Source: Owenia fusiformis (Eukaryota > Annelida > Polychaeta > Sabellida > Oweniidae). From it: 64,000 bases of DNA. Every line of letters begins with the position of its first letter. Position 1 is the first letter of the stretch. Made by a program: the position numbers and the translations under genes. The DNA is taken from positions 28,091,223-28,155,222 of the forward strand of contig CAIIXF020000002.1 in NCBI GenBank assembly GCA_903813345.2, given 5' to 3'. Of the stretch, positions 1-64,000 are shown in pieces. Below the pieces are notes generated by a model. It was not told the origin of the DNA and made no database searches. It saw nothing but the letters and a program-made list of their open reading frames with translations.

Positions 1-82
1 TCAGCTCTAGAACTTCATACCATGTAACATGTGTAAAAATTTGAAGCAAATCCGTTTTCCTGGAATCGTGATGACAAGAAAG

Positions 83-148
83 TGAGACGCCGCCCGCCCC
101 CCCGCCCGCCCGCCGCCCGCCCGCCGCCCGCCCGCCGCCCGTCCGTCA
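83..148. repeat. GC-rich simple repeat
   Basis: Imperfect tandem repeat of CCGCC/CGCC units in otherwise AT-rich DNA. The base composition is sharply different from the flanks. The minus-strand reading frame across it (Arg/Ala/Gly repeats) is low-complexity and not taken as coding. Confidence 0.9.
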
Positions 149-1072
149 AGGTGACGACAATATCGTACCTTTTTAGGTACGATAAAAAATAAAGGCAATG
201 AGAGTAAATTTATATGTTGGCTTTGGATAATGTTGGGAGGCCAACTGTTGGCAGTGAGGGTATATTGTCTAAATTTCTTTTGGACGATGCAAGTGGATAT
301 GATCAAATCTAGGTGTAATGAGGTAAATGTCAATGACATAATAATAGATGATGCAAGGAGGTTGTAATGAGGTAATGAGGATTTGGATATTGTAGGGAGG
401 TCAACTTTAGGGAATGGGAACAATGTAGGTAGGTCAACTGTTCCTAGCTTATATGTTGGGTACGTTTACGCTTACAACTCGGGACGGTCAATAGGTAGAA
501 ATTGACTTCCGTCAACCTCCGTATCCACCCAAAGCAATGATGTGATATATAAAGCATTAATTATAATGTGCTACTGTAATGGTGGCTAAAGGTAACGCGG
601 TTAATAAAAATATGTCTGACAAAATGCTCAAGATTTGGAACTAGCAATATGAGGAATACACATTCCACATTTATAAAATATTTATAGAACATAAAATTCT
701 CCACAGAATGGTAAATGCTATCCCTACCATATTTGATGATCTCTTTCGCCGAATGGATACCAGGGATGGATACTGAGTTGAAAAGCTTAGTGATTTACAG
801 TCCGTTGATGTGGCTTCGATATCATAAATTACCATGGATATGTGTCTGGACCGTGTCACCTTTAGCCACCATGTTCCGGCAATGGTGTCTTCCTATGTAT
901 GCAGTCGTAATGATGGACTGTGGTAATGAGGGCAGGTTTCGACGACAACGAACAGTTATAATTGAATGTTCGTATGTCATGAAACCTGGCAAAATGTACC
1001 ACTTCATTTCATTTCCTTGAAAGTGTTATCCTTTGTACAATGTGTTATCCATACTTACTACAGTCTCAGCTG
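149..1072. other. Gene-free stretch
   Basis: No exon-like ORF, RNA gene or clear repeat structure is visible. Short ORFs on both strands lack splice-site context or recognisable protein sequence. Confidence 0.5.
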
Positions 1073-1205
1073 CAGCCCTTATGGCTCAGTGGTAGAACAT
1101 TGGACTCTAAAGTGGTTTGATTCTCACACGGGGCATCGAATTTAGCACACACCCTTTCTTGTCTAGTATCTGGCTTGTTGCAGTGCAGCTCCCTGGACAA
1201 TCTTC
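1073..1205 (+). mobile_element. tRNA-derived SINE, family A
   Basis: The head resembles a tRNA: a box-A-like GGCTCAGTGGTAGA is followed about 30 bases later by a box-B-like GGTTTGATTCT. The body after the head contains TTAGCACAC, CCCTTTC and GTCTAGTATCTG. The same body follows a different tRNA-like head on the minus strand near 7.4 kb, so this is a dispersed SINE and not a tRNA gene. The head does not close into an acceptor stem. Confidence 0.65.
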
Positions 1206-3779
1206 TATATGGCGAAAATAAGAAACAAGACTATCGTGGAAAAACATCAAATATTAAATCGTCAAATATGGCCTAGATATATGTAACGTTGAAAAACAGA
1301 ACTGTGAAGAAATGGTATGACTTTATGATTGTAATGGCTACTGAGTAAAAACAATGCTTCATAATTGATAGTGTATCATAAGAAAATAATTTTCCGTACG
1401 AGTTATACTTTTATTCATTGGTGATTTTTGAATCTTGGACTTATTCGCTCGGCTCTCTCGTGACATATATAATTGTGGATGTCTGGAGCATCTGATATTG
1501 TAATAAATCAGGCAAAGATTTGAAGGAATTAATTTGGAATCATCATACCCATTTTCATAGTTTGATTTGTGACTTTTAAAAGAGAGCTTCAACTACATAG
1601 TTAGTACTAGGCCCTATTTCTCTGTGAAGAATTATCGCAAACTCGGCATTTTTGATAGTATATATGTATGGCATTGGTCGGATGGGCGCCATAAATGTAT
1701 GCCATATTCCGCGTAACACATGTAGCTTTACTGTACTTCCATAACACCTATACAAATATCTACAACCACAAAAAATACAGCTCATTAAAATATCTCTTTT
1801 CGCTTATTACAAGACAACTACAGCATCGATAACTCAACCGACAGATTTTATAAATAGAAGAATTTATCATTGTGTACATCAAAAATAAAACCACGCATGC
1901 GTATCACTATTTTTTATGTTTTGTATATAGGGGTATATAATAAATTACCGAAATATCGTGCATGAGTTGAACCAAATTATATTGCTAGAAATATTCTGAA
2001 ACCATGGATCGATATTCGTACACAAGGCGTAACCCGAGATAAATAGAACATTTGTAGGTGCAATTTTGTTGCACAAATATAATATGGGTGAATAGCAGAT
2101 TTGAAATATTATATATCATTACTAATTGTTGTTGGAAATTTATGGTAAATTAATCTGTCTATCGACTAGACGCATTGAAAATACTATATCTAGTAACCCG
2201 GATACATCGCGCAAGACCCTTGTTTTTTATTCGAAATCTTTTAAAAAAAATTTTTTTTGAAGGTTTTTATTGAATTATTATTATTTTTATAGAAGGTTTC
2301 ATGGATTATTATATTGTATAAAGTCGTAATATAAATAAAAGCGTCTAATAAGTATCTTCGATTTAGTATTGAATCAAGTATTGTTTCGATTTAAGGATTT
2401 TAAGCCCAATCCATTCGTATTCAAAATACAGCGATTTTACGTCGTTGCAATATTATAACCCTTCTCCATACTCTGCGTCTCGTAAATGTTTTATCTATTT
2501 AAATAGTTGTCAGTCTAGAAATCTGCATACTTTTTAACTATAGTATATATTTTGTCTCCTAAGCTATTTTGTGAACGAAATTAGACCAAAACACCCCGAG
2601 TCTTTGTTTAAACACTATGAGTTCTAGGTTTAACAACAATATGAAGTACTTTATAACCGCTACGTTCGCGGGGAATGTGCTTCGACTGTGACAATGTTAG
2701 AGATATTATGACAGAAAAGAGAAAATAAACAATAAAACCTGTTTTAATGAACACCCCTCTCTAGTAAACATCACTTCAAGACACATTTTACTTTGACTCC
2801 TGTATAAAATCCCCTCTCTATAGTGAACATATTTTTGTGGCTCCATTGGTGTTGAGTATACTAATCAAGTTGCCATGGTTACCAAAGTCTTATAGTACAA
2901 GTCTTACTGTATATAGATATAAAATTTGGATTACCGTGTTCTTGGACTGCTTAGTAATAAATGCAGATGCTTTTCCAAATTCAAAATAGTTTATAAGAAA
3001 TGAGCTTGCGGACTCAATTCTTTGCATACTCGCTCTCACTGTTTGCGTTCTCGTCATGTTTCTTGTTTTATATTTAATTATTTCTTTAGTAATCCGAATA
3101 GGGCATTCATCAGATTCTGCGGAAATTATCTTCTTTTTCAGGTTTCTCACGAGTCACGACTCTGACTTAGGGGAATGGTCTGTTGTTTCCTTTGACGTTC
3201 TCTAATTTCTGGCGTCTATGACGTTTCTGAGCTCAACGAACTGGTGAACTGGGCATCAGTTTAAAACGGCCAGGCTTTACCCAAGCAATACTTACACGCA
3301 GTGCTTACACGAGACTTGTGCAAGTGAACAACAGCCCCAACAAAACGTGTATTCTGAACCCCCATTTTTAAAGTATTTTGGCCTTTAGCCTAGACCTAGG
3401 AGCACAGTACTAACTATGTGATGAAGCTCTGTTTTAAAAAACAAAAATGGAATTATTGCAATGGGTTCTTTCTGAAACAATAATTATAATCTGGTGTATT
3501 AATTATGGTATCTAATCGACGATTCATCTTCGTCTGGATGTCGTTCGTCGGGTATAATACAGAGTTTGACTAACATACGCAACTGCCCAAAATGAGGAAA
3601 TATCCCAAAGCTGAGAGATGCCACTGTCACATCCGATGACCAATTTTATAAACTTCAAATCATTTGCCATTAAAACTGATCTCAGAATGTTTCATGTTTT
3701 TTTCTGAGTATTCTCATAAAGTTTGGATAACGTATTACTGGAGTTTAGAATTAACGATGTTCAACTGAAATAAACAGTG
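1206..3779. other. Gene-free AT-rich stretch with repeat fragments
   Basis: No coding exon is supported. At about 2735-2880 are phrases typical of the pogo-like MITE family seen elsewhere here (AAACCTGTTTTAATGAACAC, CCCCTCTCTATAGTGAACAT), without clear ends. Near 1567-1600 is a fragment, TTAAAAGAGAGCTTC, of the 10-bp-duplication MITE family described at 7116. Confidence 0.45.
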
Positions 3780-3783
3780 TTAA

Positions 3784-4076
3784 CCTCTTGAATACCCAGA
3801 ATGACGGATATATCTGTCATAAATGAAATCCATTTGGAACCCAGAGCGACAGATATATCTGTCACAGAATTTTTCACTAAAACAGCTCTTACTTTGGCAT
3901 TTTTTATCCAATCTTCACAAATTAGGTTTTAGAATGTATGTAATGGGTCTATGTTTACTATTCTTATGAAATCAAATATCGAACATTGTGTTTTTAGATG
4001 TAAATATCCAGAAAAATAGCAGAAAATGAAAAATGCTCTGGTTTCAAACCCTTTTTAGAGGCTGGTTTTCAAGAGG
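3784..4076. mobile_element. piggyBac-type MITE (TTAA target site)
   Basis: The element is bounded by TTAA on both sides (3780-3783 and 4077-4080). Its ends are inverted repeats: CCTCTTGAA at the left and TTCAAGAGG at the right. Inside are two copies of a short palindromic motif containing GATATATCTGTC. No transposase ORF is present, so it is non-autonomous. TTAA duplication is typical of piggyBac and also of Kolobok elements; the assignment to piggyBac is inferred. Confidence 0.7.
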
Positions 4077-4080
4077 TTAA

Positions 4081-6394
4081 ATGCAATTTCCACGATTTCA
4101 TATTACAGAAATATCGCTAGTTCCTATCAAACATAACCAGTCACGATTATAAGCTCCGCAATTTGTACACGTGCTCCATTCTAAAGCTATACCTTGTAAT
4201 AACTAATAACCCTAACACATAATCGATGATCTAGATAATGCCGATATGTTTCCATTCCTGTTTTTATTCTCCCATTTAACCCGTAAAACATTCTTTACAT
4301 CTTCTAATTGCATATTACTAAAACTAATAAAATCGTCACAACTTGTGGCTTGCTCTATTCAATGATGAGTTTCTGTACCGTTGTGGAATTCTGAACTAGG
4401 GCCTATATCTATTTTTAAAGAGAAGTGACACGATACATTTATAGCGTTGATACAGGTGATTGCAACTGTTTTAGTAAGAAATTAATATTGTATATAGGAG
4501 CCCCTTTAATTTCTCAGTTTTCTTCCATGTGCTTTTGAGGAGGCCTACATTTTACCCACGAATCATTGATTTTAATGCATACACGCCTCTCTGCTTTCAA
4601 TCCAGGACATAATTAACATTACAACATTTTACGCTTACACTATAACGTTCTTAGGTTGTTCAAAATTGATTTTAGCATTAAGATCGAGTTCATTTAATAC
4701 TTCAGTATTGATTTTTATCACACTACTACGTTTTTCCATTTCACTTTATGAAAAATCGATTCGCATATTAGAAGACTGAGATACATTTTGTGGGGTTTCG
4801 TGTTTCTTCTTTAAAATCGATTAATTTGAATGTTATAATTATGTGATTTAGAAAACGTACCATTCGCTGTCGTTCCACAAATATTTTTTCTTGAAAACCC
4901 CCAAATTTGAATATGTTCAATTCTGTTGTATTATTTCGAAATTACATATTCTTTAATATACATATAAGACATTTTGTCTAATTTATTACAAATTACAATT
5001 ACTATCACATACCGTTTTGTTATATTTCATATGTGGGTATATCATATATGTTTTCTAGCTAATATTTTCCCAGTTTTTCCCATTGATTATCTCTTAAGTA
5101 AAACAGATATTTCAATATCTTACCTCTGGAGTACTCTTCCAGTCCTCACATGATTTGATGAATTTATGAAACGTGTTCGCCGTTCGGTGATGTATTGCAT
5201 ACCACCGATTATTAAGTTAATAAATGTTAAAATGAACGAAATGCTGGCAATTAATGCTCACGACCATTGTTGAAAAGTAAATAGTCAGCCACTAATAATC
5301 TCTCAGTTTATAGATGATGTTGAAGTGTGATGTTTGTACAACTGTATGAAATAACGTTTTTAATTCACCAATGAGAGTTAAACACATTGGCTTATCTTAT
5401 TTAATAATAGCTGCGTTTTACGTTCAGCTTAAAGTTAGCTGCAAGCACGCAATAACTGAATAACGTATGATACGTGAAAGGAAGAAATTGATACATTTTG
5501 CCGACCGCCTTCAAGCGTGTTACTTATTCGTATATCATTATTGTACCTCTAGAGTTCTAACGCATATTGAATTGCTTGGTATAATGAACTATATAGAAGT
5601 CCTTGACGTGTTACTATTGTTGAACTCAGCATGATCGTGAACCTGTTGTCCCACTTAGGCCGGGTAGGATCACCGTTCGCAACCGTGTGAATACTTTGGG
5701 GCAGACGGGCGGGGCACGGGATGGATGCACGGTGGGCAAAAGAAATAGTTTTACAGTAAGGTACCCCTCATCACACAAAAATCCAAAAAATAACGAAAAA
5801 GACTAAATATTCTGTACGCATTCCGTGCATTCCGTACGCATTCTGTACGCATTCGCTGCATTCCGTGGGATGAATCCTTAACATTTTACTCCATTAAGTT
5901 ACAGTTTATTACTTCATATCTAGACTTTTAATCAGTCATTTCATGAATTTATGTTTACAGATCATCAATATACAAATCTTGATATTTTACCCCAAGTTAT
6001 ATCATTTCAAACATTGTCTCATGATAAACTCTGGACACTTACCCGAAGCTAACCTATATCAGTTTCATACATTCAGTTGAAATAAATATTTGTAACAATC
6101 TTGCATAAAAGTGAAACGCGCCTGAAATCTATTGTCTTAGTGGGGTTTATCAATAGTTCTCCTGGAAAAATATTAAAAAATGTTGCCATGGTTACCATTC
6201 TTACCTGTAGAGCACTAAATTAAATGTCACCTTTGTACAAGCTACTAAACAGCGTATTTAATGAATTGACGTAGATATATCAAATGTTTCACTATTTCTA
6301 GGGATAATATGACGACTTCATTTGTGAAATTGAATAAGTTTAATCTGAAACATAGGATCAAATCATATGCTTAGGATTGATGTGAAAAAAGTCA
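4081..6394. other. Gene-free stretch
   Basis: AT-rich DNA with no supported exon. Around 5815-5870 is a short direct repetition of GCATTCCGTAC/GCATTCTGTAC. Nothing else structured is seen. Confidence 0.45.
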
Positions 6395-6472
6395 CTCCAC
6401 TTCGGTAGGAATTGAACCCACAGCCTCCCGATTCCATGTCGGAAGCTCTACCGCTACAGAGCAATTAACCCT
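6395..6472 (-). repeat. tRNA-like sequence (SINE head or tRNA pseudogene)
   Basis: Read on the minus strand there is a box-A-like TAGCGGTAGAGC and a box B GGTTCAATTCC spaced as in a tRNA. The acceptor arms do not pair and the anticodon loop lacks the usual U33. It is therefore listed as a tRNA-derived repeat and not as a functional tRNA. Confidence 0.5.
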
Positions 6473-7115
6473 TTCCCGACGTGAATATACGAGGAAAATG
6501 TTGGCCTGGTGACGGATAAGTAAGAGCGGTTTTTAGATCAAAGCGGGAAATGACATATACCATGAGACCTATACTTTACATTTTATCAGTAAAATACAAT
6601 TTTTAATAAGCATTATCACATGTCAACTACTTGTCAAAATTTGGTGTAAAAATACTGAATAGAACTGGAGATATTGCCATTTCATTGATGTATGAAAATA
6701 AAAATAGCGGTGCCAAAAGGAGCCTATCGTCCTATCGTCGTTCATGATTTCAAGCCATTTGTTCGGAAATTGTAACCCAAACCAAGGTTCCCTTTAACAA
6801 ATTAAACTACAGCGAACTACAGGGTGATCCAAATAGACCCTTGATAACGTCGAAACTATACAGTATCAATTCCATCTTTGCGTGCTTCATCTCCAATTTA
6901 CGTTTATATCCAAAGAACATGTGTTTCTATAGATTTATTATCTAAAATATGACATATTTACAAAACTTTTTGGCATGGGGAGACGGCTATCTGTCGATGA
7001 GGTGCAAATCCCAATGTATTAAAAGGACAACAGAAACTGTATGGGACTTTACAGACTTTCATTAATTTTACTTCGCTATCAGATCGTCATTTAGTTTACG
7101 TTTTCTACATGGCAT

Positions 7116-7195
7116 ACCCTTTGCATTCGTTTGACTTCACTTCTTAAAAGAGAGCTTCGTCTTCTGTAGTCTAACTAGACTCTGCACGCAGGGTA
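7116..7195. mobile_element. Short MITE with 10-bp target duplication (family M10)
   Basis: The 80-bp element starts ACCCTTTGCATTCG and ends TGCACGCAGGGTA. It is flanked by TACATGGCAT (7106-7115) and TACGTGGCAT (7196-7205), a 10-bp duplication with one mismatch. It is an internally deleted form of the 377-bp copy at 19946-20322; a near-identical 77-bp copy lies at 26362-26438. The duplication length is closest to Mutator-like elements (9-11 bp), which is an inference from length only. Confidence 0.8.
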
Positions 7196-7384
7196 TACGT
7201 GGCATCTACTTTGTTAAAAATATGGAAATCGCCACATTAGTGTCTGTTTCATCTTCTGAACTGAACTGAACTGAACATGAAAATTACACTTTGTTAATTG
7301 TTAAAGTAATACTTTGTCACATACATATTGTTGAAAAAGCACTAGAAAAAAGGCCCTTCATACTTGATTTCTTAAGATGCTTAC

Positions 7385-7560
7385 AGGGGATGCATGTCTG
7401 TGGTAGTGTACCGACCCTGGGGACACTCGTCCGGGGAGATGTAGTGTAACGAGGCAGATACTAGACCTGAAAGGGAGTGTGCTAAATCCAATACCCCATG
7501 CGGGAATTGAACCCAGGACCTTCCGCTCACGACTGACGCTCTTCCACTTTAGCTAAAGAA
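7385..7560 (-). mobile_element. tRNA-derived SINE, family A, reverse orientation
   Basis: On the minus strand, a tRNA-like head with box B GGTTCAATTCCC is followed by TTTAGCACACTCCCTTTC and GTCTAGTATCTG, matching the body of the SINE at 1073-1205. The head differs from that copy, so the two may have captured or diverged in their tRNA part. Confidence 0.65.
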
Positions 7561-10068
7561 GCTAGTCGCTTCAACCTAGACTGTAGTAGCGACTTGCTAT
7601 CGAGGGTCATTAAAATAGTCTGCACAATATCAGATGGCAAGAAGTGGCATTTTATGGGTGATTATGCTTACAAATTGATTTTTATATAGTTGTGGTTTAC
7701 AAGTATTTCATCTTGATTCACAAGGTTTACAGATGGTATACTGTTTGATAAGATAATCACTTGAAGATACATATCAGCGTTCAAATTGATAATGTTACTT
7801 TTATTGCAAAACTAAAATGTAATCCATAACAGGATCAACTTTAATCAAAGGATCTTACAGTACAATTTCGAAGAATGAAACAGTTTTTGGCGCAGAATTC
7901 GTATCTTTAATACTATACTGAAAAGTGAAAATTGATATTGTTGGTTTGCACTACGTATTGGTTCGCATATGAGTGTCATTAGATTTTTATAATTGATAAC
8001 ATTTGGGTAATACGTTCAGATAATAATCTTTGGATTTGGAATCGTCAAAGTTGGTGGATGGTCATTCATTCATTAGATCGCAATTATGAATTGGCTTTCT
8101 AACACTGGTTTGAGTTAGCGAATGTTGTATGAAAATCGTGCGTGGTTCATAATTTTAGTTTATAGGTGATTGATGACATGAATTGTTTCATTATGTAAAA
8201 GAATCGCAAAATCACAAACTATACAAGTTGATCAGGAATACCATTTGCCAGGCGTCCGAAGGGGGGCTTTTCCCGAGGATTTCGTTCTACTCGTGGTGCT
8301 GAAGAGACTATCGGGACAGTACAATGTGCTCTGGCGGAAGAGATGGATAATCTAGACTTTAAGTTCAAGCTATGATGATAAAGCTTGTTCAGATGTAGTA
8401 GTAACCCCCCCCCCGTTGGAAAATAAGGAAGCCTCTGAATACATACATCATGAACAACATCGTTGATATAAAATTTTCAATTTCACAACGTTTGCTTTCG
8501 TACAGTCGTGGATGTCATATTAATCGATACAATCGCTTAGAATAACGACTATATATTTACGACCATTATGCTATATTTTATGGCGATTATTTAAATAAAT
8601 GGTTTGTTCAACTGTATATGACTAAATGGCACAATTGCTTCATCTACAGCTGTGTACATAGGTTTCTATTCTAAAAACTAGCAAATAACAAAAAACATGA
8701 ATAGTAATGCAGAAATAGACAATTGCTTTCAACTAAAAATGGATTATATCATTCATCTATTTCCTCTGGTGGGAAGAAGTTCAATACGTTTATTCTGAGA
8801 ATCAGATTTGAGTTTCGATATTCCAACTTTTAATTGAAAGTGACTAAGAATTAATGATATAATGACTTGCGACTTACTTATTGATCACCCTCGTATGTCA
8901 TATCATGAATGACGTTATCGGCGAAAAATCATTCTTATACTTATCACACCTCTCTGTCTTCAACCAGAAATATGTGTGAAGCTAATAAAAGGCCATGATT
9001 TCTCATGATGGCGAAAAATAATGCATGTAGTACACGTACTAGCCCTGGAGATATACCCTACCTCATCTTCTCTCGTATCATATTATTATTTCATCGGAGG
9101 AAATAATAACGCGTGCCAAACGCCGGGTGAATGCTCTGAACCAGCCCCCGAACCATACCGAGGAAATATGATATAGTGTGATGTAAGTGAAAGTATTGCA
9201 GAGAAAGCGAACGATAAATAAAATAAGAAATCTAGCCCTTTAATTATGATTTAACCATGAAACAAGAAATTACATCTATAGAACAAGAAATTCGTATATT
9301 CAAAACTATTTTGTAAACTGTATGTGAAATTGCAGCAATCTATATGTGTAATCTCGTAAGGTTTGATTGTAGCTCAGAAGCAGCGACGACATTTGTCCTG
9401 TTTCTGCCAAATAACAAAATAAATATGTATGAATTCATGGAATTTAATGATTATCAGAGAATAAATCATTGTCTTGGTGGCTAGTAAGATTAGCCAAAAT
9501 CTCAAAATTTGAAAACAGTAGAATTAAGACATGATTTTAACTTGCAGAAAACCTATAAACAAAGAAAGCCTTTCCAAGACATGTTTTCAAGAAACTAAAT
9601 ATAAAATGAACCGATGCAAGTGCAACACCTTTAAAATGGAACATTTATTGACGTTAACATTAATGGTCTTACATTTTTCAGGTTTTGCTGCGTTTTTATC
9701 AATAGCTCAAACAATAGGCGTATACAAGATTCACACAATAGGCGTATGCAAGATTCACGCCATGTACGCAACATGCTTTTTAAAAGCAGCTAAGCCCACC
9801 CCTCCTCTTGCCCACATGGTTGAAACTGATTAAATAAAACAGACGGGCGAGGCAAAAAGTAGGATAGGCATATGCCTCACCAAGATGTTACTGAAATTTA
9901 TTATCTCGGATGTTTTTATGTAGTGTCATACTTCATTTCGCAGTGTTAAAACATTATTTTCAATGACGATTAAACATATTTAGATATGATTAGATTAATT
10001 TTTACGTAGGTGATATTCCTTAAAAGTATAAAAGTGGTATAACTTTAAATCATTCAATGTCGGGAATT
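7561..10068. other. Gene-free stretch with a mariner end fragment
   Basis: No exon is supported. At 8873-8896 the sequence ACTTATTGATCACCCTCGTA matches the terminal inverted repeat of the mariner at 27832-28942, apart from one base, and is read as a solo end left by a decayed copy. The small ORF at 9531-9833 shows no family resemblance and repeats an IGVxKIH phrase; it is not called. Confidence 0.45.
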
Positions 10069-10135
10069 ACCCTTTGCCTTTGTTCGACTTCTTAAAAGAG
10101 AGCTTCATCTTCGGTAGTTTGTAACTAGACTCTAG
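10069..10135. mobile_element. Degraded M10 MITE copy
   Basis: Begins ACCCTTTGCCTTTGTTCGAC, carries CTTAAAAGAGAGCTTC and GTAACTAGACTCT like the intact copies, but the right terminus is lost. Target duplication cannot be recognised. Confidence 0.6.
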
Positions 10136-10379
10136 TTACATAGGTGATAATATTCCTCGGAAAATATCATTGACCCTAGATGTAATATGCAATCCCTCCA
10201 AGTAAATAACATCGATGTCCAAGCATAAAAGTCATATTCAATCCCGACTGAACCTGTTTATTCCATAAAGAATTTGTCGGACACTTACCGGGGACACAAC
10301 TAATATGAATCTTCCCCCAATCGATACAAATACGAGTTTTTAGTCAATTTTATTTTCAGCTTGAAAATATCCGTCTGAA

Positions 10380-10515
10380 AAATTCCTGGTGACCCGACCA
10401 TTAAGAGTCAATATTCCCAAATCAATGCTATTTCCGAAATCAATACGATTTCCCCAATCGATACGATTTTCCCAATCGATACGATTTCCGAAATCAATAT
10501 GATTTTCCCAGTCAA
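10380..10515. repeat. Short tandem repeat, about 19-20 bp unit
   Basis: Repetition of a CAATCGATACGATTTCCC-like unit in several variants (CGAAATCAATAC, CCAATCGATACG). Related phrases begin near 10315. Low-copy, diverged array. Confidence 0.6.
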
Positions 10516-12635
10516 TTCAGTTTAAAATTAATCTTAGAGATCGAGTTATTTGTTACAATCCAGGATATGCATATCTACATGATCTATATGGTTTCAAAAT
10601 ATATATAATCTAACTTGATATACGGGTATTACTATGTTATCTCATACTAGCTCTTCGTCATGAAATCGAGACACTAAAATGGGGAAATCAAACCAAAGAA
10701 GAGCATTGGCGCCAGGCTTAATAAATTACGTTGTAACATGATCGAAAGTCTCTCTCGTTACTCGATATCTGTTATTTCTATTTTATTCTTACTCCCATTG
10801 AAATAAAAGCAATGGACTAATTCCAAGAAACAATTGTTAGTAAATTGGCATACCAAAATGGCTGGCGTGTATTTCCATGAAAAAGCGATGTCTTCTTACT
10901 TGAATATAATTCACTTTCGATTCTAAAAATATATTTTCGCATTTTCATAACATAATATACTTACCGAATCGGGCCATAGTTGTAGCTGCAGATCAAGACC
11001 ACAAAAGTCAATCATCAATCAAATCAGAAGTCGCTCCGCTCCCTTTCCACTTACGTTATACTTGACCTCCTTGCTAAATCTGCTGGTTACCAATGTTTTC
11101 CATGCTAAGCCTAGGACACTGTCGGCAAAGAAGAAGTGTCTTCTTTTAAAATATAAGCTGCAGGCATTCTAGGGTAAGCAGTCTAAGCAATAGGCATATG
11201 CCCTCCCCAGTCTACCAAGGCCCGACCATGAAAATGATGTCATAATTCAACTGGACGGGAACTTGTTCTGCTTCCGCTGTTGACAAATCCGAAAGCCCGA
11301 CTGACAAGGAAAGACGCGTCACCGATTGGCGTGTGCACTGAATTTGTACAGCTTCAGCGGTCGAAGCATCATCGATTCATGCTAAACACGATAGATACCA
11401 ATTGCAATAACATGGAATATTATAATAATGCGCTATGAATATTATTTCCTAAGCAAATTAAATATTGCTTTATTTTATCTATAATCATTGTATTCAACAA
11501 GTGTAAAATAATACACGATGAGTCACTTACAGCCGCGTCTATCTATATGCTGAGCAATATTGCTAACATTTCCGTGATCATTCATTTCATTTCCCGAGAA
11601 ACAAACGCCAACGTTTCGCGCTTTCTAAGATAACAAATAAATATTTGCTCTCTGAATAGGCAGAAGATCTGAAGATAGGGCGTAGTTTGAGAACAACTTA
11701 AAAAATCAGGAATGTTTTTTCGAGCTCTATTCATTTTATACGCATGGTGTTAAATACAACAGCGATGTTAAAAGCTACATTTTAAGAGAACTTATAACTT
11801 AATAATAACGTGATGTAAAAGGATAGGAAACCGTCTATTCAAGTAAAATAGGACTCTTGTACATATGGCATTATAACTAATTTGGGCAAAAGGGGTCGAC
11901 GGCCGACAGTCGACAGGGATCTAGCCTAAAAGGGCTTTAACCTTTAATGCTGGGCATTACTTTACTTACTAGTACTTCTTTAGTCCTTAAGGAATAGAGG
12001 CTTAACAAAATGTCCCAAATGTTTTTCCGAATAACTGGTCAAATTTGGCGACTACGTCCATGGGTGTTATTTTGAAATTTACTTAAGATGGAATACCCAT
12101 TGGGAGTTTACGGGGTCGCCTTATTCGTCCGAATACCAATGGTCCGAATCCCATTCGTGCGAATCCCAGTCGTCCAAATCCAGCCTAGAAACGCTTATTT
12201 CTAATATCAAAATAAAGATGCAAGAAACGTGTGAACATGGAATATAACATCCCGTTGATGTGCGATTATTGAATAAAATCGATTCCCCGTTTACGTTTAT
12301 TGAAAATATTACGTTTGGCATTTTTCTTTGCTGTATTAATGGAAAGTCAACGCAAGGCAACGCATATCCCAAATTGTACTCCAAATTGTCACTTTTCCAC
12401 TAAGCATTTCCGAAAAAAGGAATTCCAAATATTTACTTGAAGATTATTGGAGTACTTAAATAAAGCAATATTGGTGCCTCGTTGTATTTTTGGAGACTGG
12501 AAATATTATCGCATTCTTCTAGTTTAATTGCAGACAAGTGGCAACAAAGTCTTTCTAATTTCTATCTTGAATTTCCTTCCTTCCTCGGAAGATAATATAT
12601 CAACAATTTTTAATTTTCGTATCATTAGTTTTCGT
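10516..12635. other. Gene-free stretch
   Basis: No coding exon or RNA gene is supported. A few GAATCCCA/TCGTCC/GTCCGAAT short repeats occur at 12120-12180. Otherwise nothing is recognised. Confidence 0.45.
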
Positions 12636-14517
12636 TACTCTAGTCACGTCATTGTTGCCTATGATCATTTTATTACTATATTAGACGCTAGTCACGTCAT
12701 TGTTGCCTAAGGTTATTCTATTACTATATTAGACTCTAGTCACGTCATTGTTGCCTATGGTCATTTTATTACAATATTAGACGCTAGTCACATCATTGTT
12801 GCCTATGGTCATTTTATTACAATATTAGACTATTGTCATGTCATTGTTGCCTATGGTCATTTTATTGCAATATTAGACTCTAGTCACATCATTGTAGACG
12901 ATGGTCATTTTATTGCAATATTAGACTCTAGTCACATCATTGTAGACGATGGTCAATCTATTACAATATTAGATTATTGTCACATCATTGTAGACTATGA
13001 CCATTTTATTGCAATATTAGACTCCAGTCACGTCATTGTTGCCTATGGTCATTTTATTACAATATTAGACTATTGTCATGTCATTGAAGACTATGACCAT
13101 TTTATTGCAATATTAGACTCTAGTCACGTCATTGTTGCCTATGGTCATTTTATTACAATATTTGACTCTAGTCACATCATTGTTGCCTATGGTCATTTTA
13201 TTACAATATTTGACTCTAGTCACGTCATTGTTGCATAAGGTCATTTTATTACAATATTAGACTCTAGTCACATCATTGTTGCTTATGGTCATTTTATTAC
13301 AATATTAGACTCTAGTCACATCATTGTTGCATAAGGTCATTTTATTACAATATTAGACTCTAGTCACATCATTGTTGCATAAGGTCATTTTATTACAATA
13401 TTAGACTCTAGTCACATCATTGTTGCCTATGGTCATTTTATTACAATATTAGACTAGTCACGTCATTGTTGCCTATGGTCATTTTATTACAATATTAGAC
13501 TCTAGTCACATCATTGTTGCATAAGGTCATTTTATTACAATATTAGACTCTAGTCACATCATTGTTGCCTATGGTCATTTTATTACAATATTAGACTAGT
13601 CACGTCATTGTTGCATAAGGTCATTTTATTACAATATTAGACTCTAGTCACATCATTGTTGCTTATGGTCATTTTATTACAATATTAGACTCTAGTCACA
13701 TCATTGTTGCATAAGGTCATTTTATTACAATATTAGACTCTAGTCACATCATTGTTGCATAAGGTCATTTTATTACAATATTAGACTCTAGTCACATCAT
13801 TGTTGCCTATGGTCATTTTATTACAATATTAGACTAGGCACGTCATTGTTGCCTATGGTCATTTTATTACTATATTAGACTCTAGTCACATCATTGTTGC
13901 ATAAGGTCATTTTATTACAATATTAGACTAGTCACGTCATTGTTGCCTATGGTCATTTTATTACAATATTAGACTCTAGTCACGTCAAAGTTGCCTATGG
14001 TCATTTTATTACAATATTAGACTCTAGTCACATCATAGTTGCCTATGGTCATTTTATTACAATATTAGACTCTAGTCACGTCAAAGTTGCCTATGGTCAT
14101 TTTATTACAATATTAGACTCTAGTCACGTCAAAGTTGCATAAGGTCATTTTATTACAATATTAGATTATAGTCACGCCATTGTAGACTATGACCATTTTA
14201 TTACAATATTAGACTATTGTCATGTCATTGAAGACTATGACCATTTTATTACAATATTAGACTCTAGTCACGTCATTGTTGCCTATGGTCATTTTATTAC
14301 AATATTAGACTCTAATCATGTCATAGTTGTCTATGGTCGATTTCTTCCAATATTAGACTCTAGTCACGTCATTGTAGACTATGGTCATTTAATTACTATA
14401 TTAGACTCTAGTCACGTCATTGTAGACTATGGTCATTTTATTACAATATTAGACTCTAGTCACGTCATTGTAGATGATGGTCATTTTATTACAAAATCAG
14501 ACACTAGTCACGTCATG
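12636..14517. repeat. 48-bp minisatellite, about 39 copies
   Basis: Tandem array of a 48-bp unit beginning TCTAGTCACATCATTGTTGC and ending ACAATATTAGAC. Several units are 45 bp long, lacking TCT at the start. Variants at fixed positions (CCTATGG, CATAAGG, CTTATGG, TAGACGATGG) form a higher-order pattern: the order of variants at about 13261-13470 is repeated at about 13641-13850. Stop codons interrupt most frames. Confidence 0.95.
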
Positions 14518-14851
14518 TGATTCAATTGAATGAAAATGGAAACAGAGAAATTATAAACCATGTAAAACAGTTGTATTAACTATTGAATAAACAGGCTGCA
14601 TTATCAGATTATATACATGCAATGAAAATGGAAGTGAGTGTCACATTAATCGTGGTGTAATATAATAATCATTCATTTAATGTGGTGGTTGTTTTTAAGA
14701 GCAAATTATGATTCAACCATAAGTGAGCACTCTCGACCAATTAGATAGCTTATTCACTGTGCATTATTACACAACTATGAACAGGTTTTTAATGAATATC
14801 CGCAGTTATCTGTGACAGTAAGCTGTGACGCCAGGATCCAGAGATAAATAA

Positions 14852-15010
14852 CAGTAGAACCTCTTAAGCGAACACCTTTAAGTGAACATCCCTTCTCAGC
14901 ACATACTCCACTTAGATTTGTGTAAAATTCCCCTCTCTATGTGAACACCTACATACAGTGAACAGATTTTTGTGGTTAGAAAGGTGTTCACATATACAAA
15001 GGTTTTACTC
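14852..15010. mobile_element. pogo/Tigger-like MITE
   Basis: Left end CAGTAGAACCTCTTAAGCG and right end GGTTTTACTC form an imperfect inverted pair; the interior has repeated GTGAACA and CCCCTCTCTATGTGAAC. Same terminal phrase as the elements at 16923, 35689 and 59740. Family name is inferred from the terminus. Confidence 0.6.
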
Positions 15011-15262
15011 TATGTTAACATTTGTGAGGTCATTCTGAATGCAGGCTAAATTCAAGTCAATTCAACCCAAAATGGATCTATATACACATTTTCTCTCACT
15101 TGTTCATGTTTTGTGAAGGAAGTGATATAAAATAGTTGAATTGCAATAGACCTACTGAATTCAAAATTGAGATTGTTGTTTAATAATACACAGTGGGGTT
15201 GAAAGAGTTTATGATCTCAGCATAACTCAAAATGGCAAATCATGAATCTTAACTTGTATTTC

Positions 15263-15268
15263 TTTATT
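15263..15268 (-). promoter_or_regulatory. Possible polyadenylation signal of the C3orf33-like gene
   Basis: AATAAA on the minus strand, about 260 bases after the stop codon at 15526. A second AATAAA overlaps the last codons themselves (Asn-Lys-stop reads AAT AAA TGA), so an extremely short 3' UTR is also possible. Confidence 0.35.
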
Positions 15269-15525
15269 TGATAACTTATCATACATTATCCATCCTTAAT
15301 CATGTTAATTATCATCAACAATAAAAACATTACGTTGTAAAAATGCTCACAATTTTCTACATAAAACATTGACTAGATAAAGCATGTAAATACTAACATT
15401 CTGTTCACAAATAAACATGCTCTGGTATCAATATAGTACATTTTAAGTATTATAGGTCAATGTAATGAAATATGGATTTTGTGCAAAAAGCGCACTTTTG
15501 AATTTTGACGTATCTGAGAAAGCCA

Positions 15526-16467
15526 TCATTTATTCATCCATCTTTTTCGCACCCAATCTTTGACATTTATTTTGGTTCGCAACCAATCTTTGGAAGTTAA
15601 TATTTTCTTTCTACCATAATCTTTATATCGTTCAATCAATGGAGGTTGCTTCCACACACCCTTTCCTTTCTTTTCAGCGTTTATCTCGATTTTTAGAAGT
15701 CTTTCTGAAAACTTGATGTATAGTTTATCATTCGGGAGATTTTCAATGTGGCAAACTTTGGCATATCCTTCCCGGATGAGATGCTCATTGAGACAGATGT
15801 TTCTAAATATGTTCTTCCTGGACCAAACAATGCAATGAAGAACCTCTTTGGATAGTTCTTTGGTGTTTGCACTGTTGTTAAAAGTTGCATCTCTACTTCC
15901 TCCGTTAGAATGGACCACATCATTCATGCCTTTATGACTTGCAGATTCGGAGTTTTGAATATCAGTATTTAGTCCATCTCCTGATATAGTTAGTAGTTTA
16001 AATTGTATAGTTTCATTCTTCATTTTTTCTGAAAGCCATTTTTCACCAGCTGGGTATAGACTAGTGCCACCTATTGATACAGGGAGCAATTTTGATGACA
16101 CTGCACATGTGGAAGAATTAAACCACTTATAGAAGGGCTTTTGATAGATAGGTATATGGTCAATGAGGAGAAGATGTCCGCGAATGTCTGTAACAGTTCC
16201 ACGCAATGTAACATGCTTTTGGATAAAGCGATCAGGTATCTGTCTGATTGCAGTGAATTTTGTAAACAATCTAAGGCTTCTTGCAATAGAAACTAAGCCG
16301 ACACCTGCAATGACATATGAGCTATATCTTACAATCCGTAGGTGCTTGTCGATGAAAAGTGAAACACGGTCAACTATATTGATATCATCTGTCACCTCAC
16401 AAAGAGGCTTTTCCCCTCTCCTGTCAGGACCCACATCATCATGGGATGTATCTCCTTGTTTAACCAT
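15526..16467 (-). CDS. C3orf33-like protein, complete and intronless
   Basis: A 313-residue ORF from ATG to TGA. From the N-terminus: a polar segment, then a hydrophobic stretch around residues 49-66 (SYVIAGVGLVSIARSLRLFT) likely to be a membrane anchor. After it come phrases I associate with the C3orf33 family (KFTAIRQIPDRFIQKHVTLRG, HLLLIDHIPI), an SNase/OB-like region with a low-complexity Ser/Asn insertion near residues 170-205, and EGYAKVCHIE followed by GKGVWKQPP. The tail is basic with KDWLRTK and KDWVRKR. The human protein is similar in length but its gene has several introns; here the ORF is unbroken. Function is poorly known in any animal. Start chosen as the first ATG with no upstream in-frame extension needed. 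No neighbouring gene suggests a role. Confidence 0.75.
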   Translation of the reverse strand: MVKQGDTSHDDVGPDRRGEKPLCEVTDDINIVDRVSLFIDKHLRIVRYSSYVIAGVGLVSIARSLRLFTKFTAIRQIPDRFIQKHVTLRGTVTDIRGHLLLIDHIPIYQKPFYKWFNSSTCAVSSKLLPVSIGGTSLYPAGEKWLSEKMKNETIQFKLLTISGDGLNTDIQNSESASHKGMNDVVHSNGGSRDATFNNSANTKELSKEVLHCIVWSRKNIFRNICLNEHLIREGYAKVCHIENLPNDKLYIKFSERLLKIEINAEKKGKGVWKQPPLIERYKDYGRKKILTSKDWLRTKINVKDWVRKRWMNK

Positions 16468-16922
16468 AATGAGATGGTCTTTTATTTATTGATCAGATTG
16501 TCCTGAAAATAAATGAAAACAATAATACAGTCAGACAGTAGGATCATGTTCAGCTCCTCTAATATGAGCAAGGAGGATTGGCTCCCAGGGTTCCAACTCA
16601 AGATTCTGCCATATTTGGGGATGTCGTGATTACACAAAAGAAGTGATGGAGATATTGGTTTGAATCTTTTGGACTGCTGATTATTAATTTATAGTCAGTT
16701 GTAAGTCATTGTTGGAAAATTGAGTTGCATCCCTCTGGAGGGGTCTGGAAACCAATCCATTTTGATATGAGGAACACTACATGTAGTGCTGCCATCTTTA
16801 TATCAGTCTAAAACCTATATTTTTTATATTTGACTGTGGCTATAACATTCACTTGGCATGGGCTTTCAAGAGAACATGGGGATATGTTTAATTTAAGCCT
16901 CCTATGCATTTGAATATTAATA

Positions 16923-17106
16923 CAGTAAAACAAGTCTAAGTGGAACACCTTTGGTACCTTTGGTAAAAAGTGTTCCACTTGGGAAGTGATCCATTTATAG
17001 AGGTTCATCTAACATTAAGTCAGTGAGTTGTTCCTAGGACTCTGAAAAGTGTTCCACTAACAGAGGTGTTCACTTCTAGAATCATTCCACTTAACATGTT
17101 TCACTG
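16923..17106. mobile_element. pogo/Tigger-like MITE, TA duplication
   Basis: Starts CAGTAAAACAAGTCTAAG, ends CTTAACATGTTTCACTG, flanked by TA on both sides (16921-16922 and 17107-17108). Interior repeats AGTGTTCCACT and GGTACC. About 184 bp, no ORF. Related sequence at 35689. Confidence 0.7.
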
Positions 17107-17108
17107 TA

Positions 17109-19082
17109 TATGTAACACAAGATCACAAGTTTGATATACCAGCTTGTTATAAGTGTAGAAGTGTGTCATCACTGAATCAGAGTATATCAATGAACAATAC
17201 AAGAGTTTTCAAGCTCTTTTGATCTCAGATATGTTTAACTCTATCAAGAACACAATCAAGGCTGAAAGAGCAAATGTACATTACATGCCTAAAGTCAAAC
17301 TCTGTTCAAAAGGTCAAGGTCACACTTAAGCTCAAAAGTGACACTACAGAATGTTTGGACGGTACAGGTATTTCACTTCGGGTATTTCACTTCTTGGCAT
17401 TTCCATGTTCCAATGTCAATGGAGGTCATTCCGGCATGACTATAGCTATAGCAATTCAATTTAGTTGTAAGGTACGATTCAAAGCTATAATGCTATAAAA
17501 AGTAACATGTAGCATATCGTCAAGTGGAAACTAGAAATCGGCAACTCCACGGAGCAGCAAATCCCAACACTATTCATTAATCTGTATGTCAGAATGTAAT
17601 ATTTATAATCTACTCTACCATTGATCAAATTATTAGACATGCATCAGATTTATCAATCAGTATTTCCAGGAATAGTACCATAATTATAATTAGTAATCTA
17701 CTCTAAAATTCCTCTAATTTCAGTATAATATACCCATACCTTGAAGAGATCAAGAAAGTATTGCAAAATCCCACGTTAAGCAGCAATTTTGAATTTCCCG
17801 AGGACTGAATCAGAAAAATGATAGTACAATTACAATCTACTCAAAATTGCCTATCATTTGAGTATAATCGATCAAACTCAGAAAATTCTCAAATTCCTGT
17901 TTTCCGAACCCACAGTACATGGCCCCTGGGGGCAGGATGAAAAACATGGAATGTATTTCTAAATAAAACTATTTACCAATATATTACATCTTTCCAACAA
18001 ATATAAAAGAAAATCCGCTTCCTAGTATTCAAGTTATCTTCTGGATGGACAGACTGACTGACAAACGGCTTCATTGGATCTATATCCCTACCAAACTTTG
18101 TTGGGATAATAAAGCTAGGGGAAGTAACAAATATGCAAATTAATTTACTCCCTTGGAGTTTAGAATGGCACTTCCTATGTAAACAAATATATCACCCTAA
18201 CATATGTGGGTTTTAGTCTACTAGTACTACTACAGTCTGTTACACTGCTTCAAAAGGCAAGCAACTGAACTACGGACTCGAGTCAACATTTTTTTTGAAA
18301 CTTACTACCATATAATTTTACCAGGGTTGGAAACGGGAATTCCAAAAAAGTTTTTTATTTCCCTATTCTCGCCTTAATTAGCTCATCTTGGTTTACTCTT
18401 GGCTTGAAGTAATTTCATCTGGAACACCGTGAAGCATTTAAAAAAAAAAAGGCCGTCGTGTTTAAAATTTTAGTAAACATTTTTAAAATCGCCAGATAAA
18501 TAAATCATGAATTAGAATGGAACTGGATGGGCTCCTTGATGAGATATTGCATGATTTCGTCAGGATTTCATCTAAAATTAAAATAAATGGCTCCAAGAAA
18601 AATGGCGATATTCAAAAACTGGACGAAATGTTGTTATTGTCTGACATAAGAAACTGACTGTTAATTCTAAGTTAGCGATCGAGAAGATGTGAACTAATAC
18701 ATTGATCACTTCATGTGTGTTTTGGAATTTTTGGTGAGGTAATAAGACCAAAACTCGCAATTCAAATTGTGATGTGGAAAAATGGCGAACATTTGATTTC
18801 AAATTTTATGATAATGACGTGACCCGTATACAGCAGTAAAAAACATGCAGGGATTTATCTTTGGACGAAGGCCCCTATATTTTGGCCACAATATAGTGGC
18901 CTTAAAAGAAGGTATTTCTTGGTGACTTGAACTTGCACAGCTATATCACAAAAGTCTTATAGTATCCTATGACTCAAAATTATAACTGCAATTGTACCTA
19001 CTAGCCTCATTTGACTGTTTCTTGTTGACTGTAAGATCCAGTCAGAGTTTTGGCAATGAATGACGTTTTCAGAATTATTTAA
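17109..19082. other. Gene-free stretch
   Basis: No supported exon. At about 18322-18395 a phrase (TTTATTTCCC followed by TAGCTCATCTTGGT) also occurs at 29950-29985 inside the element at 29867-30338, so a diverged relative of that element is probably present. Confidence 0.4.
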
Positions 19083-19720
19083 AGTGCTCACCATAAATAA
19101 ATGACACCTGGATTTTCTATCACCATTTCAAGACCATGGTGATTTGAGACTTCATACTTTTCAATAATGTCTAGATACACATCCCTTAAGTTTTGTATAG
19201 GCTATTTTACATTTTGTATACTCTCATCCACTGATGTATAGCCTCTTGAAAACCCTCTTCTTTTTAACATGGGAAATATTCACTTCAGCAAATCCAGGTG
19301 TCATTTACAGTGGGGAACATGTAATGCCGATTCTTCAAATGTTGAGGTGATTTTGGAGCCTGATTATGCCGCAAAGAGGATTGGCTCCAAGAATGCAACA
19401 TGAAGAGTGCCAGCTTTCAAAATGCCGTTCCGCCATTTTGAAACCTGTCATGAGCAAAGTTAACTGATGTTGCATTCTGGGAGTCAATCCTCTTGGGATC
19501 ACAAACATGGCGATTCATGAAAACATTCGTTCGATTTGGTAGGGATTTATCCATCATTTGCAGGTATGAAGCTTTGGACTCATTTATTGTGCTACTAAAG
19601 TGGGAATTATTTTTCTACCTCTTGAGAGAGTTTGAGACACGAAACTTAGAATTTAGCTCATTGTGACAACTTTTGATGGTTGAGGTTTATTTTTTTCCCC
19701 ACTTTATTTATGGTGAGCAC
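19083..19720. mobile_element. Inverted-repeat element, about 640 bp
   Basis: Left end GTGCTCACCATAAATAAA is matched in reverse complement by TTTATTTATGGTGAGCAC at the right end (18 bases, perfect). No clear target duplication is seen and no ORF is present. Inner segments contain the phrase GATTGGCTCC, also found at about 16574. Confidence 0.6.
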
Positions 19721-19945
19721 CATACATCAGTCGATGACCAAAGACTAAATAATCTGAAACATATATAAATGTCATTCGTGTACAATTTGAATATATTTTT
19801 TTATACATTATTGCACGATATTCAAAAGTCTTTAGATTTCTTATTTTTCAGGTCCAACTGCTTGCCGCTGATTGAAGCAGTAAAATAGACTGTCACTCAC
19901 TCAGAGTCACTGTACGGAAAAAAGTCTGCCCCTCCACTCACTTTT

Positions 19946-20322
19946 ACCCTTTGCATTCGTTTGACTTCACTTCTTAAAAGAGAGCTTCGTCTTCACTCTT
20001 TCAAACTAAAATAACCCTGTGAACTCACCGCGCCAATCAGTGTTCATCGGCCAAATTTGACCGACGTTCTATATATGGTCATTCCTTCTGACGTCATCGT
20101 TGTGCCCGGAATTGACCAATGACATGCGCATATTTAATTAGAACGCATTTGGCGTATTTTTCTTCGAGCTCGCTGATTGGTTCTAGAAAGGTCAGCACGT
20201 AGGTCAGAAGTGATTTATTACCCAAACTGTCACCGGTACTCGTCCAGGGGGCGGGGCTACTAAACTGCAATATGGTCTCTACTAGGCAGAGTGTAGTTTA
20301 ACTAGACTCTGCACGCAGGGTA
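19946..20322. mobile_element. Full-length M10 MITE, 377 bp, 10-bp target duplication
   Basis: Starts ACCCTTTGCATTCG, ends CTGCACGCAGGGTA, and is flanked by perfect 10-bp copies of ACTCACTTTT (19936-19945 and 20323-20332). The ends shared with the 77-80-bp copies are joined here by about 300 bp of unique sequence, which is also found, diverged, at 53380-53663. No transposase. Confidence 0.85.
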
Positions 20323-20332
20323 ACTCACTTTT

Positions 20333-20920
20333 GGCTTTATTTAGTTGTCAAATTCAAAGTGTTACATAATTTAAACAAGATGAATTAATTTAAATGATAT
20401 ACTCACTTTAATGGTGAATATATTCATAGGTTACAATGTTGTGAAGCAGGATTATAGATTGAAATGTAGTAGCTGCATTTGTGAACATTTTTATCACTTC
20501 CGGGTTTTTCATATTACTCACCAGATGGGGTGCGAGTTGGTACGCGATGGGAAAACCGAACGACAAAATATCCGTTCGCTATTTTTTAATTACATGCTGG
20601 GAGAACCCAAGGACCAGCCATGAGCTGGGCGCCTCACTTTTTGGTTTTAGGGGTCCACATTTTTTTCCCGCCAAGCGCGGAGGTTTTTTTCTCAGACCAG
20701 AAATTTGCCCCCCCCCCTGTTAGTTCCCAGATCCGCCCCTGTTCGCGGTACAGATTTCAGGTCCCTTTGGAGCGACCCCGGGGTATTGGCAGGGACAACT
20801 TTATGAAAAAACAAACATTTGTAACGTTTCTGGGTTGCAGGTAAGTGGACCACTGTCGGATCTCAAGTTCAATTCTCTGAAATTCGTGAACAAATTACTT
20901 AATTTCTAGAACCTGAGACT
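20333..20920. other. Gene-free stretch with repeat fragment
   Basis: Short ORFs only. At 20620-20745 is a G/C-homopolymer-rich repeat ending CAGATCCGCCCCTG, a phrase also seen in part near 26262 and, reversed, near 29018; it looks like the end of a dispersed element whose other end is not found. Confidence 0.4.
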
Positions 20921-20925
20921 AACAT

Positions 20926-22267
20926 CACGGGCTGGTATCGAAATATTTGTCCGCTGTGACGGAGCATGCTATTTTTCATAGAACACTAAGAATACTTCAC
21001 GATTTATTTTTAAACTCATATATTTCGTTATACCATAGAAAATTACTTACTCCATGCAATGGATATATAATTTGCGGGTAACTTTCACTTCTGTTTGAAG
21101 TTCAATTACGCTGGGAAGAAAAGCTATTGAAAATGGCGCCGGAGTATCATACTTCAAAATGTACCATTTCTTGTTTAACTTTCTATTGGCACGATATAGT
21201 GACACGATAATATTTACACATGGTTTCAGCATAACTAAGAAGGTATAGATGAGATGTTGATGTATTTGGTCTTTTTAATTCTTTTATAAAAAATAATTTT
21301 TAATTTTTCTGTCCGCTGTGACGGAGCAGTTGCAAATGTGAACTGTATATAGAGGTTCTTATATGAGTACCTGTGCAAGATCGTCCATTCTTTATGAGCT
21401 TTGATAATTCTTCTTTATCGAGTCGAAGACGAGATAAAGAAACATTATCAAAGCGAGTCAAGAATGGACGATATTGCACAGGTACGAGTACAAGAAAGTT
21501 TTTCTCATATGACTCTGCATTATGCCATATTTTCACCATTTTATCATAAATCTGAGTGAAAATAGCTTCAAATTAATTGAACTTCATGTTGCAATTGTTG
21601 TGACGTCATAACAATATTGAAGAAAATACATAAATAACGTGACAACAAAGCTCCATTGTTCTGACGTCACAGCTTAGTTTTGTAGAATTAGCATGTATAC
21701 TCATAGCAACGATGTGTCCGTTGCCATGTTGTTGATGTTTATAGACCAGTGATGTCACAAGTAAATCTCATCTTGCACGTGTGACTTTTTAGGATGAAAG
21801 ATGGCAATATCTTGCATGGCCGGGGTAAAGATGGATGTATCTTTGTTAGTCATATGAGAAAAAATGCTCCGTCACAGCGGACAAAGAATATTAACATTAT
21901 TTTTTATAAAAAAATTAAAAAGACCCAATGCATTAATATTTCATTAATACATTCAGAGTTATGCTGAAAACATATGTTAATATTATCGCGTCACAATATC
22001 ATGCCATTAAAAAGTTAAAAAGAAATGGTACATTTTAGAGTTTGATACTCTGGCGCCGTTTTCAATAGCTTTTACTCCTAGCGTTATTGGACTTCAAACA
22101 GAAGTGACGGTTAACCGCAAATGATATATCCATTGCATGGAATAAGTAATTTTATTTGATATAACGAAGCATATGAGTTAAAAAATAAATCGTGAAGCAT
22201 TCTCAGTGTTTTTATGAAAAATAGCATGCTCCGTCACAGCGGACAAATCTTTCGATACCAGCCTGTG
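20926..22267. mobile_element. Foldback element with about 390-bp arms and AACAT target duplication
   Basis: The two ends are long inverted repeats: CACGGGCTGGTATCGAAA at the left answers TTTCGATACCAGCCTGTG at the right, and homology continues inward (about 20926-21330 against 21870-22267). The 5-bp AACAT flanks both ends (20921-20925, 22268-22272). The motif GTCCGCTGTGACGGAGCA occurs twice per arm, at the outer part and at the inner boundary of each. The centre holds a smaller palindrome around 21360-21490 built on ATCGTCCATTCTT and a second copy of a TCATATGAG motif near 21850. No transposase ORF. Confidence 0.8.
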
Positions 22268-22272
22268 AACAT

Positions 22273-23712
22273 AACTTGAAATGATGATGGTCTCAGCTAG
22301 AACTGGGACTCTTCAGAAAATAATTGCTTATGTCATGTATGTTCAAATCCCAACTAGGCGCATTGCGCCTCTGGGCCTTTGGCTTTATTTATACAGCCTA
22401 TGTGAAATATGTCACTGCCCCAGTGTATTAAAACTCCGATAGTCAAAGTCGCTAAGGGGGAGGGGGAAACCCGTCTTATCCCAAGAAGACGTATCAGTAA
22501 CCCCGGCCAGCAACATTGACATGTCAATGCAAGATTGCGGAAATCATTCTTCTGCGAAAATCACACAAGAAAGATGAACGCTCATTGGCTTCGAAGGTTT
22601 CAAACGCATTTAGGCTATAGTTGATTATAAATCTCAACTTGAAAATGACACAATTCCCATGATGGATGGTGCTTATATAAATTTAAATGACAATATACTA
22701 ATCGTGACAATTGATATTTTGTATTCTTTAGATGTAGCTTACTTCCTGGTCATTCAAGATTGTGTAGTAAAATACGTGTGTCGCCGGCTTATTGGTCGTT
22801 CAGTGTTTGCTTCTTATTTCGGCCTACCAAATAAAGCATAAGTAGCTCCTGGTACTCAAAACAATATTTTCTTAGAAAAGTCTTACATTTCCAAAAATTA
22901 ACTTCAGCTTTGATTGGTAGTTTGCTAGATACTATTATACATAGCTCAGATGGAAATAGACATATCGGCCTATTTTCATTAAAAATAGCCGAGCAAATAC
23001 AATTTTTCTTTTATGTTATTTTAAAATAAAACTCCGAAACTGCTATTTAAAAAATCTTACCAATACCAACGAATGCAGCTTTGTTCAAAATTTAGAATAT
23101 CGTGATGTATTTTATAAATCAGTGTCATTTATTACATATGTGACATCATCTAAATTAAATTTAGGCTAACTACTATCTTTCGATTAAAAAGGTAAATAAA
23201 TAGACTACAACACAAAATAAATCTGGTTCATCATTTCTTAGTTGCAATTCATGAGACGTTAAGCTACATGTTTTCAAGAGAACTATTTTCAAGAGAACTG
23301 TTTTCCTTATACCTTTATACTCAATCGGGCAAATAAACACTCCGAGAACTAATCCCAGGTGGACCTTAATTCTACGGCGCTCATGATATCACGTACAGGT
23401 TCTCTCGGAAACGTTTAGCTTAACCTCCAAAATGTCACCCTTCGTCCTTCTAGAAAAACAACCCTTTTAAAGAGTCGCGTTTCATCTACAGTTTACAGCC
23501 TCCGAGGCTTTTGATTCAAAACATGATCATGTAAAAACTAATCTAATCTAATCAGACAAGTAGCCAGTTTTTGCCAAGAGGAAGTCACTTTCCCCCCAAA
23601 ATTTAGGCGGTTTACATTGGACAACTTTGGCCCAAAAATCACTTGAAAAAGTGCCCAGAATGGTGAAAACTGCAAGCCTCTGAAAGAACCTCCTGGCTAC
23701 ATGCCTGAATCG
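22273..23712. other. Gene-free stretch (3' flank of the GPCR-like gene on the minus strand)
   Basis: Low-complexity AT-rich DNA; no exon on either strand is supported. Part of it could be 3' UTR of the minus-strand gene ending at 23713. Confidence 0.4.
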
Positions 23713-24063
23713 TTATGAAATTTGGATAACACTGATCGATTCCCTTTGAGTCCGTGTGCCATTGGTGTCATTACCAATGGCATCAAGTTCACGTTCAAAT
23801 TCATCGAATGCATCTCTATTATCATCCACTTTCAGCACCTCATGCGTTGTCTTAGCCGATCCATTAGACCGGCCGGTTGAGTGTCCTTCGTTTGAAGAAT
23901 AGCCACTGGATGATGTTTCGCCATCCTTCATGTCCTTATTAGTTGGTATAATGTTCAGAGGGCTTGCTGTTATGCCGGTACTTTCAGAATAAAGCGTATA
24001 TGACGATCCACACATAGAGTCATTGTTATCCGCCAAGTTTAAAACCTTTCTTGTCTTAGGATC
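23713..24063 (-). CDS. Last coding exon (cytoplasmic tail) of a probable GPCR
   Basis: On the minus strand a polypyrimidine-type acceptor (TTTTTTGTTACAG) precedes GAT CCT AAG, reading DPKTRKVLNLADNN and then a 116-residue tail ending in a stop. The tail is rich in Ser, Thr, Asp and Glu (SSSGYSSNEGHSTGRSNG; DAFDEFERELDAIGND), consistent with a phosphorylatable receptor tail. The frame matches phase 0 from the donor at 25530, so the two exons join without a frameshift. Identity as a GPCR rests on the preceding exon. Alternative: tail of another multi-pass membrane protein. Confidence 0.6.
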   Translation of the reverse strand, partial: DPKTRKVLNLADNNDSMCGSSYTLYSESTGITASPLNIIPTNKDMKDGETSSSGYSSNEGHSTGRSNGSAKTTHEVLKVDDNRDAFDEFERELDAIGNDTNGTRTQRESISVIQIS

Positions 24064-24169
24064 CTGTAACAAAAAACAGTAATGTATTTGATTATACACT
24101 CTTATATTTCCTAGTCGAACTACAAGCCCATGTGAGCTCCCCCCCATTTACACATATCCCCACAAAGTG

Positions 24170-24275
24170 TAGCCTTGCCCAAGTCGGTATTTTTTTACTT
24201 ATCTGATCTTGAATTATTACCGGCGGTCGTAATAGAAATCAAGATAAGTAAAAGAGACCGACTTGGGCAAGGCTA
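24170..24275. mobile_element. Palindromic MITE with perfect 9-bp target duplication (family M9)
   Basis: The 106-bp element begins TAGCCTTGCCCAAGTCGGT and ends with its reverse complement. It is flanked by CACAAAGTG on both sides (24161-24169, 24276-24284). It is an internally deleted relative of the 808-bp copy at 31131-31938. It lies in the intron between the two GPCR-like exons. Confidence 0.9.
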
Positions 24276-24349
24276 CACAAAGTGTTGTGTTAGTAAAATA
24301 GATAAGGGGAGGGGGTCCACAGCTTGAGCAAGACTAATGTATCCTTGAA

Positions 24350-24535
24350 CACTCATATATAAGTTATCAATGTATAAGTTATCAATGTATAAGTAGTCAA
24401 TGTATAAGTTATCAATGTATAAGTCATCAATGTACGTATACATGTAAGTTATCAATGTATAAGTTGTCAATGGTATAAGTTGTCAATGTTTAAGTTATCA
24501 ATGTATAAGTTGTCAATGTATCTTTGTCAATGTAT
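24350..24535. repeat. 15-bp minisatellite
   Basis: About a dozen copies of AAGTTATCAATGTAT and variants (AAGTTGTCAATG, AAGTCATCAATG). Located in the intron of the GPCR-like gene. Confidence 0.9.
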
Positions 24536-25529
24536 CTTTAACGTTTTGAGTTTCATTGATGATTTCAAAAAGACAAGGAGCCAACTGGACTATATAATGT
24601 AAAATAAGATCTTCTGGATTGTACTTTATTTTTTTAAGAACGAATAATGATCTAGTTGAGAGACCATGGTTTGGATAAAAAGGCGTAGGCTGTTGGGCGT
24701 GCGTGTATACGTTAAAATGTATTTTAGCTTTCATTCATTGTCAAGTGAGGAAATTGAAGTACAATGAGACTTGAAAACCAAACAATTTTTTTTGGTATAT
24801 TGGCACTCCGTATTTTGCAGGCAAGGCGGTGGAAGGATCCAAAATTTCATCTTTCATACACACAAAAACATATATTGATAAAAAATTGGTAGAGTTGGAT
24901 GCGTTTCAGTGACCCAATGACCCTTACTTTCAGCAATTTTCAGAACGTTCAGTGTAATTAATGTGTGGAATATTTTATTCAATATCAATAACCTTTTGCT
25001 TCTTATTCCTCGAAAGTAATGCTAAGAAAATGTTTGCCCACCCAAGCTAGGGTCTGTAACTACTTTGTTCTGATTGGCTGATATTGGACACACCTTGCCT
25101 AGAATTTGCCAAATAATGGTACCCTATAAACCCCCAAAGGCGCGCTATACTGCTAAAATACAACACCCACACCTTTTTACCCCAAACATTTTTTGAGTAC
25201 CATGTAGACCTCAAGCCCAACACTCACACCTTTTTACCCAAAACAATAATGATACACCGTCATCTGTCTTGTCAACCCAAATTCTGAAAATTATCCAAAT
25301 GCGACAACGATTCATTTGTTGCAGCATGCTCTCTAGTTTCCATTGATTTGCTTAATAACTTTGCATGCTTAGACTTAAGATACTCATTTCATTATTAGAT
25401 GGTGCATTATATAACTTTAACATCCAAACACAAACGGGCATTAACGTGCCATTCAATAGTACTTCTGTTTCCCAAACTGAAAATCCTCTGAAATTCGATA
25501 GGGCCATATAAATTGAAATATCCACTCAC

Positions 25530-25723
25530 CCAAGGGGTAACTAGGGCAGCTGTTCCAGCACTCATGGCAATAAGCAACCGGGCATACTCTCGGAAATATT
25601 CTGGGCATAGAAGGCAGTAGAGTAGAAAAAACGGCATGAATAGCATGGAGAGGAGAACGACTGTAGCGGTGATACAGCAGTATTTGGCCGAGGTTGCTGT
25701 TGCATTCATAGTGTGTGTATCTG
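25530..25723 (-). CDS. Exon with two membrane segments, probable rhodopsin-like GPCR TM6-TM7
   Basis: The minus-strand exon is bounded by acceptor TTTTCAG at 25724-25730 and donor GTGAGT at 25524-25529. It enters in phase 1 (two bases, then DTHTMNATATSAKY) and leaves in phase 0 after LVTPW. The product has a hydrophobic helix ITATVVLLSMLFMPFFLLYC, a loop CPEYFREYA, and a second helix RLLIAMSAGTAALVTP. Helix length, a Pro in the middle of the first helix and the short loop fit TM6, extracellular loop 3 and TM7 of a class A receptor. The usual NPxxY at the end of TM7 is not seen; the splice junction falls there (TPW joined to DPKTRK). Upstream exons for TM1-TM5 were not found in the window. Confidence 0.55.
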
Positions 25724-25759
25724 CTGAAAATTAAAAAGAATATTCGATATATTTTGATA

Positions 25760-25999
25760 TACTCCCCTCCATAAGTTTGGCAACCTTTTTCCCCATTGAA
25801 CTACGTGTTAAAGCCTCTTTACCTTTGAATTTTTATTTACTTAACCTGCGATGAAAATACTTATACTATTGATGGAAACGTAATTTGACTTTAATTCCAA
25901 TACCTCCAAATTTTCTCAATTTTTTTTCTCAATTACAATATTGTAATTGAGGAAAAAAATTTAGAAAAAAAGGTTGCCAAACTTATGGAGGGGAGTGTA
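25760..25999. mobile_element. Tc1/mariner-type MITE
   Basis: Left end CTCCCCTCCATAAGTTTGGC is answered by GCCAAACTTATGGAGGGGAG at the right; inverted homology spans about 33 bases. TA lies at or near each end. The middle has a second AT-rich palindrome (TTTTCTCAATTACAATATTG and its complement). It lies immediately upstream (minus-strand sense) of the GPCR-like TM exon. Confidence 0.75.
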
Positions 26000-26361
26000 T
26001 GTATTAAACTGTTATAGACGTACATATGCGTAGCTTACTTAGTTTGCACAAAGCTATCTCCTGAGAGATAAAAAAAATGTTGGGCCCCTAAAACCAATTT
26101 TCTTCAAAATTTGGCCTACAATTAAAAATAAGGCCTTAGAAGGCCCATTTATGACCAAAAAGGCCTACTTTTGGGGGCCTTAAAGCCTTTAATGGCTCAG
26201 GATTTTTTCTGGTTTCTGGGCCCACCCAAGGGGGAGGGGGGCCCTTGTGCTCTCCACCCGCAGATCCGCCAGTGGATATATTCATTTACAGAAATAGAAT
26301 TAAATTGTACACCTAATTCATTCTATTTCCTAAGAAGTATACCTATGGCACATTTAAACGT

Positions 26362-26438
26362 ACCCTTTGCATTCGTTTGACTTCACTTCTTAAAAGAGAG
26401 CTTCGTCTTCAGTTTAACTAGACTCTGCGCGCAGGGTA
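26362..26438. mobile_element. Short M10 MITE, perfect 10-bp target duplication
   Basis: 77 bp from ACCCTTTGCATTCG to GCAGGGTA, flanked by ATTTAAACGT on both sides (26352-26361 and 26439-26448). Near-identical to the copy at 7116-7195. Confidence 0.9.
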
Positions 26439-26448
26439 ATTTAAACGT

Positions 26449-27471
26449 GCTACTCCATAAGGCTTGGATATCTCTGGACCGTACAGTAATAATTAGAAAT
26501 CTTTAAGAGCTTTAATTTCCAATAAATGATTATAAGAAACTAAGAAAGGATACACACAGTCTTAAGCTAATCCAGTGTTGGACTAATCTTCTAAATTAGC
26601 TGGAATAAGTGCAATCACGAAATTCTTTTCAGTACCACAATTAACTTGGATTTATTTCAATGGGAACAAGAGGAAAGTCACAGCGCCTAAATAAACATTA
26701 AATAAGCAGTTAAATTGAATTAAAAGTCGAGATTATTGATTTAAGGGAATGTCAGTTTGAGTCACACATAATATGTTGCTAACATACTATGTAGCCACTT
26801 CTTTGTCCCTCTTCTTTAGTCTAAGAAATACAGTAAAACCCATTGTGAACACATTTTAAGGTTTTATATAAATACTAGTCAATGAGAGATAATAAATCCA
26901 CGTAGGTTGTCGCACAATTTCAGACGATTACATCTTGTATTATGAATATTTTCTGGTCATGAAAACAAGTGTATCCTTTAGATCCATTCATTATCTCCAA
27001 GTCAAGGATAATTAATATCAGACTAAATGATATTAAATGGACCTACCAATACACTTTGACTTAATTTTGACTTAATTTTCACTAAAAAGGCAACATTTTA
27101 TTATGAAGTTTAATAAGTAGATTGTTCCATGACCAAAAATGAAATCAATGGATAGCATGAGTTTTCTCTATAAGGAAAGTACATGGAGAATGCTAATCTT
27201 AGAGCATTTCAATTTTCCTTAAGGCTTTCAAGAAGAAGCCTAATTGATACAATAAAAAATAGTAATGCATTCTTTTACTATAATATAATATAAGATATTT
27301 TATCAAGTATAGCATTTTATAATTCACTGCCTGATATTGGGTCTATGCCATGGTTACAATGGAACTGTTATATTTTGACTAAACTTATTATCCAACAGAA
27401 TAAATTAATTGTCAAACTTACATTGCATAATATCACTGTATAAAAAATATAATATAACATTATATAATATA
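26449..27471. other. Gene-free AT-rich stretch
   Basis: No exon or structured repeat recognised apart from a pogo-like terminal phrase (ACAGTAAAACCCATTGTGAA) at about 26831. Confidence 0.4.
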
Positions 27472-27605
27472 GTAAAATGATTTTGATTTACAAATTTTCG
27501 TTTTATTGCTATAACTTCTTAAGGTAGTATGACCTCTTCTTCTTCTTTACCTGAAGAAGTTTTAGAAATAAAACGAAAATTTGTAAATCAAAATCATTTT
27601 ACTGT
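27472..27605. repeat. Near-perfect palindrome, about 135 bp
   Basis: AGTAAAATGATTTTGATTTA and the following 16 bases are repeated in reverse complement at the other end, around a short centre containing CTTCTTCTTC. Likely a palindromic MITE; no target duplication is evident. Confidence 0.75.
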
Positions 27606-27831
27606 TTTTAACACTTGTAAACATTATAAATTATATAATGATATAGTTTAATGCAATCCTATACCATACCATTTCCTGAGCTTCCGAGAATTTCCTCTTT
27701 AGCTAACTGATCCATCATCGTATCGTTGTATTTCACGTAATGAAGTATATAATATACGTATCCTTATATAATAAGTTTCGACCCACGTGACGTGCTCTTT
27801 TAATCAGCTGGTGCTGGCAATCATGTACATA

Positions 27832-28942
27832 CGAGGGGTGATCAATAAGAAATGGACGCTTTTTACACATATGCTTTTCATAGACCAATCCCTTCGATTT
27901 TCTTACCAGTGATACATCATTCGATTATCTATCAACTCTGAAGATTAACAAAACATGTAATATATTTTGATATATCTTTATTACCGTGAAGAGGGTATAG
28001 GTACTCCGGGACCGACATGACGTCAAACATTCTGAAGCTATTTTAGCTTGTTGAACATGCAACGCAGTTGAATGCAGGCTGAACAAACAAACCATTTTGG
28101 TCATAAATTACCCCATTTTGTTATGCGATAGTTGATTTTGAATATTTTAACATCATTATGTGGTATTCATGCCATATTTATTCTACAGGGCCCTCTACAT
28201 AGGTTCCATCAAGTGCTACATCACAATTCTTCATCCTCTTAACTCAATATTGTGAGACAAGGCTGAATCCATTCTCTGTCATGATAGCAAGATGCAGTTG
28301 CACGGGTTGTTTTATTTCATCAATGTCAATAAACCTCTGTCCCCGGGCCTGCGTCCCTTCTCAATAGAAATAAGTACAGTAGTATAGGATGATAAATAAG
28401 TCACATGTGGGCAGATCTTGACAATATCAGTGGTGCATTGGCCAAGGGCTCAATTTTGAGGTCCAGGGATATTGTTTTCTGAACATTTTGAGATCTGTGG
28501 GCAGGTACATTGTCCATATGGAGTAGGGTGTTTCCTTCTTTCACCAACCCCTTCTCCCACAAATTGACAAATCGACCTGCAAACCCCTTCCATACAACAC
28601 TCTGACATCACAATACTTACCTGTTTATGTGTTACTAGTCAGCAAATATATTTCAAAGAATACAACACTTGTTGCATATAAAAAAAGTTTAAATCTAACT
28701 GAAGTTTGCCAAACTGGCTAAAAACTGAATATGTGAAGTAAATCAGTGTCGCGGCGGTCCCGGGTTACATGTACCTCCTTCACGGAAATAAGGATATATC
28801 AACATGTATTATATATTTTGTCTTCAAATCTACAAAATTGATAGATAATTGAATTATTTATCACTGGTATGAAAATCAAAGGGATTGGTCCATAAAAAGT
28901 ATCTGTGTAAAAAAGCGTCCATTACTTATTGATCACCCCTCG
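27832..28942 (-). mobile_element. Decayed mariner element with about 110-200-bp inverted ends
   Basis: Ends CGAGGGGTGATCAATAAG and CTTATTGATCACCCCTCG, flanked by TA (27830-27831 and 28943-28944). The inverted homology extends through AAGGGATTGGTC and a GGGACCG block well into the element. The transposase remnant on the minus strand confirms the mariner assignment. Total 1,111 bp. Confidence 0.9.
28290..28540 (-). pseudogene. Mariner transposase remnant (DDE catalytic region)
   Basis: Minus-strand reading gives LHMDNVPAHRSQNVQKTI, matching the D-N-A-P-A-H catalytic block of mariner transposases, and, after a frameshift and stop, GQRFIDIDEIK, matching the conserved GxRFxDxDE region near the C-terminus. 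The N-terminal DNA-binding part is not recognisable. Clearly dead. Confidence 0.8.
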
Positions 28943-29866
28943 TACGTATTCAGTCAGGTATTGGTATTTCCAACACTATGGTCCAGCTAGTGGGAGGGCA
29001 ATCCATATTATGGCATTGGCGGATCCAGAAGTTAGCAATGGGGATGCCCAAATTTGAAATCAATTGAACTTTTGGGCCCCAGTAAATCCAAATCAGGCCC
29101 ATTTTTGAAAAGGGCCATAAAAGCCAGTAATGACCACAGTCAGAGAGAATGTTTCTGGCGAAAATTCTGGGATTTCAAACACTTTGAATGTTATTGATAT
29201 AGTTCCAGGGCAATTCGAAGAACGTATTAGATGTCCGTGGTAATGACCCACTAATTGAAGCCACAAAAATTCTGGGCCCAAATTGCTATTAAATAATTGG
29301 CAACCCTCTTTACTAGACCTAAAAACGGTGCAGAATACATAAAATCGATTTATTTTACATTTGATACAATGTCGAGTCCCCCCGGCGTAGCGCATGCAAT
29401 GTATTTAATTAGGCCAAAAGCGAACAGCTTGTTTTTTCACGATCGCAGTTTCAGAGCATCGTGTAGGCTCTTCAAAATAAAGACGAGAAAGTTTAGACAA
29501 AAGTTGGCCGATTTTCGGAATTTTAGTAAGTTAATTCTCAAAATGCAAGTTAATTAGATGTTCAAATCGTTATTTGTAGATGAAGAATAATCTGTGGCAT
29601 CACAAGGAAGGTAATTTGCAATTGTGTTAACTCGTTATACGTTTCACGACTGCATCACATATCGTTGAAGTCGGGTGCTAAATTCCAAATTTCGCATGCG
29701 ACGACATCGACATTTCTCCCCGGGATTTCCTCCTTATAGGAACTCTCCTTTCTTTTTGTACCATTGAGATGCATGTTAATTGACAAAGTTCAAATAAGAA
29801 TTTCTCAAATCGCAGCCCATCGATTTTCAAAGAATTTCTTAGAAAAGCAAAACATCTTGTTCATGT

Positions 29867-30338
29867 CACGGACGTCAAGTAAGTTTCTGGCGAAAGCCGG
29901 AGCATAGATTATTTAAGAGGACTGGAAACAAGAATGACCTACCTTTTTATTTCCCGAATCCCGCCTGAAATTAGCTCATCTTGGTGACTGTAACCTGTAT
30001 ATCTGTATTAATAGAGTCTCTTTGTATCGCATCTGCCTCAATTTTAAAGTTTTATTGGTATTTTTAATATGATTTCACTGTTTTTGTGGACTGGACGGTT
30101 CAGCCAAGCAAATGGCAGCTGACCTGTTCAAAGTACTTTTAGAACTAATTATCACAAATGACAATAATTTTGGAAACAATATTATACTAAATAGATTACT
30201 ATAAGCATCTAAAAAAAACTAGATGAACCACTGAGTCAATAGTGATAAATAGGCCAACACGAGTTGGCAGAATTGAAATAGACTGCCATCTTGTTTCCAG
30301 TCCTCTTGCTTTCGCCAGAAACTTACTCGACGTCCGTG
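29867..30338. mobile_element. Inverted-repeat element with perfect 8-bp target duplication
   Basis: Begins CACGGACGTCAAGTAAG, ends with the inverted match (CTTACTCGACGTCCGTG). Flanked by GTTCATGT at 29859-29866 and 30339-30346. Inverted homology covers about 60-70 bases, including TTTCTGGCGAAAG and GAGGACTGGAAACAAGA. No transposase. Eight-base duplications occur in hAT, P and Merlin elements; the termini do not decide between them. Confidence 0.85.
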
Positions 30339-30779
30339 GTTCATGTCAACAAAAATATCCCACGAAAATCCACAGATCCGGAAAAATGACCACCCAAAAA
30401 TATGACCCTCGTACTGATCTTTATTTTTTCCATCTGTCAGACAATGATTGATCAATATTTACCCTGTAATCTCTTCTTTATGTATGGCTTTAGTGATTGG
30501 AGTTGAAGCTAACAACAGTACACATCGTTTGAGGTATGACATGTGATATTTATTGAAAAACTCCAAAATCAAGGAAAAATAAATTTTCCGAAGATTGCGT
30601 GTCTTGTCCTTGAGTATATTTATTGAGCCTAGACACGGAGGAGGTAATCTGGCAGATGTCCGTGCGAAAATCAAAAGTTCTGCTCTCACACAGACTTGAG
30701 TCAACGTTTCTTGCGAAACCTTCTTTGACATGTAAAATTTTATGTCCAAGTAAGTTTCGAAAAAAACGTTGACATAAAT

Positions 30780-31040
30780 CGATGGTCTCCTACATAGTTG
30801 GAGTACCAAAACGTCATCATATTTATGTACATTAAGTCTTGACCAATTCACCACTACCAAGCTCATCCATCCGCAGAAAATAATCCCAAATATTTTACCA
30901 TTCACTGTTATGATCACATGTTTCCCATGATTTATTCTGGGCATTATATGTCTGCAAATTAGAGTATTCCATCCTAACATGGTGCTGTAGAGTACCATAT
31001 CCTCAAACAGGTTTTTAGTAGAACTACTTTCCTCATACCA
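30780..31040 (-). pseudogene. Possible Tc1/mariner-like transposase fragment
   Basis: A long minus-strand ORF contains HIMPRINHGKHVIITV followed by SLVVVNWSRLNVHKYDDVL. The order and spacing recall the HGGGSxMVWG...LVxxxGxxNxxxYxxxL region of Tc1-like transposases. Catalytic residues are not visible and the resemblance is partial. No splice acceptor opens the ORF. It could instead be a chance ORF. Confidence 0.35.
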
Positions 31041-31130
31041 CAAAATTTACAATGTTCCACTTGAATTTTCTGACTACTTTGATCGTGAAAAATAAGAGTT
31101 AGCTAAATAATGATACTGTTAATCACCTTC

Positions 31131-31938
31131 TAGCCTTGCCCAAGTCGGTCTCTTTTACTATCTTGATTTCTATTATGACCGCCTTGTACCAAAGAGAAAG
31201 CCACGTGCTTTACCGACTCAATGTTTATGTCGGTAAAATTTGACCAATCAACGACGGCCCTGCAGCGTTAGCTCATTATTATGCATGGTCAAAAACAAGT
31301 ACACTTTTTACTTTTCGCCGGAACTTTTCACGAACAAATCTTGCTTGAATTCATCATGAAAATACAAATATTTTATCAGATAAATATCAATCAGAGTTTA
31401 GTGGATGCCGGAGCATCGATCGGTAACCGGAGGTGAGAAGATTTCAACAATAAACGTTGAAACGATCGCTGATTTCAAATGAACATGTAGGCTGAGATTC
31501 AATCACTGATCGACTACATGATTGGACTCGGTCTTGCATTTTCATCGCGAAATTAGTTTTAAATCTATTGCATGATTTAATTTATATTAATGACTCTTAC
31601 ATTCACTAAGTACATTTAATTACATAATATATTGTAACTCTAAAGAAACGATCGATCAGATCATTGAATTTCAAATCGGGAAGATTGCTTTGCTTACACG
31701 TATGCAGGTCAACCTGATAACGTTTTGATTGGTCAATTAGCCTGAAGTCACACGTCGTGTCCACGCGTATATCTGTTAATCAATAAGGTTTCGCGATACC
31801 CCTGATAGCGTAGGTATTATGGAAATCTCGAAACCGTTGAATAACTCTGCATAATATCAGCGCAGGTGTATTGGATTGTACAAGGCGGTAATAATTCAAG
31901 ATCAGATAAGTAAAAAAATACCGACTTGGGCAAGGCTA
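31131..31938. mobile_element. M9 element, 808 bp, perfect 9-bp target duplication
   Basis: Ends TAGCCTTGCCCAAGTCGGT and ACCGACTTGGGCAAGGCTA, flanked by ATCACCTTC (31122-31130 and 31939-31947). Inner ends also pair (TCTTGATTTCTATTA region against TAATTCAAGATCAGA). Longer parent form of the 106-bp copy at 24170; a solo right end is present at about 49680-49712. No intact ORF. Confidence 0.85.
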
Positions 31939-32288
31939 ATCACCTTCCAGAAGTAAGTAAACATTCAACCTAGCAGCTCATATACTTTATTGCGTCAAGC
32001 CATCAACCATTGAGCAAAAGCACAATACACAGTGAACAGAATTTCCTTCATATTATATTATTTAAAACTACAAATGCGGAATCTTTTTCGTAAAAAATAT
32101 TGATGTTTTTCAAATGGATCAACATCAATCAGAGCGAGATTTGTTTTTTTTCTGGTTCCGGTTTTCTCGAATATATAATACATGATAATAACATGCACTA
32201 ACTGTAGACAGAAATATTATTTTACTTTCAGATTTTTTGTAAACATAAGAATTAGAAGATAGAAACAACCACAAGAATATCAGCAACA

Positions 32289-32745
32289 ATGGGTTCAACA
32301 AAACTAATGCTAACCAAGCTCATACAAGACTCTGTGCTTAAACTGTGCACTCAGAATTTAACATTCTCTGCCACCCTTGAAATAGATGGAATCATATGTA
32401 TCAACACTGGCCCTCAGGATGATGAAATTGTTGTCAAAATGCACAGGACTATTGTTAACCAACAGAACGATCGCACACCCCTGATGGATCAATGGGAGAA
32501 TACTGAACTGCCGATGCCTAGGACGCAATTTTCAGAACATTTTTCAAAGGAGAAACAACAGTTTCAAAAACCATATCTCTCACCCCAGACACATGCTCCT
32601 GTTAAGAGTACATCTGCAAAAATAACAGAAACGGCTGTAAGAATGCCTACTCTTACGTCGAGTACCTATAGCCCAGGCCCCCCTTCAGCCACTCTTCATG
32701 CTCCTGGTGGTAAACTACCCTATGATGCTCAGGATATAGTCAAAG
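32289..32745 (+). CDS. Zinc-finger cassette gene, constant exon A (start codon)
   Basis: ATG at 32289 begins MGSTKLMLTKLIQDSVLKLC; a possible 5' UTR acceptor (TTTTACTTTCAG) lies at about 32231. The exon encodes 152 codons plus one base and stops at donor G|GTATGA (32745/32746). The first 55 residues alternate hydrophobic and polar residues (NLTFSATLEIDGIICI, DEIVVKMHRTIVN) and look like a small folded domain. The rest is Ser/Thr/Pro-rich. I do not recognise a BTB, KRAB, SCAN or ZAD domain. Reading on past the donor runs into intron DNA and a MITE, which supports the donor. Role inferred: constant N-terminus of a transcription factor family made by alternative last exons. Confidence 0.8.
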
Positions 32746-32837
32746 GTATGAATTATATCACTAGCACACTGCACGTAAATTTTACAAATCTCAGTATTGT
32801 AGGACAAATTAAATGTTCTCCTAGAAAACACAATGTT

Positions 32838-33010
32838 CTCCCCCAGATTTTTTCTCAAGTGGGCATAAAATTCTTCGTCTCACAATTTAGTGAACATTTC
32901 TATTTTTCATGATTTTATGAATTCTCAGGTGGTGTTGCGTACTGCGAGCCTGTGATTAAAATGTCAGCTGGGTGCCGTGACCACTTGCTCTAATTTAATG
33001 CTGGAAAATT
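32838..33010. mobile_element. Degraded copy of a CAGTG-ended repeat in intron 1
   Basis: Contains CAGATTTTTTCTCAAGTGGGC and ...CCACTTGCTCTAATTTAATGCTGGA, matching the better copies at 38942-39148 and 43139-43342. It starts about 90 bases after the constant-exon donor. Confidence 0.6.
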
Positions 33011-33082
33011 TGAACAATCTACTGTATTAATTGTACACCGTGACTAATTCATCAGTATCGTAGTCTTTATTTATGATTTCAG

Positions 33083-33382
33083 CTGAACCACCTGGTAATG
33101 ATAAACAAATTCTTGGTAAACGACCAGCCTTAGATACCAAAGAAACCACCTTAAAACCTATCCCTGAAAAACACATCAAAATTGAGAAAGATGAACCGAT
33201 AACGATTGAAATAGGGGAAGACGAAGAAGAGTTTGGTGGGGCAGAGGATCAGGAGTCATATACCACAGGAAATAGTTGGATGGGGGATGATATGTATGAA
33301 CAAGACATTAGCATGAATACAAGCATGAATGATATGGCAGCAAGTAAACAGGTCCCAGGAGGCATTCTAGATTCAAAGAAAG
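33083..33382 (+). CDS. Zinc-finger cassette gene, constant exon B
   Basis: Acceptor TTTATGATTTCAG precedes CT GAA CCA; donor G|GTGAGT follows AAG AAA G. The exon is exactly 300 nt and is phase 1 on both sides, so it can be skipped without shifting frame. It encodes EPPGNDKQILGKRPALDTKE, a Lys/Pro stretch with KHIKIEKDEP (a possible SUMO-type IKxE site), then a strongly acidic run EIGEDEEEFGGAEDQE, and a Met/Asn-rich end. This looks like a disordered regulatory region. The 3' end supplies the G that completes a Gly, Ala or Asp codon with each of the seven variable exons. Confidence 0.85.
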
Positions 33383-36300
33383 GTGAGTTTAATTTCTTTT
33401 GAAACTCAGGGTCACCCATATTTGTGTTTGTGATAATGTGAACAGAGGACAGAGAATCCAATTAATGTACTGTGAGCCTTTGCACTTATTTTGTCAAAAA
33501 TTTTGTCTTTATTTTTTCACATTATTTTTTTTTCGTATTTAATTTATGTTGTTGAACTTACTTCCTCATCTAGAATGGTTTTGCTTGACAGGTTATTAGG
33601 GTTTTTATAACCCCAAATTTCTTTTTAAAATCTTGCACTTTGGTTGTATTTTTCAAAGTTGAGCTTGTTTTTTGAAACCTAACTGTTTATACATTGATCA
33701 TGCCAGGATTTTTTGACTCGACTATGTAGACATTTTTTTCTTACTCGTTGTTTCAATAGCTGGGTTATAACAAACACAAGTATGGGATAAAGTGATCCAT
33801 TCAAGAATCATGTCACATCCAGATTTTTAATGTAAATAAACTTATTGGAATTGTCGCATATTGGCAATCTTTTGATAGATGATGTCAATCGGCCTGGTCA
33901 AGCTTGAAAAGCCACAAAATAAGTTTAATATTTGAAGGCTGCACTTTTTCAAAGCTGGACTAAAAATCTGCTGATGTTTTGTTGTTCTTTATTTTGTTTT
34001 GAATTTGGCTTTGACATGTACTCCAGATTTATTGTGTATTTAGATAGATATTTATGGAAGAATGAACAAAGTTTGTTAGAGACCAAGTGATATTAAATCT
34101 TCTGGGAATAACCCTAGGAATTCTCTTGGCGAAATGCTGCTGCTTCAAAAAATTAAAAATTTTATGAATATTTTAGGTTTTTCATTGAAACAAATTTCTG
34201 TTTGAACTTTTTGGTACATATACATTTACATTCCATAAAGTTAGACTTAAAAATACAGAATTGAAATGCAATTTTGTTCATTAGGATTTGCTCCTTCTTG
34301 GAGTTGTCTTTCTTGTTAGCAACTATTAATTCCTAATCTAGATAAAAAGTCAGAAAATACTTCCAAAAAGTAAATTAACAAAAAACAAAAAAAATAAACT
34401 CACATTCTGTGTTTACTATCAATAACTATTGGAATTAAAATAGTAAGGCTCTAAAACAATATTTGTAGTTGGAGACTTGTCTTGTAATTGTAGGTATATA
34501 TGTTGTAACACTTGACAAGCTTTATACGTCAACTTGGGTTAATTTGGTGCTCGCTTATTTTGCGATTTTGGCAACTTGAGAAAAATTTGCCGATTTACAT
34601 CTTACTTAAAATTAATGAAAATAAATCCCTGGAATTTGTTATTTTTGTGTATCATGGAGTTAGTCTTCATGTGAAATAATTTTAAGAAATCATGCCTTAT
34701 ATAAATTAGCAAAGAAAAACAAAGCCATTGGTATTTTTAGCCTCATAATGATGGTTTGGTGGCTAGTATCAAAGTCAGTGACAATGGAAATTGTAGTACT
34801 CCGTGAATATATTCAAATTCTAAATACATGTATGGTCTGAATTGAAAAAAGAGAAATCAAGTTTCTCCCAAATCTGCCAAGTATATAGCCAGCATGTCAA
34901 AAATCTGATATATTGCAAAACTTATAATGGCACGCACCAAATTAACTCAACATATTTCATCATTATGTTTTTGATTGTTTCATTTATTAGCTCATCATAG
35001 TTTAAAGAAAATGTAGTTATAAGCTTAAAAATGTTTTATATTGCATTACTGACCAGAAAATTACTATGTATATTTATTCAGCTCTTGGTGAAAAAAATTT
35101 CTCACGTTTACACAAATGAGGTCAAGTTTATGTGACATGGCTAAAGATTGTATGAAAAGTTCCTTGGTTGTGGTTTACTTTTTAAAAGCAGGTTTCCTTA
35201 CTCACTGACATTTGAACCCTTTCTTTCTACAGGTCATTTAAGTAATCACCTTTAAAAAAGTAGTTGCAGGGCTATTTAAAACAAATAACCACACTTTCAG
35301 TTGACACTTGCAGGGAGGACTGACATATTTTCTGACAATATGTCATTAATGGCCTGACACCATGACATGTGGTTTGACACCACTGGGAGCTGCTAATTAC
35401 ACCATAGTAATGGTCACTCACAACGTGTAACAATAAAACAGAAAAGCAATACAAAAGAGGAAATCATTATAACAATGCAGTTTATGAGAATTTAAATGAC
35501 AGAAGTAAAAATGGAAAACATCAACAATCCATATTATTTTTAAAAACACCAAAAAATTCAGTGGAACTTAGAATTTGCCTTTTTAGTCTTTGCAGAATTA
35601 AGTAATTTCACTCGCAGAACATCATTCGAATTTGCAAAAAACTGGGAGATGTGATTGTTCATACAGCCCATCACTTCTTATTGTTATACAGTAAAACCTG
35701 CCTAACTGGAACACTTTTGGTACCTCTAAAATGTTTTCTACTTCCACTTATAAAGGTTCATTTTTTAACAATAAGTCAGTTGGTTTTAGGACACTAAAAA
35801 GTGGTCCACTAACAGAGGGGTTCCTCTTTAAAGGATTCACTATTTTATTGATAAAAATAGAACATGGTATTATCCCCAGGGAAGCTGAGTATTGTAGGAA
35901 CTTAGGTCAAAGAAAGCAGTCTTGCAAATTCTGAAAAATTATCAAGTGAATTTCATCTATGTTGAGCTTTAAGCTGACTGTCCTTCAGATTCCCCAACTT
36001 GATAGACAGAAAACCTTCTGATTTAGAATAGGAATACATAAACAGTTGTGGTAGTACTTGTTCAATCTTCATTTATTTAATTCCCAACTCAGAGGTTTCA
36101 CTAGAATTTCTCACATCAGGCTAAATAAATGAAAACAATGGGCAAAATGAATAGAAATCATAATTTTAACATGGGAAACTTAAAACAACAGGCGCTTTTG
36201 TGAAAACAACCGGTGAAAATCGCCTGTTGCCTGCCGCTAATGAAACCCCTGCAACTGAATGTTAGATTTTTTTTACTGGGTGATTGAAATTTGAAATTAT

Positions 36301-36429
36301 CAGCTTTGGGCAATGCCTTAGTTAGTTACTACAGTCCTGGGAGATCCAGGCCTTGTTTCTTATGGCAATGTGTTCCACTTCAACCTAATAACTAATACGT
36401 CTGAGTGGAGATGCTTATGGAGACATAAA
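33383..36429 (+). other. First part of the long intron before the variable exons
   Basis: AT-rich intronic DNA. No zinc-finger exon is seen. A pogo-like MITE lies at about 35689-35860; a short ORF there is a shadow. Confidence 0.6.
35689..35860. mobile_element. pogo/Tigger-like MITE (right end diverged)
   Basis: Preceded by TA and starting CAGTAAAACCTGCCTAACTG; shares GGTACCT, AATAAGTCAGT and AGTGGTCCACTAACAGAGG with the element at 16923-17106. Right terminus not identified. Confidence 0.55.
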
Positions 36430-37040
36430 TTACAGTAACTGAGCGTTAAACTTTATACTTAAATAGACAAGTAAGGGAGGCTAAACTTCTAATAAATCTA
36501 AGTGTACATACTTATAGAGACACAAATCGTAGTAAATGAGTATACATATGTAAATAAACAAGTAAGGGAGACCCAACTACTAATAAGTTGAGTGTACATG
36601 CTTAAGGGGACAAATAAGGGAGACCCAACTACCAATAAGTCTGAGTGTACATGCTAATAGAGACAAGCATTATGGAAACTCGACTACTAATAAGACTGAG
36701 TGTACATGTTTATAGAGACAAGTAAGGAAGACTCGACTACTAATAAGACTGAGTGTACATGCTTATAGAGACAAGTAAGGGAGACTCGACTACTAATAAG
36801 ACTGAGTGTACATGCTTATAGAGACAAGTAAGGGAGACTCTTCTACTAATAAGACTGAGTGTACATGCTTATGAAAACAAGTAAGGGAGACTCGACTACT
36901 AATAAGAGTGAGTGTACATGCTTATAGAGACAAGTATGGGAGACTCGACTACTAATAAGTCTGAGTATACTGCTTATAGAGACATAACTTAATGTAACTG
37001 AGCGCACATATTATAGATACAAGTAGAGGAAACCTAACTC
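36430..37040. repeat. 53-bp minisatellite upstream of variable exon 1
   Basis: About ten copies of a unit containing GAGACTCGACTACTAATAAG and GAGTGTACATGCTTATAGAG. Period 53 bp in the regular centre. Ends about 25 bases before the acceptor of variable exon 1. Confidence 0.95.
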
Positions 37041-37063
37041 TGACTGTACATCGTGTTTTACAG

Positions 37064-37461
37064 GTGGCATATATCCTGTTCAAAGATGGTCGGAAGAAAA
37101 GAAACATATTTGTCCCCTGTGTCACAAAGGATTCTCGAGGAACTATGATCTTAAACGCCACTCAAGGATACATACTGGCGAGAAGCCCTATCAATGTGAA
37201 ATATGCAGTAAAACATTCAGTAGAAAGTGTAGCTTGCAAAAACATAGTCGTGTTCATCTAAATGAAGGCAGCACTCACTTTGAAGAATATAGCAGTGAAA
37301 ACAACAACACTGCAATGAATAATACTGAATATTTGATGGAGCCATATTTACAGCAAAATACATCAATGGAAATTCCACTTAAAATAGAGCTGGAATCCTC
37401 TCATCTTGATGATTCCGTTGAAACTGATGTTGTGAAGAAGGAAATTGATGACACAATGTGA
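37064..37461 (+). CDS. Variable exon 1 (two C2H2 fingers, terminal)
   Basis: Acceptor TGTTTTACAG then GT GGC ATA TAT; phase 1. Reading gives GIYPVQRWSEEKKHI and two canonical fingers (C-x2-C-x12-H-x3-H twice) joined by a TGEKPYQ linker, at about 37111-37173 and 37195-37257. Helix residues -1/2/3/6 are R/Y/D/R and R/C/S/K. A tail of about 67 residues follows, Asn/Glu-rich then MEIPLKIELESS and VVKKEIDDTM. Stop TGA at 37461. An ORF in another frame covers the first half, but only this frame gives fingers and matches the constant-exon phase. Role: DNA-binding module for one isoform. Confidence 0.9.
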
Positions 37462-37473
37462 AAAATGAACTGA

Positions 37474-37479
37474 AATAAA
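37474..37479 (+). promoter_or_regulatory. Polyadenylation signal candidate, variable exon 1
   Basis: AATAAA 13 bases after the stop codon. Two further AATAAA lie at 37876-37881 and 37899-37904, which would give a 3' UTR of about 450 bases. Confidence 0.4.
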
Positions 37480-38320
37480 AAGGAAATTGCTATGAAAATG
37501 TGAACAGTACACAAAGTAACAATGGAAGGAATCCTAAAGCATAATGAAGAGGAGTGAAGGATTGCAATGTGCATATGTACATATATTTTATAAAGGGGCG
37601 TCATAACAAAACTATAGATTCAATTTTATCTCATGCAAAATGTGATGTAAAAAGACAATGAAATGTTTAAGCATAATCCTGCTTGTGGTGTTGGTAATGA
37701 AGATTAATGAATATAACTGAATATTTTATTTATAATTTTATTTTATTATTATACTATCATGCATGCCTTTTTTTGGCTAGCCAACATACCCAATGTTTAA
37801 AGAGAATAGACTCTCATCCAGATAGAAATGGTATACATGGTCACTAAGTTCTACATTCACTGCTACACTGTAGTTAATAAAGGGGTCTATAGTTTATCAA
37901 TAAAAGTGCTTCTAAATAAGGCATTATAGTCATTAAAGGGCTTAATAGTTATGAGGGCACTGTAGTTATTGAAACGGGATTTGTAGTTAAGACCAAATAG
38001 TCTTTAAAGGTTGTTGCAATGTTGTCATTTATTGTATTATATCTAATAGAGTTGAATAAAAAACTTAATTGATCTTAATTAATTTCTTAGAACTTAATTC
38101 AGTCTTTGGAATTATCAGATCACTATCAATGAACATGTAGACTTTGGTTTAATCCTATAGGCTACAGCCAATCTCTAACAGGGCTGTACAGTACCGTTTT
38201 AACATGTTACCATACAGTACTTCTTTTGTATTGTATTGTATACTGTTTACCAGTAATGAAGGTGAGCAATACATTTTGGGTATATCCCATATATATAAGG
38301 TTGTAATTAACGTAATTAGC

Positions 38321-38568
38321 CTGGAAGATAGACCCAGAAACCCCTCCCCAAAGGAGCCCTGTGTTCTTTTATGTGCACCCATACATAGACATACAAGTAC
38401 ACACCACGGCCTTTTGTACGAGATGTGGACCACTCAGTCAAACACCCCGAAGTACTTTTCGCAAACAAGCAAATTAAATATTGCCTGAACCGGGGATCGA
38501 ATCCGGGACCTATTGTGTAAGAGGTACCTGTGCTACCACTGAGCTATACTGGTGGACTACTGTAAATT
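38321..38568 (-). mobile_element. tRNA-derived SINE, family B
   Basis: On the minus strand a tRNA-like head (box A AGCTCAGTGGTAGC, box B GGATTCGATCCCC) is followed by a body running into a segment with TTATGTGCACC and GGAGCCCTGTGTTC on the plus strand. The body recurs near 62990-63105. It lies in the intron between variable exons 1 and 2. Confidence 0.7.
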
Positions 38569-38941
38569 ATGTTAACATGTACTTAAACAGTACTGTACTG
38601 TAATTTTTCTCAAAATTGACTGAGGATTTCATTTGGATTGGAAATTGGGATGTCCATCTTTTCAATTTATTTGCCACTGATAACCATAGAAATTGTAAAA
38701 TATCCCAAAATAAAGCCAAGAAAGACTATTTGAGGTTAAGAAAAAAGCATAACATGGAATGATGAGAGAAATAAATTGTAAAATTTGGCAAGTTTGCAAA
38801 TCTTTGTCTGAACTCATATCTAGTCCTTGTTACCCTTTGGATATAATTATGTCATCACTTAGAAGTTTTGACATATTGTTATATTGTGATAGGTTCTACA
38901 CTATTGTATGTTACCCATTTTCACATTTTAAGTATACTATC

Positions 38942-39148
38942 CAGTGTTCTCCACAGGACTTTTTTCAAGTGGGTGCAAAATTCTAATTTTCACGATTCAG
39001 ACAAAAATTGGTCTAAATATATACTGATTTTTCATGATTTTTCACATTTTCAAGTGGGTGCAAATGGATTTTCAGGTGGGTGCAAGCCTGTTTTGAAAAA
39101 CTCAGGTGGGTGCTGCGCCCACTTGCTTTAATGCTGGAGAGATCACTG
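38942..39148. mobile_element. MITE with CAGTG...CACTG ends, possible 5-bp duplication
   Basis: Left end CAGTGTTCTCCAC, right end GGAGAGATCACTG; CTATC flanks both ends (38937-38941 and 39149-39153). Inside is a thrice-repeated AAGTGGGTGCAAA/CAGGTGGGTGC motif. Nearly identical copy at 43139-43342 and a decayed one at 32838. Confidence 0.75.
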
Positions 39149-39899
39149 CTATCACTTTTCACATTTTAGGTGAACAATTTTATTAGTTTTCACATTTTAG
39201 GTGAACTATGTTATCACTTATCACATTTTAGACAAAATATCTTATCAGTTTTCACATTTTAGGCAAATATATAATCTGATTTTACATTTTAGGCTAAATT
39301 CTTTTTGACAATATTGGCTTGCAGTCTTTAGATTTTACCCATACCATGAATACAGGCTTTATGTTTTTAGGCAAAATCTGCTTATCAGAATCTTCATATC
39401 TTGGGCATTATATGCTACCACAGTGTGGGTCATATCCACTCAACAGTAGCCCCAGGCAGATGTAAATAATTAGAGTCAAGTGTAAATTGAAGTGCCTTGC
39501 CACATTGTCTAACATGAAAAATATGAAATTCGCCATTGTTGAATTTTATAGAACAAATTCAATTTTAAATACTTGCATAAACATAGTACTTTCTTTTTAA
39601 AGATTTGTATTCACAAGAAAACTTTGAGTATACATATAATTTATCATCAGTGGCAACACTGTGGCGAGTGTAACTTTTCATTGTCAATTGCCACTTGTCA
39701 AGTGCCAGAAAAATCCTAAGACCCACACTGTACCAGTTTTCAGATTTTTGGCAATATTTGTAACCAGTCTTACACATCGTACACAGATTTACACATTTGC
39801 AACTAGGTGGATTACTTTAAAGGGATTGTTCACTCTGTTTTATTCCTATCCTCTGTTACTCTATTGGATTAAAAGGCATGCTTGTCATTTATTTTTCAG

Positions 39900-40354
39900 G
39901 AAACCAGTCAGAAGATACAAATCACATAAATAAGACAGTAAGAGGACCTAATAAGGCTAATGCTTTGGAAAATTCCCAGAATGATGATATGAGACAAGGA
40001 AAGTCAATATATGAAGCTGGACAATCATTCAGGGATGAAAACTCCTTATATGGAGATGGAAATAGAACCTCCTTATATAGTGATGGAAATAGAAACTCTT
40101 TATATGGCAGTTTACTACAAAATAAACCAGAACATGATGATAGTATTAATTTGAAGAAGCATGTATGCCAGATGTGCTTGAAAAGATTCTCGAAAAAGGG
40201 AGATTTGACGCGCCATCTCATGATCCATACTGGCGAGAGACCATTTCAATGTAACTTGTGTGAAAAGGCATATAATAGAAAGTTTCTATTAGAAAATCAT
40301 TATAGGAACACTCATTTTTATCATATTGATAAAGCGCTTAACATTACTATGTAA
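39900..40354 (+). CDS. Variable exon 2 (two C2H2 fingers, terminal)
   Basis: Acceptor TTATTTTTCAG then GA AAC CAG; phase 1, giving Gly at the junction. About 88 residues of polar sequence follow, including three tandem variants of SLY(G/S)DGNR from a small internal repeat. Then come two fingers: CQMC...HLMIH (x12, x3) and CNLC...HYRNTH (x12, x4), linked by TGERPFQ. Helix residues are K/G/D/R and R/F/L/N. The protein ends 13 residues after the last His. A polyadenylation signal AATAAA lies at 40793-40798. Finger 2 closely resembles that of variable exon 3. Confidence 0.9.
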
Positions 40355-41609
40355 TCTGTCCCTTCAGAATTTTGCCTTTTTTCAAAATATTGCTAATAAG
40401 ATTGTGGATTTTGCTATTTAAAACCTAAGGATATTGCAAAAATTTGCAAAAAGAGCATTCAAGAAGGTAATGAAATGTTTTGTTTTTGCGATCTTGTGCA
40501 TCGACTCCAGTAAAAAACTTCAATTTTCTTGCTTTTTTTGCGACAGGAATTTTGTGAATGACACCCAATTTTGCCAAATCACATTGGGATAGCAGAAACA
40601 CGAATTTCTGTAGGGACAGTGTTATGGAAAAACTGTAGAGAGTTCAGTGGATTTATCTGAAAAGTGCCTCTATGAACTTTTAAATGTAAATATTGTTGGT
40701 GCTAAAATCTTGTTCTTTTACAGTTTGGTCTTTATTATGATCCTGCAATTTTAGATTTTTTATCTCAGGTTGGATTTTACTGTTACAGTTGAAATAAAAA
40801 ATATTACATGAACATATGACTCTTGTGTATTTTTAGACCCCAGTGATAAGACTTATTCAAAAGATTACTGGACGTTTAAACTGAAGATATTTACAACATA
40901 CTGATTTTTTGTACACTGTATTTGATGTCTTAATTCACCCAACAGATGTGTTAAGCTGGGCCTAGAAGAATAACTTTTATCTGTTTCTAGAAAATGACAA
41001 TTTGTGTATGCAAGCCTCCATATAAAATGTCAATACTTATTAGCTTCTTGGCCTTCCTAAAGGTTTTATTCTTTTTGGTATTTTTGTTTGTTGTATCTGT
41101 AATAATTCCCATAATTATTTCAGTGACTTATTTACTTATTTACCAAGGCCAGTAGCTGTCACATTAGCCAAGTTGGGTCACCCTTCTCCTCAGTGTTGCT
41201 GATTTTGGGCATTAATTTTTTTGCCCACTGTGTATTCATGTTGAGTTAAGAATTAACACGGTGACCAATTGTGACAGCATCCAACTTGTCACCCGAAGTC
41301 CCTTGAAATGATACCAGTGCTTAATATACCAGCCCTTTTAATGGCTATATTCCCTTAGCTGCCTTGCAACTTTAATAATAAGGTTCAGCATCATCTTAAT
41401 AAAAATATTTAACATTTCTACATAAATAGTGTAACCTTAAGAGATTTCTTACATTTTTGAAATATGAACTTTGTGATTCATGGTACATAAATAGATCAAA
41501 TATATTTTCTGAAGAGTGTCGCAAGTAATTTCTGATAAAGGGTAGGAACAGTCATAAGATACAAAAATGATAGATGGAATGTTTATCTACTGTTTATTAA
41601 ATGTTCCAG

Positions 41610-42076
41610 GTGGATATGGAATATATGCTGACATCATAGGGTATTCACATGATAATACAAGAGTAAAAGCGGAGTATGACCCAGAAACCACTTTAACACA
41701 CAACTCACGAGGAACTATACCATGGAAGAACAATTTAGGAAATATATGTGAACAAAGGAGTTTGACTGAACAGAGCAATTCAAAACAAAGTAAAAGGAGT
41801 AAAATTAGATATAAGTGTGATTTGTGCCTTAGGGGCGGATTCAGGTCTAAGGCAGAGCTTGGAAGACATGTTATGATCCATACTGGCGAGAAGCCATTTA
41901 AGTGTACTTTGTGTGAGAAGGCATTTAATAGAAAATGGCTGCTTGAGACTCATCATAAAAGCTGCCATGCAAAGATTGATAACCAGACAACTCATCCCCT
42001 AGACAACTCATACATGGATAACTCAACCCCTAGACAAGTCAACCCCTGGACAGCTGATCATCCCCTGGACAACTGA
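41610..42076 (+). CDS. Variable exon 3 (two C2H2 fingers, repeat-derived tail)
   Basis: Acceptor AATGTTCCAG then GT GGA TAT; phase 1. A linker of about 67 residues includes GTIPWKNN. The first finger is CDLC...HVMIH with 13 instead of 12 residues between the second Cys and first His (an extra Gly: LRGGF). The second is CTLC...HHKSCH (x12, x4). Linker TGEKPFK. Helix residues S/A/E/R and R/W/L/T. The C-terminal 29 residues (PLDNSYMDN, PRQVNPW, HPLDN) are translated from a 16-bp-type minisatellite that continues past the stop. AATAAA at 42197-42202. Confidence 0.88.
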
Positions 42077-42150
42077 TCATCACCTGGACAACTCATCCCC
42101 TGGACAACTCATCCCCTAGACAACTCAACCCTAGACAACACAAAAAAATG
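41985..42150. repeat. Minisatellite overlapping the end of variable exon 3
   Basis: Units of CCCCTGGACAACTCAT and close variants. It supplies the last coding residues and the start of the 3' UTR. The array at 42335-42570 carries the reverse complement of the same unit. Confidence 0.85.
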
Positions 42151-42334
42151 CTGAAGTCTAAGGTATTACTAGAAAGGAATTATTAAACTGCATCTTAATA
42201 AATATATCTTGAATTATTTGAAATATTATTGTTAACTTTATTTGAATGTACATTATATGCCACTATATTTGTTTTACCTCTGAATTGATAATTTAATCTC
42301 AAAAAATATTTCCTTAAAATGCAGAGCGATGAGT

Positions 42335-42570
42335 TCACCATGGGATGAGTTGTCTAGGGGTTGAATTGTCCAAGGATGAGCTGTGTAGGGGATGAGTTGT
42401 CCGGTTACCAATCTAGGGTTGAGTTGTCCAAGGATGAGTTGTGTAGGGGATGAGTTGTCCGGTTACCAATCTAGGGTTGAGTCGACGACCAAGGATGAGT
42501 TGTGTAGGGGATGAGTTGTCTGGTTACCAATCTAGGGTTGAGTTGACCAAGGATGAGTTGTCCATAAGCC
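42335..42570. repeat. Inverted minisatellite partner, about 65-bp period
   Basis: Three copies of a 65-bp unit made of GGATGAGTTGTGTAGGGG, ATGAGTTGTCCGG and TTACCAATCTAGGG. Its core is the reverse complement of the GACAACTCATCCCCTAG array 200-350 bases upstream, so the two could pair in a transcript that reads through the polyadenylation signal at 42197. Confidence 0.85.
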
Positions 42571-42718
42571 CAAAGATCAATGATACTCCATTTTAGTTTA
42601 TTGTTCCATTCATAATGGCAGGGTGCCTATTCATACAGAGGGCATTATTGTAAATATCATAGTTGAATATTGGAGTCTCAAACCATAGACAAGATGAAAT
42701 AATTTTTTACTTAATTTC

Positions 42719-42890
42719 AATAAAGAGATTATAATGTCACCACCAGAAGTAGTGACATATTGCTATAATCTCCAACTTTTTTTGCGTTTGGTGTTTGGCA
42801 TCATGTAACAACATTAGGCAGTTTATGTCTGTGACAAATGGCAGGTGGTGACATTTTGCATGTTAATGCCTTGTTACAGGTCTAGATATT
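42719..42890. repeat. Dispersed repeat, copy 1
   Basis: Shares ATGTCACCACCA...GTAGTGACA, AAATGGCAGGTGGTGACATT and TTGCATGTTAATGCCTTGTT with 53806-53935. Class unknown. Confidence 0.6.
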
Positions 42891-43138
42891 CAGTAATGGT
42901 GTTGGTTGTAATATGACTAAAATAAAATGAGAAAGTTGAAAAGATTGTATTAAACAGTTCTAGAAAATAGAAATGCAATAAGTTATTACAGCAGTAGGTG
43001 GTTCAATCAGGAAAGCTGTAATTATAAGCTTTAAATAGCTTTAGTTTAAACTAGACCTGATGGGAGTCTGATGTGACTCAATTGATTAAGTGTAATCCAT
43101 AATACAGCATCAACATTGATTACAATTACATTACAATT

Positions 43139-43342
43139 CAGTGATCTCCACAGATTTTTTCTCAAGTGGGTGCAAAATTCTCATATTCACAATTCAGACC
43201 AAAATTGGACAAATATGCCCATTTTCCATGATCATTCTCATTTTCAAGTGGGTGCAAATGGATTTTCAGGTGGGTGCAAGCCTGTTTTCAAAATCTCAGG
43301 TGGGTGCTGCACCCACTTGCTTTAATGCTGGGGAGATCACTG
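43139..43342. mobile_element. MITE with CAGTG...CACTG ends, copy 3
   Basis: Left CAGTGATCTCCACAG, right GGGGAGATCACTG (11-base perfect inverted ends). Flanks CAATT/CAGTT match at four of five bases. Short ORFs inside are not genes. Confidence 0.75.
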
Positions 43343-44149
43343 CAGTTAAGATTATATAAAGACATTTAGGGAAAATAGAATGAATGTTTAGCAATTATTC
43401 CTCTGTCTGTTTTTAAACTATCTAGTAATGAATATTAAGGTTCATGGTGCTTTAGTAGAAAATAGTTTGAACCTATTTTTGTTTAAATAGAAGGATTAAG
43501 ATATAAGTTTAGAAAAAGTACCATTTTAATCAAAATGGAGATGTGTCAAAAATTGTGTTTAAAAGTAAGAGGTGTACACAAAGATACGTTCGTGGCTTTC
43601 ATGCATACCTTAAGAAACCAAGTGAAACTTGAGTGGAAAATTAAAAATTGACATTTATTAAAAATTTTAATAAGGCCAATTTTTCCAAAAATGTCAAGTA
43701 TTTTGGAGTAATTCTCTCCAGTATGCTGCATTTTCACTATCAAGCAGTCTTCTTAATAACAAACCCATTTCTTGTTTTGCTTCGTGCACTGTTATTTCAA
43801 TATATTCAGGGCGAGCCTGCTTTATTTTCGTGTATTTGGTGAATTTTTAGGCTCACTTTCTTCACTAAAATTCTGGTTGAGCAGGTGTTTCCAAACAGTG
43901 GAGCAAAATAGTGAATGAACTTATCAAAGAGCAGAGACTTTGCATTAAAATCTGTGTAAAACAAGGAAAAGACTTAAAGGACACCGTAAGAACATGTAAA
44001 GCAACATATGAAGACACTTGTTGTTCCTCATGATAAGAAGCTGGTTCAACTAAGTTCAATATAGGCATCTCAACCATCGAAGATAAGCAAAGAAGCGGGT
44101 GAAAAAGGACAGCGATATTGAAAGAAAACATTGACTCAGTGAAAACAAT
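43343..44149 (+). other. Intronic gene-free stretch between variable exons 3 and 4
   Basis: No exon or finger remnant seen. Confidence 0.45.
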
Positions 44150-44989
44150 TAGTCCAGCGGAATAATGGCATATTGAAACTTTTGGTTGCCTTCTAGGATG
44201 TATGCTATATCTTTGTATTTTCTTTATCTATAAGTTAATCACTTTCAAAATCAGAACTGTGCCGGACTGGCACTGGTGGGCAAATTTTTTTACAGCATTG
44301 TATAGGTGGCGCCCCTTGTAAAATGCCCATTTCACAAAATATTTTTTTTAAAGGGCTGTTGGTATAGTTGAAAACGTTAACCAATTCAGATAAACTGTAT
44401 TTAGTCTAAACAACATGTCAAATTTGTTTCATTACATAGAATCACAAATTTAATGAGATATGCTTGATTTGTTACCCTAGCGCCACCTATTTTTAAGGGG
44501 TCACTATGTTTAATAAGCATATTTTGCAAACTAGACAAAGTTGTGATCTGAAATTATTCATGACTTTAAATTAACCCATATCAGAGATAGTGTGAAAATA
44601 TGAGATTTGTATTTTATTTATTTGAAGAGAAAAAGAAAATTAATATAGACTTCCTTGAATTCAGCAATATTAATATGTATGAAAAATATCACTGTTATTA
44701 CTGTGAAACATTGAAAAATATAATATCAGCAGATTCTGTGAGTCTATCTATCAAACTAAGCTATTTATGTAAGATACATAGGTTCTTTAAATTAAAATAT
44801 TTCAGAAAATTATAATGTATACCCTTTTATAGGAGGAGGGGGGGGGGTAGATGACACGTTTAAAATGTGAAAGAAACTCATTGTTGACAGTGTAAGTAGG
44901 TCATCCCTGTTGTATAAGGGTTAATTCTTAGACCATTTATTGAGAGTGTTACATCTGTACCAGGGACACCATCATTTGGGGGCTACAAT

Positions 44990-47900
44990 ACTAGGTTAGC
45001 TAGGACTAGTGGTGCCATCATTAAACCTGCAATAAAACTTGCCTACAGCCCACTTCTTGATGTTAAGCCAGTGGACCCAAGAACAATGTTAACCATCACG
45101 CATCAGGCAAGGGAGTTGACACAAACATATAAGCAAGATTACACAATTTTGAGAACGCACCAGCAGTTGTACAAAGTAGCCACTGATGTCATTTTCTGGA
45201 CCCCAACAACCTTTATTATACAGGGTGGTAAAAAAATGGAAACCCTTACACCATTTTCCTCATATCTTTGTCATTTTAAAAAATAACTCCCAATAACACA
45301 TTTGTACATCATTTTACAGCACATTAAAGAACATAACCCAGTGGCCACTTTTGCGCTGTCGGGAAACCTGTACTCCTCGTCTAAAATGTCCCTACCTGTG
45401 GGGATATGGCAGATATAGAGTATATGAGAATGACCTCAGGACAATTGCAAACCTCAAAACTGAGACCATCCGTGTCATTCAGGCCATACCTGCTGAGGAA
45501 TGCATTCGGGTCATTGATAACTGTGCTGTTTTGTCTACAGCGCGATGATGGCCAAACCTGAGGCATGTTATTCAAAGTGCTGTAAAATTGTGACTATCAG
45601 TCTGATGGTCATGAAATATGGTAGAGTGGTAGGAAATTGAATGATGTACAAATGTGTGAAATATCAGGGAGTAATTTTTGAGAATGACAAAGATATAAGG
45701 AAAATGTAGGGTTTCCATTTTTTGACCACCCTGTACATTCATCAACAGGCTCTGGGGCATGTACATGGTCATGAGTTTTGTTGGTTGTGTCGGCATCCTA
45801 ATGTCAGACAGTTGAAAAGTATAGAGATAACCAATTCATCAGGTAAACAGCTACCAGGAACTCAAAGATGTTCTTAACTCTAAATTGTCAGAAAGAAAAA
45901 CTACAAATGCCAGTATTTATCACGGTGCAACTTGTTAGGGCTGAAAGGTAAGGCAACTGGCTGCTCCATTTGGCTGCTGTTGACCCACCTATGCTGATCC
46001 ATATTTCTTTGCTGCATGACAATATAACTAGTAAGGACTGTTCTGTCTACGAGACATAGAGAGACTTCCACAGAATGTTGTTGATGAATGTTGTTTCTCC
46101 AAGGAAAGCATATCACCTGTCATCCCATTTGGAATGGAATCTGGATGATGATAGAGACCACTTATTAGTACCAACAAAATGTTCTGCAAAGCAAGCCCAA
46201 TGTCCTGTTTAAGAACCCCTATTCTTACCTTTGAAAATGGATTATAGCAATGCTATCCCACATGAATCTACTTGTTTAGACTCAATCAACTGTTCTTCTG
46301 AGAAAATGAGGATTTTAGCAAGGGTGCATTGACTGAACATGGGGAAAATGCCATTGACCATTGACTTAGAGTGGGGATACCATCAGGTATGTTCCCATGT
46401 TAAGTCAATGTACCCTTGCTGAAATCCTCAATTTCTCAGAAGAACTCAATAATCTCAACAAGTAGATTTTCTTAAATGGGACATCAATAACAATAACTAT
46501 CATTAAGCTTTCAATGGCAGTTTGCAGTCATTGAATGATGACATGTTTAGAGTGAAACAGTGAAACATTGCCTCAACTGCATTGACTTTGGTGGTGATTA
46601 ATTTGAAGGACTATGAGTTAAAACGTAGTCTTACATGTAAATTTGATATATTTGGAGGAATGACAACATGTAGAAAACTCAATAAATTATCTTCAAACAC
46701 GACTTAAAACAGGGTGCCCCACCTACCCAAAACAATTGTCACCATAGCAACAGCAATAACAATGGAATTGATTCTAACCCATTGTCCTTGGTCTTGTTTA
46801 ATAGATTAATATTTTCTACATTATCTGTGAAAATTTCAATGAAATTGAATAAAGTATGAAGAAAAAAGAGCAGTTAATTGGTTACTTGCTTTCTGATCGG
46901 GCCTCGTACTCTAGAGTTTGAGCCTTGTAATAAACTGGCAACTTTATACAGGGGCGTCAAAAGGATTTCGCAAGGGAGGGGGTTGACTTTTGGACATGGT
47001 TGGATCGTGCGTGAAGCGTGGATTGGAGGGGGGGCATGCCCTCAGAAAATTTTCAGATTTAGATCCTCTCTGATGCATTATGAACATCTCAGCACAACAT
47101 TCCCAATAATACAAACAAGAGAAACTTGTGTTTAAAGAAAACTAGCTTGACTTTGACTAAAATTTTTTGAATTTTACTAATATACATTTTGCTCTTATTC
47201 TCCAAAGTATTTACATACTGAATGGGTTCTTTAGAAACAATGGTACAGAATAACATATGTAAATATATTAATGATAAATGAGATCTTCTATGCTTGATAT
47301 ACACTAAATAATGGCATAGTATCATTTGACTTTAATTAGCTCTCAAGAGCTTTCAAATTCTAGCCTAAAAAAATCTGGGGAAGGGAGGAGGCAGTCATCC
47401 CCAGCGCCCTCCCCCTTCCAAAGCCAATGTTGATATGAAAACTATCAAGTCATTTGAGCTGGGCCAATGGCACCCATCCCCACCTCTATGTTTGATGAAT
47501 CTGGTAACCTGAAAACATCAACAAACAAGTATGTTATGAACAGCAAAACTGGAAGTAAAAATATCAATGTAGTATGTGACGACACTAGTGTCTTAATCCT
47601 ATTGCTTCACTTCTATGAAAAACACCATCTAATTGCTTATGTTACCATGGAGTCTGTGTCAACTTCCAACAAAATTGTCACCTCACAACTTCTTGCTGCC
47701 CGCAGCCTGACAGACTGTGACACAACATCTTGTCTTTACCGCATAGGCAAGACTAAAGCAGTTAACACCAGACTTGAAATTCTCCTTTAAGCTGGATTGG
47801 AGAAGACCACATACCAATATCTGATGGAAAGACATAGGCTTCTAAATTCACAGCAGCCTGTTATGGTATCAATCCAGTCATCTGATGTTAGATATGCTGT

Positions 47901-48400
47901 GTGGACCAAGAGAAATGCTGCTAGAACTACAATCATTGCCATCTTCAAACAAGGCCTTTGAGGAAACATGCTCATCTACAAACATCCCTGTGTAAACATG
48001 CAGCCCAACCCTTACCTCCTAAGTTGCAACCAACGGAGTATGGCTGGCAAATGGATATTGTCAACAACATGTTAGTGTCAGTTAAACTTCCACCAAATGT
48101 TTTGTGTGCACCAGACTCAGTGCTGAAGATGATACATTGTACACGTGAGAAGTGTGCCAGCAATGATATCATTTGTGGTACAGATTGTTGTCTGTGCTGT
48201 TAGACTACTTTGTCCTGCAGTATATTTGCCTTTGCAAAGGTGAAGAGTGTTGCATAAACATACCAGACTAATAATCACAGTCACTAATGAAACAAATGAT
48301 GATGATCTTGATGATGGAATTGTTCTGCAAGCTGTCCAAGAAGTATGGATGAAGAGACCAAAAATGATACCCTTGTTAACGGTATAAAAGCTGACACTCA
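44990..48400 (+). pseudogene. Decayed gene of a multi-copy invertebrate family (PIN-like region plus Cys-rich end)
   Basis: Blocks appear in family order on the plus strand, broken by stops and insertions. First VDPRTMLTITHQARELTQ...QQLYKVATDV (about 45070-45205). Then, after an inserted element, RLWGMYMVMSFVGCVGIL (about 45745-45800), and VQLVRAER near 45930 followed by HLAAVDPPML. Next NINVVCDDTSVLILLLHFYE with AARSLTDCDTTSCLYRIGKT (47467-47790). Last, a RKHA...PTEYGWQMD...APDSVLKMIHCTREKC segment (47958-48203). From memory these phrases match long uncharacterised proteins found in many copies in bivalves, cnidarians and other invertebrates; the CDDTSVL and GCDTTS-like blocks recall FEN1/PIN nucleases. 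No intact ORF remains. Confidence 0.6.
45221..45733 (+). mobile_element. Mariner-type insertion, 513 bp, TA duplication, with transposase C-terminus
   Basis: Ends CAGGGTGGTAAAAAAATGGA and (reverse complement) at the right; TA at 45219-45220 and 45734-45735. The ORF inside reads CPYLWGYGRYRVYENDLRTI and RVIQAIPAEECIRVIDNC, matching the C-terminal region of mariner-like DDE transposases (xFLWGxLKxxVYxNxPxTxxxL). The catalytic core is deleted. It interrupts the decayed gene exactly between two family blocks. Confidence 0.85.
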
Positions 48401-49659
48401 ATGAGCTACAATATCTTTGACAAAGGATGGTAAATTAATTTACTAATGATAGATACAAATTTTTATGAACAGTATTTCAAACCTTTTCATCATCCAGTAA
48501 CTATCTAGCCTTGCCTGTATGAAGTTAATAAGTATTCCATGTTAACATCTACTCAATGGCAGAATGTCCGGTAACATAACCCCCTCCCCCCCCCCTTCAA
48601 ACATTGGTGGCATGACCATGGGTTATATATATAAACAATTAGTGCTCAATCCTTGATTTCTGTTTTCATGTGTTAAAATTCAAATAGTTACTTCATATAA
48701 TAAAATGTATTTAAATTCATGATGGTGTTAAGGATAATTTAGTCAAAATAGACTTTTGAATGTAACCTTTTTACAAACCGATATCGTTTAATATTAGGAT
48801 TTACTGTAATAACAAATAATTTTTTTCTCTTAAAGTATTTAAGACAGAAGCTTTTTATTTTAACACCATCCCAAACATGTTTCAAGTCATATCTATGAAT
48901 AATTTGAGATCACAATTACGCTTCGTTTAAATTTTATGCCTTCAAAACATAGTGACCCCTTGGAATATATGTGATATCAGGGGGGATAAATGACCAGTAC
49001 TCTGTAAATATGAGATTTTAGGTAAGGAAAAAAAATAGACATGCTATCAAGGATATATAACAGGTTATACTAGGTGGCTTGAATTAAAGACTCTGCTCAA
49101 GATCATTTAAAAAAAATTCCTTAATTAAAAGGGTATTTCATAGGGGGCGCCACCTATACAAGGCTGTAAAAAATCTTGCCCACCAGTGCCAAACTGGCAC
49201 AGTTCTGATTTTGAAAGTCAATAACATATAGATGAAGAAAATACAAAGATATAGCATACATCCTAGAGAGCAACCAGCTCCATCGATTCCGCAGGACTAA
49301 ATAATGGAACTGGACAAAAAAATTGTTTTTCAATCAAGGATTGATTCAAAGCAAGACGCAGTTGAGTGGTGAAAGAATCCTACTAAAGCATAAGCTCAAT
49401 CTATAAAAGGTAACTGCCTAGTGGAGCCCCCACAATGATAAGATAGGTGAATGGACTACACATTATGGCTCGATACATTAATTCTTACTTAAAAGTATCC
49501 ACGTTCAAACTGCTCCATGGTATCGAGAAAAGTATATTTCAAACGGATGTAAAACTGTGCATAAAATATATTACACACTACAATTTTCACAGCTTGATAA
49601 TAACTATATATCCTGTCTTGTTCTGATCATTCCTGGTATTTTTAGAGCAAAAATAAACA

Positions 49660-49712
49660 AATTTTTCAAATGCCCCTCATAAAAGAGACTGACTTGGGCA
49701 AGGCTATATTCA
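49660..49712. mobile_element. Solo right end of an M9 element
   Basis: AAAAGAGACTGACTTGGGCAAGGCTA matches the end of the elements at 24170 and 31131. A TAGCCTTGCC at 48508 might be the other end but its flanks do not match. Confidence 0.5.
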
Positions 49713-50079
49713 AATAAAATAGCATTCAAATAATCGAAGGGATGTTTTATAAGGTAGTAAAGTTCAAGCTTGATTACTTATATAGGAGCATGAATAATTT
49801 GGATAACATGGTTATTACAACACTTATTTGCTTTAATTCAAATATTTAGCCAATTTAAGGAATGCAGTGATGTCAAGTTTAACTGACAATGGAGCCATGA
49901 TGCCCAGAGTGCTAGCAACTTAGCAATTGTTTTAATTGATCCTCAGATGGTAGTGGTCCAAAGAAGGTCTAAATATGAATTTAAAAAGTTGATGATCTTC
50001 CACTTTACACTTTAGTTAATGTCATAATTATCAAGTGTGTGTTTTCATTTTATATTCATTTAAATTTTGTCTGTTTCAG

Positions 50080-50465
50080 GGGATTTAACAGATAAACCAC
50101 ATCCAGACACACAAGATGAAACATCACAAGGAGATGCTTTTGCAAGTGATGCACACACTTCTTCCTGGGCTAATACCTATCAAACTAGTGAAAGCACAGA
50201 TGGGTTAAAAGAGGAGTCAATACCTTGGTCAATATTGAACAAAGCCACACCTGCGTCATACAATGGCACTCCTTTGGGGAATAAGCAGAGATACCCCTGT
50301 GATTTATGTCTAAAGACTTTCGGTTCAAAGGCAGATTTGGGTAGACATCTTATGATTCACACTGGTGAAAAACCATTCACTTGTGATTTATGCTTAAAAT
50401 CATTCAATAGGAAAGGTGTCTTGAAAAGACATATGAAATCTGTGCATAACATGGACATCTTATGA
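50080..50465 (+). CDS. Variable exon 4 (two C2H2 fingers, terminal)
   Basis: Acceptor GTCTGTTTCAG then GG GAT TTA; phase 1. About 74 residues of acidic/Ser-Thr-rich sequence ([22 protein letters not shown]) lead to fingers CDLC...HLMIH (x12, x3) and CDLC...HMKSVH (x12, x4) with a TGEKPFT linker. Helix residues S/A/D/R and R/G/V/R. The frame ends NMDIL-stop: the last codons and TGA come from the beginning of the next copy of a 110-bp tandem repeat of the finger itself, read out of frame. Finger 1 is a close relative of finger 1 of variable exon 3. Confidence 0.9.
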
Positions 50466-51185
50466 TTCACACTGGTGAAAGACCATTCATATGTGATTTA
50501 TGCTTAAAATCATTCATTAGGAAAGGTGTCCTTAAGAGACATATGAAATCAGTGCATAACATGGACATCTTATGATTCACACTGGTGAAAAACCATTCAC
50601 ATGTGATTTATGCTTAAAATCATTCAACATGAAAAATGTCCTAAAAGGACATGCAATCAGTTCATAACATGGACATCTTATGATTCACACTGGTGAAAAA
50701 ACCATTCAAATGTCATTTATGCTTAAAATCATTAAGCAGGAAAGGTGTCCTAAAAAGACATATGAAATCACTGCATAACATAGACATATTATGATTCACA
50801 CTGGTGAAAGACCATTCACATGTGATTTGTGCTTAAAATCATTTAATAGGAAAGGCGTCCTAGAAAGACATGAAATCACTGCATAACATGGACTTCTTAT
50901 GATTCACACTGGTGAAAAACCATTCTCATGTGACTATGAATCAGTGCAAAAGCAAAAACCATTCTCTTGTGATTATACTTAAAGAATTCAATAGGAAATG
51001 TGTCCTAAAAGACATAAATTAGTACGTGGCATTTGTATTTTATGATTCATACTGGTGAAAAACCATTCACATGTGATTTATGCTTAAAATTATTCAATCA
51101 GAAAGGTGCCCTAAAAAGACATATGAAATCACTGCAATATGGACATGGATGATTCATAGTAGTGAAAAAAAAACCATTCACCTAC
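50341..51185 (+). repeat. Tandem array of decaying second-finger copies, about 110-bp period
   Basis: The segment starting ACATCTTATGATTCACACTG recurs with starts near 50343, 50453, 50563, 50671, 50782, 50890 and, more diverged, about 51040 and 51145. Spacings of 108, 110 and 111 bases put some successive copies out of frame. Each copy encodes the end of finger 1, the linker and finger 2. Only the first is in the reading frame; the rest form the 3' UTR and carry deletions. AATAAA at 51322-51327 and 51339-51344 follow. Confidence 0.9.
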
Positions 51186-51451
51186 TTCTCTTTGGAGAAT
51201 CTTCCAAATTGAACAATTCTGAAGTGAACTTTCTTGGCTTATTGAGAGCATATTTCACAGAATGACATTAAGTGATGTTGGGCTAATCTAGATTTTACTT
51301 CAACAGACTCTTTTATGAGAAAATAAAGAAGAAATAAGAATAAAATTGGTATATTGGATATGTACTTCTTAAATACTCAATCACATGTAGAACATATTTT
51401 AATAAGATATATATTTTAAGTATAACATACCTAGGGGTATAGCCAAGATCT

Positions 51452-51945
51452 AATAGGTGAGGCAAATTGAAATAGGTGAGGCAAATATAAATAGATGATT
51501 CAAATTGAAATAGGTGAAACAATTATATGTGATGAGGCAAATTGAAATAGGTGAGGCAAATTTAAATAGGTGAAGCAAATTGAAATAAGTGAGGCAACTT
51601 GAAATAGGTGAGGCAAATTGATATAGGTGAGGCAAATTGAGATAGGTGAAGCAAATTGAAATAGGTGAGGCAAATTGAAATAAGTGAGGCAACTTGAAAT
51701 AGGTGAGGCAAATTGATATAGGTGAGGCAAATTGAGATAGGTGAAGCAAATTGAAATAGGTGAGGCAAATTGAGATAGGTGAGGCAAATTGAGATAGGTG
51801 AGGCAAATTGAAATAGGTAAGGCAAATTGATATAGGTGAGGCAAATTCGAATAGGTGATACAATTATATGTGGTGAGGCAAATTTAAATAGGTAAGGCAA
51901 ATTGATATAATTAAGGCAAATTGAAATAGGTGAGGCAAAAATTGG
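51452..51945. repeat. 19-bp minisatellite
   Basis: About 25 copies of ATTGAAATAGGTGAGGCAA. A five-unit (95-bp) higher-order repeat is visible: ATTGAAATAAGTGAGGCAAC recurs at about 51579 and 51674 with the same neighbours. All three minus-strand frames stay open (95- to 137-codon ORFs) because the unit lacks stop codons there; not coding. Confidence 0.95.
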
Positions 51946-52491
51946 GTTAAAGCAACATATTATTATCATTCATTAGACTTTATTTTCAAGGTTTTAATTG
52001 AAAAAATGTAAATTTTTGTGAGGAAGTACCTTGGCTGTCTCATGCCTGGTTATGCTTATTATACCAAAATATTTTAGTAGTAAATAATTATATAACACAC
52101 TCAAAGTGCACGTAAATCATAGCAAATTATTCTAGAATAAAATGAATGAAATTATTTAACAATTGTGTTTATTTAGTTCTGTGATAATTATGATGTTTAT
52201 TTCAACAAAATAGATTCATGAAAGGAGAGGGAGTCATATTAAACCCCTTGAATATCCCGAGTGACTAATTATCAGTCACAAAGCTTCTCAACAATATGGC
52301 CCTAAATACGACAAATATTTTTTATACAAAATATGTATTAGAATGTGTGTGTTTTTCTCTATGTTCAGTTAATTACCAAAATGAATATCAAACATTGTTT
52401 ATAAAAGATAGAAGTGAAAACAAGCAAAAAATGAAGAATGATTTGGTGGTCAAGCGGTTTCTTAATGAGACTTTGATATTTCTGCTTACAG
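51946..52491 (+). other. Intron before variable exon 5, with a piggyBac-like end
   Basis: At about 52236 TTAAACCCCTTGAATATCCC resembles the left end of the TTAA element at 3784. The frame of variable exon 5 stays open upstream of the acceptor to an ATG at 52296, but that segment has no family resemblance. Confidence 0.4.
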
Positions 52492-52775
52492 GAGACCTCC
52501 CTCTATTGGCCACAATGGACACCAGATTAGCTCAAAATGTAGTGTTACATGACACAATCCATACGCAATTAATCGATGACAACCTCAACAAATATAGGTT
52601 TTCTTGTGACACATGTGGGAAAAGATTCAAGCAAGATTATTTTCTCAAACGACATTCAAAGATCCACACTGGTGAGAAGTCATTTAAATGTGACTTGTGT
52701 CTGAAGCTGTTCAGAGAAAAGCATCATTTGAAAGTTCATATGACTAATGTGCATAAAAGATCAGTGAACCAGTAA
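52492..52775 (+). CDS. Variable exon 5 (two C2H2 fingers, terminal)
   Basis: Acceptor TTTCTGCTTACAG (51 to 91 region ends at 52491) then GA GAC CTC; phase 1. A short lead of about 40 residues (GDLPLLATMDTRLAQNVV) precedes CDTC...HSKIH (x12, x3) and CDLC...HMTNVH (x12, x4), linker TGEKSFK in place of TGEKPFK. Helix residues Q/Y/F/R and E/H/H/V. It ends KRSVNQ-stop. In the same frame, after four stop codons, a 10-residue repeat ORF continues to 53228 (see the minisatellite). Confidence 0.9.
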
Positions 52776-52859
52776 AGCTTGAACCAGCAAAGGATGAACT
52801 AGAAAACTGTTAACCAGCAAATTGAGAACCAATGAAGCACGAAGAAGCATAGTTTTAAT

Positions 52860-53225
52860 CAGAAAGGCATGAACAAGTAATTTTTTAGCCAGGAGCACTT
52901 GAACAAGCAAAGTTTTAGGCAGGAGCATATGAACAAGCAAAGTTTTCGCCAGGAGCCCATGAACAAGCAAAGTCTTAGCCAGGAGCACATGAACAAGCAA
53001 AGTTTTAGCCAGAAGCACATAAACAAGCAAAGTTTTAGCCAGGAGCACATAAACAAGCAAAGTTTTAGCCAGGACCACATGAACAAGCAAAGTTTTAGCC
53101 AGGAGCCCATGAACAAGCAAAGTTTTAGCCATGAGCACATGAACAAACAAAGTTTTGGCCAGGAGCACATGAACAAGCAAAGTTTTAACCAGGAACGCAT
53201 GAATGAAGTACCAATAGCTATGTTT
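52860..53225 (+). repeat. 30-bp minisatellite in the 3' flank of variable exon 5
   Basis: About eleven copies of a 30-bp unit (AACAAGCAAAGTTTTAGCCA plus GGAGCACATG). Because the period is a multiple of three, several frames stay open. The plus-strand frame reads repeated NKQSFSQEHM and is in register with the zinc-finger frame. Diverged half-units (AACCAGCAAAG) start right at the stop codon of the exon. Confidence 0.95.
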
Positions 53226-53379
53226 TAACCAGCAAAATGTGAATCAGGAAACCATGAACAAGCAAAGTCTAACCAAGAAAGTGTGAATTAGGACAATTTT
53301 TATCGAGAATGCTTGAATAAGCAAAAAACAAGAATGCCAAACAAATGATAAAACTATGAATGAGTCAGTGAAATATGAG

Positions 53380-53663
53380 GATATTAGCAGTCCTCTCACC
53401 GAGCCAATCAGAGTTTGTCGTCGAAATACGGATGACTTTCTATGTGATCATTTCCTCTGACATCACTGCATAGTTAATGAGCACGTATTTAGCACATGTT
53501 CCTCCCACTTCGCTGACTGGTTGAGAAAGAGTCAGAGTGGTAGTTTGAAATGATTAATTAACTGGGCTGTCATGGGCGCCAATCTTTGGGGCGGGCTGCT
53601 AAACTGTAATATAGTCTATACAAGGCCGAGGGTAGTTCATAACTAGACTCTGCTTGCAGGGTA
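53380..53663. mobile_element. M10 MITE copy, 5' part missing
   Basis: Matches the interior and right end of the 377-bp element (CACCGAGCCAATCAGAG, CTAAACTGTAATATAGTCT, AACTAGACTCTGCTTGCAGG) and ends AGGGTA at 53663. The left ACCCT end is not present. Confidence 0.7.
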
Positions 53664-53805
53664 TCCTTTACTTGAGGATCAGATGTTGGGATTCCCTAAT
53701 TAGTGATTGATAAAAAGTTAAAGTTGTATTCATTGAGAGGTATGGAATAGCAGAAAAAGTAACTTAGATTTAGGAGAACATTCATGTCTAATCAATTTCA
53801 CTCTC

Positions 53806-53935
53806 ATTATATCACCACCAAAAGTGGTGACACACAGGTCTCCAACTGTTTTGTGGACTGTGTTCAGCATCCAGTGTCTGCAGCAAATGGCAGGTGATGA
53901 CATTTTGCATGTTAATGCCTTGTTTTAAATCATTA
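53806..53935. repeat. Dispersed repeat, copy 2
   Basis: Same family as 42719-42890: ATATCACCACCA...GTGGTGACA and TTGCATGTTAATGCCTTGTT in the same order. Confidence 0.6.
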
Positions 53936-55159
53936 TCTGTTGTAGATGCAATGATATGCATTCAAAAATATGACAATGGAACTGAAATAACTTGTTAAAA
54001 TGTTAAATAGAAAGGTCTTACTTCGAAAGTTTCTAAATACCAAAAAATAAATATTTTATTTATTTTATTATTATTATTTTTTATTTATTTTTTTATTTTT
54101 TTTTATTTTATAATATATTTTATTTTATTTCCAAATACCAAATAGGTACATGTGTATTAAGTAATTTTTTGATGAAAAGACCACGTGCAGTATTATGGCA
54201 AGTGATTTTAGACGGTCATATCTTTCACCATGAGTACTTTCTGGGCATAAATACAGTGGTTTTTATTAAAACAACATGTTTTCTATCAAGTGAAGTACCC
54301 ATGATGATATAAAAATATCAATCAAACAATTCGAAAAATTATGAATAGGGACCCCATGTCAAAATTTTTTTCAAAATATTGTACCTTTTTACTCAAAAGA
54401 GGAGCTCCCTTTTCTGATTTTTATTGCATAAAAAGATTATTCAAAAAACATCTTCAAAAATATAATTGTATTGAAAGTCTAGTTTTGAAGATATCAATTT
54501 TCGATGACCAAAATGATGCTGAAAACAATGGATAGCACGGGTTTTGCCTATGGGAAAATAACATGGGATATGTGGTTTTTAACTTTAACGCATTTCAATA
54601 CGCATCCCCTTTTCAGAAATTGTTCATATAGTAGAAGAAACTCTTGATATATTTAAATTGAGAAAATCAAGATCCTCTTTTTTGACAATAAGCCAGGGTG
54701 GGGCCCTAATCCATAATTTTTCGGAGATTTGGATTGATATTTTACTATCATGGGGACTTCACTTGAAAGAAAACATATATGACTGTCTAAAATCACTTGC
54801 CATACTGCACATGGACCTTTAAATAAATAAGATATTAAATAGGATGTACCTTTGGTAAACCCTATTTTCAATAGTGTAGTAAGATTTTTATGGACAATCA
54901 AATAAAATCCAACAAAGTTCATCTTGGTCCTAATTGCAAAAATTTATAAGTACAAAGTTGAAGCATGTTTTGAAAAATAAAATGATTTTATAAGTTATTA
55001 AAGTTATTCACGGAAAGAACATACCGTTAACTCATATTTTTCAGCAATATGCTACACATAAATTTCATCCTACGTGCAAACCAAACAAGTCTAAATGTAT
55101 TTAGTATTTTAATAAAATGTAGTTTTTATTAAATGTGGAGTTCTTAGCTCAATTCTGTA
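53936..55159 (+). other. Intronic gene-free stretch between variable exons 5 and 6
   Basis: A T/A-rich low-complexity run lies at about 54045-54130. No finger remnant or exon is visible. Confidence 0.45.
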
Positions 55160-57345
55160 TTAAACTATGCTGACTCAAGGTTTTATGCTACACTGACACA
55201 GTGTTATATACTAGGCCTGACTCAATGTTGGATACTAGGTTGACTCAATGTTGTATACTATGCTGACACAATGTTTTATACCAGGCTGACTCAATGCTAT
55301 ATACTAGTCTGATTCAATGACCCTAATAGGCCTGACTCAATGTTGTATACTAGGCTGACTCAATGTTGTATACTAGGCTTACTCAATGTTGTATACTAGG
55401 CTGACTCAATGTTGTATACTAGGCTGACTCAATGTTGTATACTAGGCTTACTCAATGTTGTATACTAGGCTGACTCAATGTTGTATACTAGGCTGACCCA
55501 ACATTGTATACTAGGCTGACTCAATGTTGTATACTAGGCTGACTCAATGTTGTATACTAGGCTGACTCAATGTTGTATACTAGGCTGACTCAATGTTGTA
55601 TACTAGACTGACTCAATGTTGTATACTAGGCTGACTCAATGTTGTATACTAGACTGACTCAATGTTGTATACTAGGCTGACTCAATGTTGAATACTAGGC
55701 TTACTCAATGTTGTATACTAGGCTGACTCAATGTTGTATACTAGGCTGACTCAATGTTGAATACTAGGCTTACTCAATGTTGTATACTAGGCTGACTCAA
55801 TGTTGTATACTAGGCTGACCCAACATTGTATACTAGGCTGACTCAATGTTGTATACTAGGCTGACTCAATGTTGTATACTAGGCTGACTCAATGTTGAAT
55901 ACTAGGCGGACTCAATGTTGTATACTAGGCTGACTCAATGTTGTATACTAGGCTGACTCAATGTTGAATACTAGGCGGACTCAATGTTGTATGCTAGGCG
56001 GACTCAATGTTGTATACTAGGCTGACTCAATGTTGTATACTAGGCTGACTCAATGTTGAATACTAGGCGGACTCAATGTTGTATACTAGGCTGACTCAAT
56101 GTTGAATACTAGGCGGACTCAATGTTGTATACTAGGCTGACTCAATGTTGTATACTAGGCTGACTCAATGTTGTATACTAGGCTGACTCAATGTTGAATA
56201 CTAGGCGGACTCAATGTTGTATGCTAGGCAGACTCAATGTTGTATACTAGGCTGACTCAATGTTGAATACTAGGCGGACTCAATGTTGTATACTAGGCTG
56301 ACCCAACATTGTATACTAGGCTGACTCAATGTTGTATACTAGGCTGACTCAATGTTGTATACTAGGCTGACCCAACATTGTATACTAGGCTGACTCAATG
56401 TTGTATACTAGGCTGACTCAATGTTGTATACTAGGCTGACACAATGTTGTATACTAGGCTAACATAATGTTGTATACTAGGCTAACACAATGTTTTATAC
56501 TAGGCTAACACAATGTTGTATACTAGGCTAACACAATGTTGTATACTAGGCTGACTCAATGTTCTATACTAGGCTGACTCAATGTTGTATACTAGGCTGA
56601 CTCAATGTTGTATACTAGGTTGACTCAATGTTGTATACTAGGCTGACTCAATGTTAGATATTAGGCTGAATCAATGTTATATACTAGTCAGACTCAATGT
56701 TATATACTAGGCTGACTCAATGTTATATATTAGGCTGACTCAATGTTGTATACTAGGCGGACTCAATGTTGTATACTAGGCTAACACAATGTTTATACTA
56801 GGCTGACTCAATGTTGTATACTAGGCTGACACAATGTTTATACTAGGCAGACTCAATGTTGGATACTAGGTTGACTCAATGTTGTATACTAGGCTTACTC
56901 AACATTGTATAATAGGCTGACTCAATGTTGTATACTAGGCTGTCTCAATGTCGAATACTAAGCTGACTCAATGTTGGATACTAGGCTGACTCAATGTTGG
57001 ATACTAGGCAGACTCAATGTTATATACTTGTACTAGGCTGACTCAATGTTGGATACTAGGCAGACTCAATGTTATATACTTGTACTAGGCTGACTCAATG
57101 TTGAATACTAGGCTGACTCAATGTTATATTACTAGAATGATTCAATATTGTATGGCTGATTTAGTGTTGTATACTAGGCTGATTCGATATTGTATTTTAG
57201 GCTAACTCAATATTGTATTTTAGGCTAACTCAATATTGTATGTCAGGCTGACTCAATGTTGTATGCTACTGCAAGGCTGATTTAATGCTGTTTACTAGGC
57301 TCACTCAATGTTGTGAACTAGGCTGACTCAACGTTGTATTGCAGG
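55160..57345. repeat. 23-bp minisatellite, about 90 copies
   Basis: Unit CTGACTCAATGTTGTATACTAGG with point variants (CTTACTC, CGGACTC, CTGACCCAACATTG, GTTGAATAC). Variant blocks recur in order, showing block duplications. The regular centre is about 55320-56660; both edges are more diverged. It ends about 115 bases before variable exon 6. Confidence 0.95.
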
Positions 57346-57459
57346 CTCCCTCTCAGTTCTGCCAGTGTCCTATCAAATTAATTTCTGAATACAATGAATA
57401 TTAAGATGATCAATTTATTTAACAAATTATTTAAATCTTTAATCCTTTAAATTTTCCAG

Positions 57460-57665
57460 ATGTGAGAAAAAAGGATCAAGATTTGAAATGTCCTCTGTGT
57501 AAGCGCCAATTTACACAAAGAAGCAGTCTGACTAGGCACATGGTAATGCATACAGGACGTCGTCAATTCCAGTGTGATTACTGTATGAAACAGTTCTATA
57601 GGAATGAACACCTGTTGAAACATATCTGTAAAATGAAGTTTGACATTAGAAAGGAACATGCTTGA
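57460..57665 (+). CDS. Variable exon 6 (one good and one defective C2H2 finger, terminal)
   Basis: Acceptor TTAAATTTTCCAG then AT GTG AGA; phase 1, giving Asp at the junction. Shortest cassette: a lead of 9 residues, then CPLC...HMVMH (x12, x3), linker TGRRQFQ (not TGEKP), then CDYC...H with no second His at the expected spacing (HICKMKF). A Cys two residues after the His is the only nearby alternative ligand. Helix residues Q/S/S/R and R/E/H/K. Stop TGA at 57665; AATAAA at 57674-57679, only 9 bases on. Splice site and frame are intact, so it may still be used, but it is the most eroded of the seven. Confidence 0.8.
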
Positions 57666-57673
57666 TTGAGTGC

Positions 57674-57679
57674 AATAAA
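57674..57679 (+). promoter_or_regulatory. Polyadenylation signal candidate, variable exon 6
   Basis: AATAAA 9 bases after the stop codon; would give an exceptionally short 3' UTR. Confidence 0.45.
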
Positions 57680-57798
57680 CGAAGCATTGAGAGATTTGTG
57701 ATTCTTTGATCCATGCTTGCAGTGTTAAAGACACAGGGAAGTTATATTGAACACAACATTACATGGCATTATATAGAAATATAAAAAACTGATGGCTA

Positions 57799-57949
57799 GT
57801 TGATGCCTTGGTCACATTTGCTACGATTTTCATTACAGCGCCCGGCAGATTGAGTATTTTGTTCAAAATTGAATACAATATTGAACAAAACACTCAATCG
57901 GCCGGGCGCCAGCCGATGGATCGGAGCGAATGTGACCCAGGCATCATCA
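57799..57949. mobile_element. Palindromic MITE, about 150 bp
   Basis: Left GATGCCTTGGTCACATTTGC and right GCGAATGTGACCCAGGCATC are inverted repeats; inner arms (GCGCCCGGC, TTGAGTATTTTGTTCAA) also pair. Lies just downstream of variable exon 6. Confidence 0.8.
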
Positions 57950-58271
57950 TGGGCTTTGCATGCTTGATGATTTGAAAAAAGCAAGTTGCTTTTTATGGCA
58001 GTTGCCAAATTAATTTGACTGCTCTTAAAGGTCCTATGTAAAGTATAAACCATATTGGTTAAATGTTAATCATCTATAGATTAATAGATGGTGTAGATGG
58101 TGCTGATAAATTTGTGAATGAATTCGTGATATTTATTTTAATTTCACACGTTGTTATATCGGTATTGTAGAATTGAAATATTTTATTGATTACAGAATAC
58201 TATGCTATGTTTTAAACAATTTTAAACAATTGTACTTACTAGCAGTGTTTAGTAGATTGTACAAGATTACA

Positions 58272-58757
58272 AGACTTCACAGGTGCACCACACCAGAGGT
58301 GTTCCACTTCACAGGTGCACCACACCAGAGGTGTTGCACTTCACAGGTGCAACACACCAGAGGTGTTCCACTTCACTGGTGCACCACACCAGATGTGTTC
58401 CACTTCACAGTTGCACCACACCGTATGTGTTCCACTTCACAGGTGCACCACACCAGATGTGTTCCACTTCACAGGTGCACCACACCAGATGTGTTCCACT
58501 TCACAGGTGCACCACACCAGATGTGTTTCACTTCACAGGTGCACCACATCATAGGTGTTCCACTTCACAGGTGTACCACTTCACAGGTGCACCACGCCAG
58601 ATGTGTTCCACTTCACAGGTGCACCACACCAGAGGTGTTCCACAGGTGTTCCACAGGTGTTCCACAGGTGCACCACACCAGAGGTGTTCCACTTCACATG
58701 CGCACCACACCAGAGGTGTTCGACTTCACAGGTGCACCACATCAGAGGTGTTCCACT
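58272..58757. repeat. 32-bp minisatellite downstream of variable exon 6
   Basis: About 15 copies of CTTCACAGGTGCACCACACC plus AGAGGTGTTCCA. All plus-strand frames stay open for long stretches, giving Cys/His-rich ORFs of up to 206 codons (HFTGAPHQRCSTSQVHH-type repeats). These are repeat artefacts, not zinc fingers. Confidence 0.95.
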
Positions 58758-59204
58758 GTATATGTAAATAAATCACAAGTTATATTAGATTGAGACAAGA
58801 ATAAATGTGCCTAATTCTGATTTTGGTATGCGCATTAGTAATTATCATTTTAGTAAGCATATAATTGGCAGGTTATCAATCTAATTGTGTGATGGATACT
58901 TGTAATGTAAATATTTTGCTAGAAATCGCTTGATACATGTTTTCCACGAATATCAAGCTGGCCTTTGTTTTACTGATGTATTTATAGATGGAATTTTATT
59001 TGTGTGTTTTTATTCTATTCTAAGCTCAGTAACCACATTGTTGACACCTGTTGTCATTCCCCATTCATAATCAATACGAAATAACAAAACACTGCCCTCC
59101 ATATAGAACCTATTTGCTATTGTTAGCGACCTGATATTTTTTAAACACCAGCTCATTCTGTCATCTGACATGTCAAATAATAATGGATTTATTTATCTTT
59201 TATT

Positions 59205-59262
59205 TATTTAGCTATTTAAAACTTCGTTTGAGGATCCATACTGGAAAAATTTCAACTTTAAA
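59205..59262 (+). pseudogene. Remnant of a zinc-finger cassette
   Basis: The plus strand reads FSYLKLRLRIHTGK, matching the end of a C2H2 finger (F-S ... L-x2-H-x3-H-T-G-E-K) with Arg in place of the first His and some helix residues missing. No first Cys pair and no second finger are visible. It lies between variable exons 6 and 7 in the same orientation. Confidence 0.4.
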
Positions 59263-59739
59263 TGTTAATGATGGAGCTTTTGGTTCATCAAGAAAGAAAA
59301 TCCATCATTCGTAACATATACTTTCATTCCATCATACTGACAGGACTTAATCAATATCTTTTGTTAGTTTTTGTAGAGAACTTTATGATTCGTAGCATTG
59401 AAATCATTAATTAAAGAATGGAGATCCTGTCAAGACCTGTCAGAGATTTTATTGAGTATAAATTATTATTACAAATTGTTGATAGGTAAATCTAATTCTG
59501 CTCTGAAACGACCTGCTAACATTTTATTAAAAGTAGAAGAATTACACCACTTGGACCAGCCAAAAAGTGTTTAGATTAACAAGTGTTTAAAACTGTTCAC
59601 ATTGAGAGATGTTCGGAGTATAGGTTTCATTGTATGCCTTATACTATTCCAAATTATGACTTACGATCCCAGCCTTTACGATTCGTTCTATATTTACGCG
59701 CGATCAAAGTTATAATAATGTGATCAAGAAATATGATTA

Positions 59740-60724
59740 CAGTAGAGCCTGTATATCTGAACACCTGGCTTATCCGAACACCTCCCAATCTAAAAAATTT
59801 TCCGGTCCCATTTTTCCTCCCATTGACTCCCATGTTAAAAAGACTTGAAATGTGAACACCTCTCAATTTGAACAGTGAACAGTCATATTTGAACAATAGG
59901 ATAGTTTCTAAATAGCAGAAAAATCAATGAAATCTCGTGCTGCCATCTTTTATTCAGCTTTTAACTTGGGCTAGAGCTCCATTCACTTACATGCTAAAAT
60001 CTTGGAAAAGTGGCTTAATTTCATGATTTATCAAAGTGTGTTTGTTGAATCTGTATATAACTTGAATGATATACCACATGCTGACCCTGTTTATGTACAT
60101 GTTGTGATTAAACATGCAAATGTTGATTGACATACAAATAATCCACGGTTTTAAAGAATTTTAGCATTGCATCTATGGACATTTGGCCCAAGTTTTTTTA
60201 AATTGTCATAGAAAATTATTCAAATTACATAACTGTGTAAATCAAAGCTATTTTAGGAGAAAACATTTCACTGAATTCAAATATACCATTTAAAAGAAGG
60301 TAATGTAAGTCATTAGAGGTCTAATATGCAAGTCTCTTAAAATCTCACGAAAAACGAGATTTAGCGAGATTTCAAAAGCTATATGGAAACTATACTATTA
60401 ACCGGTCTAATCTGAACACTAAAATTTCACGTTTCATACAAAATTGCTCAAATATTGTAATGATATCAAAACTTTGGGATAAAAACTTGGTCTTGATTGA
60501 AATCGGGCTTTCCAGCATGACTAGATTCATTTGAATCAAATGATGAATTTTCTGATATGCTGCAAAACTATGTGGTCAAATGAACTTCAAATATGTACCG
60601 AGAATTGTCACATTCCTTCAGAATCCGGAATCTCGCGAATGCAAAAACCTTGAAATGTAAACACCTCCTAATCTGAACTCTTTAAGCCGGTCCCAATGGC
60701 GTTCGGATTAGACAGGTTTTACTG
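59740..60724. mobile_element. pogo/Tigger-like element, 985 bp, TA duplication
   Basis: Left end CAGTAGAGCCTGTATATCTG, right end GATTAGACAGGTTTTACTG; TA at 59738-59739 and 60725-60726. Inside, the phrases GAACACCT, CCAATCT and TTGAAATGTGAACACCTC recur near the left end and TTGAAATGTAAACACCTCC near the right. No transposase recognised. Confidence 0.8.
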
Positions 60725-61108
60725 TATATCTTTCAATATGCTGTAAATCAAAATGGCACAAATACTCTTGTAAAAATCAATCCTTATGCTTTCAGTTTAA
60801 TGTTATTGGCTCCAATGTAAATTGCTTACTGTGTCAGTCCATCCTAAGAGACCATGGCCTTCTATCAGCTCCTTTTTATGCCCTTCTCTTATATTGCTAC
60901 TTGCAAAATCAGAAAGATCTGATGAGTGTCAAATGATTATCCAATCATAAATTTTTGAGTCATAAATATTGTGTTAAATGATTTAGTTTAAAATAATTAA
61001 AGTATTGTATAAGTATTAAATAATAATAAAGTAAAGATCATTGAGTTATGTTATATTATTATCAAAAGCTGTGTATGTATTATTTATGCTTTTTATATCA
61101 TTTTTCAG

Positions 61109-61350
61109 CTCCAACACCTGGTTTTTATATACACGTGGCCAAAGACAATTCAGCAATATCGACCAACCCGAAAGAGCCTCTTGCAATTGCTGTTTGCGAG
61201 GTCTGTCGAAAGACATTTGCAAGCAAAGGGAATCTACTGAGACATATGTTGATTCATACTGGAGAGAAGCCATTTAAATGTGACCTTTGTAGTAAAAGCT
61301 TCAATCAGAAAGTTACATTAGAGTCACACGTAAGAACTTTTCATCCATGA
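61109..61350 (+). CDS. Variable exon 7 (two C2H2 fingers, terminal)
   Basis: Acceptor ATCATTTTTCAG then CT CCA ACA; phase 1, giving Ala at the junction. A lead of 27 residues (PTPGFYIHVAKDNSAIST) precedes CEVC...HMLIH (x12, x3) and CDLC...HVRTFH (x12, x4), linker TGEKPFK. Helix residues S/G/N/R and Q/V/T/S. The protein ends one residue after the last His. AATAAA at 61941-61946 and 61950-61955. It is the last cassette in the window; more may follow outside it. Confidence 0.9.
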
Positions 61351-61656
61351 AGAACTTTTCATTCTAGACAATAGGGAGGTTAAGATACACGTTTTTTAAA
61401 CTTGTACGTGAACGTGTAGAATTATGGTCCTCCGTTAGTCCTCCCATTTGTACAGTTTACTTGGCCGATTGAGTATAAATGTATACGGAAAACAATTGTA
61501 ACTAAGTCCCTGGAAAAGTGAATTGAGAGTGGGACAGATATCCTCGGGGGTCGAAAATATTACATGCTCACAGGTTCTTTTAAAAACGTGTAACTTAACC
61601 TCCTTAATGTTTAGTGAGAGAGCACCGATGTAATACAACCGAAGATTTTTATATTA

Positions 61657-61725
61657 CGAAGATGGCCGAAGATGCTTCAAGGAACCAATCAAATTCCTTG
61701 AAGCATTTTCGGCCATCTTCGGTAG
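61657..61725 (+). repeat. Hairpin in the 3' UTR of variable exon 7
   Basis: CGAAGATGGCCGAAGATGCT and the following TCAAGGA pair with TCCTTGAAGCATTTTCGGCC ATCTTCG about ten bases on. A third CGGCCATCTTCG follows at 61741. The hairpin would form in the mRNA. Confidence 0.75.
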
Positions 61726-61934
61726 CAGTACAAACATCCTCGGCCATCTTCGATTTCGGTCCAAAAACCGTAACCCAAATCAGACTGATCCACTCAAGAA
61801 GAAAATGGGTTGTGCCCGATGGCCGGAACTCTGTACATTACACACTTTGAGAATGTACCATGAAAATTAAATATTCATTGAGATAAACAACCAGAGAGAT
61901 ATTATTTTGAACTATGTAATCATCATTATTCATT

Positions 61935-62680
61935 CTTACCAATAAACACAATAAATGATTTTATGGAGGGTGACATTGGTAAATGAGATATTGATTTTTT
62001 CTAGAAATTCATGTATTATATTGATTTATATATACTTATCTTATTTATAAGTAAATGTAACAATTTTGCAATATTTGTGAAATACGATCTCTGGTATTTG
62101 GAATGATAAATATGCATGAATATAAAAGCAACAACTTTCACCGTTCCCTTAATTGGCCAACATCTTTGAAAGATGTGTTTTTATTTTCTAACAAAAGCCA
62201 CAAAATAGCACATTCATTTGAATTAGGCCTACTTAATCATAAAATCAGTAAATGTATGAAATGAAATTCTTGATTCTAGAATTTATTTTTTTAAGACGGT
62301 AACTATGATACATACTTCAAGAGAAAATGATGGGGCGAATGTATCATTATTTATAATAAACACAATAATTGATTTTATGGAGGTCGACATTGGTAAATGA
62401 GATATTGATATTTTCTTGAAATTCATGTATTATATTCATTGATAATTTTTCTTATTTTGTAAGTACATATAACAACATAACGATATCTGTGATCCCTGAT
62501 ATTTGGAATGAAAGCAACAATTCCCTTATTTGGCCAACATCTTTGAAAGATGTGTTTTTATGTTTCAAAATGGCCCATTCATTTAATTAGGTCTATTTAA
62601 TCAATAAGATCAGTGAATGTATGAAATTAAAATCTTGTTTCCACTCCAAGATAAAGTGATGAGGCAAATGTCATCATGAC
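61935..62680. repeat. Tandem duplication, about 410 bp unit, two copies
   Basis: The unit starts AATAAACACAATAA(A/T)TGATT and includes GACATTGGTAAATGAGATAT, GGCCAACATCTTTGAAAGATG and GTATGAAAT. The first copy runs from about 61939, the second from about 62357. The first copy contains the polyadenylation signals of variable exon 7, so the signals are duplicated too. Confidence 0.85.
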
Positions 62681-62989
62681 CGATGGTAAAAAATTTTTTG
62701 TAAGTATGTTTATGTCGCAGTATGTCACCGAAAGTAAATATTATGAAATTAGAACTTGTTTTTGTTTAATATTTGCTGATGTCATTTACATATTTTGTAA
62801 TGGCAGTCTTTATATCAATGTCTTGTCTTTTCAATAAATATACCAGTATTGGACTCTCAGGCCATGACAAAGAGTGCGTAACGATCATTTACAGATATAA
62901 TTACGATGGTGATTGCAGGAAAGAAACACATGTCTTGTATTGTACTTTGGTAAACGCCATACTTTGGCGAGCAATAGTGTACCTCATTG

Positions 62990-63105
62990 GTATATTTCCG
63001 TATCTTGCGTGTTTTACACTCAAAGACAGAGCCAGAAACCGCTCCTTGGAGGGGCCCTGAGTTATTTTATGTGCACCGACAAACACGTACACACAGAATA
63101 TATTT
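62990..63105. mobile_element. Fragment of SINE family B
   Basis: Contains CAGAAACCGCTCCTTGGAGG, TTTTATGTGCACCGAC and AAACACGTACACACA in the same order as the body of the SINE at 38321-38568. The tRNA-like head is missing. Confidence 0.55.
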
Positions 63106-63657
63106 ATAATCAATGAACTTTCATTATAAATACATGTATTTCTTTTTGTCTATTTTAAACAGCCAACAAGTCGAATACTAAGTTTATTGATTTATATATT
63201 AAATACTTTTATCGCCTTCATTTGAAGTATCTGTAGAAATAGTGTTTGATAGGTTAGATGAACCTCAGAAAGATAATAGTAGCAAACTCAACTATGATAA
63301 GGAGATACAAATTGTAGGTACTCGAATTATGCAAGTGTTTTGTAATAAATTCACTTTTATGTATATATTTTCATGCCAGTGAACTGTCAGTCAAAGGAAT
63401 AAATGTAAATGTCCACATCTAATAGAACAAGCAAAATTACACCACCTGGCATTACAGACGCCGAACACCGTCCACAACAATATGTCACTATTTGTGGCCG
63501 TGGCATAAAACTGAACGTATACCCTATCTCTGATATGATTCATTTCATTGGCTAGGTCTGATTTCCACTCAAGCAGTTATTGCCAACATGATAAAACATG
63601 TCTTTTTATTAGTTTCTTTCGAGAAAACATATTTTTCGTGAAAAACCAAAAGAGGCG

Positions 63658-63930
63658 ATGAGTATCAGAATGAGTTATTACAATTACCAGAGTTCAAATA
63701 TGGCTTGGAATGATTACTATACGGATAGACCTCTGATTATAGATGGTGCGCTTAATGAGATAAATGTTGAAGAACTCATTACCACCTTCCATCGCCGATT
63801 GCGCAGGGATCGTGATTGCCTCAACTTACTCTCCTTTCGAATAAACAAGCACAGCTCACCGTATCGACCCATGTGGTCAATGTTCAATTTAAATATACGA
63901 ATTTTAAAAGTTATCAAATTTGCACTGTAA
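63658..63930 (+). CDS. Unrecognised ORF, possible exon of unknown type
   Basis: ATG at 63658 opens a 90-codon ORF with a more gene-like composition than its surroundings. It encodes MSYYNYQSSNMAWNDYY, then ALNEINVEELITTFHRRLRRD, then INKHSSPYRPMWSMFNLN. Charged and hydrophobic residues alternate in its middle as in a helix. No zinc finger, signal peptide or membrane segment. An acceptor-like TTACAATTACCAG occurs inside it. It may be a first exon of another gene, or chance. No family recognised. Confidence 0.3.
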   Translation: MSIRMSYYNYQSSNMAWNDYYTDRPLIIDGALNEINVEELITTFHRRLRRDRDCLNLLSFRINKHSSPYRPMWSMFNLNIRILKVIKFAL

Positions 63931-64000
63931 TTTTAGTTAATTTAAGCTGGGGTTTACTAGTGAAACACGAGTCAGAGTTGTCGAACCCTTTGAGAGGGTT

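Follow-up and report, generated by a model that had tools for sequence, protein, structure and literature searches.

Seven candidate zinc-finger last exons behind a common N-terminus in Owenia fusiformis, in a gene family of lola-like layout

Features of the locus

The window, the whole 64,000-nucleotide stretch of Owenia fusiformis DNA that was analyzed, contains two constant exons followed on the same strand by seven separate exons that encode C2H2 zinc fingers and run to a stop codon. The features of the locus are as follows.

32289..32745, + strand: constant exon 1, with an ATG at 32289, a conserved N-terminal domain of ~57 residues and a phase-1 donor, GTATGA
33083..33382, + strand: constant exon 2, 300 nt, phase 1 on entry and exit, donor GTGAGT, with the conserved motif IKIEKDEPITIEIGEDEEE...GNSWMGDD
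37064..37461, + strand: candidate alternative terminal exon 1, two C2H2 fingers and a stop
39900..40354, + strand: candidate alternative terminal exon 2, two C2H2 fingers and a stop
41610..42076, + strand: candidate alternative terminal exon 3, two C2H2 fingers (finger 1 with one extra residue) and a stop
50080..50465, + strand: candidate alternative terminal exon 4, two C2H2 fingers and a stop
50466..51150, + strand: tandem copies, in a unit of ~110 bp, of the second-finger part of exon 4, several of them shifted or stopped
52492..52775, + strand: candidate alternative terminal exon 5, two C2H2 fingers and a stop
57460..57665, + strand: candidate alternative terminal exon 6, one canonical C2H2 finger, a degenerate second finger and a stop
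61109..61350, + strand: candidate alternative terminal exon 7, two C2H2 fingers and a stop

Direct reading places the borders of both constant exons where the original prediction had put them, correct to the base, and one codon base is left over at the 3' end of each. Because exon 2 is 300 nt long with phase 1 on both sides, it could be skipped without a change of frame. The seven same-strand acceptors each lie behind an AG, enter in phase 1 and lead into a frame that stays open to a stop; the junction codons read directly, GGT, GGA, GGT, GGG, GGA, GAT and GCT, are also those that had been predicted. The fifth terminal exon has a rival acceptor upstream, at 52369, which is likewise in phase 1 and scores slightly higher than 52492. 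The acidic KxE/EPITIE segment of exon 2 resembles what we take to be SUMO-attachment and SUMO-binding motifs, and it may be a SUMO-type repression element.

C2H2 families of Pfam match all seven terminal frames, with no FLYWCH domain among the matches listed (the best 25 of 30, 35, and 30 for the exons at 37064, 57460, and 61109, respectively). A finger pair, claimed originally for all seven exons, is present in six; in the sixth exon, at 57460, the second finger (CDYCMKQFYRNEHLLKHICKMKF) has no His or Cys at the usual spacing and lacks a normal last His. That exon was missed by the two-finger pattern, and Pfam at the loose threshold of E ≤ 1 counts two stretches there. Further finger matches were sought in the next 20 kb past the window, and none were found.

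The broken 110-bp copies behind exon 4 indicate that dead copies do arise at this locus, and they show what unconstrained finger copies look like here. Minisatellites lie near several of the terminal exons (36558-36984, 41985-42139, 50344-50933, 51452-51939, 52868-53203, 55164-57339, and 58274-58757) and may favor exon duplication. Elsewhere in the window, a 319-residue open reading frame (ORF) on the minus strand (15526-16485) has a weak staphylococcal-nuclease-like match (PF00565, 21.8 bits against a cut-off of 21).

Splice phase, exon ends, and constraint

Acceptors were scored with a simple home-made matrix, and the donor scores are home-made as well. The best-scoring acceptor was chosen blind to phase for every two-finger ORF of <250 residues in the window and in four further loci of the same contig (A, C, D, and E, described below). 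Phase 1 was that of the best acceptor in 57 of these 63 ORFs, compared to 74 of 188 finger-less control ORFs drawn from the same stretches and three further ones; for the other six finger ORFs it was phase 0 (five) or phase 2 (one). The 63 ORFs include one antisense ORF of locus C, without which the count is 56 of 62; they omit the window exon at 57460 and take 52369, not 52492, for the fifth exon. Donor phase was examined in 49 of the 51 N-terminal exons found in the genome, and in 43 of them the best donor is in phase 1; for the remaining GT sites of those frames the figure is 286 of 702.

At the other end of the finger exons, the distance from the last finger to the stop has a median of 5 residues. 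None of 57 finger exons (7 from the window, 24 from locus A, 12 from C, 4 from D, and 10 from E) has a donor-like site scoring ≥3.5 between the last finger and the stop; length-matched random stretches give an expectation of 7.0. At a stricter score of ≥5 the test is weak, with 0.9 hits expected and a best donor below 5 in 23 of the 49 exon-1 cases. The short tails and the lack of donor-like sites together make the finger exons look like last exons. Concatenation of finger exons into longer proteins was considered as well and is judged unlikely on the same count at the score of ≥3.5. Polyadenylation signals after the exons are not above background (6 of the 7 window exons have one within 1 kb, where the background is 2.45 per kb).

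Among the 40 best finger-exon pairs, dN/dS ranges from 0.14 to 0.75 where it is finite. The window exons at 39900 and 41610 give a value of 0.20. Four other pairs within the window (41610/50080, 61109/50080, 61109/39900, and 39900/50080) have saturated synonymous sites together with 54-68% protein identity, and the fifth exon has 56% protein identity, again with saturated synonymous sites, to an exon of locus E. Five of the seven window finger exons are thus under constraint; the exon at 37064 has no pair among the 40 best, and 57460 was outside the dN/dS input.

Among 58 exons, counting one antisense frame, two fingers could be read in 55, and no two of these agree at all eight of the finger positions that we take to be the usual DNA-contact residues. 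Other positions on the finger surface are about equally variable, so the variability of the contact residues alone does not point to selection for new targets. In a tree built from 57 finger regions, exons cluster by locus, with 10 locus changes compared to 29.5 in shuffles, on few columns and with a bootstrap that is not settled; this grouping suggests that most array growth has come from local duplication of last exons. In the tree, the window exons at 39900 and 41610 pair with good support and are joined, with less support, by that at 50080.

Sister loci and a new N-terminal domain

The gene had originally been seen alone, and it turns out to be one member of a large family. Exon 1 as a query gave 50 matches in the 498-Mb genome, and the corresponding domain of a sister gave 52, which fall at 51 places because one frame holds two of them; 45 of the places are on the contig of the window (C2). 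Four other loci on this contig were read.

C2 32.283-32.333 Mb: locus A, with one N-terminal exon, an exon-2 relative and 24 finger exons (500 bases are N)
C2 19.115-19.144 Mb: locus C, with one N-terminal exon, an exon-2 relative and 12 finger exons
C2 14.393-14.427 Mb: locus D, with one N-terminal exon, an exon-2 relative and 4 finger exons
C2 19.776-19.799 Mb: locus E, with one N-terminal exon, an exon-2 relative and 10 finger exons

All four have the same plan, an N-terminal exon and a conserved second exon followed on the same strand by 4 to 24 short two-finger exons. In a blind scan for phase 1/1 exons between the upstream exon and the array, the exon-2 relative ranked top at all four, and EPITIE, GG, G, and SWM are invariant among the exon-2 relatives of the window and these loci. 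The presence of this conserved pair of constant exons at every locus read is strong evidence that the finger arrays belong to them. The arrays may continue past the stretches read; at least three more finger exons lie beyond that of locus E.

Three finger queries found at least 102 distinct short finger exons on C2, including five of the window's seven. For 95 of these, the nearest N-terminal exon on either strand is upstream and on the same strand, with none between. The listed finger exons fall behind 18 of the 45 N-terminal exons, among the matches listed. The remaining 7 comprise a single exon at 22.097 Mb and six in an array at 32.262-32.274 Mb.

The latter is an orphan array (C2:32262459-32274237, + strand) of eight two-finger frames, all with a best acceptor in phase 1. 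It faces locus A on the opposite strand, ~10 kb beyond the final finger frame there. No N-terminal exon for it was found in 32209030-32219029 or 32262001-32282000, and none was listed by three whole-genome queries. The array could reflect an inversion, an unseen N-terminal exon, or trans-splicing.

Locus A has further features. Behind one of its finger exons, at C2:32293606-32295353, is a tandem one-finger unit (48 residues plus a stop, 147 bp) like the 110-bp copies behind window exon 4. Between exon 2 and the array (C2:32320448-32323445) lie a short one-finger frame and two longer ones with four fingers each, for one of which the best acceptor is in phase 0; these frames may be another gene or unusual last exons. 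On C2 as a whole, eight pairs of N-terminal exons within 15 kb of each other are arranged head to head, e.g., 34398171(-)/34404625(+), and the finger exons, where seen, run away from the pair; at this spacing neither tail-to-tail nor tandem pairs occur. Shared two-way promoters are possible for the head-to-head pairs.

Two members off C2 have a different organization. In one (C1:40190655-40193224), the N-terminal exon is followed by two two-finger frames with best acceptors in phase 1, and in the other (C7:15451585-15452796) a single 403-residue exon has seven finger matches, also with a best acceptor in phase 1. These members may reflect a state before the arrays grew. The N-terminal domains at C483:69513-69689 and C2:17912970-17913149 have identical protein over the 60 residues compared, and the pair is perhaps an unmerged haplotype. 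The genome as a whole also has three above-cut-off matches to Eryth_link_C, an annelid hemoglobin linker family. Its histone genes form two large clusters and a small one, similar to those described for Owenia fusiformis (PMC12153100) except in their chromosome numbers.

An alignment of 38 members defines a domain of ~57 residues with the consensus LTxxIQDAVLKLCTQ...SLEIDGIICxSPG...DIVVKMHRTIxKP, in which D33, C37, and H52 are invariant besides the start. The window exon carries this conserved domain and the phase-1 donor, the two features that mark membership in what is a new N-terminal-domain family of this genome. Pfam gave no family for window exon 1 at E ≤ 1 and nothing beyond chance for the 38 members (rows at E ≥ 0.023); KRAB, ZAD, and SCAN domains are absent from both sets of rows. 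Searches of the PDB with exon 1 and with the family profile gave nothing below an E value of 0.5, and a single-sequence AlphaFold2 model of the N-terminal exon has a mean pLDDT of 38.7, too low to be informative. We infer that the domain probably makes protein-protein contacts.

The N-terminus had been described as showing no BTB fold, and three results agree with this: no Pfam match, no overlap with BTB matches in the genome, and a probability of 0.15% in profile-profile comparison against three of the genome's own BTB domains. At least 146 genomic BTB matches were found (150 of 196 candidates scored), and by eye none lies at the place of an N-terminal exon. A BTB relic was also considered, as the invariant His and the Arg that mostly comes after it are reminiscent of the "AHR" in BTB domains; the idea was rejected, since the profile comparison gave that 0.15% over 10 columns.

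Interpretation and comparison with known systems

The seven finger exons very probably represent alternative last exons that are spliced singly to a common N-terminus, in a family of ~50 members that are mostly on one contig. This agrees with the arrangement first proposed for the locus, and it is supported by the splice phase, by finger exons that have no donor-like site, by the failure to detect intervening N-terminal exons, and by four further loci with the same layout. Six of the 63 ORFs being off phase 1, the orphan array, and the C7 member with its one long seven-finger exon count against it, as do polyadenylation signals at background level, the Met that precedes the fingers in 41 of the 63 ORFs, and the listing of finger exons behind 18 of the 45 N-terminal exons. 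As judged from the anatomy of the locus, one promoter upstream of 32289 would drive a primary transcript across the array, and the donor at 33382 would be joined to exactly one of the seven acceptors. The chosen last exon would supply its own stop and its own fingers, setting the DNA target, such that one gene would give a set of proteins with a common N-terminal domain and differing DNA targets. Exon choice might occur by competition of 3' splice sites and polyadenylation, or by splicing in trans; the latter is unneeded in the window and could serve the orphan array.

The finger exons could instead be separate primary transcripts that are trans-spliced to the constant exons, as in mod(mdg4) and partly in lola. 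The orphan array fits this idea, being on the other strand ~10 kb past locus A with no N-terminal exon found, and opposite-strand acceptors are known in mod(mdg4) (PMC4667647). All parts of the window gene, however, are on one strand within ~29 kb, and 95 of the at least 102 finger exons lie behind a same-strand N-terminal exon. The N-terminal exon of the orphan array, moreover, may be too diverged to be recognized, and the 43 kb upstream of the array were covered by whole-genome protein searches only. We consider trans-splicing of this kind improbable. It is quite improbable that one last exon alone is functional, with the others being relics of duplication that are rarely or never used. The shifted and stopped copies directly behind exon 4, the degenerate second finger of exon 6, and the position of 37064 and 57460 outside the constrained set of five count in favor of relics, but six of the seven window exons have kept an open frame, an acceptor, the phase, and both fingers. 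The protein identity retained by the window pairs and by the fifth exon and its locus E relative despite saturated synonymous sites, with the dN/dS of 0.20 for 39900/41610, also speaks against relics.

Least probable of all, and hardly credible, is that the finger exons are independent zinc-finger genes, each with a promoter of its own, that happen to be located behind a common exon. Zinc-finger gene clusters are common, and a Met precedes the fingers in 41 of the 63 finger ORFs, so stand-alone use of those 41 is possible. The acceptor phase, the common strand, and the absent donor-like sites nevertheless argue for exons of one gene, and five of the seven window exons have no Met between the acceptor and the first finger.

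With single splicing of alternative last exons as the preferred reading, the gene is lola-like by layout, having no BTB domain and so standing outside the BTB family, and an N-terminus without BTB suggests an independent origin, as had been proposed from the start. The best reading of the sequences is that the family would be an independently evolved, multigene counterpart of lola and mod(mdg4). In a more far-reaching version, toward which we lean slightly, the lola principle has evolved again as a family of ~45 loci on one contig, each with the new type of N-terminal domain and its own array of two-finger last exons, giving hundreds of isoforms with nearly all contact residues different and with at least one array perhaps served in trans.

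Insect BTB genes with swapped zinc-finger ends have been tied to neuron wiring and chromatin boundaries (PMC1947980 and PMC4667647). Here the swap-end design occurs without BTB, on an unrelated domain, and multiplied as a family, which would make the design separable from BTB. If splicing is as proposed, one gene family could yield very many DNA-binding proteins; gene counts would then understate the repertoire of transcription factors, because annotation with one protein per gene would hide most of them. No description of this family was found in the open-access literature, as judged by titles and the starts of abstracts.

Families of the KRAB, ZAD, and FiNZ types expand as entire genes, each carrying a finger array of its own, unlike the family described here, which would diversify by interchangeable two-finger last exons. 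The likeness is that all are lineage-specific families defined by a short N-terminal domain, and the FiNZ domain, like the present one, had no similarity to known domains (PMC10547256). Pfam gave no match of a KRAB or ZAD domain to the N-terminal exon.

The insect gene mod(mdg4) has common 5' exons and many zinc-binding alternative 3' exons, some of them on the opposite strand (PMC4667647). It has BTB and FLYWCH domains, whereas here BTB was not found and FLYWCH is not among the Pfam matches listed. Trans-splicing is documented for mod(mdg4) and for lola (PMC4667647 and PMC1947980, respectively).

There is also a close likeness to Drosophila lola, in which a shared set of N-terminal exons is spliced to one last exon out of many, mostly encoding C2H2 or C2HC fingers, for 20 isoforms (PMC1947980), 17 of which have different C-terminal C2H2 fingers (PMC11426971). 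A common 5' part with several alternative zinc-finger last exons of the same phase is also the anatomy of the window gene. The two differ in that lola has a BTB domain and the window gene an unrelated short N-terminal domain, and in that lola is a single locus, compared to 51 matched places for the family here, with five arrays read on C2. A natural comparison is what the two N-termini share, such as oligomerization or repression, and why the choice of a last exon suits the making of many transcription factors.
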